Shown in pieces: positions 1 to 49,089 of a DNA stretch of 49,089 nucleotides. A program made the translations under genes and the position numbers. This DNA comes from Oscillospiraceae bacterium (GTDB lineage Bacteria > Bacillota > Clostridia > Oscillospirales > Ruminococcaceae), in NCBI GenBank assembly GCA_017465665.1, contig JAFTVU010000005.1:1-49089 (forward strand), written 5' to 3'. Every line of letters starts with the position of its first letter. Position 1 is the first letter of the stretch. The notes under the pieces were generated by a model. The model was not told the DNA's origin and did no database searches. It saw only the letters and a program-made list of their open reading frames with translations.

Positions 1-125
1 CCTTCGGGCAGAAGGACAAGGCGGTCAGGCACACCATCAAAGCCGGGACTTACGAATTTGGGTGCAAGGCCTCCCATGTCCTTTACTGCCTTTGTGAGTT
101 TTCTCTCTATGTCTTTCTCTCTCAT
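1..125 (-). CDS. VRR-NUC domain nuclease, 5' part only
   Basis: Reading leftward from an ATG at 123-125, the frame stays open to the window edge and gives about 41 residues. They begin M-R-E-K-D-I-E-R-K-L and include F-V-S-P-G-F-D-G-V-P-D-R-L-V-L-L-P. The G-x-P-D-R-L block followed by a hydrophobic strand is the start of the VRR-NUC (PD-(D/E)XK-like) fold, small nucleases common in phage and prophage replication modules. A GGAGG lies just upstream of the ATG with short spacing. The catalytic E-x-K would lie outside the window. It points away from everything else here and probably marks the edge of a prophage or other mobile element. Confidence 0.75.
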   Translation of the reverse strand, partial: MREKDIERKLTKAVKDMGGLAPKFVSPGFDGVPDRLVLLPE

Positions 126-254
126 AAGCCCTCCATTTTTTCGAGTACAAGTGTCGGTACAAGTATCAAAAATTCCCTTACGTGTGCGTATATACGCATT
201 TCGCACACAAAAACAGCTTTTCTTTTATATTTTAGATACCTCATAAAAGAAATC

Positions 255-393
255 TTGTTCTTTTGTTCTGTAATGCTGTTATTCGCTTTCGTTATGCGAT
301 TTTTCGGTCGACACAAGCAAAAACAACAAGCGGTTTGTTTTTGTTCTTGTTCCGGAACAAATACAGTCGAATTTTCTTGTTCTTTTCTTGTTT
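255..393. repeat. Cluster of TTGTTC direct repeats
   Basis: TTGTTC occurs at 255-260, 263-268, 341-346, 347-352 and 377-382, with a near copy TTGTTT at 388-393. The density in a 140-base non-coding stretch next to a phage-type gene suggests an operator or promoter region. A possible extended -10 (TGCTAGAAT) follows the last copies near 394-403. What binds here is unknown. Confidence 0.45.
347..360. promoter_or_regulatory. 14-bp perfect palindrome, candidate operator
   Basis: TTGTTCCGGAACAA is its own reverse complement. It sits within the TTGTTC repeat cluster, with one arm being a repeat copy. A perfect palindrome of this size fits a dimeric repressor site. It differs from the Firmicute LexA box (GAAC-N4-GTTC), in which the half-sites are arranged the other way round. 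Confidence 0.4.
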
Positions 394-777
394 GTGCTAG
401 AATGTTATTAGAGCATTGAGGTGGTTTGTTATACAAAATGTTACAAACCCAAATGTAAGGACAGTTGATATTTCTACGGCGATAGCGACACCGAGAATAA
501 TATTGTCCTCTGCTCCGTCAGGGATATCTACTACAACCACATCTTCACCTATGACAAGAGAACCAAGATAGGAAACTAAATACTTGAATGATACATAAAC
601 TAAACATACACAAAGCTTACATGATAAGACGGTGCTTATAACCAGTGGAGCGGTAGTTAATAAACTCCGCACTATTGGGCTTTGGCGATGCAAGGCGGTG
701 TTTGATGCAGTCTTAATATACTTCTGGGTAGTTTTTTAACAAATAAAACAAAACGCTTTAAACATTTGCGGTGATCA

Positions 778-806
778 TTGCATTTGTGTAAGGATTATGA
801 TATAAT
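778..806 (+). promoter_or_regulatory. Sigma-A-type promoter of the histidine kinase gene
   Basis: TTGCAT at 778-783 and TATAAT at 801-806 are separated by exactly 17 bases, close to the sigma-70/sigma-A consensus. The start codon of the kinase gene follows about 80 bases downstream, leaving a leader of some 75 bases. Confidence 0.6.
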
Positions 807-887
807 TATAATGCACGACATATGTGACAGGCTACCGTTTAAGATAATTATATATGACACCAGATAATGACTGCAAAGGATAATGCC

Positions 888-2684
888 ATGAAAAAGATCG
901 GATATAACACTCTGACAGAGATCATACTGCTGATTACAGCAATTGTGGCACTTGTGATAGTCTGTATAAACAATCACAATTCACAGCCCGCTGTTTCGCT
1001 TGGAGCAAAGTTTGTGGGCGAATATAAGATTGGCGACAGCGACTGGCAGACGCTGACAAGTGAAAGTCATATTCCCGCTTTGAGCGGAGATGTAACTCTT
1101 AGAGGTCACTTTGAAGGTGTTGCACCCGACGGAGATAATATCGGCCCGCTTAAGGAAGGCTGGGTGATATTGTTCGTCCTTGACCACATTGGCGGAGAAA
1201 TGTATATCAGCGGAGAAAGTGTAAGAGTTTTTGATTCGGAAAATTCTCAAATCGGTTTTCATTCCTGTGGAGAGAACATTTCGGAATATGTTCTTTCGGG
1301 AAACGAGAATAACGGCGTCGAGATAGTTCTGCGAAATCCACACCGTTTCGGAAACGGTGATGCCATCGATAAGTTCCTTAATTCTATGACCGTATGTTCG
1401 TCTTATACCGAAAAAGCTCTTGTCACAAAGGGCGATTTTCAGCGAACTATAGGTTTCGTTGTGATAATACTGTCGTTGGTTATGAGCGGTATAGCACTTT
1501 TTTCTTCACTTCTTCATATTTCGTATAAAGAGATATTGTGGCGCACTGCTGGGGTGTTGTTCTTCGCAGGCGGGTATATCGTTATGTCATCTCCGTATAT
1601 ACGACTCTGGAGCAATCACACGTTGTTCAATACATATGCTCTGCAGCTGTGTGGTATCATGTATGCTTTATTCATTATGGGTATTATCATGAAGCTCGTC
1701 GGAGAGAGCCGGAAAAAGCTTTGCAGTACTGTCCTGGCACTTTGTGGAGTGGCGGTGTGCATCATACTTATCCTTTCTCTGTGCGGGGTGATACTTCCTT
1801 ATGATGTCAGTGCATATTCTTCAGTATTTATTGCGATAACAGCGATCATAATGCTTGTGTGCTGCATTATGGAACTGGTTTCAGACACCGCTCTGCGAAA
1901 GATCATCGTCATAGGAGCTATATTGGTGCTTGTAGCATTGGTAGTTGATATTGTAGCAATGGCAACGGGATTATGGACAAACGGAATGTCTTCTCTGGCA
2001 GCGTTCGGGCTTGTATTTGTAATTGCTCTTATATACGCACTGTGCTATATACCGAAAAGCATTCTCAGAGAAACCGAGCTGAAAGATCAGCTTCAGGACA
2101 GCAGGATAGCAATAATGCTTTCGCAGATACAGCCGCATTTTCTTTACAATGTGCTGAATACGATACATTATCTGTGTGCAAAGGATTCGCGAACCGCACA
2201 GCAGGCGATATGTGATTTTTCGGATTATCTGCGTGTGAATCTTGATTCGCTGCAGAGAAAGACTCCTGTTCCGTTTACAACAGAGCTGAAGCACGTTCAG
2301 ACATATCTGACGCTTGAAAAAATGCGATTTGATGATATACTTGAGATAGAATATGATATTCAGGCAGAGGATTTTTCGTTGCCGTCGCTGACGATACAGC
2401 CTCTGGCCGAAAATGCCGTAAAGCATGGCATATGTCAGAACAGCAGCGGAGGCACAGTGCGTATCTCCACACGCGAAACAAAAAACAGCTTTGAGATAAT
2501 CGTATCTGATAATGGTACGGGGTTTGATATATCGGAGAACAAGAACGACGGAAAATCACATATCGGCATACAGAATGTGCGTGACCGTATAGAGAGGATA
2601 AGTGGCGGAACACTTATGATAGAAAGCGAGATAGGCAAGGGTACTACTGCAGTGGTGCGCATACCCAAGCATAAATCAGATTGA
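888..2684 (+). CDS. Membrane sensor histidine kinase, LytS-type
   Basis: About 598 residues. I chose the ATG at 888 (residues M-K-K-I-G-Y-N) because AAAGGA lies 7 bases upstream; an in-frame ATG at 867 has no such site. Order of parts: a membrane helix at about 8-28, an extracytoplasmic beta-rich sensor to about 190, then seven or so hydrophobic helices to about 390, as in 7TM-DISM receptors. A His_kinase domain follows with Q-I-Q-P-H-F-L-Y-N (phospho-acceptor His), then an HATPase with N-A-V-K-H-G, D-N-G-x-G and H-I-G-I-Q-N-V. It should autophosphorylate on receiving an envelope signal and pass phosphate to a response regulator. None lies directly beside it; candidates are the SARP-type regulator at 7134-7940 and the partial regulator at 48970. 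It ends at a terminator shared with the convergent lipoprotein gene. Confidence 0.9.
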   Translation: MKKIGYNTLTEIILLITAIVALVIVCINNHNSQPAVSLGAKFVGEYKIGDSDWQTLTSESHIPALSGDVTLRGHFEGVAPDGDNIGPLKEGWVILFVLDHIGGEMYISGESVRVFDSENSQIGFHSCGENISEYVLSGNENNGVEIVLRNPHRFGNGDAIDKFLNSMTVCSSYTEKALVTKGDFQRTIGFVVIILSLVMSGIALFSSLLHISYKEILWRTAGVLFFAGGYIVMSSPYIRLWSNHTLFNTYALQLCGIMYALFIMGIIMKLVGESRKKLCSTVLALCGVAVCIILILSLCGVILPYDVSAYSSVFIAITAIIMLVCCIMELVSDTALRKIIVIGAILVLVALVVDIVAMATGLWTNGMSSLAAFGLVFVIALIYALCYIPKSILRETELKDQLQDSRIAIMLSQIQPHFLYNVLNTIHYLCAKDSRTAQQAICDFSDYLRVNLDSLQRKTPVPFTTELKHVQTYLTLEKMRFDDILEIEYDIQAEDFSLPSLTIQPLAENAVKHGICQNSSGGTVRISTRETKNSFEIIVSDNGTGFDISENKNDGKSHIGIQNVRDRIERISGGTLMIESEIGKGTTAVVRIPKHKSD

Positions 2685-2697
2685 ATGAGTAAACATG

Positions 2698-2728
2698 AAA
2701 AGACCTCCGAAGTTAACGGAGGTCTTTA
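2698..2728. terminator. Bidirectional terminator between convergent genes
   Basis: AAGACCTCCG at 2700-2709 pairs with CGGAGGTCTT at 2717-2726 around a 7-base loop, flanked by A-rich and T-rich ends. It lies between the kinase stop (2684) and the stop of the leftward lipoprotein gene (2731) and can serve both. Confidence 0.85.
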
Positions 2729-2730
2729 TG

Positions 2731-3774
2731 TTATTCGCTTGCTTTATACTGGTTTTCAGCATATATGGTTATGTCGTTTTCGCCGTTCTCCAGCCATTGT
2801 ACAGGCTCGGTAAGCTCTTTGTCATAGCTGAACTGTACCAGTCCCTCATCTGTCCTGGCAAACAGATTTATGTCGCGTGCGACGGAGAATGTGCAGAAAT
2901 GCCCGTTGATGTCACCCTCATTGATAGCAAAGGTCGTCTGGCAGAGATCGTCACCTGTAAATACTCTGTCATAAGCAGCGGTTTCTATGATGCTTCCGCT
3001 GTTATACTTGACCTCAAGCTCGGTAATGCTGAAAGGCTCTCCGTCAATATCAAGTTCATTTATGACCATCCTTGTGATAGTTTTATTTTCGGGCTCAATA
3101 TAGAATATCTTTTCAGTATTTATACCTTGCTCTTCCAAAACGTGTCCGGCAGTAAGGATATACTCTCCGTTTTCCTGAGTGAGATCAACAATAAAATCAC
3201 CATTGGCAAAAAACAGATCAAAATAATCGTCAATGATGCGATCACGTTCCTGTATAGGAAGTATGGTAAGCGCACCGGCACCATAGCTATCAGTTGCGCA
3301 AGCAAAGATCTGGGTGCACAGCTCGTATGAGTTCATATCTCCGTATCCTGAAACACGGCTTGCTGCAGGCTCTCCCATAAATTCCGAGATGACTATTTCG
3401 ATTTCGGTGTAATCGCCTGTTTCGGTTGATGTGATCCTGCCTGTGTAGGTTACGTCATTGTAATTTGCGCAAAGAGCGGTGATGGTGTTTGCCTCCAGAA
3501 CACGATCACAGAACTCAGCTGTGGCATTACCTGTTTCGGGAAGCCACAAGTCTTCTTCGGTTTCTGTCTGTGACTCTTGTGATTCGATTATCCGTTCGGA
3601 ATCCTGAGCAGGAGTTGAATCAGTACTCTCAGTAGCGTTGGTCGTAGCCCCAACGGTTATATTTGCTGACTGATTGTCGGAGATATTGCTGTCGCTGTTG
3701 TTTTCCTGTGTTGCACAAGCTGATGCTAAAAGCATAACAGCCAGTGCTGCAATAGTTGTAATTGTTTTTTTCAT
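2731..3774 (-). CDS. Predicted lipoprotein of unknown function
   Basis: About 347 residues from the ATG at 3774; ATGs at 3783 and 3786 lie too close to the AAGGA (3786-3790) to be used. The start is one base past the SpoIIE stop, so translation is probably coupled. M-K-K-T-I-T-T-I followed by a hydrophobic stretch and L-A-S-A-C (Cys 20) is a lipoprotein signal, although the residue at -3 is Ala rather than the usual Leu. An acidic Ser/Thr/Asn-rich linker runs to about residue 75, followed by a mainly beta-strand region. I do not recognise the family. Cotranscription with the phosphatase suggests an extracytoplasmic partner of its sensor domain. The rightward open frames across it are shadows. 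Confidence 0.75.
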   Translation of the reverse strand: MKKTITTIAALAVMLLASACATQENNSDSNISDNQSANITVGATTNATESTDSTPAQDSERIIESQESQTETEEDLWLPETGNATAEFCDRVLEANTITALCANYNDVTYTGRITSTETGDYTEIEIVISEFMGEPAASRVSGYGDMNSYELCTQIFACATDSYGAGALTILPIQERDRIIDDYFDLFFANGDFIVDLTQENGEYILTAGHVLEEQGINTEKIFYIEPENKTITRMVINELDIDGEPFSITELEVKYNSGSIIETAAYDRVFTGDDLCQTTFAINEGDINGHFCTFSVARDINLFARTDEGLVQFSYDKELTEPVQWLENGENDITIYAENQYKASE

Positions 3775-3775
3775 G

Positions 3776-6586
3776 TTATTCATCATCCTTAATCTCGATT
3801 ATTATTCTTGTGATATTGTATCCATCTTCATAGCAGTAATCAACGCTCTTTGCCATTTTCTTCACCATGAATATACCAAGGCCGCCAATACCGCGTTCTT
3901 CAATGCCAGCTGTAACATCGGGCTCCTTTGCGTCAAGCGGATCGAATTGCTTACCGTTGTCCCAGAAGGTGATAGCAAATTCCGTCCTGTGGTTTTCAAC
4001 TGCAATCTCGGCAAGATCTGCTCCGCTATATTTAACGATATTGGAGTACAGCTCGTCTACTGCAATGTTCACCTTGCCGACAATAGGAGGGGGAATATCG
4101 AAATTTTCCATCTGCTTGTTAATATGCTCAAGCACAGCTTCAACGGAGCTCTTGTCGGGAATTATTGTAATGCTGCCGCCGTTGATCAGATGTCCTATCT
4201 TCAGCGAAAGCATTGTGATATCATCAAACTGAGGCGCCTCGCCTACGAACTCGTCTACAGCCATCTTTACGCTCCGACATATTTCTTCGCAGCTTTTGTC
4301 TTTGACCATATTAAGCGTTTCAAGAAGTCTGTCGTCACCGAAAAGCTCTTTTTGTGCATCGGTTGCTTCCGTAACACCATCCGTATAAAGGAACAGCTGA
4401 TCTCCAGGCATAAGCTGTAGCTCGATTTTGCGATAGTTTATTCCCTCCATACCTGCAAGCATCAGATTTTTCTTTGTACGGAGATATTCAAATTCGCATT
4501 TGGCTCTTTTAATGAGCGGAGGATTGTGACCTGCATTGGCTATATTGACCATTCCAGTGCTGAGGTCGATAAAACCCAGCCATGCAGTTACAAACATACC
4601 TGCTTCGTTTCCCGTGCAAAGTTTTTCGTTTGCCTGTGTGAATACCTCTTCAACGCTCATTCCCGTTTCGGCAAGGCTCTTTATGAGAGTCTTTGCTCTC
4701 ATCATGAACATGGCGGCGGGGATTCCCTTTCCCGAAACATCTGCCATTAATATAGCAAAGGTATGACTGTCTATCTGGTAGAAATCGTAGAAATCTCCGC
4801 CTACTTCTTTTGCTGTGAACATATCCGCGTAGATGTCAAAGTCCTTGCGGCTTATGTAGGGATTAACAGATGGCAGAGCAGAGTGTTGGATAGACTTTGC
4901 AAATTCAAGTTCTTTGTCTATTCTTGCAGCAGCCTCTGAGATATAGCGTTTAAGGGTATGCACTGTGCTGTTTATATCATCTGAGAGCGATGCAAATTCC
5001 TGATTGGAGCGCACATCAACGATAACATTCAGATTTCCGCTTGCTATCTGCGCAAGAGAGGAGTTGATCTTGCGGATGTTTTCAACGATCATTGACTTAA
5101 TAAGGAAGTAAAGTCTGCCGAAAAGGATCGCAAATACAAGTATCTGCATAAAGCCGGATACATAAATATATACCTCTCGTGCAAAATGAGCTTCTTCTAT
5201 CGGCAGGAAAGCAATGACGTAATATCCTTCTGTCACATAGAACATACAGTAGCTGTCCGCACCGAACACGTTGGCTGTAAAGCGCTCTCCCGCAACGACA
5301 TCGGTACGTCTCTGGTCGAGAGACAGAGTGTTGTTTGCAGTGGTTCGGTCGCTGATTATATTCCATGCCGCATCGCAGATGATTATGCCGCCTTCCTTAC
5401 CTACATGACGGTTCTTTGCCGCATCAAGCACCTGCTCCGCAATATCGCCCTGAAACATTTCCGCATTGAAGCCTACCTGTATGAATCCGCCCTCATCAAG
5501 CGTGATTCCCGCATATTTGATGCGTTCCTCATCGTTCAGAGATACTTCGCGATAATCCTGTACATATACCTTTGCGCCTTCGAGAAGCACAAGGAATTCG
5601 GCTGACTGTTCTCCGTCCTTCATGTTGTAGCCTATGTAATTCTCTGTGGTGCTGTTGATGATAGTTCCGTTTTGATCTACTATATTGATATCGGTTGCAT
5701 TATACTTTTCTGCCAATGTTTTGATATCTGTATACTCGGTTGCATAGTCAATTGCGATCATTTCAGCCTTAGCGATCAGACTTTTGTCCGAGGCGTCCTT
5801 TATATCTGCCATAACGTCCTCTATATTCAGGCGAAGCAAGGTATCGTTCTCGTTATCAGATATTTTTGTCTGGAGGAACACAGTGAAAAGATTACCCACG
5901 ATAAACGCAACTATCAGGCAAATAAGAAGCCAGAACTGCACAGCCTGTGAGATATGCTTCTGTTCGTGCGGGCGGTTGAATTTTTCTTTGCTGATAAGCG
6001 ATACAGCAAGCAATGCAAGTGCAACGGAGATGCTGTTCAGCAGTATCATAGGAACCGCACAGTCCTGTACAACGGAAAATGCGAAGTTAAGGTCATACAT
6101 ATTTGTCAGGAACAGCATGAGCATATGGATTATCTCCATTATGCCTGCAACCGCAAATCCGTATACCCAGAACGGCTTTTTGTCGTCGAACATATATTTT
6201 CTGAGTATTGCAGAGAACAAGCCTGCAAGCACGGTTGCGATCGAACAAGCTATTCGTGTATATTCGCTGGCGCCCCAGAATGTAGCAAACCAACGTTCCA
6301 GACCGCCTATGATACCGGCAATTATACCTGCCGGCGCACCAAAGACTATACCTGCGCAAAGCGGTGCAGAATCACGCACGTTCATTACGGCAGTACCGGT
6401 ATTAACGCCGAATTCTGTTGATATCACAGCTATGCCGCCGAATATGATTCCTATAATTATCTGACGGGTCATGAATTTAAGCTTGCCAAAAGAAGTTTTC
6501 TTTTCGCACAGATACACTATAACAGTGGTCAAAACAGGCATCAGTGCGGTAGCAGCCAGCTGAAGTATTGTTGTAAGTCCAAGCAT
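3776..6586 (-). CDS. SpoIIE-type phosphatase sensor fused to an RsbW-like ATPase domain
   Basis: 936 residues; SD GGAAAGG lies 7 bases before the ATG. Order: a 5TM LytS-type membrane receptor (1-200, with N-V-R-D-S-A-P at 69-75 and G-x-x-x-G helices); a membrane helix at 217-239; an extracytoplasmic Cache-like sensor to about 470; a second helix at 475-497; HAMP at about 500-555; and a PP2C/SpoIIE phosphatase at 580-797. The metal ligands are visible in G-G-D-F-Y-D (598), A-D-V-S-G-K-G (616), T-D-G-V-T-E-A (736) and F-D-D-I-T (788-789). The C-terminus (805-936) is an HATPase_c_2 anti-sigma-kinase domain with D-E-L-Y-S-N-I-V-K-Y (N box) and D-N-G-K-Q-F-D. Phosphatase and kinase arms in one chain could both act on the STAS protein encoded divergently at 6695, setting its phosphorylation state in response to an external signal. 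Confidence 0.92.
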   Translation of the reverse strand: MLGLTTILQLAATALMPVLTTVIVYLCEKKTSFGKLKFMTRQIIIGIIFGGIAVISTEFGVNTGTAVMNVRDSAPLCAGIVFGAPAGIIAGIIGGLERWFATFWGASEYTRIACSIATVLAGLFSAILRKYMFDDKKPFWVYGFAVAGIMEIIHMLMLFLTNMYDLNFAFSVVQDCAVPMILLNSISVALALLAVSLISKEKFNRPHEQKHISQAVQFWLLICLIVAFIVGNLFTVFLQTKISDNENDTLLRLNIEDVMADIKDASDKSLIAKAEMIAIDYATEYTDIKTLAEKYNATDINIVDQNGTIINSTTENYIGYNMKDGEQSAEFLVLLEGAKVYVQDYREVSLNDEERIKYAGITLDEGGFIQVGFNAEMFQGDIAEQVLDAAKNRHVGKEGGIIICDAAWNIISDRTTANNTLSLDQRRTDVVAGERFTANVFGADSYCMFYVTEGYYVIAFLPIEEAHFAREVYIYVSGFMQILVFAILFGRLYFLIKSMIVENIRKINSSLAQIASGNLNVIVDVRSNQEFASLSDDINSTVHTLKRYISEAAARIDKELEFAKSIQHSALPSVNPYISRKDFDIYADMFTAKEVGGDFYDFYQIDSHTFAILMADVSGKGIPAAMFMMRAKTLIKSLAETGMSVEEVFTQANEKLCTGNEAGMFVTAWLGFIDLSTGMVNIANAGHNPPLIKRAKCEFEYLRTKKNLMLAGMEGINYRKIELQLMPGDQLFLYTDGVTEATDAQKELFGDDRLLETLNMVKDKSCEEICRSVKMAVDEFVGEAPQFDDITMLSLKIGHLINGGSITIIPDKSSVEAVLEHINKQMENFDIPPPIVGKVNIAVDELYSNIVKYSGADLAEIAVENHRTEFAITFWDNGKQFDPLDAKEPDVTAGIEERGIGGLGIFMVKKMAKSVDYCYEDGYNITRIIIEIKDDE

Positions 6587-6609
6587 GGGATCGCCTTTCC
6601 TAAATAAGT

Positions 6610-6655
6610 ATTATCGTTATTTGTCATTATGTTGTCATAGTGCGCATGTTAAAAT
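6610..6655. promoter_or_regulatory. Divergent promoters with 11-bp-phased TTGTCA repeats
   Basis: TTGTCA occurs at 6621-6626 and 6632-6637, exactly 11 bp apart, within a 22-base block (6619-6640) that recurs with 21/22 identity at 28645-28666. Rightward, an extended -10 TGTTAAAAT (TAAAAT at 6650-6655) starts 13 bases after the second repeat, with no good -35, as in activator-dependent promoters; it would transcribe the STAS gene. Leftward, ATGACA (6633-6638), 17 bases and GATAAT (6610-6615) form a promoter for the SpoIIE gene whose -35 and spacer overlap the repeats. A single regulator could therefore affect both directions. Confidence 0.6.
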
Positions 6656-6694
6656 GCTTTTACCAAGGAATATATCCTAAAAGGAGGACATAAT

Positions 6695-6991
6695 ATGACA
6701 ATAGATAAGAAGATTGAAAATGACGTGCTTACACTGCATGTCAGAGGCAGAGTAGATTCTTCTAATTCTGAACAACTCGAAGCCGCTGTTAACGAGAGTA
6801 TATGCGGTATAAAGGAGTTTATCTGGGACATGGAAGGTCTGGAGTTCATTTCTTCTGCGGGTCTCAGAGTCATCATCAACGCTCAGAAGACCATGAATTC
6901 TCAGGGAAAAATGAAGTTCATCAATGTAAACCGTCTTATTATGGAGGTTTTTGATATTACCGGACTTATAGATATATTCACTATCGAATAA
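6695..6991 (+). CDS. STAS-domain anti-sigma factor antagonist
   Basis: 98 residues, a whole single-domain STAS protein of the SpoIIAA/RsbV type. The motif E-F-I-S-S-A-G-L-R-V-I aligns with D-S-S-G-L in SpoIIAA and places the phospho-acceptor at Ser 54. An AGGAGG lies 7 bases before the ATG. In this family the unphosphorylated form binds an RsbW-like kinase and frees its partner; phosphorylation ends this. The divergent SpoIIE-RsbW fusion (3776-6586) has both activities needed to control it. No sigma factor gene is in the window, so the final output is unknown; the RsbW-like tail of the MATE protein at 7976-9724 is another possible partner. Confidence 0.92.
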   Translation: MTIDKKIENDVLTLHVRGRVDSSNSEQLEAAVNESICGIKEFIWDMEGLEFISSAGLRVIINAQKTMNSQGKMKFINVNRLIMEVFDITGLIDIFTIE

Positions 6992-7013
6992 ACCGACTGA
7001 ACTTATAAACACC

Positions 7014-7046
7014 AAGCCATTCTGCTCATCACGGAATGGCTTTTTT
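7014..7046 (+). terminator. Rho-independent terminator after the STAS gene
   Basis: AAGCCATTC (7014-7022) pairs with GAATGGCTT (7034-7042), followed by a run of T to 7046. The stem is nearly symmetric and could also weakly end leftward transcription from the response-regulator operon. Confidence 0.85.
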
Positions 7047-7061
7047 ATATTCAGATGATAT

Positions 7062-7118
7062 TTAAATAATGCTGTCCTCTTTGAAAAGCTTCATCAATGA
7101 TCTTTCATTGTTGTCCAT
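7062..7118 (-). CDS. Possible 18-residue peptide downstream of the response regulator
   Basis: A short leftward frame reads M-D-N-N-E-R-S-L-M-K-L-F-K-E-D-S-I-I and stops. GGAGAG lies 6 bases before its ATG and overlaps the end region of the regulator gene, so it would be the last gene of the operon. It has no signal peptide. The only support is a good ribosome site and position in an otherwise empty gap; it may be chance. Confidence 0.25.
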   Translation of the reverse strand: MDNNERSLMKLFKEDSII

Positions 7119-7133
7119 AATGCTCTCTCCATA

Positions 7134-7940
7134 TTATTTTTTTCCGTTTGCCAACCTGTAAAGATAGCCGTTCATATATTCTGCCCACGAGTATTGAGCC
7201 ATAAATTCTCCTGTATAGGCGCTGAGTGCGTGGGGCTCCTGATTGACAGCACGGTAGTAGTCGCAGTCAATGAATTCGGTATTAACAGAAATGCTGTTAT
7301 ATGCCTTGGTGATGATGTGCTCGGCATTGATCTGCTTGAGTGTTTTCATCATTGAAGATATTATCTTCTGCAGATACATCTGGTGACGCAGATCATATTC
7401 TTCATTTTCAAATATTCTTGCTGCTATTTCCTTTATAGTGCTGGAAGCACCCTGGCGATAGACAAGATAAGCAAACACCTCTTTTGCTTTTGCACGTTCA
7501 AACCTCAGTATATCTCCGTCGGGGAGATATGCTTCAAAGTTTCCGAAGCATTTTATGCTCAAAGTGACATGATTGCTGTCGTTTACAGGATATCTCAGAT
7601 CAGCAAGCTCCTGAGCCACCTTTTCTGCTGTAACAGGCTTCATGATATATCCGCTTGCGTGCAGATCCATGGCATTTCCCGTGTAGTCATCGTAGCCTGT
7701 GACAAATATTATATTAAGGTGAGGATTATGCTTTTTAAGACGTTCGGCGATTTCCACACCTGTGATACCATTCATTTTGATGTCAAGGAAAGCAATATCA
7801 CAGTGATGCTTTTCGGCATATCTGATAAGCTCGTCGCTTTTGCGGAAGCTTCTGATCTCTGCTTCGGGGCAACTCTGACGTATTGCGCTTACAAGCGCTT
7901 CAAGCGCCAGTTTTTCGTCATCTATCGCAAGTATCTTCAT
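7134..7940 (-). CDS. Response regulator with SARP-type DNA-binding and BTAD domains
   Basis: 268 residues; AGGAG lies 10 bases before the ATG. Residues 1-120 are a receiver domain with D8/D9, phospho-acceptor Asp 53 in F-L-D-I-K-M and a conserved Lys in I-M-K-P-V-T. Residues about 127-200 are an OmpR-like winged helix in SARP arrangement (C-F-G-N-F-E, then R-A-K-A-K-E-V-F-A-Y-L-V). The tail is a bacterial transcriptional activator domain ending I-D-C-D-Y-Y and Y-T-G-E-F-M-A-Q-Y-S-W-A-E. SARP proteins bind direct repeats with an 11-bp period next to the -10 element, and such repeats occur upstream of its own operon, the SpoIIE/STAS genes and the CIS. It is third in an operon after an APH-fold kinase and the MATE fusion; its kinase may be that at 888-2684. 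Confidence 0.88.
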   Translation of the reverse strand: MKILAIDDEKLALEALVSAIRQSCPEAEIRSFRKSDELIRYAEKHHCDIAFLDIKMNGITGVEIAERLKKHNPHLNIIFVTGYDDYTGNAMDLHASGYIMKPVTAEKVAQELADLRYPVNDSNHVTLSIKCFGNFEAYLPDGDILRFERAKAKEVFAYLVYRQGASSTIKEIAARIFENEEYDLRHQMYLQKIISSMMKTLKQINAEHIITKAYNSISVNTEFIDCDYYRAVNQEPHALSAYTGEFMAQYSWAEYMNGYLYRLANGKK

Positions 7941-7975
7941 AGCCGTTTCACTCCTTTCGGAATAGGATATCTTTT

Positions 7976-9724
7976 TTATAGCGTCAGCGAAAGTGAATTC
8001 AGTCCTATGCTTCGTTTGTAGGAGATGCTCTTTGCCGATTCCTTTATTCTGAGAATGCCGTCGTCAGTGTTAACGGAAGTTATTTGTTTCATATGATCGA
8101 ACGGTCTTCCGTTATCTCTGAAGCGGATCGTTATTTCGTTGTTCTGGTTTATGAAGGTGATGTCAAGCCATTGCTTTTTGCCATCGGTAAAGCTATGCTT
8201 TACGATGTCTGAGCATATTTCTTCCACACATGCAGAAAGATCCTTTGCAGACTTTTCGTCACTCATGTACGTCAAACAGAAATCATACAGTTGATCTGAT
8301 ATATATTTTATCTCATCAATGCTACCGTCTGTTGAAAATTCAAGCTTATTCCGATCTTTTTCCGTGATTTTGTCAAGTATCATAAGATCGTTGAAACTGC
8401 GAGGGAATCTTTTGTTTCTTATCGCTATAATAACAGCAAGTGTGATGAGCGTAAGTGCTTCTCCGAGAACGAAAGCAAGCCACACACCGTCACTGTCCAT
8501 AGGAAATATGAGTATTACAGAGGCAGCAAGCGTGTATATCAGCGATTGCAGCGAACAAAGGATCAATGACAGAACAGGCTTTTTTGTCGCCTGATAGAAG
8601 TTTATAAACGCCATATTCAATGATCTTAACGGCATTGATACTGCAAACATTATCATAGCAGCCGAAGCCATCTGAAGAGTATCAGCGCCTTCTATACCAA
8701 GTAACGAGGGGAGTGCCTCGGGAAATAGAATGATCAGCACTGCTATGATCGAATTTGCTGTCACGCCAAGTCGTATTGCGCTTTTAAGCGTATCTTTCAA
8801 AGCAGTCCTGTCGCCTTCGCCGTAGAACATTCCTGCCACGGGCAGGATCGCTGTGCCCATTCCCATTGTGATAGCTCCGAGGAAGTTGTTCGCCTGGTTG
8901 CGGATATTGAGTACCGCAACCGCTCCTGAGCTTACAAGCGAGATGAGCATTATGTTCAGAACGACAGTTTTAACGGTATCGAATATTCTGTTTGCGGCTG
9001 TCGGTGCGCCGGTAATCAGCATCGCTGAAAGCTCTTTGGGAATACCTGACGGTTTTACCAGCCTGAGCGATGATACAGGGCGCAGGAAATGCGTGCAGGC
9101 AACTGCCACTGCCGCAACATAGCTCAGCGAGGTAGCAAGTGCCATTCCGAACATTCCAAGTTCAAATACGACCACCATTATTATGTCCAGGATTATATTC
9201 ATTACCGTCATGACAACGATTGCAACAAGAGGAAGCCGCGGAGAGCCGTCTATCTTCAGATAGCCCATAAGTGCGGTAGTCATCAGAGTAGGCAGCGCAC
9301 CCATAAAGAAGCCGAAGATATAGTCCCTTGCCATCGGGAGCAGTTCGTCGCGCGCACCCAGCATTACAGCGATTTGTTCAGGGAATATAAGTCCCGGTAG
9401 TGTGATCAGAACGCCGCATATCATAAGAAATAATATTGTTATGGAAAAAATACCGCACATTTCCCTGTGGTCGCCTTTTCCGAGCGCATGGGCTGCTCTT
9501 GCTGTACCGCCGCTGGCAAAGATATTGCCTATTGCGGAAAATATCAGCGATATAGGGCTTACGATACCCATGATACCAAGTGTCTCCGGTCCGATCAGTT
9601 GTCCCGCTATAATATTATCAACCAACAAACCTATAGTGGCAGCAAGCGTTGATAATACCGATACAGTGACAAATGACAGATAAGTTTTTCGTACTAAGCA
9701 GTCGTTTCTATGTGTGTTATCCAT
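7976..9724 (-). CDS. MATE-family transporter fused to an RsbW-like ATPase domain
   Basis: 582 residues. The first 440 form about twelve membrane helices of the MATE/MOP type (G-L-L-V-D-N-I-I-A-G-Q-L-I-G near the start; D-G-S-P-R-L between helices), the fold of cation-coupled multidrug or metabolite exporters. Residues about 452-582 are cytoplasmic and resemble HATPase_c_2 anti-sigma kinases: C-V-E-E-I-C-S-D-I-V-K-H-S at the N box and F-R-D-N-G-R-P-F-D. The key Mg-binding Asn of the N box is Asp here and the last glycine box is weak (S-I-G-L-N), so kinase activity is uncertain. The start overlaps the upstream gene by 8 bases, so expression is coupled. It may sense transport or membrane state and feed it to a STAS protein; the substrate is unknown. 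Confidence 0.85.
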   Translation of the reverse strand: MDNTHRNDCLVRKTYLSFVTVSVLSTLAATIGLLVDNIIAGQLIGPETLGIMGIVSPISLIFSAIGNIFASGGTARAAHALGKGDHREMCGIFSITILFLMICGVLITLPGLIFPEQIAVMLGARDELLPMARDYIFGFFMGALPTLMTTALMGYLKIDGSPRLPLVAIVVMTVMNIILDIIMVVVFELGMFGMALATSLSYVAAVAVACTHFLRPVSSLRLVKPSGIPKELSAMLITGAPTAANRIFDTVKTVVLNIMLISLVSSGAVAVLNIRNQANNFLGAITMGMGTAILPVAGMFYGEGDRTALKDTLKSAIRLGVTANSIIAVLIILFPEALPSLLGIEGADTLQMASAAMIMFAVSMPLRSLNMAFINFYQATKKPVLSLILCSLQSLIYTLAASVILIFPMDSDGVWLAFVLGEALTLITLAVIIAIRNKRFPRSFNDLMILDKITEKDRNKLEFSTDGSIDEIKYISDQLYDFCLTYMSDEKSAKDLSACVEEICSDIVKHSFTDGKKQWLDITFINQNNEITIRFRDNGRPFDHMKQITSVNTDDGILRIKESAKSISYKRSIGLNSLSLTL

Positions 9725-10715
9725 TGTGTTTATTTACTGTGCCACCAAGTGCGATGGTTATGCCATCTATGATATCCTCATGATTGATTATAAAGGAGTA
9801 AAATTTCTTGATCTGATCCAGATCCACACCAATTCCACACTCACTGATACCCTGAAGTGCAAGAAAAGAGTGAACAGCACGAAGTGCAATGAAGGTCTCA
9901 AGCTCATCCCAGTAGCTCTCAGAGCAATTCTGATTAAGCTCGTAGCCAATGCGGAAATATGGGAGAATATCCTCATATATGACCCTGCGCATATCTTCAC
10001 CGGCTTTATAGCCGTGCAGCAGACAGTCCTGTATAAAAGTTGCGATATCGAAAAGATAGTGGCTGTAACAGCAGCTATCAAAGTCAAACACCCAAATGTT
10101 GTTGTTTTCAACAAAAAAATTGTCTTTATGGAAATCCCCGTGACATATACCGTAAATTCCCGTTTCTTTTGGAAGACTATCTACTTTTTCGATGATGCTG
10201 TTTACCCGTGCAAGCTCCGATTCGCTGAGCTTGCTGCGGTGCTGCTCATAAGACTGGACTATTTTTTCCGAGATTGATCTGCGCTTGTAGTGCATACCAA
10301 TTTCTTGTTCATTGGTACTCACCTTATGTATTTTTCCGAGAAGCTCACCGACACAGATAAAGAACATAGGGTTCATATCAACGGCAGTCTTTACATTTCC
10401 ACGTGCGGTACGGAACATAGAGGCACGGTAGGTGGTGCCTTCTATGTCAAATTCCTCAAGATAGTTACCCTGAAGTGACGGCTGAGGCTCACAGACGGTG
10501 TTGGTAAAGGATTTGAGATCGTCAAGCCACATAAGTTCGCTCAGGATCTCGCTACGGCTTTTATTAGCAGTTTTGCTGACTCTTATCATAAATGGCTTGT
10601 TCTCGAAAATAAACGCATAATTCTGCGTTGAAAAGAATACTTTTGCTTCATTTATATCTGCTCCATAATGGAGCAGTATTTTTTCTCTTAATAGCTGATT
10701 GATTTTATCGTCCAT
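9717..10715 (-). CDS. APH-family (CotS/choline-kinase-like) phosphotransferase
   Basis: About 332 residues from the ATG at 10715, chosen because GGAGG lies 7 bases upstream; an upstream in-frame start near 10784 has none and falls in a terminator hairpin. The APH kinase fold shows in an N-lobe with I-R-V-S-K, the catalytic loop H-G-D-F-H-K-D-N-F (Asp base and Asn ligand) and V-F-D-F-D-S for the metal-binding Asp. The family phosphorylates small molecules such as aminoglycosides, choline or homoserine, and includes the spore-coat protein CotS; the substrate here cannot be told. It heads the operon with the MATE fusion and the SARP regulator, behind a promoter carrying the 11-bp-phased repeats. 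Confidence 0.85.
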   Translation of the reverse strand: MDDKINQLLREKILLHYGADINEAKVFFSTQNYAFIFENKPFMIRVSKTANKSRSEILSELMWLDDLKSFTNTVCEPQPSLQGNYLEEFDIEGTTYRASMFRTARGNVKTAVDMNPMFFICVGELLGKIHKVSTNEQEIGMHYKRRSISEKIVQSYEQHRSKLSESELARVNSIIEKVDSLPKETGIYGICHGDFHKDNFFVENNNIWVFDFDSCCYSHYLFDIATFIQDCLLHGYKAGEDMRRVIYEDILPYFRIGYELNQNCSESYWDELETFIALRAVHSFLALQGISECGIGVDLDQIKKFYSFIINHEDIIDGITIALGGTVNKHNG

Positions 10716-10737
10716 AGATATGCCTCCGTATGCGTAA

Positions 10738-10774
10738 AGTTTAGCATATAACCAGTGACAAAACAATGACAAAT
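10738..10774 (-). promoter_or_regulatory. Promoter with 11-bp-phased TTGTCA repeats
   Basis: Read leftward, TTGTCA occurs at 10772-10767 and 10761-10756, exactly 11 bp apart; the 22-base block matches that at 6619-6640 in 18 of 22 positions. Twelve bases after the second repeat comes TAAACT (10743-10738), preceded by TGC to make an extended -10. Repeat-to-(-10) spacing is identical to that before the STAS gene. It would drive the APH kinase, MATE and SARP operon. The outer repeat also forms part of the T-rich tail of the preceding terminator, which may explain some of its sequence. Confidence 0.55.
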
Positions 10775-10807
10775 GCTGCTGCATTGACTAAGCCATGCAG
10801 CAGCATT
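10766..10807 (-). terminator. Terminator of the leftward CIS operon
   Basis: AATGCTGCTGCAT and ATGCAGCAGCATT (between 10772 and 10807) form a 13-bp perfect stem with a 10-base loop just after the last CIS gene (stop at 10811). The leftward sequence after the stem is TTTGTCATTGTTTTG, a T-rich but interrupted tail. It separates the CIS operon from the signalling operon. Confidence 0.75.
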
Positions 10808-10810
10808 ATT

Positions 10811-12562
10811 TTATATATCACGTTTTCTGCTTACTATTATGTAGTTTACAGCCTTTCGTGTGGGATACTTAACGCTTGTTGCAGTAACGGTGTAAACGCC
10901 TTCCGCAGATGGTGCCTTGTAAAGGCCATTCTGGCTTATGGTTCCGCCGTTTTTATCCTCTACCTTCCATATACAGTTGAGGTTATCGCAGCCTTCAATT
11001 ATACATTCAAGACCTATAGTGCCGCGCGGCTCTATATTTACGAGATTAGGCTGAATGGAAATGCTCATTTTGTCTATTTCCATTATGACCTTTTCGTTTT
11101 CGGTTTTCTTTTTGGTCGCCTGCCAGTGGATTCTTATATTGCCCGAATGAAGCTTGTCAAGCAGTTTCACAGCTATACGGAAGGTGCCCTTATCGTTGTA
11201 CGAGATCACACTGTACTGTATCTTGGGGAATTCCATTGCATAGGGGCTGCCCTCGAAAAGATCCGGAGATCCGAAAAGGACAGTATTGTCAGTCCCGACT
11301 GAACTGCTGTTGACTGGCTCTACACCAATGGTATAAGCTATCTCGCCCTCGCCCAGACCATGTATTATTTCAGCGGAATAGTACACCTTACCCTTGTAGT
11401 CCATAGTGATGTCAATGTTTTCAACACCGCTCGCAATAAGATCATCGTCTTCCGGCTGAAGGGTGCTGACAGATTCGTTGACTCTGTCTGTCTCAGTGGA
11501 AAGCTGGTATATGGGCTGTTTCGGGAGATTGTCGAGAAGATAAGAAAGGCGACTGCCCAGAATATACTGCTTATAGGGAAGGGTAGAGATGTTTTCAATA
11601 TTGAGTGTTCCGTTATTGTCCGAGAAACGGATCTCGGCAAGATAGAGCGCATCTGCCTTAGAAGCATCTATATCCATGCCTGCAGCTTCGTGGAAATATT
11701 CTCTCAGTACACGCTTTTCCACAGGTTCATCTACGATCTCGACAGTAAAATCCAGACCATTGCTTATAACAAGTTGCTCATCACCAATGCTGATATCAAT
11801 GCTGTCCGCAGGGATAGAGATCTTGTTGAGTCCGACCATTTTTCCTGATGGAGTAAGAATGATCTCCTCTTTCTGGACATTGAATTTATCCGTGGCATTG
11901 TAATAAGATATTTCTGTAAATATCTCCCTGTTGTTGAAGAATGCGCCGTGAGTCAGTTCAAGCTCACAGGAAAGACTGCCATTAAGATCACGTTTTTCTA
12001 TCTCTACGGATATAATAAGCTTTTCGTTTACATTGACGAACTTCGGCACTGTCACTTTTACTGTCAGATTAGGCTGGCATACGAGTTCCTTTGTAGTTTC
12101 AATGATAGGGAGCATTCCACAGGCAAGTGCTTCGGGCTTGTGATTTGTCAGATACAGGTGATAGCCTTCCGCTGTTCGGTTGTAACAGGTCATAAGGCTG
12201 TCCGCAAGAGGCGATACCTGCTCTGTCATAGTTTCTTTGTATTCGATACAGAGATATGTCGCAAAATCGGTGTTTATGTTGTCGAAACCGTCTACGGAAG
12301 TTACATCTTTCAAAACAGGGCTGCTGACAAGAATATCGTTTCCGAAAGCATCATATGCGTATCCGGCTTCGACGGAAACGGTGGTGCTGTCTATGCATAC
12401 TACGTCCATACCCGAAACTACGCCGCAGCCGTAGTTTGCCAGACGCATTGCTTTCAGCTTGCTCTGCTGATATTCCTGTTCATCGCAGAAATCGCGCACT
12501 GTAAGCTGCTTGCCCTTGAAGTAATTATTTCTGATAAACTGAGATATTTCTTTTTTATTCAT
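10811..12562 (-). CDS. Baseplate-distal CIS protein with a C-terminal Ig-like domain
   Basis: About 583 residues, starting at the ATG at 12562 (AAAGGA 7 bases upstream; an ATG at 12568 lies too close to that site). The first 130 residues (N-Y-F-K-G-K-Q-L-T, G-C-G-V-V-S-G, G-Y-A-Y-D-A-F-G-N-D-I) match a conserved N-terminal domain I recall from proteins encoded at the end of CIS baseplate clusters. The middle is beta-rich and unrecognised. The last 85 residues look like a bacterial Ig-like (Big) domain with N-G-L-Y-K-A-P and Y-T-V-T-A-T. Position after gpI suggests attachment to the baseplate rim, the place of tail fibres in Afp/PVC, with the Ig tip as surface or wall contact. No tail-fibre-like collagen or lectin region is visible. 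Confidence 0.7.
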   Translation of the reverse strand: MNKKEISQFIRNNYFKGKQLTVRDFCDEQEYQQSKLKAMRLANYGCGVVSGMDVVCIDSTTVSVEAGYAYDAFGNDILVSSPVLKDVTSVDGFDNINTDFATYLCIEYKETMTEQVSPLADSLMTCYNRTAEGYHLYLTNHKPEALACGMLPIIETTKELVCQPNLTVKVTVPKFVNVNEKLIISVEIEKRDLNGSLSCELELTHGAFFNNREIFTEISYYNATDKFNVQKEEIILTPSGKMVGLNKISIPADSIDISIGDEQLVISNGLDFTVEIVDEPVEKRVLREYFHEAAGMDIDASKADALYLAEIRFSDNNGTLNIENISTLPYKQYILGSRLSYLLDNLPKQPIYQLSTETDRVNESVSTLQPEDDDLIASGVENIDITMDYKGKVYYSAEIIHGLGEGEIAYTIGVEPVNSSSVGTDNTVLFGSPDLFEGSPYAMEFPKIQYSVISYNDKGTFRIAVKLLDKLHSGNIRIHWQATKKKTENEKVIMEIDKMSISIQPNLVNIEPRGTIGLECIIEGCDNLNCIWKVEDKNGGTISQNGLYKAPSAEGVYTVTATSVKYPTRKAVNYIIVSRKRDI

Positions 12563-12605
12563 ACTCATTTCCTTTCGGACAGATCGTCTGAAATATACCG
12601 ATCGG

Positions 12606-13598
12606 TCAGTCTGACAGTATCATACCGCTGTCGAAGCTATCGTCGGACAACAGGAGCGTGTCATCATGTGTAGTGCTGTTGTTGCGCCTGAGAACCAGTC
12701 TGCCTTGAATGCCGACAGGGGTGAATTCCTTTATCAGCCTTATCAGCTCCGAATGATGTCTGCCTGAGGGTACATCATCATAATCCACGGTTATGGTAAA
12801 TTCACTTCGTCCGGTTATATCTATATCAGCTGGATGTCCCAGAATGATTTCAAGCATTTCGGCAAGAGCCGTCTGCGTACCCTTCATGCGTATCAGCCGG
12901 CTACTGTGACGTACCATTTCTCTCAGTGCATCATCGCCCCATAGACTGCCGGTTTTTATGCCCTGCCATTCCTGTAGCTTTTCCAGCATCGCAGTGTCTG
13001 CTGTGTCGATATCAAGCTGTCGGTCAAATTCCGAGATCTGTTGGTCAATGTTATTGAATACCGCACGGTACAATGCAAGCATGGAGGCCAACTGTCCGTT
13101 GTCGTTACGCCCGAAGCATTCGGGAAGTGCGTCCAGATAGGTCTGATAAGGATAGTGTATGGTAAGCGAGCTTATTTCAAGCTTTTTCCCGTTATCCGGT
13201 ACTGCTTCCACAACAAACCACAGATATCGTCCTTTCAGCGTATGCAGAGGAGCGCTGTGTGGATTTACAAACGTTACCGCACGTATATCTGAGGATATCA
13301 TAGACGGATCACCTTCCATGATAGCCTTCAGTGCTTCCTGAGTTGGAGCTTCTGCTCCACCAATGTTAACGGTCAGCTTATTACTTGCAAAAGCAGTAAA
13401 CCTGAAAAAGCTGTTTGGATCCAGCTGATGGGATATATCAACATGATCCCATATCGTGCCGTTAGTTCCGCTGTCCAACGTATTACTGATCCACCAGCCT
13501 GTTTTGTCGAAACTGAGCGTGTCAGCTACATCGGCGTTGTTCAGGGTGCCTTTTGATATTGTATCCCCACTGCAAAAAGCGAAGTATTTATTGTTCAA
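12606..13598 (-). CDS. Tail protein I-like baseplate wedge protein
   Basis: 330 residues with a TTG start at 13598, supported by AAAGGAGG 7 bases upstream. Residues 1-150 form a beta-rich N-terminal domain. From about 153 the pattern L-P-E-C-F-G, then L-A-S-M-L-A-L-Y-R-A-V-F, D-Q-Q-I and L-E-K-L-Q-E-W-Q-G-I is that of phage tail protein I (P2 gpI). A V-R-H-S-S-R-L-I-R-M-K-G-T segment matches the R-x-R-G-T-x-x-x-L of CIS homologues (Pvc12/Cis12-like). It should join gp25 and the J proteins in the baseplate wedge, which triggers sheath contraction. Confidence 0.85.
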   Translation of the reverse strand: MNNKYFAFCSGDTISKGTLNNADVADTLSFDKTGWWISNTLDSGTNGTIWDHVDISHQLDPNSFFRFTAFASNKLTVNIGGAEAPTQEALKAIMEGDPSMISSDIRAVTFVNPHSAPLHTLKGRYLWFVVEAVPDNGKKLEISSLTIHYPYQTYLDALPECFGRNDNGQLASMLALYRAVFNNIDQQISEFDRQLDIDTADTAMLEKLQEWQGIKTGSLWGDDALREMVRHSSRLIRMKGTQTALAEMLEIILGHPADIDITGRSEFTITVDYDDVPSGRHHSELIRLIKEFTPVGIQGRLVLRRNNSTTHDDTLLLSDDSFDSGMILSD

Positions 13599-13626
13599 GC
13601 TGTTTCCTCCTTTAAGGGGCAGAAGA

Positions 13627-15633
13627 TCAGTTAATATCTGCCGATTTAAGATATAATCTGCTGCCTGAGGTAGCGGTGATGCTGGTATGGGAAACGCCCT
13701 CGTTGGGGTATATCGTCATTTTCAGCGAAGACACGCTGTCTACACATTTGAGCGTGCTTACGGCTTTCAGCAGCTCGGCATAATCGACCGTTCCTGCTGA
13801 GCGCTGTGCGAAATAGTCTTTCACAAAGCTTATGATATCATCTCTGACATCTGCTGTTGCGGGAGCCGCATTGACAGTCATTCTGACGCAAACGGGGATA
13901 TATTCGGGGAAGACTACACGAAGCTTTGTCGTAATGAGGCAGGCTCTGCTGAGGGCTTTTCGGATATTTTCCGTATACCAGTCGAGTGCATTGTGGTTTC
14001 TGCCGTAAAGCTCACATTCAGGCTCTATAAGCAGCGTTATTGAGTTGTTGCCGCTGTCGAATACCTCTGCGCTTTTGATAAACAAGCCTTTGACATCCAT
14101 TGCAGCTGAAATGAAATCCTGCTCGGTAAGCAGCGTGTGTTCGGTCTTTTCGGTGAGTATTCGTCTGAAGAAATGCTCGGTACTCTCATGGTTTGTGCCG
14201 CCGTGGGCATTTATTATGCGTATTCCGTTTTCTGCGGATCTGTTGTCCGCTATATTTCCGCTTTCTCCATCTGTGAGAACGAGAGAAGTCAGAATAAGCT
14301 CGCCATGCGGAACCGAACCATGAATATCGTCACCGAAAACGATACAGCCAAGCTGTTCGTCTATCGAGAACACCTTGTCGGAAGATCCGCAGGTATGAAG
14401 CTTTTCGGTGTAGTTCCATTCCTGCCATAATGCGTCCTCGCGGTCTTCTTTTATCATTAACTTGCAAGCGCTTCCGATAACACCGCTGAAATTGAGCATT
14501 ATTTTACTGTTAGAGCAGTTTTCACATCTGTAAACGGTAAAATCGTGAACATATTCTTTTTCATAAAGCACCAGCATAAGTGCGTCATCATGTATGTCGT
14601 CGCGCGCAAATAGATCAAGCAGAGTGGTCCTTGATGATGTTGCAAGGCGATATTCGCCGTTCTCGTTCACCACATCATAGGCGATATCCATATCTTCTGC
14701 GGCACAGTAGCCTGCGGCAGTTTTAACAAACAATCTGTAAATTCCGCTTTCGGCAAGTGCATGGCTGAATACCATTTGGTTTTCGGCAAAGCTTTCGTGG
14801 CCGAATTTTACAGAGGTGCATTTGGTATCGGTCTGCACGAGCTGAACGCAGGAAAGATATGCACCGGTAATAAGCGGAAGCTTGTCAAAGCCACGTTTTT
14901 TTACTACTGCGCGGATAGGATAAACACCGTCAAGTTCGGTATGTGTTCGGTTGAGCCTGAGTACCGTTTCACCTGTTCTAAAGCAGTTGAAGGTGCCGTC
15001 GGATACGATCTCTGCGTCACACCATGAGCCATTGCTGTAAAACTGCCACAATATCTCAGAACCCGTATCGAAATCATCCATGTTATCGGGTAAAGTTCGT
15101 CCTTGTACATCAAAAACAAGCGTAATATTTACATCTTCATCAGATGGTAGCGGTTGTGCAAAGCCTATTACGAAATCGTCGCTGTGTGAAAACATCGTAA
15201 CGCTTGGTGCTTTTTCGCTGGTATCAACTGCGGAAATAAGGTTGCTCTTACCGTTCATACTGCCGTATCTCACAGCTTTGTTTCCGTCATAGACCGCATT
15301 ATTCGCCAGTTCAAAAACATGGCCTTCTGTGTGCAATTTAGTGCCCTTGCACAGACTGATGCTTTTGGAAAAACAGGCGGTTGCCGATGCAGCGACCGAA
15401 GTGTGTGGCTCAAAGCCGTACAGTCTGCCGAGATACGTGATGGCATCGGAACTGATCTTATTCATGTTTGAGCGTTGTTCCAGCGCAAGATATGTCAGCA
15501 GCTCAAGCAGTGCAATGCCTACGCTGTTTTCGGTAAGGTTGCTCCATTCCGTTGTAAGCGCGGGTATTCTGCTTTTAAGCCTTGCCAATGTATCTTCAAA
15601 ATCAGGTCTACCGATCTCAGGCAGTTCCAGCAT
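13627..15633 (-). CDS. Baseplate J-like protein (second of two)
   Basis: 668 residues; GGAGTG lies 8 bases before the ATG. The N-terminus (L-P-E-I-G-R-P-D-F, T-E-N-S-V-G-I-A-L-L-E-L-L-T-Y) is the usual start of gpJ/gp6-like wedge proteins. A beta-rich insert follows, then a C-terminal half with A-H-G-G-T-N-H-E-S-T-E-H-F-F-R-R-I, L-T-E-Q-D-F-I-S-A-A and V-K-G-L, typical of Baseplate_J. It forms the wedge ring with the J protein encoded just upstream, gpI and gp25. Two J-type proteins in a row are normal for CIS; this one is smaller. Confidence 0.88.
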   Translation of the reverse strand: MLELPEIGRPDFEDTLARLKSRIPALTTEWSNLTENSVGIALLELLTYLALEQRSNMNKISSDAITYLGRLYGFEPHTSVAASATACFSKSISLCKGTKLHTEGHVFELANNAVYDGNKAVRYGSMNGKSNLISAVDTSEKAPSVTMFSHSDDFVIGFAQPLPSDEDVNITLVFDVQGRTLPDNMDDFDTGSEILWQFYSNGSWCDAEIVSDGTFNCFRTGETVLRLNRTHTELDGVYPIRAVVKKRGFDKLPLITGAYLSCVQLVQTDTKCTSVKFGHESFAENQMVFSHALAESGIYRLFVKTAAGYCAAEDMDIAYDVVNENGEYRLATSSRTTLLDLFARDDIHDDALMLVLYEKEYVHDFTVYRCENCSNSKIMLNFSGVIGSACKLMIKEDREDALWQEWNYTEKLHTCGSSDKVFSIDEQLGCIVFGDDIHGSVPHGELILTSLVLTDGESGNIADNRSAENGIRIINAHGGTNHESTEHFFRRILTEKTEHTLLTEQDFISAAMDVKGLFIKSAEVFDSGNNSITLLIEPECELYGRNHNALDWYTENIRKALSRACLITTKLRVVFPEYIPVCVRMTVNAAPATADVRDDIISFVKDYFAQRSAGTVDYAELLKAVSTLKCVDSVSSLKMTIYPNEGVSHTSITATSGSRLYLKSADIN

Positions 15634-15659
15634 ACTTTGTTCACTCCAGTTTCAGAGCA

Positions 15660-18362
15660 TTATTGCTCTTTGATATTGATTATTGGCATACCGCAGACGG
15701 GCACACCGAATTTTATTTTTATCGCGTCCTCATAGTCAAGTGTAAGCTCTCCGTTTTTGCAGATAAGCTGAATGTTGTCCACGCTTGTCACATGGGGGAT
15801 ATCCGAAATTATCTCATACATTTGGGAAATAGTTGGGTATGTACCTATCCTGAATCCTTCACCTGAAATATCGCCACTGATAGGGTCAAGGAAGGTTTTG
15901 AGTCTTGAGATAATTGCATTTTCGATAGCCTGCGGAAATACCTTTTCGTCTGTCCTGCACAGAATAACAGGCTGTATTTCGATATAAACCGCAGGGATTA
16001 TATTTAGCTTGTCACGCATATGGAACGGCATGACAGGCAGTATTGCGTTGGAAACGCTCAGCTTTGCCGCTGTAAACTCTCCGTCAAAGCGTCTGTCGGT
16101 AAGCAGTACAAGTGTTACGGTTGAATGTTTGAAGTAGCAGCGCGCATCCAGGATAGATGGATCAGCGTTTTTAGCAGCGATCTCATAATCCTTTTCGCTT
16201 ATGCAACGCTCCAGCGTGCTTACCTTTGATGTGCCGCGTGTATAGCATTGATCAAAGCTTTCGGTATTGCGACCGCCATGGGTATTTTCGGGGTTTGTTA
16301 CGGTGTCGACAAATGGCACAGGATCAAGGAAATAGCTGATCTCTCCTGCATTCAGATTGCCTGCGGCACCTGTTGTGACCGAATATCTGACACGTACTGT
16401 CGGCTCATCGGCAGCAGGCGGAACAAAACCTCGGTCAAATCGCAGTATTCCGTTACCGTTATCGAGCGAGAACTGTTCGTTTGAAAGAGATATCCAGTTT
16501 CCGTTGTTAAGTACCGTTACCTGTGCATCGTATACCGATCCCGAACCAAGTTTTAACTCGGGCTTTGTATCATCTGAAGCGATGATAAATCCCATTTCAG
16601 CCATGTTTTTCTGCTGGCATATCTGAACAGCATTAAGATGGATGCCATCAAGCAATACAGTGTCAGGGCGTGTTTTCATGGCGATCCTGAGCCAGTAGCC
16701 TTTTTGCCCGAAAAGAGTAGTAAGCTGCATAGGCTCCTCAATATAAAGCTTAACGATGCCATTCTGTCTGAAACCGTTTGTCAGATCGCTGAAAGGAAGC
16801 TCATTCCATCTGTTGCCTGCAGACAGCGACTGCCATTCGGACTCTCTGCAAAGCGCAAGTCTTTTCAGCCTGAACGCAATGCTTGTATATCCTGTGCTGA
16901 GAGGTCTGTCAAAGCACAGATAAGTATATGATGTACTTTTTTCGTGGATCTTTGGTACAGTAATTCCGGATGAGCCTGCTTCGATACAGGCAAGATCCTT
17001 GAGTAAGAAGACTGTGTCTGCAGTGTGCTGTGAGCCGTTGTAGCTGTAGCTTAGCTCTACATTTTCTACAAAAGGAAGGCGCAGAGTCATGTTCTGAGAG
17101 TACCCGGGAGTCATCTTGTCGATACGGCACCGTATGAACAATCCTTCATCAGCACCCACAAAGACAGGACTGAGATCATCGGGACAGGTAAAGGATATGC
17201 TCATGGACGCACAGCTTTCATCTGCAAAGAATTTTGAATTTTCATTGTCAGTATAGATCCTGCACCAGCCCTTGCCGTTCCAGTATTCCCATACGGCAAG
17301 CTCGATCTTTTTTACAAGAGGAGGCTTTGTTTCAAACTTTGAAACGGGGATCACATTCTTCCATTGAACGGGAACCTTTTCCTCTTTGCCCTCGATCGTG
17401 TCGACATACGAATAATTCATTGTTACTGTAACAGTGCTGCCTTTTTTGCTGAGGCAGTCGTTGCTGCAGATATAGAAGGAATCGAATTCCACAGGCCCCT
17501 CTCCGAAGGGATAGAAATTATTTGCGGTAAGCATAGTGTCGTTAAGATAGACTGCCTTTGGCGGGATCCTGTCTGCCTGTGCAGTAACTGTAACGGAAGC
17601 GGGTGATATTCTGCTCATTACATTTCCGTTTTTGAAGATCGCCTTTATCCATGAACCTTTTATACCGTTGAATTCTGTTACAGGTATGGGCTGTTGAGTG
17701 CGAAGCACGAACATATTGTTTTCAAATGTCACATCAGTGATATCATCAGCTCCGTTCTGAACAAGATATTGCCATCGGACATCGTCGCTGCCGATATCGG
17801 CATATGGAGTTGTTCCGTGCTGATCTGTGCCGGAAATGTCCAGCAAGGAAACACTGAATTCGCAGGCGCCGTCACCATGTGTGATGTCATTTGCAGAGAA
17901 TACCAGTGCAGTTTCCTGCAGATTTTCGCCACTGAAATCAAACAGTTTTTCGGTATTGCCTTTTGAAATGTAATTGTCTGCAACATAAAATACCGCAGAT
18001 ATCTGTGCGTTTGAGGCATTTAACTCCTCGGTAGTCACAAATTCCACATCTGAGGCGCTGCTCAGTCTTGTGCCACTTGGTATATATACCGAGTTTTCGG
18101 AAGTTGGCATGACGCATACATATCCCGATGCAGGAGAAGCGTTGTTCTGCTTCAGTCCATACATGTTGAGATACATAAGATGATGTCTTTCCCATATAGA
18201 AGAAAGCTCTGCGCTGTTTTGTGCCATCAGCTCTGCAAAAAGCTCTGCGAGTGCCGAAGCTGCTCCGGGCTTTGCCGGATCCCAGTTCGGGGTGTAGTAT
18301 TCGGAAAGCTGTCTGAGCTGTTTTAATATAGCTTTCTTTTCTTCATTTTCTCTGATAGTCAA
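15660..18362 (-). CDS. Baseplate J-like protein (first of two)
   Basis: 900 residues with a TTG start at 18362, GGAAAGGG lying 9 bases upstream. The N-terminus (Y-Y-T-P-N-W-D and A-L-A-E-L-F-A-E-L-M-A) matches CIS 'putative baseplate assembly' proteins of the Pvc11 type. A long middle region holds several beta domains. The C-terminus carries the Baseplate_J signature N-T-H-G-G-R-N-T-E-S-F, L-E-R-C-I-S-E-K-D-Y-E and closes with V-T-S-V-D-N. It is the largest wedge component and is cotranscribed with gp25 (20 bases upstream). Confidence 0.88.
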   Translation of the reverse strand: MTIRENEEKKAILKQLRQLSEYYTPNWDPAKPGAASALAELFAELMAQNSAELSSIWERHHLMYLNMYGLKQNNASPASGYVCVMPTSENSVYIPSGTRLSSASDVEFVTTEELNASNAQISAVFYVADNYISKGNTEKLFDFSGENLQETALVFSANDITHGDGACEFSVSLLDISGTDQHGTTPYADIGSDDVRWQYLVQNGADDITDVTFENNMFVLRTQQPIPVTEFNGIKGSWIKAIFKNGNVMSRISPASVTVTAQADRIPPKAVYLNDTMLTANNFYPFGEGPVEFDSFYICSNDCLSKKGSTVTVTMNYSYVDTIEGKEEKVPVQWKNVIPVSKFETKPPLVKKIELAVWEYWNGKGWCRIYTDNENSKFFADESCASMSISFTCPDDLSPVFVGADEGLFIRCRIDKMTPGYSQNMTLRLPFVENVELSYSYNGSQHTADTVFLLKDLACIEAGSSGITVPKIHEKSTSYTYLCFDRPLSTGYTSIAFRLKRLALCRESEWQSLSAGNRWNELPFSDLTNGFRQNGIVKLYIEEPMQLTTLFGQKGYWLRIAMKTRPDTVLLDGIHLNAVQICQQKNMAEMGFIIASDDTKPELKLGSGSVYDAQVTVLNNGNWISLSNEQFSLDNGNGILRFDRGFVPPAADEPTVRVRYSVTTGAAGNLNAGEISYFLDPVPFVDTVTNPENTHGGRNTESFDQCYTRGTSKVSTLERCISEKDYEIAAKNADPSILDARCYFKHSTVTLVLLTDRRFDGEFTAAKLSVSNAILPVMPFHMRDKLNIIPAVYIEIQPVILCRTDEKVFPQAIENAIISRLKTFLDPISGDISGEGFRIGTYPTISQMYEIISDIPHVTSVDNIQLICKNGELTLDYEDAIKIKFGVPVCGMPIINIKEQ

Positions 18363-18381
18363 AATACCGCACCCTTTCCGG

Positions 18382-18771
18382 TTAGAATTGTTCCTTCAGT
18401 GGGAAACTGAGCATCTGCTCCCTTGCATTTTCCTTGATCTTATAGGTTATGTTTATCACAAGTGTTTCTGCGCTGAGCGTAGAGCCATCTGCGGTATCGA
18501 GTACGACATTAACATTCTCAACACGTGGCTCAAAAAGCTTGATTGCTGTTATCACTTCGCTGCGTATGTTGTTGAGCAGCGAATAATTCACCGTTTCAAA
18601 CGCAAACTGCGACAGATTACAGCCGTAATTCGGCCTCATGATACGTTCACCCTTGCGGGTGCTGAGCAGCATATAAAGCGACTGGCGAATATCATTTTCC
18701 AGAGAATTCATTTCAGTGCAGCCGTTGTTGAACACGATAGGATATTTCCAGTCTGTTCTTTCTTCTTTCAT
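18382..18771 (-). CDS. gp25-like baseplate wedge protein
   Basis: About 129 residues from the ATG at 18771, whose first base is the last base of the upstream stop codon (TGATG), with GAGGA 9 bases before. R-Q-S-L-Y-M-L-L-S-T-R-K-G-E-R-I-M-R-P-x-Y-G-C-N-L is the hallmark of the GPW/gp25 family (R-G-E-R and P-x-x-G). It links wedge proteins to the sheath base and is a core part of all contractile tails. Translation appears coupled to the membrane receptor gene ahead of it, which is unusual. Confidence 0.92.
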   Translation of the reverse strand: MKEERTDWKYPIVFNNGCTEMNSLENDIRQSLYMLLSTRKGERIMRPNYGCNLSQFAFETVNYSLLNNIRSEVITAIKLFEPRVENVNVVLDTADGSTLSAETLVINITYKIKENAREQMLSFPLKEQF

Positions 18772-21527
18772 CAGTGTATTTCCTCGCTTGTCTTGGAGCT
18801 GTTTTCTGTTATGTTCAGCCATTTACGTGCAATAAGGTCGTTGCGGTCGCTGCGGATCACGTCTATCAATGCAGCACGGGCATCTATCGTATCGTTTTTA
18901 TTGAGATCGTCAAGGGCGGAATTATAGCTTGCCAGCGTTGCCATACGCAGTTTCCTTATTTCAGAGGGACAGCCGTCTACCACTTCATAGAGCGGTATAT
19001 CAGGTGCATTGTCGCCCAGTAGCTGTCTAACAGTGCCGATAAATCTTGTAGTTATATCCTTTTTGTTGCTTATTTCATCATGGATATCCTTGGTGATAAC
19101 GTAGGTAAGATGATATCTGCGGATCACTTCTGCGAGATACTCTGAAAGTCCGATAGCTGCGGATACCGTAACTGTTTTCATAGCCGAGCCGCTGCCGATA
19201 ACTCCGATTATGGAATCGGCAATGTGCATGGAGATCGTTACAGCATTTTCATAGCCCTTGTTACTTCCGAGTGTTTCCTGTATAGCAAGTGCCGCTTCCA
19301 CAGCCTCGCTTGTGTCATCGTGGAAGATAGCGGTAATACATTTGCCGCTGAAGCTCTGAATAGCGCCGTTTGTATTGGACAGAACATCAGATATTACACC
19401 GTATATGAGATTAAGCGCAGAGAAGCTGTCATTATCGGAGCCAGCAGTGATATCTTCGTTTATGTTGATGAAGATGTACGCAAGTCTGCGTTCTCTGTGG
19501 TCGCCCGCATTAATGTCAAGTACAGTATCCTTATCCATGAGCCTTACAAAATCTCTTGGCAGATATTTTTCGTATGCCTTGCTAACTACATTTATGCTGT
19601 CGAAATATTTTTCGAGCTTTACGGACATTTCACTGAAACTGTTTGCGACATTCTGGAATTCATCGTGGCTGTCAACGAATACGGTGGTGCCTATCTTTCC
19701 GCTTGATATTTCAGACACAGCCGTTTGTATCTGCTTGAGTGGCTTGAGCAGTCTGTTAAGGATAAAGACATACAGAAGCGTTATGATGAGAAGTATCACA
19801 ACAACAGCGGCCGTAAGCAACCTTGACAGCATGCCTATTCTCTCTGCAACAAGGTCGTATGCCATACAGATCTCCGCATGACCGATGATATTTCCTGCAT
19901 CGTCCTTTATACAGTAAAGTGCTGCGATATAGTTGTTCTTTTCTTCGGTGTAATTTGTTATCAACACTTTGTCGCCGTTGGGATTATTGTTATTGATAAT
20001 TGATACATTACGGAAATAATCCGCCATGGCACCTTTTCCGACTTCGTTGCAGTATTCGTAACGAAGCACGCCGTCGATATACCTTGTGATCTCAATATAA
20101 TCTATGCTGACGGAAGGCTCAAAAAGCTGAACATAAACATCGGTTTCGTTGGAAATATCCTTGAAATCGCTGCGTTCAAAAGTGTACATTGCATCCAGCT
20201 GATCCTCTGAAAGTCCGTTTCGGCTGAATTCTTCGGGATCGATATCTGATACGATGTATTTCAGCAGCCCCGTTGCGGCTGATATGGTTTCGGTGTTTAC
20301 AATGGAAGAAACGACCATCCTTGTCAGTGCATGGACCGGATACCATGCGATGAGTATTACGGTAAAGGAGATGAGTATCTGCTTTATGACCACTCTGCGC
20401 ATGGACAATAGTCCACGTATTATCATGATGATGACAAAAACTATCGCAAATGCAACAAGTGCTGATACTGTGCCATACATGATGTATTGGGTCACAGGGG
20501 TCCTTGGCGTCCTGAAACCATATGAAGTGCTGCTCCACATATCTCTTGCCAGAATATAATGAGAGCCGTTGTCTGCATCGTGCAACCCAACAATAACGGG
20601 AGCATTGCTGAAATTCGCACAGGGACGGATATCGTACATTTCCGAAAATGTGACGCTTTCGGAAAACATCTTGTCGGATGGCATAACAGTAAGGACTGAA
20701 GAGAAATCGTTCGTGTCACCGTACACCATCTTATAGGCTTCATCGAGTGTGTATATGCCCATATCGGGATACAAGACACCGTCCATAATGAAGTATTCCT
20801 TAAGTGATATATCATACAGATCTACCGCATAAACGGATTGCGGCATCAGTAAAATATCATAAATGGATTCATTGCTTTTTGGCTCAAAAAAGACTGTTCT
20901 GGCGCCATTGGTTATGCACAGGTCGTTCTTCCTTGTTTTATATACCATTATGTTGTAATATTTATTTGCCCATGTCGCATCATTGGTGTCGGGAAGCTCG
21001 AATACCGAATGCTCGGGCTCATGTATACCTGTGCCTGCGATGGTATGTGTGCTCACTGTCGAATGATCATAAATGACATTAACCTCTAACATGTCGGTTT
21101 CTGTCATAAGATTTTCGTCATAATTTATGTGGACATACATAGAAGGCTGACTGTGGACATTGCTCTCATATTCCACATTAAGCAGCTCTGTTGCGCCACC
21201 GAGATCAGGCTTGTACCTGGTTACGAAATATTCGCTGTTGGTAGTGCCGATGACATAGATCTCATTTTCGTATATTGCCATGTCAAGATATGACACTGTA
21301 TTTCCGTGGTAGTTCGTTGGCAGACGCACGGTATTGATGACTGTTCCGTCCGTTCTTGAGCTTTTCAGGAACGTTCCGTAGTTGTAACGCAATATTGAAT
21401 AGGCAGTATTTCTGTCGTACAGATCCACTGCCTCGATAGCTTTTGTAGGAGAACAAGCGGCGTATATGCCGATCAATATCCCGACCAGCACACCTAAAAT
21501 TGCAGACCACAACAGTATTTTTTTCAT
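18771..21527 (-). CDS. Four-helix membrane receptor with HAMP and a degenerate class III cyclase domain
   Basis: About 918 residues from the ATG at 21527 (AAAGGA 8 bases upstream; an ATG at 21560 overlapping the previous stop lacks a site). Helix at about 3-24, a large extracytoplasmic domain to 346, helices at 347-372 and 381-402, a second outside domain to 570, helix at 571-591, HAMP to 643, then K-Y-L-P-R-D-F-V-R-L-M and a class III cyclase fold (655-840). The two metal-binding Asp are lost: I-F-I-N-I stands where F-S-D-I is usual, and S-G-K-C-I-T-A-I-F where G-D-x-x-x-A-x-F is usual. V-I-G-S-G-S-A-M-K-T-V-T-V keeps the shape of the nucleotide-binding part. It is therefore probably a non-catalytic binding or dimerisation module. 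It sits inside the baseplate operon between the tube adaptor and gp25, suggesting it is part of, or docks, the CIS. Confidence 0.82.
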   Translation of the reverse strand: MKKILLWSAILGVLVGILIGIYAACSPTKAIEAVDLYDRNTAYSILRYNYGTFLKSSRTDGTVINTVRLPTNYHGNTVSYLDMAIYENEIYVIGTTNSEYFVTRYKPDLGGATELLNVEYESNVHSQPSMYVHINYDENLMTETDMLEVNVIYDHSTVSTHTIAGTGIHEPEHSVFELPDTNDATWANKYYNIMVYKTRKNDLCITNGARTVFFEPKSNESIYDILLMPQSVYAVDLYDISLKEYFIMDGVLYPDMGIYTLDEAYKMVYGDTNDFSSVLTVMPSDKMFSESVTFSEMYDIRPCANFSNAPVIVGLHDADNGSHYILARDMWSSTSYGFRTPRTPVTQYIMYGTVSALVAFAIVFVIIMIIRGLLSMRRVVIKQILISFTVILIAWYPVHALTRMVVSSIVNTETISAATGLLKYIVSDIDPEEFSRNGLSEDQLDAMYTFERSDFKDISNETDVYVQLFEPSVSIDYIEITRYIDGVLRYEYCNEVGKGAMADYFRNVSIINNNNPNGDKVLITNYTEEKNNYIAALYCIKDDAGNIIGHAEICMAYDLVAERIGMLSRLLTAAVVVILLIITLLYVFILNRLLKPLKQIQTAVSEISSGKIGTTVFVDSHDEFQNVANSFSEMSVKLEKYFDSINVVSKAYEKYLPRDFVRLMDKDTVLDINAGDHRERRLAYIFININEDITAGSDNDSFSALNLIYGVISDVLSNTNGAIQSFSGKCITAIFHDDTSEAVEAALAIQETLGSNKGYENAVTISMHIADSIIGVIGSGSAMKTVTVSAAIGLSEYLAEVIRRYHLTYVITKDIHDEISNKKDITTRFIGTVRQLLGDNAPDIPLYEVVDGCPSEIRKLRMATLASYNSALDDLNKNDTIDARAALIDVIRSDRNDLIARKWLNITENSSKTSEEIH

Positions 21528-21556
21528 GTGAGAGATCCTTTCAAAGTGTGAGTGGT

Positions 21557-22174
21557 TCATACGATGACAGAGGCAATAACAGCTTCTGCTTTCGTTTTAA
21601 GATCGTCCTTCTGTGAGGAAGAAACATTTTCGGTCAGTTTGCTTTCAGCACCGCCCGAAAATGGAAGAGAGGTCATTTTTGAAAGAGGGTATTCATCGAT
21701 AGTAACCGAAACGGTTGCCTTTACAGGGCGGCCGTCGGGCAGAAACATGGTGTAGTTTTCATGCATCGATACCATAACTCCACGGAAGATAAAACTTCCC
21801 CAATGGAATTCGATTATAGGTGGTGTGCCTTTTTCATCGGTAAGCTCTATAAGCTGTCTCAGCTTATCCACCTGTACACTTACATCGTCGGCAGATGCCG
21901 AAAAAAGTCCCGCAAGCTGAGTGGTCATAAGCATATTGGTGACAGCACCCGAAGCACCATTCTGATTGGTGTTTATGGTGTCGAAATACAGCTCCATATT
22001 AAGCTCACGGACTCCTACTTTGGAGAACTGCAGGATATCCTTGCGAATCTCAAGACCGCCAGCAGCGGTATAGGACGCTCTGGAGTCGATTGTATATGAT
22101 GCGGGATTGAACATTACGTTCATAAAAAGCTCCGCATTGCCGTTGTCGAGCTTATAGAAAGACGCTTTTTCCAT
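21557..22174 (-). CDS. CIS tube-hub adaptor (Pvc7-type) without a LysM domain
   Basis: 205 residues; AGGA lies 7 bases before the ATG. M-F-N-P-A-S-Y-T-I, then D-I-L-Q-F-S-K-V and L-N-M-E-L-Y-F-D-T, and P-P-I-I-E-F-H-W-G-S-F-I-F-R-G-V-M match the N-terminal domain of CIS tube proteins of the Afp7/Pvc7 kind, which join inner tube to hub. Family members usually end in a LysM domain of about 50 residues; here the chain stops after a 30-residue polar helix (Q-K-D-D-L-K-T-K-A-E) with no LysM motif. It ends just ahead of the receptor gene. Confidence 0.85.
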   Translation of the reverse strand: MEKASFYKLDNGNAELFMNVMFNPASYTIDSRASYTAAGGLEIRKDILQFSKVGVRELNMELYFDTINTNQNGASGAVTNMLMTTQLAGLFSASADDVSVQVDKLRQLIELTDEKGTPPIIEFHWGSFIFRGVMVSMHENYTMFLPDGRPVKATVSVTIDEYPLSKMTSLPFSGGAESKLTENVSSSQKDDLKTKAEAVIASVIV

Positions 22175-22188
22175 AGTTTCATCCTGCC

Positions 22189-24951
22189 TTATCTGCCGTT
22201 AAGTCTGCTTTCGGTTTTCAGTCTGTGCTCCAGCTCTACTATAACCTTGTCGCAGATCATTTCTATGCTGCTGTTGTTGAAGATAGTGGTGTTGTAGGCT
22301 GTGTTGTTTTCTTCGCTGAAATAGCTTTCCAGCTCATTTTTTATATAATTTTTCAGTGTCTGTTCATTTTTGATAAGGTTCTGCTCACCGGGAACGATGA
22401 CATTATCTGTACTGTGCTCTGAAATTGTTTCTGTGAGTTCTTTCTGAGGGGAGTCAGTGGGTGCATTTGTGAATGCGGCACTTCTGGAGTACGTCAAGCC
22501 GTCGCTTTCATATGTGATTGCATTTCCGTTCAGATATGTCATAGAACTGTTATCAGTATTAAGAACCGTATTACGGTCTGTCTGCCGTGATATGATATCT
22601 GTATAAACGTCGGTGAGAGCAGCATAGTTGGTGGCATATGCAGCACTGACAGTATTCGGAAAGCTCCTGTGAATTATGCTTGATACCTGCAGCTCGGAAA
22701 GCGGGCGTAAGATATTAAGCTCGTTGTTATTGGATAAGTGGGTCGTATCTGTATGCATATCCGATGTGATGGTGCGATCTGAAGTTGAATTGAGGATATG
22801 CTGCATTATTGACGGGATACTTTGTGTCAGAGTGTATATTGATGCTTTTCTGACGGTATCGGTGCTGTTGCTATTTATCTCTTTGTGGCTGAATATACGA
22901 TCAGCAAAACTGTATGATCGTTCTTCCGATGAGTTGTGATGCAGTTCTTTTTCGTTGTCATGGCGGTATATCATGTCATGTGACTCGGAAAAAGAGCGTG
23001 CGGATACGCTGAGCTTTTCTGTAAAGCGTTCTTTCATCTGCTTTTCAGCGTATCTTTCAGTGGTGTGCTGCGAGAAGAACATCTCCAAAGTATTGATATC
23101 CTTTTTAAGTATCAGCGAAGCACTTTCCTTCAGATGTTTCAAAAAGATCTTGTTATCGTTGAAAGAGGTGCTTTCTGAGTTGTGTTCAAGTGATTGCAGC
23201 AGAAGCTTTTCCGTTTCTGAAGCGCTTTGTGTCAGCTTTTCTTTCAATAGAGAATAGGCTTCAGTGATGAGATCAGTATTGTGCGAGTGGGAGGTACAGC
23301 TGATATTACTGGTATTAAAGACATTGCGAAGAGCGGTTTTTGAAGTGCGAAACTCGTTTTGCTCTGTATTATCAGTATTTGTCAGCATAAATGTGAAGGT
23401 ATTGGCAGAAAACTGTACATTTTCTGCTTTTCTTCTTCTGCGTCGGTTTTTGTTGTTGATGATATTTACCGATGAGAACAGCTGCTGCTTGATGTCCGTT
23501 TGCTGCTGCATGAAAGTGCTGAATGCATTGTGTTGAATATCATAGGCGGCAGTCGGAACAGCCTTTTTGATCTCGTTGTATGTGCTTTGGGTTATATGTG
23601 TCAGCAGCTTTGTTATATCTGCTACGCCTGTAAAGTCGTGGATATCGGTGCGCGAGTCGCTCCTGAAGCTTGCTGAAGATGTTGAGTAAGTTTGCTGGTT
23701 GATATGTGGCGTGATGTGTTCGAGTTCTGTATTGGAAATATAGGAAGTTGGATTATATACCGTATCCACACGGGAGTTGCTGTTGTGAATCACACTGCTG
23801 ATATTGGAGAAACGGTTTGAAATATTGCTATCTGCCAATCTTGTTGTGTTTTCGTTGTAAACACTGTAGGAATAGCTGTCATTTCTGAAGCTACGCATAT
23901 CGGCAGCGGAAATATCCGTGGAAACGAAGCCGCCTTTGTTGTGCGAGATATTGAGATCACGCAGTATATTGCTTATGGAAAAAGCGGTATTTTCGTTTTC
24001 GCTGATATGGATAAGATTATCTGAACCCGAATCTTTATGTACATGGCTTACGTTTGTATTGTGTGTTTCGCTGTCATATACAGTACCTTCGGTGTAGTTG
24101 TCAGTGTAAATGAGTTGTGTGGCAGAAGGATAGATATTGGTGTTATAGCGTTCTTGTGTACGGGTATGCAGCGTTATATCCCTGCCGTAGTGCGGTATCT
24201 CAGCATTTTTTTGTATGATCTTTGAAATCGTCATAGCAAGGGTGAGATACCTGTCTGTATGAAGGTTGGTGTGTTCGGAATGTGAAGTGTGAACATTGCT
24301 GTTCTTTACATAGGTTTCGGAGCTTTTTCCGCTCTCGGCAGAAGCTTGTTTTTCGATCGAACGATATATCTCAGCGAGAGATACATTTCCGAGGTTTTCT
24401 ATGTTAAGAAAGCTGAATTCGCTTATTTCAGCGTTTTTTTTTATTGCGTCAACCAGGACGCGGGTGTTGTGAATATTGTCAGAATAGCGGATGATATCAC
24501 CTGTTGAAGGTGCGGTGCGCCTGTCCGAGTGGCTGAAGCTCTCGGAGTGCCGCAGCAATTCTGTGATCATCCTTTCGGTGCTTTCCGCAGCAGGAAGCTC
24601 ATTTGCGGAAAAGGCGGAGCTGATCCTGTTAAGCAGAACATTAAGCTGCTGTGAACCGCCTGTCGTAATCGTGTTTTTATAGTTATTGATTATGTTGCAG
24701 ATATTGTTGCTTATAAGTGAAGTGTTATTTGTTACAGAGATCTCATTGCTGCTTTGCGCACGGAACTGCCGTAGCGCATCAATAAGCATCAGCAGGAAAT
24801 CCCCTGTCATTGCGGAATTGTCATTTTTGAAAGTAAGCTCATCATCACGGAAAGGGAGAACAGAGTCGGCAGGACGGTCGTCAAGCGTAGCAATGCTGCG
24901 GATAACGGGTTTCAGACCCTTATGGGGTTGAAATGGCTTAAAGCTTGTCAT
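22189..24951 (-). CDS. 920-residue Asn/Ser/Thr-rich protein, tape-measure candidate
   Basis: GGAGG lies 8 bases before the ATG. The protein is very polar, rich in Asn, Ser, Thr and His, with no tryptophan that I can find, few glycines and no membrane helix. A short basic patch N-K-N-R-R-R-R-R-K lies near the middle. The N-terminus (F-K-P-F-Q-P-H-K-G-L-K-P) and C-terminus (M-I-C-D-K-V-I-V-E-L-E-H-R-L-K) look more ordered. I do not recognise the family. It lies between the tube and tube-adaptor genes, where some CIS encode a shorter protein of similar C-terminal form. No other protein here is an obvious tape measure, so this could set tube length: at the usual 1.5 angstrom per residue it would span about 138 nm. 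It may equally be a disordered scaffold or cargo carrier. Confidence 0.6.
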   Translation of the reverse strand: MTSFKPFQPHKGLKPVIRSIATLDDRPADSVLPFRDDELTFKNDNSAMTGDFLLMLIDALRQFRAQSSNEISVTNNTSLISNNICNIINNYKNTITTGGSQQLNVLLNRISSAFSANELPAAESTERMITELLRHSESFSHSDRRTAPSTGDIIRYSDNIHNTRVLVDAIKKNAEISEFSFLNIENLGNVSLAEIYRSIEKQASAESGKSSETYVKNSNVHTSHSEHTNLHTDRYLTLAMTISKIIQKNAEIPHYGRDITLHTRTQERYNTNIYPSATQLIYTDNYTEGTVYDSETHNTNVSHVHKDSGSDNLIHISENENTAFSISNILRDLNISHNKGGFVSTDISAADMRSFRNDSYSYSVYNENTTRLADSNISNRFSNISSVIHNSNSRVDTVYNPTSYISNTELEHITPHINQQTYSTSSASFRSDSRTDIHDFTGVADITKLLTHITQSTYNEIKKAVPTAAYDIQHNAFSTFMQQQTDIKQQLFSSVNIINNKNRRRRRKAENVQFSANTFTFMLTNTDNTEQNEFRTSKTALRNVFNTSNISCTSHSHNTDLITEAYSLLKEKLTQSASETEKLLLQSLEHNSESTSFNDNKIFLKHLKESASLILKKDINTLEMFFSQHTTERYAEKQMKERFTEKLSVSARSFSESHDMIYRHDNEKELHHNSSEERSYSFADRIFSHKEINSNSTDTVRKASIYTLTQSIPSIMQHILNSTSDRTITSDMHTDTTHLSNNNELNILRPLSELQVSSIIHRSFPNTVSAAYATNYAALTDVYTDIISRQTDRNTVLNTDNSSMTYLNGNAITYESDGLTYSRSAAFTNAPTDSPQKELTETISEHSTDNVIVPGEQNLIKNEQTLKNYIKNELESYFSEENNTAYNTTIFNNSSIEMICDKVIVELEHRLKTESRLNGR

Positions 24952-24991
24952 GCGGCTCGCCTCCCTTCGTAATGATGTTCTTTAACGCCAA

Positions 24992-25023
24992 CACTGCATT
25001 ACCCGAGAACAGGTAATGCAGTG
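24992..25023 (-). promoter_or_regulatory. Intra-operon stem-loop after the tube gene
   Basis: CACTGCATTACC (24992-25003) and GGTAATGCAGTG (25012-25023) form a perfect 12-bp stem with an 8-base loop, directly after the tube stop (25037). No T-run follows on the leftward strand, so it is not a standard terminator. It may protect the 3' end of the sheath-tube part of the message, giving more tube and sheath than the baseplate proteins encoded further on. Confidence 0.6.
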
Positions 25024-25036
25024 CCTAAATGTTCAA

Positions 25037-25474
25037 TTATACTGCAAGTCTGCTCAGACCTTCGTGAGCGAATTCGATGGATTCGATAGCAACTTCTGCG
25101 CCAAGACCATTGAGGTCGGGACCTGTGTACTTAGTCGGCCAAGCGTTGATAAGCTGCCAGGATGCAACGATAGCATCGGAGTCATCATAAAGATTGATTA
25201 CGATAGTCTTTCTGGTGAGGTTTCCTGTAAAGGTCTCCTCAACCCAGGGATAGAACTCGTTCTCATCGATAACACCACGCTTGAATGTGATGTTGCTGTA
25301 CTTAACCAGACCGGGCTGCTTGCGGGGTGTGTTTACCGCAGCGTCACCCTCTCTGTATTCGATAACATCAATTGTTGCATCAAAACCGGTTACTTCGTTA
25401 AAGCCAGCGACCATCACGCCGTCGATCTCTACCTTAAACCGGTAATTTTTATATGGGTACTGCTCAAGTGCCAT
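25037..25474 (-). CDS. CIS inner tube protein (gp19-like)
   Basis: 145 residues, full length for the T4 gp19/Pvc1 family. Y-P-Y-K-N-Y-R-F-K-V-E-I-D-G is the typical first strand, V-A-G-F-N-E-V-T-G-F the following loop, and I-N-L-Y-D-D and W-Q-L-I-N-A-W-P-T-K-Y the strands that stack hexameric rings. AAAGGA lies 9 bases before the ATG. It follows the sheath gene by 38 bases and precedes a stem-loop that may raise its message level. It should polymerise into the tube expelled on contraction. Confidence 0.95.
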   Translation of the reverse strand: MALEQYPYKNYRFKVEIDGVMVAGFNEVTGFDATIDVIEYREGDAAVNTPRKQPGLVKYSNITFKRGVIDENEFYPWVEETFTGNLTRKTIVINLYDDSDAIVASWQLINAWPTKYTGPDLNGLGAEVAIESIEFAHEGLSRLAV

Positions 25475-25512
25475 TTATGATCATCCTTTCGTTAGTAAGA
25501 GTGTATGTTTTA

Positions 25513-27237
25513 TTACTGGTCAGCAGTCTTCTGAGTCAGTCTGAAGATAACGAATTCAGCGGGTTTAACGGGAGCAACACCGATCACGCATACAAGTCTG
25601 CCGTTGTCGATGTCGTCCTTGGACATTGTGTTCTCGCCGATGTCAACAAAGAATGCCTCACTCTCGGAACCGCCTGCAAATGCGCCGCTCTTCCACATGT
25701 TGGAGAGGAATACTTCGATAGTTCTTCTTACTCTCAGCCACAGAACGTTATCGTTAGGCTCGAATACTACCCAGTTGGTGTTAGCCTTGATAGACTCTTC
25801 GAGGAAGATAAACAGACGCTTAACGTTGATGTACTTCCACTGAGCGTTGGAGCTGAGTGTTCTTGCGCCCCATACTCTGATACCCTGACCGGGGAAGCTT
25901 CTGATGAGGTTTACGCCCTTGGGATTCAGGATATCCTGCTCACGTGTGTTGTAGCTTACGTCAAGACCTACACATGCGCTTACTACCTCGTTAGCGGGAG
26001 CCTTCCATACACCTCTTGCGTTATCGGTTCTTGCATAGATACCTGCAACGGAGCCGGAGGGAGGTACTGCTGCTGTATTCTTGGTAAGAGGATCGAATAC
26101 CTTTACCCAGGGATGATACATAGCTGCACTTGCGGAATCAAAAATGTTTCTGTGGTTAAGGATATCGTCAACAGCTGTTACATCTCTTGCGATGTCGAGA
26201 ATAGCAAATCTGCTGCCCATATTCTCGCAGTGAGAGATGAGGCTCATCTGTACATTTGCGTCTGTAACGCCGGGAACAGCCATGATGCTTACAACATTGT
26301 TGTCGATAAAGGACTGGATACCTGTGCGGTTGCCGGGACCCTTATCCTCGCCGATAAAGTCAGCTGCGCTGAGCGCTGCTGCAGTACCGTTTGTACCGCC
26401 GAACAGGTTGATAACTACCTCTCCGCCCTGCTTGTTGCCTGTGAACAACTCATAAACGGATACGGGAGTCTCAGGAACGTTGACACTTGCAACTACAAGA
26501 TCGCTCTTAGCCAGCTTCTGAGTAATGAAGTCAGCGGAGTTTGTGTTGAGAGAAACGTACTGATACTGCTCGATCTGACCATCGTATGCGATCTCGATAT
26601 CAGCCTCCAGAGTGGAGATGATCTTCTTGGGAACGAGTGTTGTATCAACAACGCTCTCCTCAAACGCATCACGCAGAGTGATCATGTCGCCGTCAATGGA
26701 AGTGATCACGTTTTCAACGTACTTCTTGCCATCGGAGAAAGCGATGAGATCGCCTGCTGTAAGGCCGGAAGCGTTCTTAACCTGATACTTTGTAACATTG
26801 CCGCTGTTATTTACAGCAAGGATCTGTGTTTTGAACTTGCTGGAGGGAACGACCTTGATGCTGATCTTGTTGCCCCATGCGCCGGGATCCTTAGCGTAGA
26901 TTACAACCGGAGCGGATTCAGTGTCCTCGACGTTGCCGGCATAAGCCGCATCGGAAGGAACTACACGCTTGATATAGCAGCGTGCGCCACCGTTTGCGAA
27001 GAACTGATTTACGGAGTAAGCAAGATAGCGGTACTCGCCGAACTCAAGCTCGGAAAGGTATCCGCCGAACACTCTTACAAACTCAGAGAAGTTTGTAATG
27101 AGAACGGGGGCACCGTCCTTGGGACCCTTTTCGGCAACGCCGATAAAGCCTGCTGTGCTGGTGCTTACGCCTTCCATAGGAACGGAACCTGAATCGAATT
27201 CCTCAACATAAACGCCCGGAGATAAATATTCTGCCAT
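25513..27237 (-). CDS. CIS contractile sheath protein
   Basis: 574 residues. Y-L-S-P-G-V-Y-V-E-E-F-D-S-G at the N-terminus, A-G-F-I-G-V-A-E-K-G-P, F-G-G-Y and the C-terminal sheath domain (V-W-G-A-R-T-L-S, Y-I-N-V-K-R-L-F-I-F-L-E, F-E-P-N-D, L-W-L-R-V-R-R) are classic tail-sheath features. There is a single sheath gene; PVC and Afp have three. The ATG at 27237 follows an A-rich run (GATCAAAAAA) with no clear Shine-Dalgarno sequence, odd for what should be an abundant protein. A long rightward open frame over the same bases is a codon-bias shadow. Confidence 0.96.
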   Translation of the reverse strand: MAEYLSPGVYVEEFDSGSVPMEGVSTSTAGFIGVAEKGPKDGAPVLITNFSEFVRVFGGYLSELEFGEYRYLAYSVNQFFANGGARCYIKRVVPSDAAYAGNVEDTESAPVVIYAKDPGAWGNKISIKVVPSSKFKTQILAVNNSGNVTKYQVKNASGLTAGDLIAFSDGKKYVENVITSIDGDMITLRDAFEESVVDTTLVPKKIISTLEADIEIAYDGQIEQYQYVSLNTNSADFITQKLAKSDLVVASVNVPETPVSVYELFTGNKQGGEVVINLFGGTNGTAAALSAADFIGEDKGPGNRTGIQSFIDNNVVSIMAVPGVTDANVQMSLISHCENMGSRFAILDIARDVTAVDDILNHRNIFDSASAAMYHPWVKVFDPLTKNTAAVPPSGSVAGIYARTDNARGVWKAPANEVVSACVGLDVSYNTREQDILNPKGVNLIRSFPGQGIRVWGARTLSSNAQWKYINVKRLFIFLEESIKANTNWVVFEPNDNVLWLRVRRTIEVFLSNMWKSGAFAGGSESEAFFVDIGENTMSKDDIDNGRLVCVIGVAPVKPAEFVIFRLTQKTADQ

Positions 27238-27265
27238 TTTTTTGATCTAACGCCTGATATCGACG

Positions 27266-27745
27266 TTAAACCTGTTCACCCCTTTCAGAAGTATTTAAAA
27301 TTTCATTTAAGTCAATTTGTCCGCTGTAGATCGCCTTCAGAAGCGACTTTGAATAGAAATCCATTGTCAGCATATTGTAAGCGAGCGTCCTGCGGATCAG
27401 ATCGGACGCTTCCGAGGTGTTGCTCTTTACGAGCGATGCGGGAAGAAGCCCGTAGGTCTTGAACATTATCTGTCCACGGCCTGCACCATCGGAAAGATTT
27501 ATTTCAAAGCTGCCGATCTTGATGATGTAATTTATCTTCAGAAGCAACTCAGAAATACTGTTGATCATGTCCTCCTCTGCTTTTGCAGGGAGAACGGAGT
27601 AGTAAGAGAACACTTCGTCGTCTTCCAGCTTAAGGAAAGAGGTCCATGATGTGTTTTCTCCGTCTACGTCTAGCTTGAAGGAGTCCTCGCCCTCGAGGTA
27701 CCTCCAGCCGTACTCGTCAAGTACGGTCTTTATCAGCGTCTTCAT
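27266..27745 (-). CDS. Small CIS-operon protein, possibly YbjN/secretion-chaperone-like
   Basis: About 159 residues from the ATG at 27745, with AGGAGG 9 bases upstream and 29 bases of overlap with the gene before it. V-L-D-E-Y-G-W-R-Y, a strand pattern with W-T-S-F-L-K-L-E-D-D, then a helix-strand series ending S-L-L-K-A-I-Y-S-G-Q-I-D-L-N-E-I-L resemble the YbjN/type III chaperone fold; this is fold-level impression only. It directly precedes the sheath gene, so it may help sheath or tube subunits stay soluble before assembly. Confidence 0.6.
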   Translation of the reverse strand: MKTLIKTVLDEYGWRYLEGEDSFKLDVDGENTSWTSFLKLEDDEVFSYYSVLPAKAEEDMINSISELLLKINYIIKIGSFEINLSDGAGRGQIMFKTYGLLPASLVKSNTSEASDLIRRTLAYNMLTMDFYSKSLLKAIYSGQIDLNEILNTSERGEQV

Positions 27746-28553
27746 AGTTGTCATCCTCCTGTTCATCGATGTCGTACATTTCTTCTTCGTCATCGTTGCG
27801 TCTTCTCAACAGAAAGTCGAAGTAGCTGTCGCTGCGGCTGATGTTGTTTTGATTTATCGCATTGATCCTGCTGCGTATATGCAGTTCAGTTTTCAGTCGC
27901 ATCTGCTCGCTCCTGCGGGCGTTAGATTCTGCGATATCCGCTATGTGATCAAGCTCAGTCTCATGATTTTCGCCTGCGACATCTTTCAGTGATCTTGCGG
28001 TCTTGGCAATCTCCTTGTCGGGAAGATCAGTCAGCCTTGACAGCTTATCAGCGATAAGCCCCTTGCTCTCCATGTCGAATTTGTCATCGGTCGCAGAATA
28101 GCGCACCATATCAGTTGTAAGACGTTTATCTACCGCTTCGGTCTTAACGTTAAATGTCTGATGTGGCCTTGTCAGGGAAAGATCTGAATTCATGTGCGTA
28201 TGCGTCGAACGGTAATGTCTTATGGGATCATCGTGATACATCTCGCGTCCTTTGGGGTTTACCGTGATGACGGTTTCGTCTGTTTCGGCGTCATATCCGA
28301 TATATGCGGTGTCGATGTCGTTCATGTTTATTTTAGCAGAAAACTCGGTCGCAACATCTTCGGGTGCTCCTGTGAGTTCCGGAGAGAAGTCCCTTATCGT
28401 GGTATTCCTGACATAATCGGAACGCTTTCGGGCAGTGCCCCTCAGTTGTTTGAGCAAAGCAGAATTGCTTTCTGACTGAGTGGATTCTGTGCTGTTTTTC
28501 TTGTCAGTGTTCTTCTGCTCTTTGTCAGATTTTGCATAAGAAATTCTTTCCAT
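27717..28553 (-). CDS. Polar protein of unknown function, first gene of the leftward CIS operon
   Basis: 278 residues, very hydrophilic, starting at 28553 with GAGGG a few bases upstream. The first 35 residues are Lys/Ser/Gln-rich. The middle holds Y-I-G-Y-D-A-E-T-D-E-T-V-I-T-V-N-P (a short beta hairpin) and H-Y-R-S-T-H-T-H; the end is strongly acidic (D-D-E-E-E-M-Y-D-I-D-E-Q-E-D-D). No signal or membrane helix is present. I know no family. The acidic tail and position before a possible chaperone suggest an assembly or regulatory role; this is a guess. Confidence 0.65.
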   Translation of the reverse strand: MERISYAKSDKEQKNTDKKNSTESTQSESNSALLKQLRGTARKRSDYVRNTTIRDFSPELTGAPEDVATEFSAKINMNDIDTAYIGYDAETDETVITVNPKGREMYHDDPIRHYRSTHTHMNSDLSLTRPHQTFNVKTEAVDKRLTTDMVRYSATDDKFDMESKGLIADKLSRLTDLPDKEIAKTARSLKDVAGENHETELDHIADIAESNARRSEQMRLKTELHIRSRINAINQNNISRSDSYFDFLLRRRNDDEEEMYDIDEQEDDNYEDADKDRT

Positions 28554-28838
28554 TTTCCCTCTTTTCTTATACAGCCGAATGCCTGAAATTAGGCGTATAA
28601 TCTTGAAATAATTATATCATGAAGACGGAATTTTTGTAAAGTCGATTTGTCATTATGTTGACATAGAATTGTCAACAATGTTTTTTTTGAAGGTTTGTTT
28701 AAAGTGATGTTTTTGGTCGGAATACGTTTTTTTTACTTTTATTTTGTAGACGATTATTTTAAAAAATGCTATAATACGGGTAATTATATAATCAATGAAT
28801 ATCATTTATTGACATGATAACCGAACGGAGGAACCGAC
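28554..28838. promoter_or_regulatory. Shared control region of the two CIS operons
   Basis: Leftward promoter: TTTACA (28635-28640), 18 bases, TATAAT (28611-28616) with an extended TG. Rightward promoter: a weaker TAGACG (28747-28752), 17 bases, TATAAT (28770-28775). Between them lie three 11-bp-phased hexamers: TTGTCA (28647-28652), TTGACA (28658-28663) and TTGTCA (28669-28674). The first 22 bases (28645-28666) match 6619-6640 in 21 positions. The second and third hexamers also form an inverted repeat with a 6-base centre. The array sits just upstream of the leftward -35 and about 75 bases before the rightward one, so it can act on either. The rest is AT-rich with runs of T. Confidence 0.65.
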
Positions 28839-29198
28839 ATGAGCTTTCAGACTGAATACAAATTCATACTTCCCAAGGGATATATCGATCCTGACGGAGT
28901 TGTCCACAATGAGGGTGTTATGAGACTTGCTACTGCGGCAGATGAAATAATACCGCTAAAGGATCCAAGAGTTCAGCAGAATCCGGGATATCTCACGATA
29001 ATCCTGCTCTCCAGAGTCATTGTCAGCCTTGGCAGCCTGCCTATCGTTGACACGAGAGTAGTAGAAAAGCTGTTCACTGCCGATCTTGCGTTTCTGCAGA
29101 GCTTTTATCAGGAGATAAACGGAGCTTCTGTTCCGGAAATAAGCTGTGTATGTCCCCAGTGCGGAAGACAGTTCCGTGCACCTGTTGTTTTTGAGTGA
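28839..29198 (+). CDS. Baseplate hub assembly chaperone-like protein with a Cys cluster
   Basis: 119 residues; GGAGG lies just upstream of the ATG. Y-K-F-I-L-P-K-G-Y-I-D-P-D-G, G-V-M-R-L-A-T-A-A-D-E-I, D-P-R-V-Q-Q-N-P-G-Y and L-S-R-V-I matches the small protein I recall next to the hub genes in CIS clusters, related to T4 baseplate hub assembly chaperones. The C-terminus carries C-V-C-P-Q-C (103-108), possibly half a zinc site. It is first in the rightward operon and probably helps fold tube or hub subunits rather than being part of the finished particle. Confidence 0.75.
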   Translation: MSFQTEYKFILPKGYIDPDGVVHNEGVMRLATAADEIIPLKDPRVQQNPGYLTIILLSRVIVSLGSLPIVDTRVVEKLFTADLAFLQSFYQEINGASVPEISCVCPQCGRQFRAPVVFE

Positions 29199-29210
29199 TG
29201 AGGTGATCCT

Positions 29211-29402
29211 ATGATAAAAGGATATCCTGCCGATAAGATCTATGAAGAAGTTGCGTTTATCGCATACTATTTCCACTGGTCGTATGAATCTATTATGAAT
29301 ATGGAGCATGAGGAGCGCCTTCGCTGGTGTGCGGAGATCTCCAAGATCAACAAGCGCCTTAACGGCGAGAGTGAAAAGAAGAACATCTTTGATGTGACAT
29401 AA
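29211..29402 (+). CDS. Small DUF6760-like CIS protein
   Basis: 63 residues; AGGTGA sits just before the ATG, 12 bases after the previous stop. G-Y-P-A-D-K-I-Y-E-E-V-A-F-I-A-Y-Y-F-H-W-S-Y-E is, as I recall, typical of the short DUF6760 family that follows the hub chaperone gene in other CIS clusters, similar in size and position to tail assembly proteins whose C-terminal part contacts the hub. W-S and the R-W-C-A-E-I motif are conserved features. The precise role is unknown. Confidence 0.7.
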   Translation: MIKGYPADKIYEEVAFIAYYFHWSYESIMNMEHEERLRWCAEISKINKRLNGESEKKNIFDVT

Positions 29403-29414
29403 GGAGAGAGCGTT

Positions 29415-30041
29415 TTGGATAAGAAAATGCACGATATGTTCATTAAGAACAGTTATCCGTATCCCGGATACAATTTCTGTATGTTTCTTGACGGAGTGAA
29501 GATCGGCTTCAAATCCATAAGCGGACTGACGCTGACAAAAGATAAGTTCGAGCCGTTTCACGAAGGCGGCGACAACAATAATATACATATCCATCGCGAT
29601 AGCAGGACCGATGCAAATCGGCTTGTGCTGACCAAGGGACTGGGCTTTTTCAATCCCGCAAAATTCCTGCCCAAGATCCATGTTATGCTTCTGCTCGTTT
29701 ATGACGCAGATATGAAGAAACCTATTCATGCGTATGCGTTTTCTCCGGGATATGTGGAGAATATTTCAGTGTCGGATTTCAATGCGACCGAGTCTTCTGT
29801 GATAATCGATACTATAGAGATATTATATGATTTTGCTATAGAGATCGACCTTACAGGAAGAACCACTCCCGTGATGTATGCGCAGATGATGGAAGCCGAA
29901 GCAGAGGAAGCCGCATATTCGCTGGACCGTCAGAACCGTACGGTAAGTGAAATAGCACGCCACAATGCCGAAGTGCGCATGAACAAACGGAAAAAGACAG
30001 CGCCGCACGATGAAAGTGTGACGGATTCTATTGAATACTGA
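29415..30041 (+). CDS. Second tube-like protein (tube initiator), with a C-terminal extension
   Basis: 208 residues with a TTG start; AAGGAG lies 8 bases upstream. Y-P-Y-P-G-Y-N-F-C-M-F-L-D-G-V-K and F-K-S-I-S-G-L align with the first strands of the gp19-like tube protein encoded at 25037, but the core differs and a charged helical tail of about 60 residues follows (E-A-E-E-A-A-Y, H-N-A-E-V-R-M-N-K-R-K-K). Afp5/Pvc5-type proteins form the first tube layer on the hub, and its place beside hub and spike genes suggests the same. Confidence 0.82.
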   Translation: MDKKMHDMFIKNSYPYPGYNFCMFLDGVKIGFKSISGLTLTKDKFEPFHEGGDNNNIHIHRDSRTDANRLVLTKGLGFFNPAKFLPKIHVMLLLVYDADMKKPIHAYAFSPGYVENISVSDFNATESSVIIDTIEILYDFAIEIDLTGRTTPVMYAQMMEAEAEEAAYSLDRQNRTVSEIARHNAEVRMNKRKKTAPHDESVTDSIEY

Positions 30042-30052
30042 GAGGTAAAACG

Positions 30053-31153
30053 ATGGCAAAGTACAGCTACCAACAGCTGAAAAGTAAATATAACGGCTTT
30101 ATTGATGGCTGTGCCGAGATCGACATCGAAGGCTTCGATGTGATGGACAAATTCGTGGTGAAGGGGCTTACGGTACAGCTTACCGCCCAGTACGAAGCCA
30201 GCTATGCACAGTTCACCGTGTTTGAGGGCTTTGTCCGTGACGGAGATGGCTATGCTATGGATCCGACACTTGCCCGAAAACTGAAAACAGGTAGTGCAGT
30301 GTGCATTTCACTCGGCTACGGAGACAGCATATCAGAGGTGTTTGAGGGATATATAGATTCAGTGCAGGTCGAATACAGCTACGGTTATGGATTTTCCATA
30401 ACGGTCACCTGCCTTGACGGCAAGGGCATGATGATGAACAGCTATCGTTCTGAGATAAAGACAAACCGAAAAAGATACAGTGATGCGGTCAGGGATACGC
30501 TTGGACGATACAGCGATGTGATATCGGGTTCCAGAATAGAGCCGACTGACGATCTCGAGTTGCCTTTTTCACAGCTCAATGAGAGCGATTATGATTTCGT
30601 TGTAAGACTTGCCAAGCGCGTCAATTACGGATTTTACATTTTAAAGGGCAAGGCATACTTCGTTCCGTGGGGCAGCGACAGGACAGAGCTTATTACCATT
30701 TCTCCCGAAGCGGATATAATCAGCTTTTCGATGGAGAGCAGCCTCAGACGAAGGTTTTCAAAGGTCACGGTAGTGAGTAATGACGAAAAGGATGAAAAGA
30801 ACCGCATAACAGGAACGGCAAGTTCTGTTACCGCACTTGAAAGCGGAGGAATGTCGGGTGGCTCTGCGAGAGCAGTGACGTCTGATATGACAAAAACGAT
30901 AGTGGATCCCTCAGCTACTACAGGCGAGATAGCACGCACCATCGCACAGGCAGAGCTTGACAGGCAGTCATACGCTTCGGTAGAGGGAAATGTGGAGATA
31001 GGCGGAATGCCTGAGCTTTTCCCGGGTGCATTCATGAAACTGAGCGGATTTGGAAGCAGCTTTGAAAAAAGCTATTATATTAAAAAGGTCATTCACAGGC
31101 TCGTCGGCGACAGATTCACGACTGCCGTTGAGTTGGGAGGCAACATCGTATGA
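30053..31153 (+). CDS. gp27-like hub protein (late control D family)
   Basis: 366 residues; GAGAGG lies 7 bases before the ATG. Y-E-A-S-Y-A-Q-F-T-V-F, G-S-A-V-C-I-S-L-G-Y-G, E-G-Y-I-D-S-V and Q-L-N-E-S-D-Y-D-F-V-V-R-L-A-K-R match phage late control gene D/T4 gp27. The C-terminus (A-E-L-D-R-Q-S-Y-A-S-V-E-G) is typical too. The trimer forms the hub on which the spike sits. It overlaps the spike gene by 4 bases (ATGA). In PVC, hub and spike are one VgrG-like chain; here they are separate. Confidence 0.88.
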   Translation: MAKYSYQQLKSKYNGFIDGCAEIDIEGFDVMDKFVVKGLTVQLTAQYEASYAQFTVFEGFVRDGDGYAMDPTLARKLKTGSAVCISLGYGDSISEVFEGYIDSVQVEYSYGYGFSITVTCLDGKGMMMNSYRSEIKTNRKRYSDAVRDTLGRYSDVISGSRIEPTDDLELPFSQLNESDYDFVVRLAKRVNYGFYILKGKAYFVPWGSDRTELITISPEADIISFSMESSLRRRFSKVTVVSNDEKDEKNRITGTASSVTALESGGMSGGSARAVTSDMTKTIVDPSATTGEIARTIAQAELDRQSYASVEGNVEIGGMPELFPGAFMKLSGFGSSFEKSYYIKKVIHRLVGDRFTTAVELGGNIV

Positions 31154-31893
31154 GCTTATTCGATTATATGGAAAACGGACTCGAGGACAGAAGACCGCTT
31201 TACAGCGGTGTTTGTCCTGCAGTCGTCACAAATATAAACGATCCCGAAAATCTTGGCAGGGTCAAAGTAAAGCTGCTCAATCTTGACATTCCCGATTATG
31301 AAACAGATTTTATCCGTGTCGCCACTCCGATGAGTGGCTCGCAGTGGGGCATGCTGTTTTTCCCCGAGGTCGGTGACGAGGTGCTTGTGGCATTTGCGTG
31401 TGGCGATATATCCAGAGCTTATGTCATCGGCTCGCTGTGGAACAAGAATTTCAAGCCCCCCGTAAGTATCACTGAGGAAAATCCCATCCGTATGATACAG
31501 ACACGAAGCGGTCATAAGCTGGTGTTTGATGATACTGACGGCAAGGAGCATATCGACATCGAAACAAAGGACGGACTTCTGGTAAGTCTTGACGATGAGA
31601 AAAAAACGATACTGGTATCGGATGACGGAAAAAAGAACTTTATCAAGATCGATTCCGCAAACGGTACTATAACCATAGAAGCAGAAAACAAAGTGGTGAT
31701 CAGCGCAGGCTCCACGGTACTCAGGATGGAGGGCAGCGGCAGTATGTCGGTATCATCGGACACATCTATGAAGATGAAGTCCTCAAAGATCACTGTTGAC
31801 GGTGATAGTACTGAGGTCAAGGCAGGCGGCTCACTGAAGCTCAGTTCGGGCGGTCAGGCGTCACTGAAGGCTTCGGTAGTGAAGCTCAACTAA
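31150..31893 (+). CDS. gp5-like spike protein (OB fold and beta-helix)
   Basis: 247 residues, starting in the ATGA overlap with the hub gene. P-A-V-V-T-N-I-N-D-P-E-N-L-G-R-V-K-V is the usual OB-fold start of gp5/VgrG spikes; W-G-M-L-F-F-P-E-V-G-D-E-V-L-V-A-F and Y-V-I-G-S-L-W-N complete it. From about residue 110 a run of short strands (K-H-I-D-I-E-T-K-D, G-T-I-T-I-E-A, S-M-K-M-K-S-S-K-I-T-V-D) fits the trimeric beta-helix needle. No effector domain is attached. The PAAR-like tip is encoded at 38751. Confidence 0.9.
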   Translation: MSLFDYMENGLEDRRPLYSGVCPAVVTNINDPENLGRVKVKLLNLDIPDYETDFIRVATPMSGSQWGMLFFPEVGDEVLVAFACGDISRAYVIGSLWNKNFKPPVSITEENPIRMIQTRSGHKLVFDDTDGKEHIDIETKDGLLVSLDDEKKTILVSDDGKKNFIKIDSANGTITIEAENKVVISAGSTVLRMEGSGSMSVSSDTSMKMKSSKITVDGDSTEVKAGGSLKLSSGGQASLKASVVKLN

Positions 31894-31918
31894 ATCATGC
31901 AAAAGGCGGTGAACAAAG

Positions 31919-33304
31919 GTGTTTGACCAGGTGTTCAGACGAATAGAAGGCTTTTTTAAATCTCTGTTCAGTAGGGTATCTGTAAGGTTCTCAAAAATAA
32001 AAAGACTTCCTCTTCTTATTGGCAAAAAGGCGAAGGATATCCTCAAAGGCATAGTAGATTTCATAGTCAACAAGCCATCACAGCTCAGTGATTATGTTCG
32101 CATAGGCGGAGCTTATGTAGCTAAGCGTGCTTTACTTGGAACGATCCTTGCGGTTGCTGTGATAATAATGCTCGTGGTGTGGCTGGTGATCCCGTGTCTT
32201 TCCCGTACATTCTTTACTGTGAAGCTCGTGGTAAATACTCCTGAGTTCCATACGGCAAGCGGTAATGCGGAGGTGTATACCGAAAACGGAGAGCTCTTGT
32301 ATCGCGGAAAGCTGGAAAACGGAGCGGCACAGGGCGACGGCAGACTTTATGACGGTTTCCTTGTATATCAGGGCAAGTTTGCCGCAAATGAATACGAGGG
32401 TAACGGTAAGCTTTACTGTGCAGAGGATATACTTTTGTACGAAGGCGAGTTTTCAAAGAGTCTGTACAATGGCAGCGGCAAGTTGTATTATCCTAACGGT
32501 CAGCTGAAGGTATCGGGAACATTCGTGGCAGGCAAGCTTGAGGGTGAGTCTACAATATACGATGAAAATGGAATGATACTTTACAGCGGAAATATCTCAG
32601 CTGATAATTACAATGGCAAGGGAACACTTTATCAGAACGGCGAGCTGTACTATCAGGGCGATTTTCTGAATTCGGAAATGACAGGCACAGGTACTCTTTA
32701 TTCCAACGGAGAGATATTGTACACAGGCGGTATTGTAAAAGGTGTTTACAATGGTAGTGGTACATTATATAAGAACAAGGATGGAATGCGTGTAGAGGGC
32801 GAATTCAAGGACGGTGCCGCCAACGGAACGGCAAGTGTATATGCCCCTAACGGTGAATGTCTTTACACAGGTGTTATGGTGGACGGAGAGATTAGCTATA
32901 TAAGCTATGTTTCGTCTACACGAGCTCTTGTGGAACAATGCTTTACCGAAAATGCGGCAGTAAGAAGCATCGGAGATATGGAGATGCTGTATTACAGTGC
33001 GCTGGGTACAGGGTTCCTGTTTGATGCCGACGGAAGAATTGATCGTATTCTGTTCAACGGCAATCAGAAGCTGTACGGCGTAAGTGCGGGTGTTAATTCA
33101 AATACATTACAGCTGCCCGCCGGCTGGGGAAGATACAGCGAATATGAATACATACCCACATCAACCGAAAAAGTTATAATGAACTATCTTGGTGAAAATG
33201 CCTCAGATAGGCTTACATCAGTGAAGTATATAAATGACAGTATGTTTATAAAGCTTTGTTGCAGTAACGGAAAGGTACTGTTTTATGAGATTGGTGCTGT
33301 CTGA
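31919..33304 (+). CDS. Membrane-anchored MORN-repeat protein
   Basis: 461 residues with a GTG start; AAAGGCGG lies about 9 bases upstream. An amphipathic basic N-terminus (G-F-F-K-S-L-F-S) leads to one strong membrane helix at about 78-100. From about 115 to 330 there are eight or nine MORN-type repeats of about 23 residues (Y-N-G-S-G-K-L-Y, Y-N-G-K-G-T-L-Y, G-T-G-T-L-Y). The remaining 130 residues are unrecognised. MORN repeats make elongated beta solenoids that bind proteins or lipids; by topology they should lie outside the membrane. It sits directly after the spike gene, so a docking role in the envelope is plausible. Confidence 0.8.
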   Translation: MFDQVFRRIEGFFKSLFSRVSVRFSKIKRLPLLIGKKAKDILKGIVDFIVNKPSQLSDYVRIGGAYVAKRALLGTILAVAVIIMLVVWLVIPCLSRTFFTVKLVVNTPEFHTASGNAEVYTENGELLYRGKLENGAAQGDGRLYDGFLVYQGKFAANEYEGNGKLYCAEDILLYEGEFSKSLYNGSGKLYYPNGQLKVSGTFVAGKLEGESTIYDENGMILYSGNISADNYNGKGTLYQNGELYYQGDFLNSEMTGTGTLYSNGEILYTGGIVKGVYNGSGTLYKNKDGMRVEGEFKDGAANGTASVYAPNGECLYTGVMVDGEISYISYVSSTRALVEQCFTENAAVRSIGDMEMLYYSALGTGFLFDADGRIDRILFNGNQKLYGVSAGVNSNTLQLPAGWGRYSEYEYIPTSTEKVIMNYLGENASDRLTSVKYINDSMFIKLCCSNGKVLFYEIGAV

Positions 33305-33315
33305 TCGGAGGGAAA

Positions 33316-35337
33316 ATGAAACATTCAGGAATAAAGAGGCGATTGCTATGTCTGGTACTTGCGGCAGCTATGGTGCTTCCGCTGACAGCATCCGTTGCCT
33401 CGGCAGCAGCTGAAAAGGAGCTGTCGTTGTCACAGGCGATATCGTTGGCTGTAAAGAACAGCAGTAAGCTGCGTTCAATAACACTCAGCAAGGTAAAAAA
33501 GCAGATACAGCTCAAACAGGCGTATTCTGCGATTGCTGATACAAGGCGCAATGAGAGCACCATCAGATTCTCTTTGCTCTTCAATATCAGATGGCCCGAA
33601 GAGCATGGTATGCCCAAGGAGATAGAGCTGCTTACAAAGGTGCCTGATATACAGAGCGAAATAAAGATACTTAATGCGAAATATAATTACACTGTGCTGT
33701 CTGAAACAGCAAAATGCGAGCAGCAGTATTATGACGTGATGTACTGCAATTACGAGGTCGATTTTTATAAGGCAATGCTTGCAGAGGCAGAAGAAGCCTA
33801 TAATAAGATACTGCGTGAATATGCCGCAGGCAACGCTAAAAAAAGCGATATCGACTACATGAAAAAGCAGGTGAAGGATGCGCAGAATTCGCTGTCAAAA
33901 GCGCAGAGTGCATATGAGGCTGCAAAGTCAAAGCTTTCCAAGATAATAGGACGCGATGTGACCAAGGGATATACATTCGGCGGCACGCTCCCCGCTGTGA
34001 ATATCGATCGTTCAATGCTCCCAAGCATTGAAAACTACGCGCTGCAGAATGATTTTACTTATTATGAGGCAAGAGAAAAGCTGAATAACGCAGAAAGTGC
34101 AAATGACACTATGAAGGGCGTTTATTCCGGAAGATACGGCAGTGATGTTGCCAACGTAATGAGCTATATCAACTCCTGTAAGGCAAGAGGTGAAGAGTTA
34201 GATTACGAAGTTTTTATTGACAAGTATAATGCTTTTCTGTCAAAAATCGAGGCGCCATGGAAAGGCAGCTATAAAATAAGTCTTATTTTCTTTTCTATCT
34301 CTATACCCAAGGAATGGTTTAAGGGCGAGTTTTCAGGAGATCGTTACCTTGAAGATGAGCGTTACGCACTGTTTGTGAATCTTGCGGAGCTTGAAGAAAT
34401 AAGAGCCGAAAAGGAATCGGCTGAGGAGGAGCTGCTTTCATCTATAAATGACGGTTATGATACTCTTGCAGCAAGCAAAAGTGCCTATACACAGGCTGCG
34501 GGTTATCTTTCAGATGCCGAAGAAAGCTATGAGGAAGCTTTGCAGGATAATATGGCAGGTCTTGTGGAGTATACCGAGCTTTATGACAAGAAGATAGGAC
34601 TTATGGAGCAGCAGAAGAGCATCTACGAAATGCGCACAGATTATGCCAAGAGCATTTCCGAGTTCAATCTGCTTACATCGGGCTTTATATCTGATATAAT
34701 TTTCGGCACTGACAATTCGGCGCTGAAGGATTATGAGGACGGAATTTCAACAGGCGATATGGTAGACAGTAACACACCGTCCTGGTATGTTGATACGCAT
34801 GGCTCCGATTATAAGTGTGAGTTCGGAGTAAAGATCCCCTCAAGCTATGGAGTAACGCATTACGAGCTTTATACCGAGGATGATCTTCAGATAGGTGCAA
34901 AAACAAAGATCAACGGCAAACTGAAAGGACTTAATGTCATATATTCAGACAGCTCTTTGCTTAAGCTGAAATTCTATGCAAACAATGAGCTGAAATATAT
35001 TGCTGTTTTTGATGGCATGCAGTATTTCGGCACACTGGATATGCAGAGCGTGGACGGCGGCACTGAACAGCTTTCCGCAGGCAAATGGAGCATAAGCAAC
35101 AGAGGTATCAAGTCTACTTTCAGAGTGACTTCGGATATGTTTGATTTTGACAGTTTTGAGGTGTATTGTAAGGAGCGGCTTGTAGGCAAGGGTACTGCAG
35201 CAAGCGGTTTCTCTCATCTCAGCAGCACCTTCGGCGATCTTTCGGATTTCAGCGTTGTGCTATATTATGCAGGCGCAGAAATGGCACGGCTGGATGTAAT
35301 TAAAACAGGCAGCGGAGAGCAGCTGCTGGTATATTGA
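33316..35337 (+). CDS. Secreted TolC-like coiled-coil protein
   Basis: 673 residues. A clear signal peptide ends near A-S-A-A-A (about 30). The mature start (L-S-L-S-Q-A-I-S-L-A-V-K-N-S-S-K-L) is the classic first helix of TolC/outer-membrane efflux proteins, followed by long helices with heptads (about 45-215 and 355-455: Y-N-K-I-L-R-E-Y-A-A-G-N-A-K-K-S-D-I-D is the usual turn of this family). The C-terminal 190 residues are a beta-rich domain not usual in TolC. In a monoderm there is no outer membrane, so it may form an alpha-helical tube or spacer in the wall. GGAGG lies 9 bases before the ATG; the gap to the MORN gene is 11 bases. Confidence 0.75.
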   Translation: MKHSGIKRRLLCLVLAAAMVLPLTASVASAAAEKELSLSQAISLAVKNSSKLRSITLSKVKKQIQLKQAYSAIADTRRNESTIRFSLLFNIRWPEEHGMPKEIELLTKVPDIQSEIKILNAKYNYTVLSETAKCEQQYYDVMYCNYEVDFYKAMLAEAEEAYNKILREYAAGNAKKSDIDYMKKQVKDAQNSLSKAQSAYEAAKSKLSKIIGRDVTKGYTFGGTLPAVNIDRSMLPSIENYALQNDFTYYEAREKLNNAESANDTMKGVYSGRYGSDVANVMSYINSCKARGEELDYEVFIDKYNAFLSKIEAPWKGSYKISLIFFSISIPKEWFKGEFSGDRYLEDERYALFVNLAELEEIRAEKESAEEELLSSINDGYDTLAASKSAYTQAAGYLSDAEESYEEALQDNMAGLVEYTELYDKKIGLMEQQKSIYEMRTDYAKSISEFNLLTSGFISDIIFGTDNSALKDYEDGISTGDMVDSNTPSWYVDTHGSDYKCEFGVKIPSSYGVTHYELYTEDDLQIGAKTKINGKLKGLNVIYSDSSLLKLKFYANNELKYIAVFDGMQYFGTLDMQSVDGGTEQLSAGKWSISNRGIKSTFRVTSDMFDFDSFEVYCKERLVGKGTAASGFSHLSSTFGDLSDFSVVLYYAGAEMARLDVIKTGSGEQLLVY

Positions 35338-35357
35338 TATAATTAGGTGGTGATACC

Positions 35358-37673
35358 TTGAATTCCAGAAAGACAACAGCAGTGATGACAGCGGCGATCC
35401 TGGCTATGACAGCAGGGATGAGTTCATTTGCTGCAACGCGGCCTACTGCCGATGAAATAAACGATTCCTCAATAATCATCGGTACATATCTGATAGATTT
35501 TGAGGCACTGAACGAGGAAAATCAGGCGCTTGCCGAGAAAAATGCTTCCGATACAAATCAGCATAAGATATATTACAAGTCGGAGCTTAATAACGGAGTA
35601 TGGTATGATATAACCACAGCGGAGAACGTTGGTGACATAAGCAGCTCAGAGGATCTTGCTGTAGCCGATTCTTTTATTGATTCATTGGAGCTTACTCTGC
35701 ATTTCCGTGCAGATGGTTCGATCGTAGATCTCAAGACAGGCGAGATAGTAAATATGCAGGAACTGAGCGGTTCAGTGGATCCATCGACATGGACGCAGAT
35801 GTCTGCGTTGGTACAGCAGCGTGATATGACCGACAAGCTGCTTGAAGAGATCGATGATGACGAGCTTCAGGAAATTTATAAAGTTGAGGACAGCGCCATT
35901 GAAGCGGTTCTTGATTATATAAGCGATGATGCCACAAAGGAGCTTCTCAATACGCTCAACAGCCTTGACAGCGTAATAAACGCATCTGCTGATGCTGCCG
36001 AAAAAGACATGGTAGTATCGTTGAAGATGAAGAAAAAGGCTCAGCTTGATATGGTTTGCTATGACATTGTATGCGGGCGTATCGATGAACAGATAGCAGT
36101 GCTTACAAAGCACGACAGATCTGCTCACGCAGAGCTTATACGTATACTTTCCGATTGTCAGAGCGCTTTGAAGAAGGCTGCGACAGAAAGTGCATCTTCT
36201 GCAGGAGCATCAGCTTCTGATGGTCCCACTGACTCTACCGAGCGCAAGCAACTGGAGCTTGAGGAAAAGATCATAGCAGCTGCTCAGAGCGGCGATGCTG
36301 CAGCGGCACTTGAAGCAGCTTCCGGACTTGCTACGCTGGAGGCTATGATAAACGGCACTTCGGGTGACGCTGAAGTTGCGGCACAACTTGCAGATGACAT
36401 GTTGAATGATACAATGGACAGCATATCTGAGCAAGTGTCGGATATTCTCAATGGTTCCGATGCTTCGGCAGGAACGGTGGCAGCACTGCGCTCCGCAATA
36501 GCCGATGCACAAAGCTATGCCAAGGACGCTGCTTATTATAAAACGGGTTCAGTTATATCGGAAGAATATAATGCACTGCTTAACGATAGCCTGACGGAGC
36601 TTGGAGAGCTTCTGGAGGCGTTAAGCTCCGATGGACTTCCCGATGACATTCTTGATGTATTGACCGAAGGCGCAGATGATGCCCTTGACCAGGCAGCAGA
36701 GGCAGAGGCGCTTTCAAGAGCGCCGTCAGATGCGCAGAAAGCCATAGATGAACTGAACGATCAGGTAGACGGTGAATATGAGCAGTATCTTCAGGCGCTT
36801 GATAAGGGTGACAGTGAGCTTGCTGAAAAGCTGAATGCGGAGCTTAATGCTCTGTTGGAACAGCTGGATCGACTTCGCAGCAGTGCCGCCGCCGAACTTG
36901 GTGCACTGTATGCACAGCTCGCAGAACTAAAAAAGCAGCAGCTCAGTGATGACAGCTCTCAGCTGAAAGAAAAGATCCGTGATGTTGAGAGTGACATATC
37001 AGCTCAGAGTGAAATGATGTCCGACGTGGACAAAGCACTTCTGGAACAGCTTGATGCCTCGCTGGAAGCCATTTCAGATGCCGCCGAAAGCGGAAGTGAA
37101 TCACAGACCGAAACAGCATATGACGATCTGAAAGATGCCTTGAAGAATATCCCGTCTGATATATTGGACGGAAATCTTAAAGCGGATATCCTTGGTTATA
37201 TTGCAGCACTCTGCGCTGATAACCCTGCTCTTGCAGATGATATTATCGGCGATATTTCAGATGCTAAAAACGGAAAGCTGGAGTCCGACAGTGGCAGCGG
37301 CGATTCCTCGTTTGATCCTGATAGTATTCCTGATATCACAGGTGAATACAAGCTGGTTATCCCCGCTTACAATATCTACAGCAATACAATGTCGGTGCAA
37401 CGCGGTAAGACGGTATATATCGATGCAGAAGAACTTGCGGTTGAGATAGGAGCACAGTATATTACTTCAGGCAGAGTGTATGTTTTCAAGGCGGACGGAA
37501 TCCTTATCGAGTTTACCCCGGGAGACAACAGGGCATATGTAAAGGATAAATTGTTTGCGCTCGCTGAGGTTCCTTATGTCAGCGGCGGTAAGTTATATGT
37601 GCCGTGCGAGCTAATAGCGGCAGGTCTCGGTATGGAAACATTCACAGAGGAAGACTGTGTTTATTTGAGATAA
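35358..37673 (+). CDS. Secreted coiled-coil protein with a C-terminal stalk (CuAO-N-like) domain
   Basis: 771 residues with a TTG start; AGGTGGTGA lies just upstream. A signal peptide ends near S-S-F-A-A (about 25). A small beta domain follows (Y-L-I-D-F-E, W-Y-D-I-T-T-A), then some 450 residues of Ala/Asp/Glu/Ser-rich predicted helix, probably coiled coil, around 140-620. The last 105 residues (M-S-V-Q-R-G-K-T-V-Y-I-D, Y-I-T-S-G-R-V-Y-V-F, G-K-L-Y-V-P-C-E-L-I) match the copper amine oxidase N-terminal-like 'stalk' domain that clostridia use on surface proteins. It is probably a wall-located rod working with the TolC-like protein encoded 20 bases upstream. Confidence 0.75.
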   Translation: MNSRKTTAVMTAAILAMTAGMSSFAATRPTADEINDSSIIIGTYLIDFEALNEENQALAEKNASDTNQHKIYYKSELNNGVWYDITTAENVGDISSSEDLAVADSFIDSLELTLHFRADGSIVDLKTGEIVNMQELSGSVDPSTWTQMSALVQQRDMTDKLLEEIDDDELQEIYKVEDSAIEAVLDYISDDATKELLNTLNSLDSVINASADAAEKDMVVSLKMKKKAQLDMVCYDIVCGRIDEQIAVLTKHDRSAHAELIRILSDCQSALKKAATESASSAGASASDGPTDSTERKQLELEEKIIAAAQSGDAAAALEAASGLATLEAMINGTSGDAEVAAQLADDMLNDTMDSISEQVSDILNGSDASAGTVAALRSAIADAQSYAKDAAYYKTGSVISEEYNALLNDSLTELGELLEALSSDGLPDDILDVLTEGADDALDQAAEAEALSRAPSDAQKAIDELNDQVDGEYEQYLQALDKGDSELAEKLNAELNALLEQLDRLRSSAAAELGALYAQLAELKKQQLSDDSSQLKEKIRDVESDISAQSEMMSDVDKALLEQLDASLEAISDAAESGSESQTETAYDDLKDALKNIPSDILDGNLKADILGYIAALCADNPALADDIIGDISDAKNGKLESDSGSGDSSFDPDSIPDITGEYKLVIPAYNIYSNTMSVQRGKTVYIDAEELAVEIGAQYITSGRVYVFKADGILIEFTPGDNRAYVKDKLFALAEVPYVSGGKLYVPCELIAAGLGMETFTEEDCVYLR

Positions 37674-37686
37674 CTTCGGAGGAATT

Positions 37687-38271
37687 ATGGGTAACTATAC
37701 AGTGATCGCAGATGCAGGAAGAAGCATAGTTGAATTTCTGCGCAGAAACTGCGTGCCGCCTGTTGATAAGCCTGAGCTTATCGGGCTTTGCTCGCCCGAT
37801 GATACGGGTAATTATTCTCTTGGTGTTTGTCTTTATGACATAGACGAGAGCAGCGAGCTTAAAATGGCACGTGATATTGTGATAGATGATACTCATGTCA
37901 AAAGTGCTCCGTCGATCATCAATCTGCATTATATGATATTTACGTCGCTCAAGACTGACATCGCAATGCGTGCGACAGACGAACAGAGGATACTGGGCAG
38001 TGTGTATCAGCGGCTTGCCGATCACAGGGTACTAACAGCTGAGGACGGGATTTCGGGTTCGTTGCTTACAAGTGGCGAAGATCTCAACATAACATTTGAG
38101 AATAAGCCTTACGAGGATAAGATCAAGGTGTGGACGGCATATAATCAGGCACCAAAGCCTTGTCTGTTCTACAAAGTAACGGCTGTTGCGGTAGAATCTG
38201 ACCTCATCAGAACAGTCAGACGTGTTACTGAGGCGGATATCAGCATAAGGCAAAAGGTAAATAAACGATGA
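37687..38271 (+). CDS. Tube/sheath terminator cap (DUF4255, Pvc16-like)
   Basis: 194 residues, starting 13 bases after the previous gene with a G-G-A-G-G ribosome site. Y-T-V-I-A-D-A-G-R-S-I-V-E-F-L-R-R, L-G-V-C-L-Y-D-I-D-E and L-H-Y-M-I-F-T-S match DUF4255, the Afp16/Pvc16 family that caps the far end of tube and sheath. L-G-S-V-Y-Q-R-L-A-D and the Y-K-V-T-A-V strand complete the fold. It overlaps the next gene by 4 bases. Confidence 0.9.
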   Translation: MGNYTVIADAGRSIVEFLRRNCVPPVDKPELIGLCSPDDTGNYSLGVCLYDIDESSELKMARDIVIDDTHVKSAPSIINLHYMIFTSLKTDIAMRATDEQRILGSVYQRLADHRVLTAEDGISGSLLTSGEDLNITFENKPYEDKIKVWTAYNQAPKPCLFYKVTAVAVESDLIRTVRRVTEADISIRQKVNKR

Positions 38272-38738
38272 AAATAACAGTTACATCTATCATAAGGATA
38301 GCAAATAGCGAAACATTTGCGCCCTTGGAAACAGCCGTTGTAAGTTCAGCAGGTGCCAGAGCCATGCATCGTGACGGTGGTTACTATGTGTTTGTGACTC
38401 CTTTTGCTGCAAACGGCAGCATTGATATATCATGTGACGGATACGCACCAATCAGCATAGTTGCAAGCGAAAAGCGCACGGTTTATCTTAAGCCGCTTCA
38501 TACAGCTGCAGCGACTACTCAGCTATATGTTTCGGAATATGATGTTGACAACCGCAGTATTGCGATCATAAGTGCAGGCGGAGATCTTCCTTTTGTTCTT
38601 GAGGAGAGTTTCGCCGCTATATCGGATGAACGTGTGCGTATAGTCGGATATGACCGCAGTAAAGGTGTTCTGACACTGGAAAAGGCGTTTAAGAAAAAAC
38701 CGTCAAAAGGACAGAGCATTATTGTAAGCGCAGAATAA
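38268..38738 (+). CDS. Small beta-rich protein of unknown function
   Basis: 156 residues, overlapping the cap gene by 4 bases (ATGA). Residues 1-75 resemble a carboxypeptidase-regulatory-like Ig fold (A-V-V-S-S-A-G, Y-Y-V-F-V-T-P, I-D-I-S-C-D-G-Y, K-R-T-V-Y-L-K-P); the second half is a further beta domain ending K-G-Q-S-I-I-V-S. In some CIS the cap protein carries an extra C-terminal beta domain, so this may be that part as a separate chain. This is inference from place and general shape. Confidence 0.65.
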   Translation: MKITVTSIIRIANSETFAPLETAVVSSAGARAMHRDGGYYVFVTPFAANGSIDISCDGYAPISIVASEKRTVYLKPLHTAAATTQLYVSEYDVDNRSIAIISAGGDLPFVLEESFAAISDERVRIVGYDRSKGVLTLEKAFKKKPSKGQSIIVSAE

Positions 38739-38750
38739 TGGAGGATATAA

Positions 38751-39140
38751 ATGGGAGATCTGGTTTGTCAGGGTGCAATGTGTGCCTGTTCTTTCGGAAC
38801 AACGCCGTCATCTCTTGGCGTTATGCCTGAAAATCAGGTGTTTGGCTGTTCTAAGCCTGCGGCAACGATAATGGACAACAAGCCTAATGTGAATATAATG
38901 CCGTTCGGAATGTGCAGCAGCATGGCAAATCCACAGGTGCAGTCTGCGACCGCAGCAGCACTTGGAGTCCTCACTCCTGTGCCATGTATGCCGGTAATAG
39001 CAGCACCGTGGGCCCCCGGAAGTCCAACGGTGATGATAGGTAACAAGCCTGCACTGACTGCTTCTTCAACGGTCATGTGTGCATGGGCAGGCTCCATATC
39101 TATAACCTTTCCGGGTCAGGCAACAGTAAAATTACCATAA
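38751..39140 (+). CDS. PAAR-like tip protein (DUF4280)
   Basis: 129 residues; GGAGG lies upstream of the ATG. V-C-Q-G-A-M-C-A-C-S-F-G, then I-M-D-N-K-P-N-V-N-I-M-P-F-G-M-C and P-G-S-P-T-V-M-I-G-N-K-P-A-L match DUF4280, the family that stands in for PAAR at the spike tip in many Gram-positive and CIS loci. Several Cys (about 7, 11, 13, 33, 54) may bind metal. No effector extension is present. Confidence 0.88.
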   Translation: MGDLVCQGAMCACSFGTTPSSLGVMPENQVFGCSKPAATIMDNKPNVNIMPFGMCSSMANPQVQSATAAALGVLTPVPCMPVIAAPWAPGSPTVMIGNKPALTASSTVMCAWAGSISITFPGQATVKLP

Positions 39141-39154
39141 CCGAGGTGAACGAA

Positions 39155-41221
39155 TTGCAGATGTTCAGCAGCTCTACGGAGCAGCTGCAGATGTATGAGC
39201 AGCTTATCGATATCTATCTTTCCGAGTATATGGAGCAGGTAGTAAGCAAAATGGAGGTCAGTGATACTCCGTTTGAAAAATACAAGGGTCTTGTTGTGTC
39301 CATGGAGGAAGCACAGTATGCAATATCAAGACCCCGCTTCGTGCTGTCCGAAAACGGAAAGAGATCGGTTTCAGAGCTGTATGAAGTTATAGAACAGCGT
39401 ACTGCGCTTTCCAAAGAAGCAGGAGTCAGACTCCCGCTTGACAACATCTGCGAGAACTTCGGCTTCGGTTTGCTGGAACGTTTTATTATAGCCTTTTCTG
39501 CAATGCCGCTGATAAATCTTTCTTATGAAAAGACATTCGGATATATAAATGATAACGTAAAGCTTTCAGCGCCTACGCTGGAGCTTGCGCTCAATATCTT
39601 TGCAGGCGGAGATCTTTCGCTCGTGCCGACTCTGAGCAACGTACTTGTGAAGTATTTCTTTGAGGAAAACAAACAGAATCCACTGAAAAGTGCACTCCGA
39701 TTAAGGGATTATTATGCATATCTGCTTTCAGGGATGGGTTATTACAGCAATTATGATTTCATGGCAATGTCCTCTGTGAAAGAGAGAGGGTTCCTGTGTT
39801 ATCCCAAGCAGTATGATGAGTTCTGCGGCATTATCAGCTCGGATATCAGTATAACGGTTCTCGTCGAGGGCGATGAGGGTTGTGGCAGGCGTCACCTTAT
39901 AAAGCAGGCGGCACTTGTTACAAGAAATCCTGTGCTTATGGTCGATCTTCAGGCGTATTGTAAGGAAGAAGAAAAGGATTCAGCGGATATTGATATCGTA
40001 AATCAGCTTATTATGCGCCAGTGTTATATCTGTATATACGGTGTGACTGATGAAAGCGATATGAAGCAGCTGCGCCACCTGTGCGATATCGCAGGAAAAG
40101 TCGCAAGGCTGTTGTTTGTCTGCGCTGATAAAGGCACGGATGCGGCATCGCAGCTTGATCGCAATGTATATTTGATACAACTGGGGGATCTTTCACATGA
40201 TGAGCGTTTTGGATTATGGAAGACCTTCGGTTTCGGGAATGATGATATCCTTCATGAGATATCAGGCAAATACAGATTCCGCCCTGCGCAGATAGTTACA
40301 GCCGCAAACGCAGTAAAGGACAGGCTTCAGCTCAGTGCAAGAAAAGAGGAGATATCGCTTTTTGATGAGTGCTGTGCAAGACTGACCGAAAACTGTATGG
40401 GCGACAAGGCGCAGAGAATAGAAAGCAAGTTTACGCTTGACGATCTGGTGCTTCCCGATGAGGAAAAATCACAGATCAGAGAGGCTTGTGCGCATATAAA
40501 ATACCGCCATCTGGTGTATGATAAATGGAATTTTGAAAGCCGTCTTTCCTACGGCAAGGGGCTGACAGTCCTCTTTGCGGGCCCCCCCGGAACTGGTAAG
40601 ACCATGGCGGCAACAATCATGGCAAGAGAGCTTGGTCTGCCTGCGTATCGCGTGGATATTTCCCGTGTTATGTCAAAGTATATCGGTGAAACAGAGAAAA
40701 GCCTGGGCGAGATCTTTGATATTGCACAGCAAAGCAATGCGATCCTTTTCTTTGATGAAACAGATGCCCTTTTCGGAAAGCGTTCCGAAATAAAAGACAG
40801 CCATGATAAATATGCCAATGTAGAAACATCGTTTTTGCTGCAGCGGCTTGAGAGCTTTGACGGGATCGTTCTGATGTCAACTAATTTATTGCAGAATATA
40901 GACGATGCCTTCATGCGTCGTATAAGTTATATCGTAAACTTCCCCTTCCCCGACGCTTCACGCAGACTGGAACTGTGGAAGAAGATGTTCCCACCCGAAA
41001 TGCCGGTTGACGGTGAGCTGGATCTTGAATATCTTGCATCTCAGTTTGAGCTGTCAGGTGCGCTGATAAAGAACACCGTAATGTCTGCAGCGTTTCTCGC
41101 TGCCGATGAGGGTGAGGCAGTCAATATGCGCCATATACTCAGAGCTGTCAGAAAACAGCTGTCTAAACAGGGCAGAGTGCTGCTCAGAGAGGATCTCGGT
41201 AAATACTCAATGTTCTTCTGA
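39155..41221 (+). CDS. CIS AAA+ ATPase (Pvc15-like)
   Basis: About 688 residues. I chose the TTG at 39155, 6 bases after GAGGTG; the ATG at 39161 is two codons on, and an in-frame ATG at 39077 lies inside the PAAR-like gene. A helical N-terminal region and a degenerate first NTPase fold (E-G-D-E-G-C-G-R-R in place of G-x-x-x-x-G-K-T) precede a working AAA+ module: F-A-G-P-P-G-T-G-K-T (Walker A, about 475), L-F-F-D-E-T-D-A-L-F (Walker B, about 534), S-T-N-L (sensor 1) and M-R-R-I (Arg finger). This is the layout of the Afp15/Pvc15 ATPase of CIS, thought to remodel subunits or load cargo. Confidence 0.93.
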   Translation: MQMFSSSTEQLQMYEQLIDIYLSEYMEQVVSKMEVSDTPFEKYKGLVVSMEEAQYAISRPRFVLSENGKRSVSELYEVIEQRTALSKEAGVRLPLDNICENFGFGLLERFIIAFSAMPLINLSYEKTFGYINDNVKLSAPTLELALNIFAGGDLSLVPTLSNVLVKYFFEENKQNPLKSALRLRDYYAYLLSGMGYYSNYDFMAMSSVKERGFLCYPKQYDEFCGIISSDISITVLVEGDEGCGRRHLIKQAALVTRNPVLMVDLQAYCKEEEKDSADIDIVNQLIMRQCYICIYGVTDESDMKQLRHLCDIAGKVARLLFVCADKGTDAASQLDRNVYLIQLGDLSHDERFGLWKTFGFGNDDILHEISGKYRFRPAQIVTAANAVKDRLQLSARKEEISLFDECCARLTENCMGDKAQRIESKFTLDDLVLPDEEKSQIREACAHIKYRHLVYDKWNFESRLSYGKGLTVLFAGPPGTGKTMAATIMARELGLPAYRVDISRVMSKYIGETEKSLGEIFDIAQQSNAILFFDETDALFGKRSEIKDSHDKYANVETSFLLQRLESFDGIVLMSTNLLQNIDDAFMRRISYIVNFPFPDASRRLELWKKMFPPEMPVDGELDLEYLASQFELSGALIKNTVMSAAFLAADEGEAVNMRHILRAVRKQLSKQGRVLLREDLGKYSMFF

Positions 41222-41235
41222 AAGGAGGTTGGATT

Positions 41236-44200
41236 ATGAATTTTGCCAATGCTACAAAGATCTCAAAAGAAGCTATACTGGAACGCAAGCAGATGCTTGA
41301 CGTTGCACGCGAGGAAGATGCGGCGATTGTCGATAATCTGACCGAGCTTAGCAGAATAAAGCAGGCAGAAAACAATAAGACCCGCGAGCCAAACAGGATC
41401 GTAGGCTTTTTTAAGAGGCTTTTCAGCTTTTTCAGCAGAAGAAGTGCCTCCAAAAGATATACAAGCGGTGATATGTCAACGGGTTCTGGCAAGGAGCGTA
41501 TGGGCGGAGCTTATGAGGAGTTCCTGCTGGCACAGCTTTCGTTCCAGACCGGTGGCAGCACTGCCTACAAGGACAATGCGCAGGCAAGCCTGCAGTTTTC
41601 TTCCAGAAGCAGTAACGGTGGCTCAGAAGCAGATACAAGCACTGCTGCCATTGACCGTGATATGAGCAGGAGAGGCAATAGGATCAGTAATTCCTCGACT
41701 GTTGTAACATACAAGGACAAACTGCGCCTTATTGACGTTACTGCAGCCTTTAAGATGAGAGGCGGATTCGGGCAGACAACAGCGCAATACAGAGCAAAGA
41801 CCGCAAGCCTCAAGCTTATGAACGAGTATCGCAAGCTCACTGTTCACGGAAATGGAAACGGTGCGTTTACGCTGCTGCATGATTATACTTCCGATACGGA
41901 TAAGTTCGGAGAGGTAGTAAGCGCAGATATCTATTACAGTAACGCTGAGATCGAAACAGGTAACTTCTTTATTCGCGACGGACGTCAGGGGCCTGAGCTC
42001 ATTTTCGGCGGAGCAAACGGAAGTATTACTGTTCCCGATCTTTTCAAGGCGAATTTCTTTGCTGCTGAAGCCAATGGTACAGATATCACCGCTTCGGATA
42101 TTATGATCTACCCGCTGAAAAATATTCTGTCATGGAAAGCTAATGAGAGTATTCCGATGGATGGAAATTTCGTTATGAATGACAACGGACTGCTTATTCA
42201 GACAGTACCGTTTGAGATGGAAAGCATAGAGGCTATGGGCGGTCTGTTCAAGGCTGAACAGGCACGCTTTAATATGGCTGTCAATGAGTCAGGCGATGTC
42301 GGACTTGAGTCAAACCTCGGAAAATGGAAACTCGGAGTGTCGCTGGAAAATATCGCAAGCATCGAGAAAACAGGCGTAAATACTGATGTGGAGGTCACCG
42401 AGGACCGCAGATTGCGTATTCCGAACAACGCTTCCGAAAAATACAGGTTGTCGCTTCTGGGTCATGATTTTGAGCTTCAGGCAACAGGCGCCGATACATT
42501 TATCGAAGTCGGTGAAAAATTCCTCGGACTCGGATTCAATCCTATAGATATTTCAATCGGCGGTTTAACCATAGAACAGGCACAGCTGAATATAGGCGTG
42601 GGCAAAGGTCAGGCAGAGCTTGGCTTCAGTGCAGACGCTATATCCAAGGCGGAACAGGGCGAATCTGTATTCCCTGAAGGAATGCAGATAGCCAACGTCA
42701 AGGGTAAGATCAGCGAAAAAGGTGTACAGGTCGAGTCGGCTGAAATGAGCTACACAGGCGAGATCGGCGGAGTTTCGATCGGCGATATGAGAGCTGGTAT
42801 CACCAACCTCGTTATTAACAACGACGGAGTATACTTTGATAAAATAGCAGCTACCGTCAATGATATGGCGATAGGCTCTTATGCTTCTGTGACAGAAGCA
42901 GGCGTTTCGTTGACTAAGGCAAAAGAGGACAAGGGCGTAAGTATAAATGTACTCTTTGGCGGACTTGATCTTAATATTGAGGACAAGATACCCTATGTTG
43001 ATATAAGCGCAGAGGGTATAAAAGGCGATATAAGCATCAAAGAGGGGGATTCCTCTGTATCTATTGATGGCGGAAGTATCAGCGTGAGCGTGAAGGATTT
43101 CGTTACACTTACATTGAATGACTTCGCTTATGCAAACGGAACGTTTTCTGCTGAAACTGTGCGCGCAGATATTCTCAACGGCGGTAAATTCGAGTCAGAG
43201 CTTTTCTGCGTTGATGCAGTGTCGCTGGCAGCCACAAAGCTTGCTATCAACCAAAATGGCTTGTCAGTCGAAGATGGCGGTAAGATCAGTGCAGAGCTTG
43301 AAAGAGTAAAGCTCGCAGGAGTTGATATCAGCAATATCAATGCCGATATTGATCCCGCAAATTGGAATGTAAAGGCGCAGGCTGAACTGAAAGACGTAGG
43401 ACACGATTTCGATTTTGCTTCGCTGAAGTTCGGCGGTGTGATCGGTGTTGAATATACAGACGGAGCACTCACTGCCGTTGTCGATGGCATTAGTGCATCG
43501 ATAGATACCGACTATTTCACACTGTCTGTGTCTGAAATCAGTAAGACCTCAGGCAAGGATCTTCAGTTCGGTAGCGTTGTTGTCAGCACCAGCAAGCTGC
43601 TGGGCGACAAGGCGATAACTGCGAATGTAAAGGATCTTGTTCTCAGCAGATATGCGTCGAACATTTCGTTTGGCAGTATCGTTATAAACTATAACAGCGA
43701 CATCAGTATTTTTGGTGCGGTGATCATCGAAACGCCGCAGGTAGAGATCGCCGAGAATTTCTCGGGATTCATAGCAGGGGGAAAAGTGCGCCTTGATACG
43801 CCGCTCCTTGAAGCAAGCGGTGACTTTGAGGTGTCTTTCCTCAAGGATAACGGTTATTTCCCCTCTGTTACAAAGGCTGACAACCTTAGTGTTGAGATCA
43901 AAAATGTCGCAAAGATCGACAATATAGAGGTAACAAGCGTGCAGGACGAGCTGCGCATTAAGTTCAGCAATATCGATCTTGATAAGAAATTCGGTTCCGG
44001 CTTCAGCCTTTCTGCCGAGTCTTTAGGCGGTACTTTCCATCTGTCTAAAAAGGATAAGGTGCGTCTGACCGATGTAAGCGGCAGCATAAATGCGTCCTAT
44101 CAGGATTTCTTCAGCCTTTCGCTCTCAGATATCGCTAACGATGATAAGGGTATCTATGCAGGAAACATCAACGCAACACTTACAAAGACCGATTTCTTCG

Positions 44201-47200
44201 GCGGAATGATCAAGATAGCGGGAATTGAAGTCAATGCAAAGAATATCGGAATCAGCAGCCGAGGCTTGTACGTCGGTGAGGGCGCATCCTTTGACGCTCT
44301 TATAAAAGGCATGAATATAGCGGGATGCGAGATCAGCGCTGTAACAGCTGCGATTGGCCCTGAGGGAGCGTTTGAGGCAGGAATAAACTTTGCCGAGCAA
44401 GGATCTGAGGTAAAGCTCTCCGATGGATTTTCATTTGTCTTTACAGGTGCGGCGCAGTTTGGTTATGACAACGGCACTCTGTCTATTGACCTTTCCAAGA
44501 CGGGTATCGGCTTCAAAACCCAAATGATGGAAATGACGGCAGCAGGTATTTCTGCTGAAGTCGGCGGATTCGGAATCGAAAAGCTCGATGTCAGCATAAA
44601 GAATATTCCCGGACTTGACGGTGCTGTAGCTGCACAGGCAAAAAGTCTCTTGCTCACCCGTGATAAGCTGGGCTTTGAGAGCATAACAGTGTCCTATTCC
44701 GATAAGATATCCCTGTTCGACGGAATGATCACAGTTGATAAGCCCGTTGTGGATATCCAAAACAACTTTGAAAGAATAGAAGCAAGCGGTAATATCGGCT
44801 TTACGACCAAGGTCTTGAATGCAGGCGGCGATATCAGAGTCGCTTATGACAGGAGCAAAACTATGCCTGAGCTTGTGTCGGCGAAAAATGTGTCGTTGGG
44901 AATCGATAAGGTAGGTACATTGTCGATCGGCGAGATGCTTACCGAGAATGATGCCAAGACACTTCGCTTCAATGATATTGCTCTTGAAGGCTTCAGTCAT
45001 GATGGCGATGGGGAAGGCAGATCGTTGTTTGAGAGAATGTGCTCCACCATCAGAGAGGGTATGTCGGCAACTCTGGCAACCGCTACATATGACAAGACGA
45101 ATGGATTGCAGTACAACTTTGACGATATTCAGTTCAAGATAAAGCAGTATAAGATTCCTTTCGGCGAAAAGGGCGAGGCTATCATAAATGTTCAGGATAA
45201 GATATTGCATCTTGATTATGCAATAAGTCTTCCGAACGATCATAAATTCCCTGCAGACGCTAAAAACTGGCAGGTTCCGAGGCTTATTGAGCTGGGTGCG
45301 GATTATCCTATCATCCCAGGTGCAGTATCCGTCGGTGGCTCGTTGTTTGCGGGTGCGGCAATGAATGCAACAGCCGCTCTTGATATGAAGCTCGATACGA
45401 CCGAAAAGTCAGTAGTGGGTAATGCGGCTGCCGAACTTAAAGCAATAGCAGGCGTAGGCGCAAATGCAAAGCTCACCATAGGTGTGCCCGGTCTTGCTTC
45501 ACTAGTGCTGGGACTCGAGGGCACTCTTGCGGGAATGATTTCCGATTCCCGCATTCAGGCAAATATCGGAGTTCAGATGCTCAACGGCAGACCCGATATC
45601 ATGAAGGAAAAGACCGATTTCAGCTATGACCTCAATTTCAAAATGAAGTCATATCTTAAGGCGTTCGTCAATGCTAAGGCGCTGTTCGTTCTGGATAAGC
45701 AGCTTTACAGTGCCGATATCGCCAATATCGATCTCTGCTCGGCAGCACTGTCGGGTAGTGCGGGCTTTGGCGTCGACGGCAAATGGAGACTCAACGATGA
45801 CAGAGTGTTTGATTTCAATCTCGGCGAACAGCTCAAAGATGTGCTCAATATCCGCTCAGCAGGAGAGCAGCTTGATAAAGCACGAAGCCTGAATAATAAA
45901 ATGAAGGAATATCAGGCAATGATCGGTTTCGATGTCTGGGGCTCGGAAAAGGCATTCTATACCGCATCCAAGCTACAGGGCGATATCATGAGTCAGCTTT
46001 CGGCCATAAGCGAACTGAGCGAGTATGCCATTAAACGACTTGCATCAATTGATAAGAAGTCGATCGACGCAGAAAAAGAGCAGGACCGCAGCAGAGCTGA
46101 TATAGAAAATAAAGCGCTTATACTTGAGCGTGTTGCTAAGCTGAATTCAGGAAATGATATGTCAGAGGCTGACCTCAGGATGGCAGCTACTATTGACATC
46201 CTTCTCCAGAAGAAAGCAGATAAAAATACCCTGAAGTCGGCAGACGTGATGCCGATGATATCGTCACTGCATGATGTTGAACCGATCAAGGTCATGGCAT
46301 ACATCAGTAAGAGGTGGGGACTTAATGTAAAATCAGGCAGCTCGGAAGGAGGACGCTTGGGTGAGGACGATGTTATCAAGTATCAGAATGACTATGTAGT
46401 TCTCAGGAAAACATTGAAATCTATCTATGATCGTCCGATAAACTATGAGAGAGAGCAACTTGAATCCTTGTATGAAACTGCGGTCAATTCAAGTAAAAAG
46501 GTGATTTCGGACAGCCGTCTGAACAATCAGACGTTCATGGAAAAGTCATCTGCCACCCTGAAAGATATAAAGCTCAAAAATGAGGAGTATATCAAGATCA
46601 CCGCCCAAATAGTTGAGGCTGAAAAGAATATCAACGAATATGCTGAAAAAGAAAAAAATGCAAGCGCCAAGGAAATGGAGCTGATGAATGATGAGGCCTC
46701 TGCATCAGCTAACCAGAGCAAGATAGCTGAACAACGTAAAAAGGTCGGCAAATATGTCCTTAAGCTTGATGAGTATAAGAAAAAGAAGAACAAGCTGGTT
46801 GAAACACAGTCAGCAATCAGTACTTCTCTTAACGTCATAAAGCTCCAGTTCGTCAATAACACGGATACCCAGAAGCTAGTAGAAAGTATCGGCTTCAGTG
46901 CAAACGAATTCAGGGATAAACGTAAGGCGATGAGCGATCAACGTGATAAGCTTATTGATTACAATAAAGTCATCAGACATAATGAGGCAGCGATCGATCT
47001 GTCGGGTATTCATTCCCCTGAAAACAGCAAGACAAAATACGATCTTAATCCCCTCAGAGCAATGGTAAACGAGATGGGCAGCAGCTCTTATAACGATAGC
47101 TACAAGAAGGTGATAGAGGACTTTATTTCCGCAAACACTACAAGTGTTTCTTATGACCAGTACAAGGATATCAGCGACAAGCTCCTCAGCAAAAACCGTG

Positions 47201-47697
47201 AAAAGAACACTGCCAGATACACAAGACTGTTGACCCACAGACTTGTAACCGCTGACAAACGCAACCAAACGGATTTTGTTGAAGACAAACTCTTAAGACG
47301 AATGTTGGGCGAAGATTTCACCAAAGATGTTTCCAGTGAGAAAAAAGGTCAGGAACTGATAGATGCTCTGTCATTGGATATGGTAACTAAAATGAATACC
47401 AGCAGCTCTGATATCGAAGAAAGGCAGAATCATATCAGGGCGCTTGAGGATATCATCATTCAGGCGGCAGAAGCCAACAGCACAGCAATCAGTACATTGT
47501 ACAAGCTCAATGAGATATCTCCACAGTCCTTCGCCGTGGATTATGATCCTTATCAAGAAAATTCCTCAACCGAAGGCGTGAAGAATTCTATCGGCACATT
47601 GGCCAAGGGTGAAGAATTTGAAGACGGCGAGTATGCTTCCATGATCAACAGACTTCACAATGAGGCCAAAACCATAACCAATGAAATAAAACAATAA
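41236..47697 (+). CDS. Giant 2153-residue protein with tandem beta repeats and a coiled-coil C-terminus
   Basis: AAAGGAGG precedes the ATG, 14 bases after the ATPase stop. There is no signal peptide or membrane helix. A basic amphipathic stretch (G-F-F-K-R-L-F-S-F-F-S-R-R) lies near residue 57. From about 180 to 1500 the chain is short strands and turns (V-K-G-K-I-S-E-K-G-V, I-N-A-T-L-T-K-T-D-F). Two units of about 336 residues are clearly alike: they start at D-F-V-T-L-T-L (621) and D-F-F-S-L-S-L (957), with inner matches such as I-S-I-F-G-A-V-I and I-S-L-F-D-G-M-I; a weaker third copy precedes them. The pattern recalls AsmA/TamB/VPS13-type beta grooves. From about 1545 to 2150 it is charged helix, probably coiled coil. 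The family is unknown to me. Place at the end of the operon fits cargo, a fibre or an anchoring rod. Confidence 0.75.
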   Translation: MNFANATKISKEAILERKQMLDVAREEDAAIVDNLTELSRIKQAENNKTREPNRIVGFFKRLFSFFSRRSASKRYTSGDMSTGSGKERMGGAYEEFLLAQLSFQTGGSTAYKDNAQASLQFSSRSSNGGSEADTSTAAIDRDMSRRGNRISNSSTVVTYKDKLRLIDVTAAFKMRGGFGQTTAQYRAKTASLKLMNEYRKLTVHGNGNGAFTLLHDYTSDTDKFGEVVSADIYYSNAEIETGNFFIRDGRQGPELIFGGANGSITVPDLFKANFFAAEANGTDITASDIMIYPLKNILSWKANESIPMDGNFVMNDNGLLIQTVPFEMESIEAMGGLFKAEQARFNMAVNESGDVGLESNLGKWKLGVSLENIASIEKTGVNTDVEVTEDRRLRIPNNASEKYRLSLLGHDFELQATGADTFIEVGEKFLGLGFNPIDISIGGLTIEQAQLNIGVGKGQAELGFSADAISKAEQGESVFPEGMQIANVKGKISEKGVQVESAEMSYTGEIGGVSIGDMRAGITNLVINNDGVYFDKIAATVNDMAIGSYASVTEAGVSLTKAKEDKGVSINVLFGGLDLNIEDKIPYVDISAEGIKGDISIKEGDSSVSIDGGSISVSVKDFVTLTLNDFAYANGTFSAETVRADILNGGKFESELFCVDAVSLAATKLAINQNGLSVEDGGKISAELERVKLAGVDISNINADIDPANWNVKAQAELKDVGHDFDFASLKFGGVIGVEYTDGALTAVVDGISASIDTDYFTLSVSEISKTSGKDLQFGSVVVSTSKLLGDKAITANVKDLVLSRYASNISFGSIVINYNSDISIFGAVIIETPQVEIAENFSGFIAGGKVRLDTPLLEASGDFEVSFLKDNGYFPSVTKADNLSVEIKNVAKIDNIEVTSVQDELRIKFSNIDLDKKFGSGFSLSAESLGGTFHLSKKDKVRLTDVSGSINASYQDFFSLSLSDIANDDKGIYAGNINATLTKTDFFGGMIKIAGIEVNAKNIGISSRGLYVGEGASFDALIKGMNIAGCEISAVTAAIGPEGAFEAGINFAEQGSEVKLSDGFSFVFTGAAQFGYDNGTLSIDLSKTGIGFKTQMMEMTAAGISAEVGGFGIEKLDVSIKNIPGLDGAVAAQAKSLLLTRDKLGFESITVSYSDKISLFDGMITVDKPVVDIQNNFERIEASGNIGFTTKVLNAGGDIRVAYDRSKTMPELVSAKNVSLGIDKVGTLSIGEMLTENDAKTLRFNDIALEGFSHDGDGEGRSLFERMCSTIREGMSATLATATYDKTNGLQYNFDDIQFKIKQYKIPFGEKGEAIINVQDKILHLDYAISLPNDHKFPADAKNWQVPRLIELGADYPIIPGAVSVGGSLFAGAAMNATAALDMKLDTTEKSVVGNAAAELKAIAGVGANAKLTIGVPGLASLVLGLEGTLAGMISDSRIQANIGVQMLNGRPDIMKEKTDFSYDLNFKMKSYLKAFVNAKALFVLDKQLYSADIANIDLCSAALSGSAGFGVDGKWRLNDDRVFDFNLGEQLKDVLNIRSAGEQLDKARSLNNKMKEYQAMIGFDVWGSEKAFYTASKLQGDIMSQLSAISELSEYAIKRLASIDKKSIDAEKEQDRSRADIENKALILERVAKLNSGNDMSEADLRMAATIDILLQKKADKNTLKSADVMPMISSLHDVEPIKVMAYISKRWGLNVKSGSSEGGRLGEDDVIKYQNDYVVLRKTLKSIYDRPINYEREQLESLYETAVNSSKKVISDSRLNNQTFMEKSSATLKDIKLKNEEYIKITAQIVEAEKNINEYAEKEKNASAKEMELMNDEASASANQSKIAEQRKKVGKYVLKLDEYKKKKNKLVETQSAISTSLNVIKLQFVNNTDTQKLVESIGFSANEFRDKRKAMSDQRDKLIDYNKVIRHNEAAIDLSGIHSPENSKTKYDLNPLRAMVNEMGSSSYNDSYKKVIEDFISANTTSVSYDQYKDISDKLLSKNREKNTARYTRLLTHRLVTADKRNQTDFVEDKLLRRMLGEDFTKDVSSEKKGQELIDALSLDMVTKMNTSSSDIEERQNHIRALEDIIIQAAEANSTAISTLYKLNEISPQSFAVDYDPYQENSSTEGVKNSIGTLAKGEEFEDGEYASMINRLHNEAKTITNEIKQ

Positions 47698-47717
47698 ATC
47701 AACAAAGGAGTGAGCAA

Positions 47718-48548
47718 ATGAAATCTGCACTCAATAACGGTAAATATCTCATAATGAGTATAGTATCCGAAAGTGAGGATATAACCGTCTATATAGCGCG
47801 CAATCATGCAAAGCAGCAGTTTGTTGTGAATGAAGTAAAAAGCATTTCACTTATAAATGAATGGCTGCCGAAGATAAACGGATTGAGTGAGGAGGGCAGG
47901 ATCTGCTGCTTTACGGAAAGCTCCAATCTTTATATCGTTACCCGATATTATGATGGTGACAATCCTGAGTATATCTTTTCGGGAGGAAATACCGAGCTTT
48001 CGATGAAACTTGAAATGATAAAAGCGTTTACCTTTTCTCTGATCAGCTATTCGGAGTTTCCGGATTTTATCCTGAAAAGCCTACTGCTGCCTGAGAACGT
48101 ATGCGTATACCGAAACGAGCTCCGCTCGAATTGCATGATATTGACAGGTGAGAAAAAAACGCCGATGCAGCTTTTTTATGATCTTATGAATGACTATTTT
48201 ACGATAGATGATGTTAAAAAGCTGTCATATATCAGCATTGTTATAGAAAAACTGAAAAATGGCGTGTATTCTGATTTTATGCAGGTGTATCTGGATATGG
48301 ATCAGCTTACTGGCAAGCTGCAGCAGAACAATGCTATATCTAAGCTGAAGTCGTTCTATCAGCGCAGCAAGGGCTACATAACGATAGCGATATCGGCTGC
48401 GGTGATAGTGCTGGCGATCATTGTCATATACAATATGTTTATAAAAGGCTCGAAAGATTCAACAGGACAGACGCACAATCCGATAGACCACATCGGAACG
48501 GTCATGCTGGAGGAGAATACCTCGCAGCATACAACAGAACCTGAATAA
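47718..48548 (+). CDS. Membrane-anchored pseudokinase-like protein
   Basis: 276 residues; AAAGGAG lies just upstream, 20 bases after the giant gene. Residues 8-60 look like a kinase N-lobe (I-M-S-I-V-S-E-S-E-D-I-T-V-Y-I-A-R), but the VAIK lysine is absent (F-V-V-N-E-V). L-Y-I-V-T-R-Y-Y-D-G (71-80) resembles a kinase hinge, and L-L-P-E-N-V-C-V-Y (123-131) the region after a lost H-R-D; no D-F-G is seen. A membrane helix spans 219-242, leaving a 34-residue outer tail rich in His, Asn and Thr. Pseudokinase-plus-helix is also the design of EssB/YukC of type VII secretion, though I cannot show homology. It may hold the CIS or the giant protein at the membrane. It ends the operon. Confidence 0.7.
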   Translation: MKSALNNGKYLIMSIVSESEDITVYIARNHAKQQFVVNEVKSISLINEWLPKINGLSEEGRICCFTESSNLYIVTRYYDGDNPEYIFSGGNTELSMKLEMIKAFTFSLISYSEFPDFILKSLLLPENVCVYRNELRSNCMILTGEKKTPMQLFYDLMNDYFTIDDVKKLSYISIVIEKLKNGVYSDFMQVYLDMDQLTGKLQQNNAISKLKSFYQRSKGYITIAISAAVIVLAIIVIYNMFIKGSKDSTGQTHNPIDHIGTVMLEENTSQHTTEPE

Positions 48549-48552
48549 AATC

Positions 48553-48579
48553 AAAACCACCACTTCAGTGGTGGTTTTT
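48553..48579 (+). terminator. Terminator of the rightward CIS operon
   Basis: AAAACCACCACT (48553-48564) pairs with AGTGGTGGTTTT (48567-48578) around a 2-base loop, continuing as T. It lies 5 bases after the stop of the last CIS gene; a strong intrinsic terminator. Confidence 0.9.
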
Positions 48580-48906
48580 GCTTGTCGAAAAAGTCTAGCA
48601 TATTCTTAATATCGATATGGATAAATTTTGAAGCTTGGATGCTATGTAGAAATGTCCAAGCCTCTCTGTCCTAGCCCGATGATTGTATCAAATACCGCAA
48701 TCTTTGCCAATCAAAAGGCTTTGTTGTGCGAAACAGAGCCTTTTATTTTTTCCCGTTTGCTCACGAGCATCTAAAGACATCTAAAGGATTTTCGGGTTAT
48801 TTTGTCTTAAAAACGGGAAGTTTAACCAATACTGATACCGTAGTTGATACGCTCAGCTACGGTATTTTGGTTTTTTGACAGCCTTGATCATATTTTGACT
48901 TTACGC
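48580..48906. other. Intergenic stretch with two further terminator-like hairpins
   Basis: No gene is visible. AAAAGGCTTTGTT (48713-48725) pairs with AACAGAGCCTTTT (48732-48744, one G-T pair), followed by a T-run to about 48750. ATACCGTAG (48835-48843) pairs with CTACGGTAT (48857-48865), extended by AACCAA/TTGGTT and followed by T to 48876. A weaker stem GCTTGGA/TCCAAGC lies near 48631-48659. Stacked terminators seal the CIS operon off from the next gene and may mark an old insertion boundary. Confidence 0.6.
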
Positions 48907-48935
48907 TTGACTGACTCCTCGTAAAATGCTATACT
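48907..48935 (+). promoter_or_regulatory. Sigma-A-type promoter of the partial response regulator gene
   Basis: TTGACT (48907-48912), 17 bases, TATACT (48930-48935): close to consensus, 35 bases before the ATG at 48970. A second TTGACT lies 12 bases upstream of the -35. Confidence 0.75.
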
Positions 48936-48969
48936 TTAAAAGTACATGACAACAGAAAGGGGAGATACT

Positions 48970-49089
48970 ATGCTGCGTATCGCTGTGTGCGATGATGAAA
49001 AGCAACTGGCAGAAGAAAACAAAGCTGTGCTGGAAAAAACGCTGGCAGAGATCTGCGTCAGTGCTGAAATAGCCGTATATACAGACAGC
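48970..49089 (+). CDS. Response regulator, 5' part only (LytTR/AgrA-like receiver)
   Basis: Forty codons run to the window end. The start M-L-R-I-A-V-C-D-D-E-K-Q-L-A-E-E-N is the first strand and acidic pocket of a receiver domain, in the style of AgrA/LytTR regulators (I-A-V-C-D-D-E). GGGGAG lies 5 bases before the ATG. The output domain is outside the window, so the LytTR assignment is a guess from the N-terminus. It has its own promoter and is not part of the CIS operon. Confidence 0.75.
   Translation, partial: MLRIAVCDDEKQLAEENKAVLEKTLAEICVSAEIAVYTDS

Follow-up and report, generated by a model that had tools for sequence, protein, structure and literature searches.

The 49,089-nt window analyzed here, from an Oscillospiraceae bacterium, encodes a contractile injection system (CIS) and, with it, membrane and cell-wall proteins whose genes also lie beside the CIS of its relatives, which suggests that the particle docks to the envelope of its producer and is controlled from there, and is not simply released. 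That these envelope genes accompany the CIS and are tied to it is strongly supported. The genes, with their conservation, order and joint occurrence, a topology read from hydropathy and missing catalytic residues lead us to infer that such Bacillota CIS probably assemble in the cytoplasm, dock to the inside of the producer's membrane via a co-encoded module and are gated by an envelope receptor. The original prediction of a Gram-positive, envelope-docked or envelope-sensing CIS of a new form is borne out in that the envelope genes belong with the CIS; docking in one-membrane cells, however, was already known from the haloarchaeal T6SS (PMC11566945) and Streptomyces CisA (PMC12237407).

A Pfam scan of the 29 window proteins recovered a complete CIS core at the places that had been predicted, split over two divergent gene runs. 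The minus-strand run holds the fibre-like baseplate-periphery protein fib585 (10811..12568), a Tail_P2_I baseplate protein (12606..13598; PF09684, 2.7e-6; TIGR02242, 3.7e-14), a second Baseplate_J-like protein slightly below the PF04865 cut-off (13627..15633; 20.3 versus 21.1 bits), a Baseplate_J protein that matches this family strongly (15660..18362; 9.3e-17), the gp25 baseplate wedge (18382..18822; PF04965, 4e-23) and a HAMP receptor with a degenerate class III cyclase-like domain (18771..21560; HAMP, 2e-7), the gp25 ORF, taken from its first ATG, overlapping the receptor ORF by 52 bp. These are followed by a PF19266 (CIS_tube) tube/adaptor protein (21557..22174; 1.7e-29), a 920-aa protein assigned to the tape-measure position by position only (22189..24951), a gp19-type inner tube protein (25037..25474; PF06841, 1.8e-42), the contractile sheath (25513..27237; PF04984 and PF17482) and proteins of 175 aa (27266..27793) and 278 aa (27717..28553); neither these two nor the 920-aa protein matched a Pfam, PHROG or NCBIfam family. 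Of the two tube proteins originally proposed, only 25037..25474 is of the gp19 type, and the other is the PF19266 protein.

The plus-strand run comprises the hub (GPD; 30053..31153; PF05954, 3.2e-7, 30.3 bits versus a cut-off of 30.1), the spike (base_V; 31150..31893; PF04717, 1.4e-22), the MORN-TM envelope protein (31919..33304; MORN, 3.1e-11), a TolC-like protein, secreted and with additional beta domains at its C-terminus (33316..35337; OEP, 3.3e-7), a secreted stalk-domain helical protein (35358..37673), the cap (Pvc16_N; 37687..38271; PF14065, 1.6e-20), a 156-aa protein between cap and tip with no Pfam or PHROG match (38268..38738), the PAAR-like tip (DUF4280; 38751..39140; PF14107, 6e-38), an AAA ATPase (39077..41221; PF00004, 5.6e-28), a 2153-aa protein with no Pfam match (41236..47697) and the pseudokinase-TM protein, pkin (47718..48548). 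Sheath, tube, adaptor, gp25, J, hub, spike, PAAR-like tip, cap and AAA ATPase thus share one locus, which places the system with the eCIS type; among the Pfam matches of the 29 proteins there was no capsid family and no TssJLM family, the membrane complex of T6SS subtypes i-iii. Several sensor-type genes also lie in or next to the locus.

The interleaving of five envelope proteins with this core was confirmed by Pfam, hydropathy, and profile and fold matches, with topology and signal peptides called by hydropathy alone. The five had been put forward as the CIS's own set, and conservation and co-occurrence do tie them to it, but they are not one set: they consist of a near-constant pair (MORN-TM and HAMP receptor), a frequent third member (pkin) and an optional pair (TolC-like protein and stalk). 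Among 39 loci with DNA spanning the region, and with counting HMMs built in part from the same loci, MORN-TM was found in all 39, a HAMP-receptor match in 38 (at least 800 aa long in 33), pkin in 26, the TolC-like protein in 11 and the stalk in 10. Because the receptor HMM also picks up other HAMP proteins, such as the one at 3776-6586 of the window, the length-filtered count is given as well; at some loci its match is broken into pieces. The observation originally named as a refutation, a CIS core in relatives that lack the envelope genes, does exist for the optional pair, since 28 of the 39 loci have no TolC-like match of at least 600 aa, and was not made for MORN. An apparent "core-only" class of relatives proved to be mostly an artefact of stretches stopping short of the module and disappeared once loci were extended.

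These counts derive from 61 entries, 8 of them second contigs of genomes already entered; the 22 that were not counted had DNA without sheath, without fib585, or without both cap and PAAR. The named loci are the best 80 of 217 relatives, and the genomes of 20 were examined and 19 extended, among these SIG524 (G396), a near-identical genome whose gene content and order are the same as in the window and which was excluded from the locus counts because it is a near-copy. Alignments A3, A4, A5 and A7 hold a subset of the known members, none with a gene crossing the border of its stretch. Nine loci without module coverage were left out of the sheath tree, in which Paenibacillus oleatilyticus and P. 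piri are labeled as TolC-lacking despite TolC-HMM matches of odd length (492 and 1140 aa), the P. piri match being among the 11 counted above.

A search of 396 family genomes, the own genome included, found the sheath in 35 and showed that MORN-TM, pkin and TolC co-occur with it. MORN-TM was present in 33 of 35 sheath-positive versus 2 of 361 sheath-negative genomes (Fisher p 2e-43), pkin in 23 versus 1 (p 2e-27) and the TolC-like protein in 8 versus 1 (p 1e-8), p values that are nominal only because the genomes are related. One of the two MORN-positive, sheath-negative genomes has CIS genes on the same contig, and 23 of the 24 pkin-positive genomes carry the sheath. L147, a genome that carries a related sheath and whose locus was not extended, yielded neither MORN nor pkin. 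Gene order differs between loci, and the envelope genes remain with the CIS in distant Bacillota: the full set is carried by ASF356 and Heliorestis, among others, the TolC form by ASF356, Heliorestis acidaminivorans and Fusibacter, and MORN and receptor only by Brevibacillus porteri. The association between CIS and envelope genes exceeds chance by far, and three envelope families and one optional cassette are tied to Bacillota CIS.

The MORN protein has, as predicted, a single hydrophobic segment (near residue 76) besides its repeats, with a K/R excess on the N side of the segment in 6 of 11 members, a modest support for its topology. It is shorter at loci with TolC-like protein and stalk (14 versus 34 entries; nominal p=4e-5). 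The four-helix receptor predicted within the baseplate operon has hydrophobic segments beginning at residues 15, 367, 395 and 582 by hydropathy, HAMP at 599-650 and a C-terminal class III cyclase-like domain, with PDB profile matches to adenylyl cyclases down to 3.5e-9. Pfam recognized HAMP in 11 of 11 homologues and Guanylate_cyc in 1 of 11, and by eye, in an alignment compared with the class III motif, both metal-binding Asp residues are lost in all 11.

The pseudokinase-like membrane protein of the window, pkin, has one hydrophobic segment (219-237) and an IGTV tail motif. The profile of its family matches kinases (2e-6), whereas neither Pfam nor the single sequence gives such a match: no Pfam kinase family matched in 13 of 13 pkins, the window protein as single query had no match among PDB sequences, and its family search returned itself only, the relatives being identified by position. 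The catalytic Asp of the HRD motif of Ser/Thr kinases is absent in 13 of 13, with L, I, V, M or C in its place, and irregular spacing blurs the DFG position. The single-sequence AF2 model (pLDDT 43) was too poor for use. More K/R residues lie on the N side of the segment in 26 of 36 pkins, a modest support for topology, G371 being excluded as no TM was found in it. The outer tail carries an IGxV-type motif, picked after viewing the alignment, in 34 of 37 members versus 11% of shuffled tails, and LysM matched 4 of 5 long-tailed pkins scanned (E 5e-4 to 0.011), all below the Pfam cut-off. In 13 of the 39 covered loci pkin fell below threshold, including every one of the 6 loci from Brevibacillus, Paenibacillus and Cohnella. 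Identity with EssB/YukC, the T7SS pseudokinase, was considered and gained no support from sequence: no such Pfam match appeared in 13 of 13 at E <= 1 with HMMER filters on.

Among the 35 entries that have both genes, fib585 adjoins pkin in 33, and it adjoins TailI in 31 of 38; in the window, by contrast, the whole locus separates fib585 at one end from pkin at the other. The N-terminal domain of fib585 (residues 9-147) matches NCBIfam CIS13_fam (NF053767; E=1.8e-19) at 70 bits versus a curated cut-off of 370, and the family matched in 8 of 8 homologues scanned; the C-terminal part is Ig-like, as judged by eye.

The TolC-like protein was predicted to be secreted, and its N-terminus is hydrophobic; its AF2 model resembles the outer-membrane-channel family. 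It shares with the TolC/outer membrane efflux family a two-repeat helical fold, the duplicated OEP hairpin, which Pfam recognizes in 7 of 11 members and which the fold match supports from a low-confidence model. At E <= 1e-3 this model matched 44 PDB chains, whose titles name an outer-membrane channel or pump in 37 cases, an efflux complex in 1 and just a Pseudomonas aeruginosa membrane protein in 6, with TM-scores of only about 0.3 (query) and 0.5 (target). Unlike TolC, the protein has extra C-terminal beta domains, and for the TolC barrel segment its model lacks strands at residues 77-111 and 311-355, where pLDDT is mostly <50. A further difference is that Omp85 was found in 0 of 9 genomes, the own one included and ASF356 and Heliorestis outside the nine, with the control positive in 7 of 14; the hosts therefore look monoderm, as had been assumed, and the protein probably exemplifies a TolC-type fold in cells that lack an outer membrane. 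A CIS tube is wider than the pore of a TolC trimer, so the TolC-like protein is an unlikely exit duct, and that role was set aside. A scan of its alignment against viral contigs found no relative. Wherever a locus has both genes (15 of 15), stalk and TolC-like protein are encoded side by side; the stalk protein, predicted as a secreted rod, has a hydrophobic N-terminus, is helical and carries a C-terminal PF07833 (Cu_amine_oxidN1) domain (4.3e-6).

The reading that we favor would combine these parts as follows. The CIS would assemble in the cytoplasm and then dock, permanently or on signal, to the inner face of the producer's own membrane, where the pseudokinase domain of pkin would hold the baseplate or fib585 from the cytosolic side, while on the wall side the complex would be held by the MORN-TM solenoid and by the pkin tail, which has an IGxV-type strand and in some relatives ends LysM-like. 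The HAMP receptor, with two extracytoplasmic regions, might release firing by signaling through its dead cyclase domain, by contact and not by cAMP. The TolC-like protein and stalk would form an optional wall-side extension, partly replacing the longer MORN solenoid of other loci. A bolder version, which we hold only tentatively and consider rather unlikely, sees here a Gram-positive equivalent of the trans-envelope complex of T6SS, in which the CIS would sit at a wall-anchored platform of pseudokinase, pseudocyclase receptor and MORN solenoid, secreted TolC-like protein and stalk would cross the peptidoglycan, and firing would be outward from living cells, including those of reduced-genome relatives possibly inside protists.

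Several known systems resemble the docked, receptor-gated arrangement. The haloarchaeal CIS of Halogeometricum borinquense is docked in cryo-ET, and its authors name Bacillota as the closest Cis11 relatives (PMC11566945), which lends the favored reading outside support. It shares with the window system an eCIS-like core, a one-membrane cell and a clade-specific membrane protein in the cluster, and its membrane docking in tomograms corresponds to that proposed here; the anchor suggested for it differs in having six TM helices and a cytosolic domain of ~150 residues, and that description mentions no MORN-TM, pkin, HAMP receptor or TolC-like protein (PMC11566945). Streptomyces CisA, a single-pass protein of a Gram-positive that is encoded directly after baseplate genes, with the N-terminus inside and the C-terminus outside, resembles the predicted pkin; compared by description, however, the N-terminal region of CisA is unstructured and its outer domain substrate-binding-like, whereas pkin combines a kinase-like cytosolic domain with a tail that is short or LysM-like, and the account of the Streptomyces CIS describes no MORN, receptor or TolC-like partner (PMC12237407). 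The Anabaena thylakoid-anchored CIS is held in one of the producer's membranes, and the fib585 profile weakly matches its All3314 (7b5h; E=0.005 in a PDB profile search), which is neither Cis13 (All3316), with its own TM helix, nor Cis12 (All3315), with its extension (PMC8894136); the 7b5h domain has been called a crown (PMC12923769). T6SS-iv and Bacteroidales injection systems have an eCIS-like core too, and Cis13 / Aasi_0556 has been proposed to anchor them to the inner membrane (PMC12210884). The CIS13_fam match of the fib585 N-terminus would link it to Aasi_0556 if the two names stand for one family. The hosts of these systems are diderm. The best reading is a membrane-docked, receptor-gated variant alongside T6SS-iv, thylakoid CIS, haloarchaeal T6SS and Streptomyces CisA. 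No paper in the literature set that was searched pairs "contractile injection system" with "MORN" as a whole word.

Among the alternatives, a Streptomyces-like self-killing CIS, in which particles float free in the cytoplasm and the envelope proteins act as stress sensor and landing site for firing into the own membrane and programmed lysis, is unlikely. It would account for the position of pkin in most loci and its topology, both similar to those of the Streptomyces CIS membrane protein, and for the sensor-type genes, but the secreted TolC-like protein, stalk and LysM-like tails suggest a wall-spanning build for which a suicide device has no obvious need, and retention of the locus in 0.7-1.0 Mb genomes would be odd for such a device. 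A classical released eCIS, whose envelope proteins would sense the surroundings, control expression or aid release without touching the particle, is still less probable. Anchor-domain proteins downstream of Tail_P2_I in Bacillota have been read as tail fibres with foreign targets (PMC12923769), and fib585, whose domain is of this baseplate-anchor type, may be such a fibre; the nearby sensor proteins would also fit release. MORN-TM and pkin, however, are not obvious sensors, yet are linked to CIS about as tightly as structural genes, and Pfam recognized none of the 29 window proteins scanned as a lysis protein. Variable gene order and the two divergent runs could be taken to mean that the envelope genes are chance neighbors or hitchhiking cargo, which is highly improbable given their persistence with CIS in distant Bacillota and near-absence from sheath-negative family genomes.

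Whether Bacillota CIS are released, suicidal or docked becomes testable by single-gene deletion in the carriers named above, and the docked reading suggests that some catalogued Bacillota CIS tail fibres may face the producer's own membrane. The 2153-aa protein encoded beside pkin has its sole other copy found in SIG524.

A module of envelope proteins is a real and conserved feature of Bacillota contractile injection systems (CIS), to which it is tied. Among 61 locus entries, 39 contain sheath, the baseplate-periphery fibre-like gene fib585 and cap or PAAR. Of the five envelope genes first noted beside the CIS, these 39 contain the MORN-repeat membrane protein (MORN-TM) in 39/39, a match to the receptor in 38/39 (33 with matches of at least 800 aa), the pseudokinase-membrane protein pkin in 26/39, the TolC-like protein (at least 600 aa) in 11/39 and the stalk protein in 10/39. 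All five occur together in ASF356 (Clostridium sp. MD294), Heliorestis acidaminivorans, an Epulonipiscium MAG, two Fusibacter species, UBA6806 and 0.7-1.0 Mb genomes of the window's family. A tree built from the sheaths of 44 loci places the window with Epulonipiscium, ASF356 and Heliorestis (98/93); at least three changes are required to explain where TolC is present.

The window (G000:C7:1-49089) is a single contig of a 155-contig MAG. A Pfam scan of its proteins confirmed a full CIS core with envelope proteins at 10811..48548, although only one of two proposed tube proteins is a true gp19 tube, the other being a PF19266 protein. The receptor ORF (18771..21560) overlaps those of gp25 and the PF19266 protein and is thus placed within a run of baseplate genes. 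The isolate SIG524 (Oscillospiraceae bacterium; L092), with a 99% identical sheath, matches the window in both genes and gene order; pkin (47718..48548 in the window) is again the final CIS gene, followed by 1.8 kb of sequence in which all ORFs are short and none has a CIS-family match. Beside the CIS, at 3776-10784, Pfam identified a SpoIIE-type phosphatase receptor, a response regulator, a MATE transporter with a C-terminal HATPase-like domain and an APH-like kinase, collinear in SIG524 and possibly a linked regulatory set. A 920-aa protein rich in Asn, Ser and His occupies the tape-measure position (22189-24951) and belongs to no recognised family; a 2153-aa protein between ATPase and pkin (41236-47697) has no Pfam match. 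In G031, G061 and G278, the interval between ATPase and fib585 contains other ORFs of great size, 2.2-3.4 thousand aa long and with hydrophobic ends.

Of 396 genomes sampled from the family, 35 carry the sheath. MORN-TM (E <= 1e-20) was likewise found in 35, of which 33 are sheath-positive, pkin in 24 (23 sheath-positive) and the TolC-like protein in nine (eight sheath-positive); because the genomes are related, the p values of Fisher tests for co-occurrence with sheath are nominal only. Of the two sheath-negative MORN-TM carriers, G303 has matches to adaptor, hub, spike, gp25, J, the Tail_P2_I baseplate gene TailI, fib585, pkin, MORN, cap and PAAR on the same contig, and G016 is 55% complete, with a 7.8-kb contig matching receptor, MORN, TolC and stalk. 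Of the two sheath-positive genomes without MORN, G138 has a contig that breaks off inside fib585, and G220 has a broken tube gene beside the sheath and no further CIS match within 40 kb. A search of 18 genomes from which named loci come detected MORN in 17 of them and pkin in 11. Clostridiales bacterium 1_7_47_FAA (L147) has a related sheath, and a genome search found neither MORN nor pkin; a contig labelled as a Bacteroidales MAG (L163), possibly mislabelled or from a mixed bin, bears a Bacillota-type locus including both.

Gene order links fib585 (10811..12568 in the window) to pkin, the two adjoining in 33 of 35 entries containing both; only the window and F. ferrireducens differ, and in the latter an edge truncates fib585. 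In seven entries fib585 is parted from TailI (12606..13598 in the window), and pkin adjoins it in six; no pkin was seen in the seventh, G157. The receptor adjoins pkin in 23/37 entries and MORN in 29/49, and elsewhere follows PAAR. Where both are present, the TolC-like gene (33316..35337) follows MORN (31919..33304) in 15 of 16 entries, and stalk (35358..37673) follows the TolC-like gene in 15 of 15. MORN is shorter in loci with TolC and stalk, which suggests that these assume part of its reach.

The pkin family profile matches Ser/Thr kinases at 9e-4 (alignment A1) and 2e-6 (the wider A8); with A8, the 60 of 202 matches listed were all kinases, the alignment stopping at the catalytic loop. 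A Pfam scan named a kinase in none of 13 members, the window protein as a single-sequence query gave no match, and the catalytic Asp is absent in 13/13. Beyond the membrane helix, [IVL]Gx[VIL] occurs in 34 of 37 tails versus 11% of shuffled ones. Seven tails are long (117-180 residues); proteins with long tails lie at L190:7189-8304, L193:14628-15743, L195:11058-12173, L224:6089-7228, L221:5557-6846 and L234:11925-13139. A scan of five, leaving out L190 and L193, gave a LysM match in four, all below the Pfam cut-off, and none in L221; the sub-threshold match sits at the protein's end. The fib585 N-terminal domain was CIS13_fam in 8/8 scanned, with a weak match to All3314 of the thylakoid CIS.

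The receptor has HAMP in 11/11 members and Guanylate_cyc in 1/11; it matches adenylyl cyclases in the PDB, and the metal-binding Asp is lost in all 11. Topology was assigned by hydropathy; on this basis MORN-TM comprises a cytosolic stretch and one membrane helix, after which come repeats akin to solved MORN proteins. OEP was detected in 7/11 TolC-like members; an AF2 model from four sequences (mean pLDDT 54) had 44 PDB matches at E <= 1e-3, by title outer-membrane channels or pumps, six titled merely membrane protein. Omp85 was not found in the nine genomes searched.

Judged from gene content, these systems are probably docked to the producer's envelope and gated. Pkin and MORN-TM would fasten the particle by its baseplate side to membrane and wall, and firing would be gated by the receptor through contact. 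The strongest clue to this is that fib585 keeps with pkin even where separated from TailI, a linkage from which the window itself departs. Firing outward through a wall-spanning assembly is less likely, though possible. A self-killing CIS seems rather unlikely, and release of particles slightly more so. A similar anchor domain from Bacillota is described in PMC12923769 as a tail-fibre anchor, such proteins being likened to TssK, which can be read for either model. The nearest systems by function are the haloarchaeal T6SS (PMC11566945), thylakoid CIS (PMC8894136), T6SS-iv (PMC12210884) and Streptomyces CIS with CisA (PMC12237407). PMC12998442 includes text on cytoplasmic CIS. Geller et al. (PMC8213781) report that no Pfam domain was highly specific to any single large taxonomic group in their set, and the term 'MORN' is absent from that paper. 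No earlier description of this envelope module was found in a literature search that covered only a minority of subscription journals.

Genome size is 0.7-1.0 Mb in seven carriers of the TolC form, and because of this small size and the shared NCBI family we infer that they belong to the lineage of a small-genome Acutalibacteraceae clade, some members of which live inside termite-gut protists (PMC10579323, where the word 'contractile' is absent). The locus with TolC and stalk is retained in such genomes at L059/L060 and L070/L071 (G174, G160), L057 and L075. In G174 the J genes are in pieces, and some small-genome copies may therefore be decaying.
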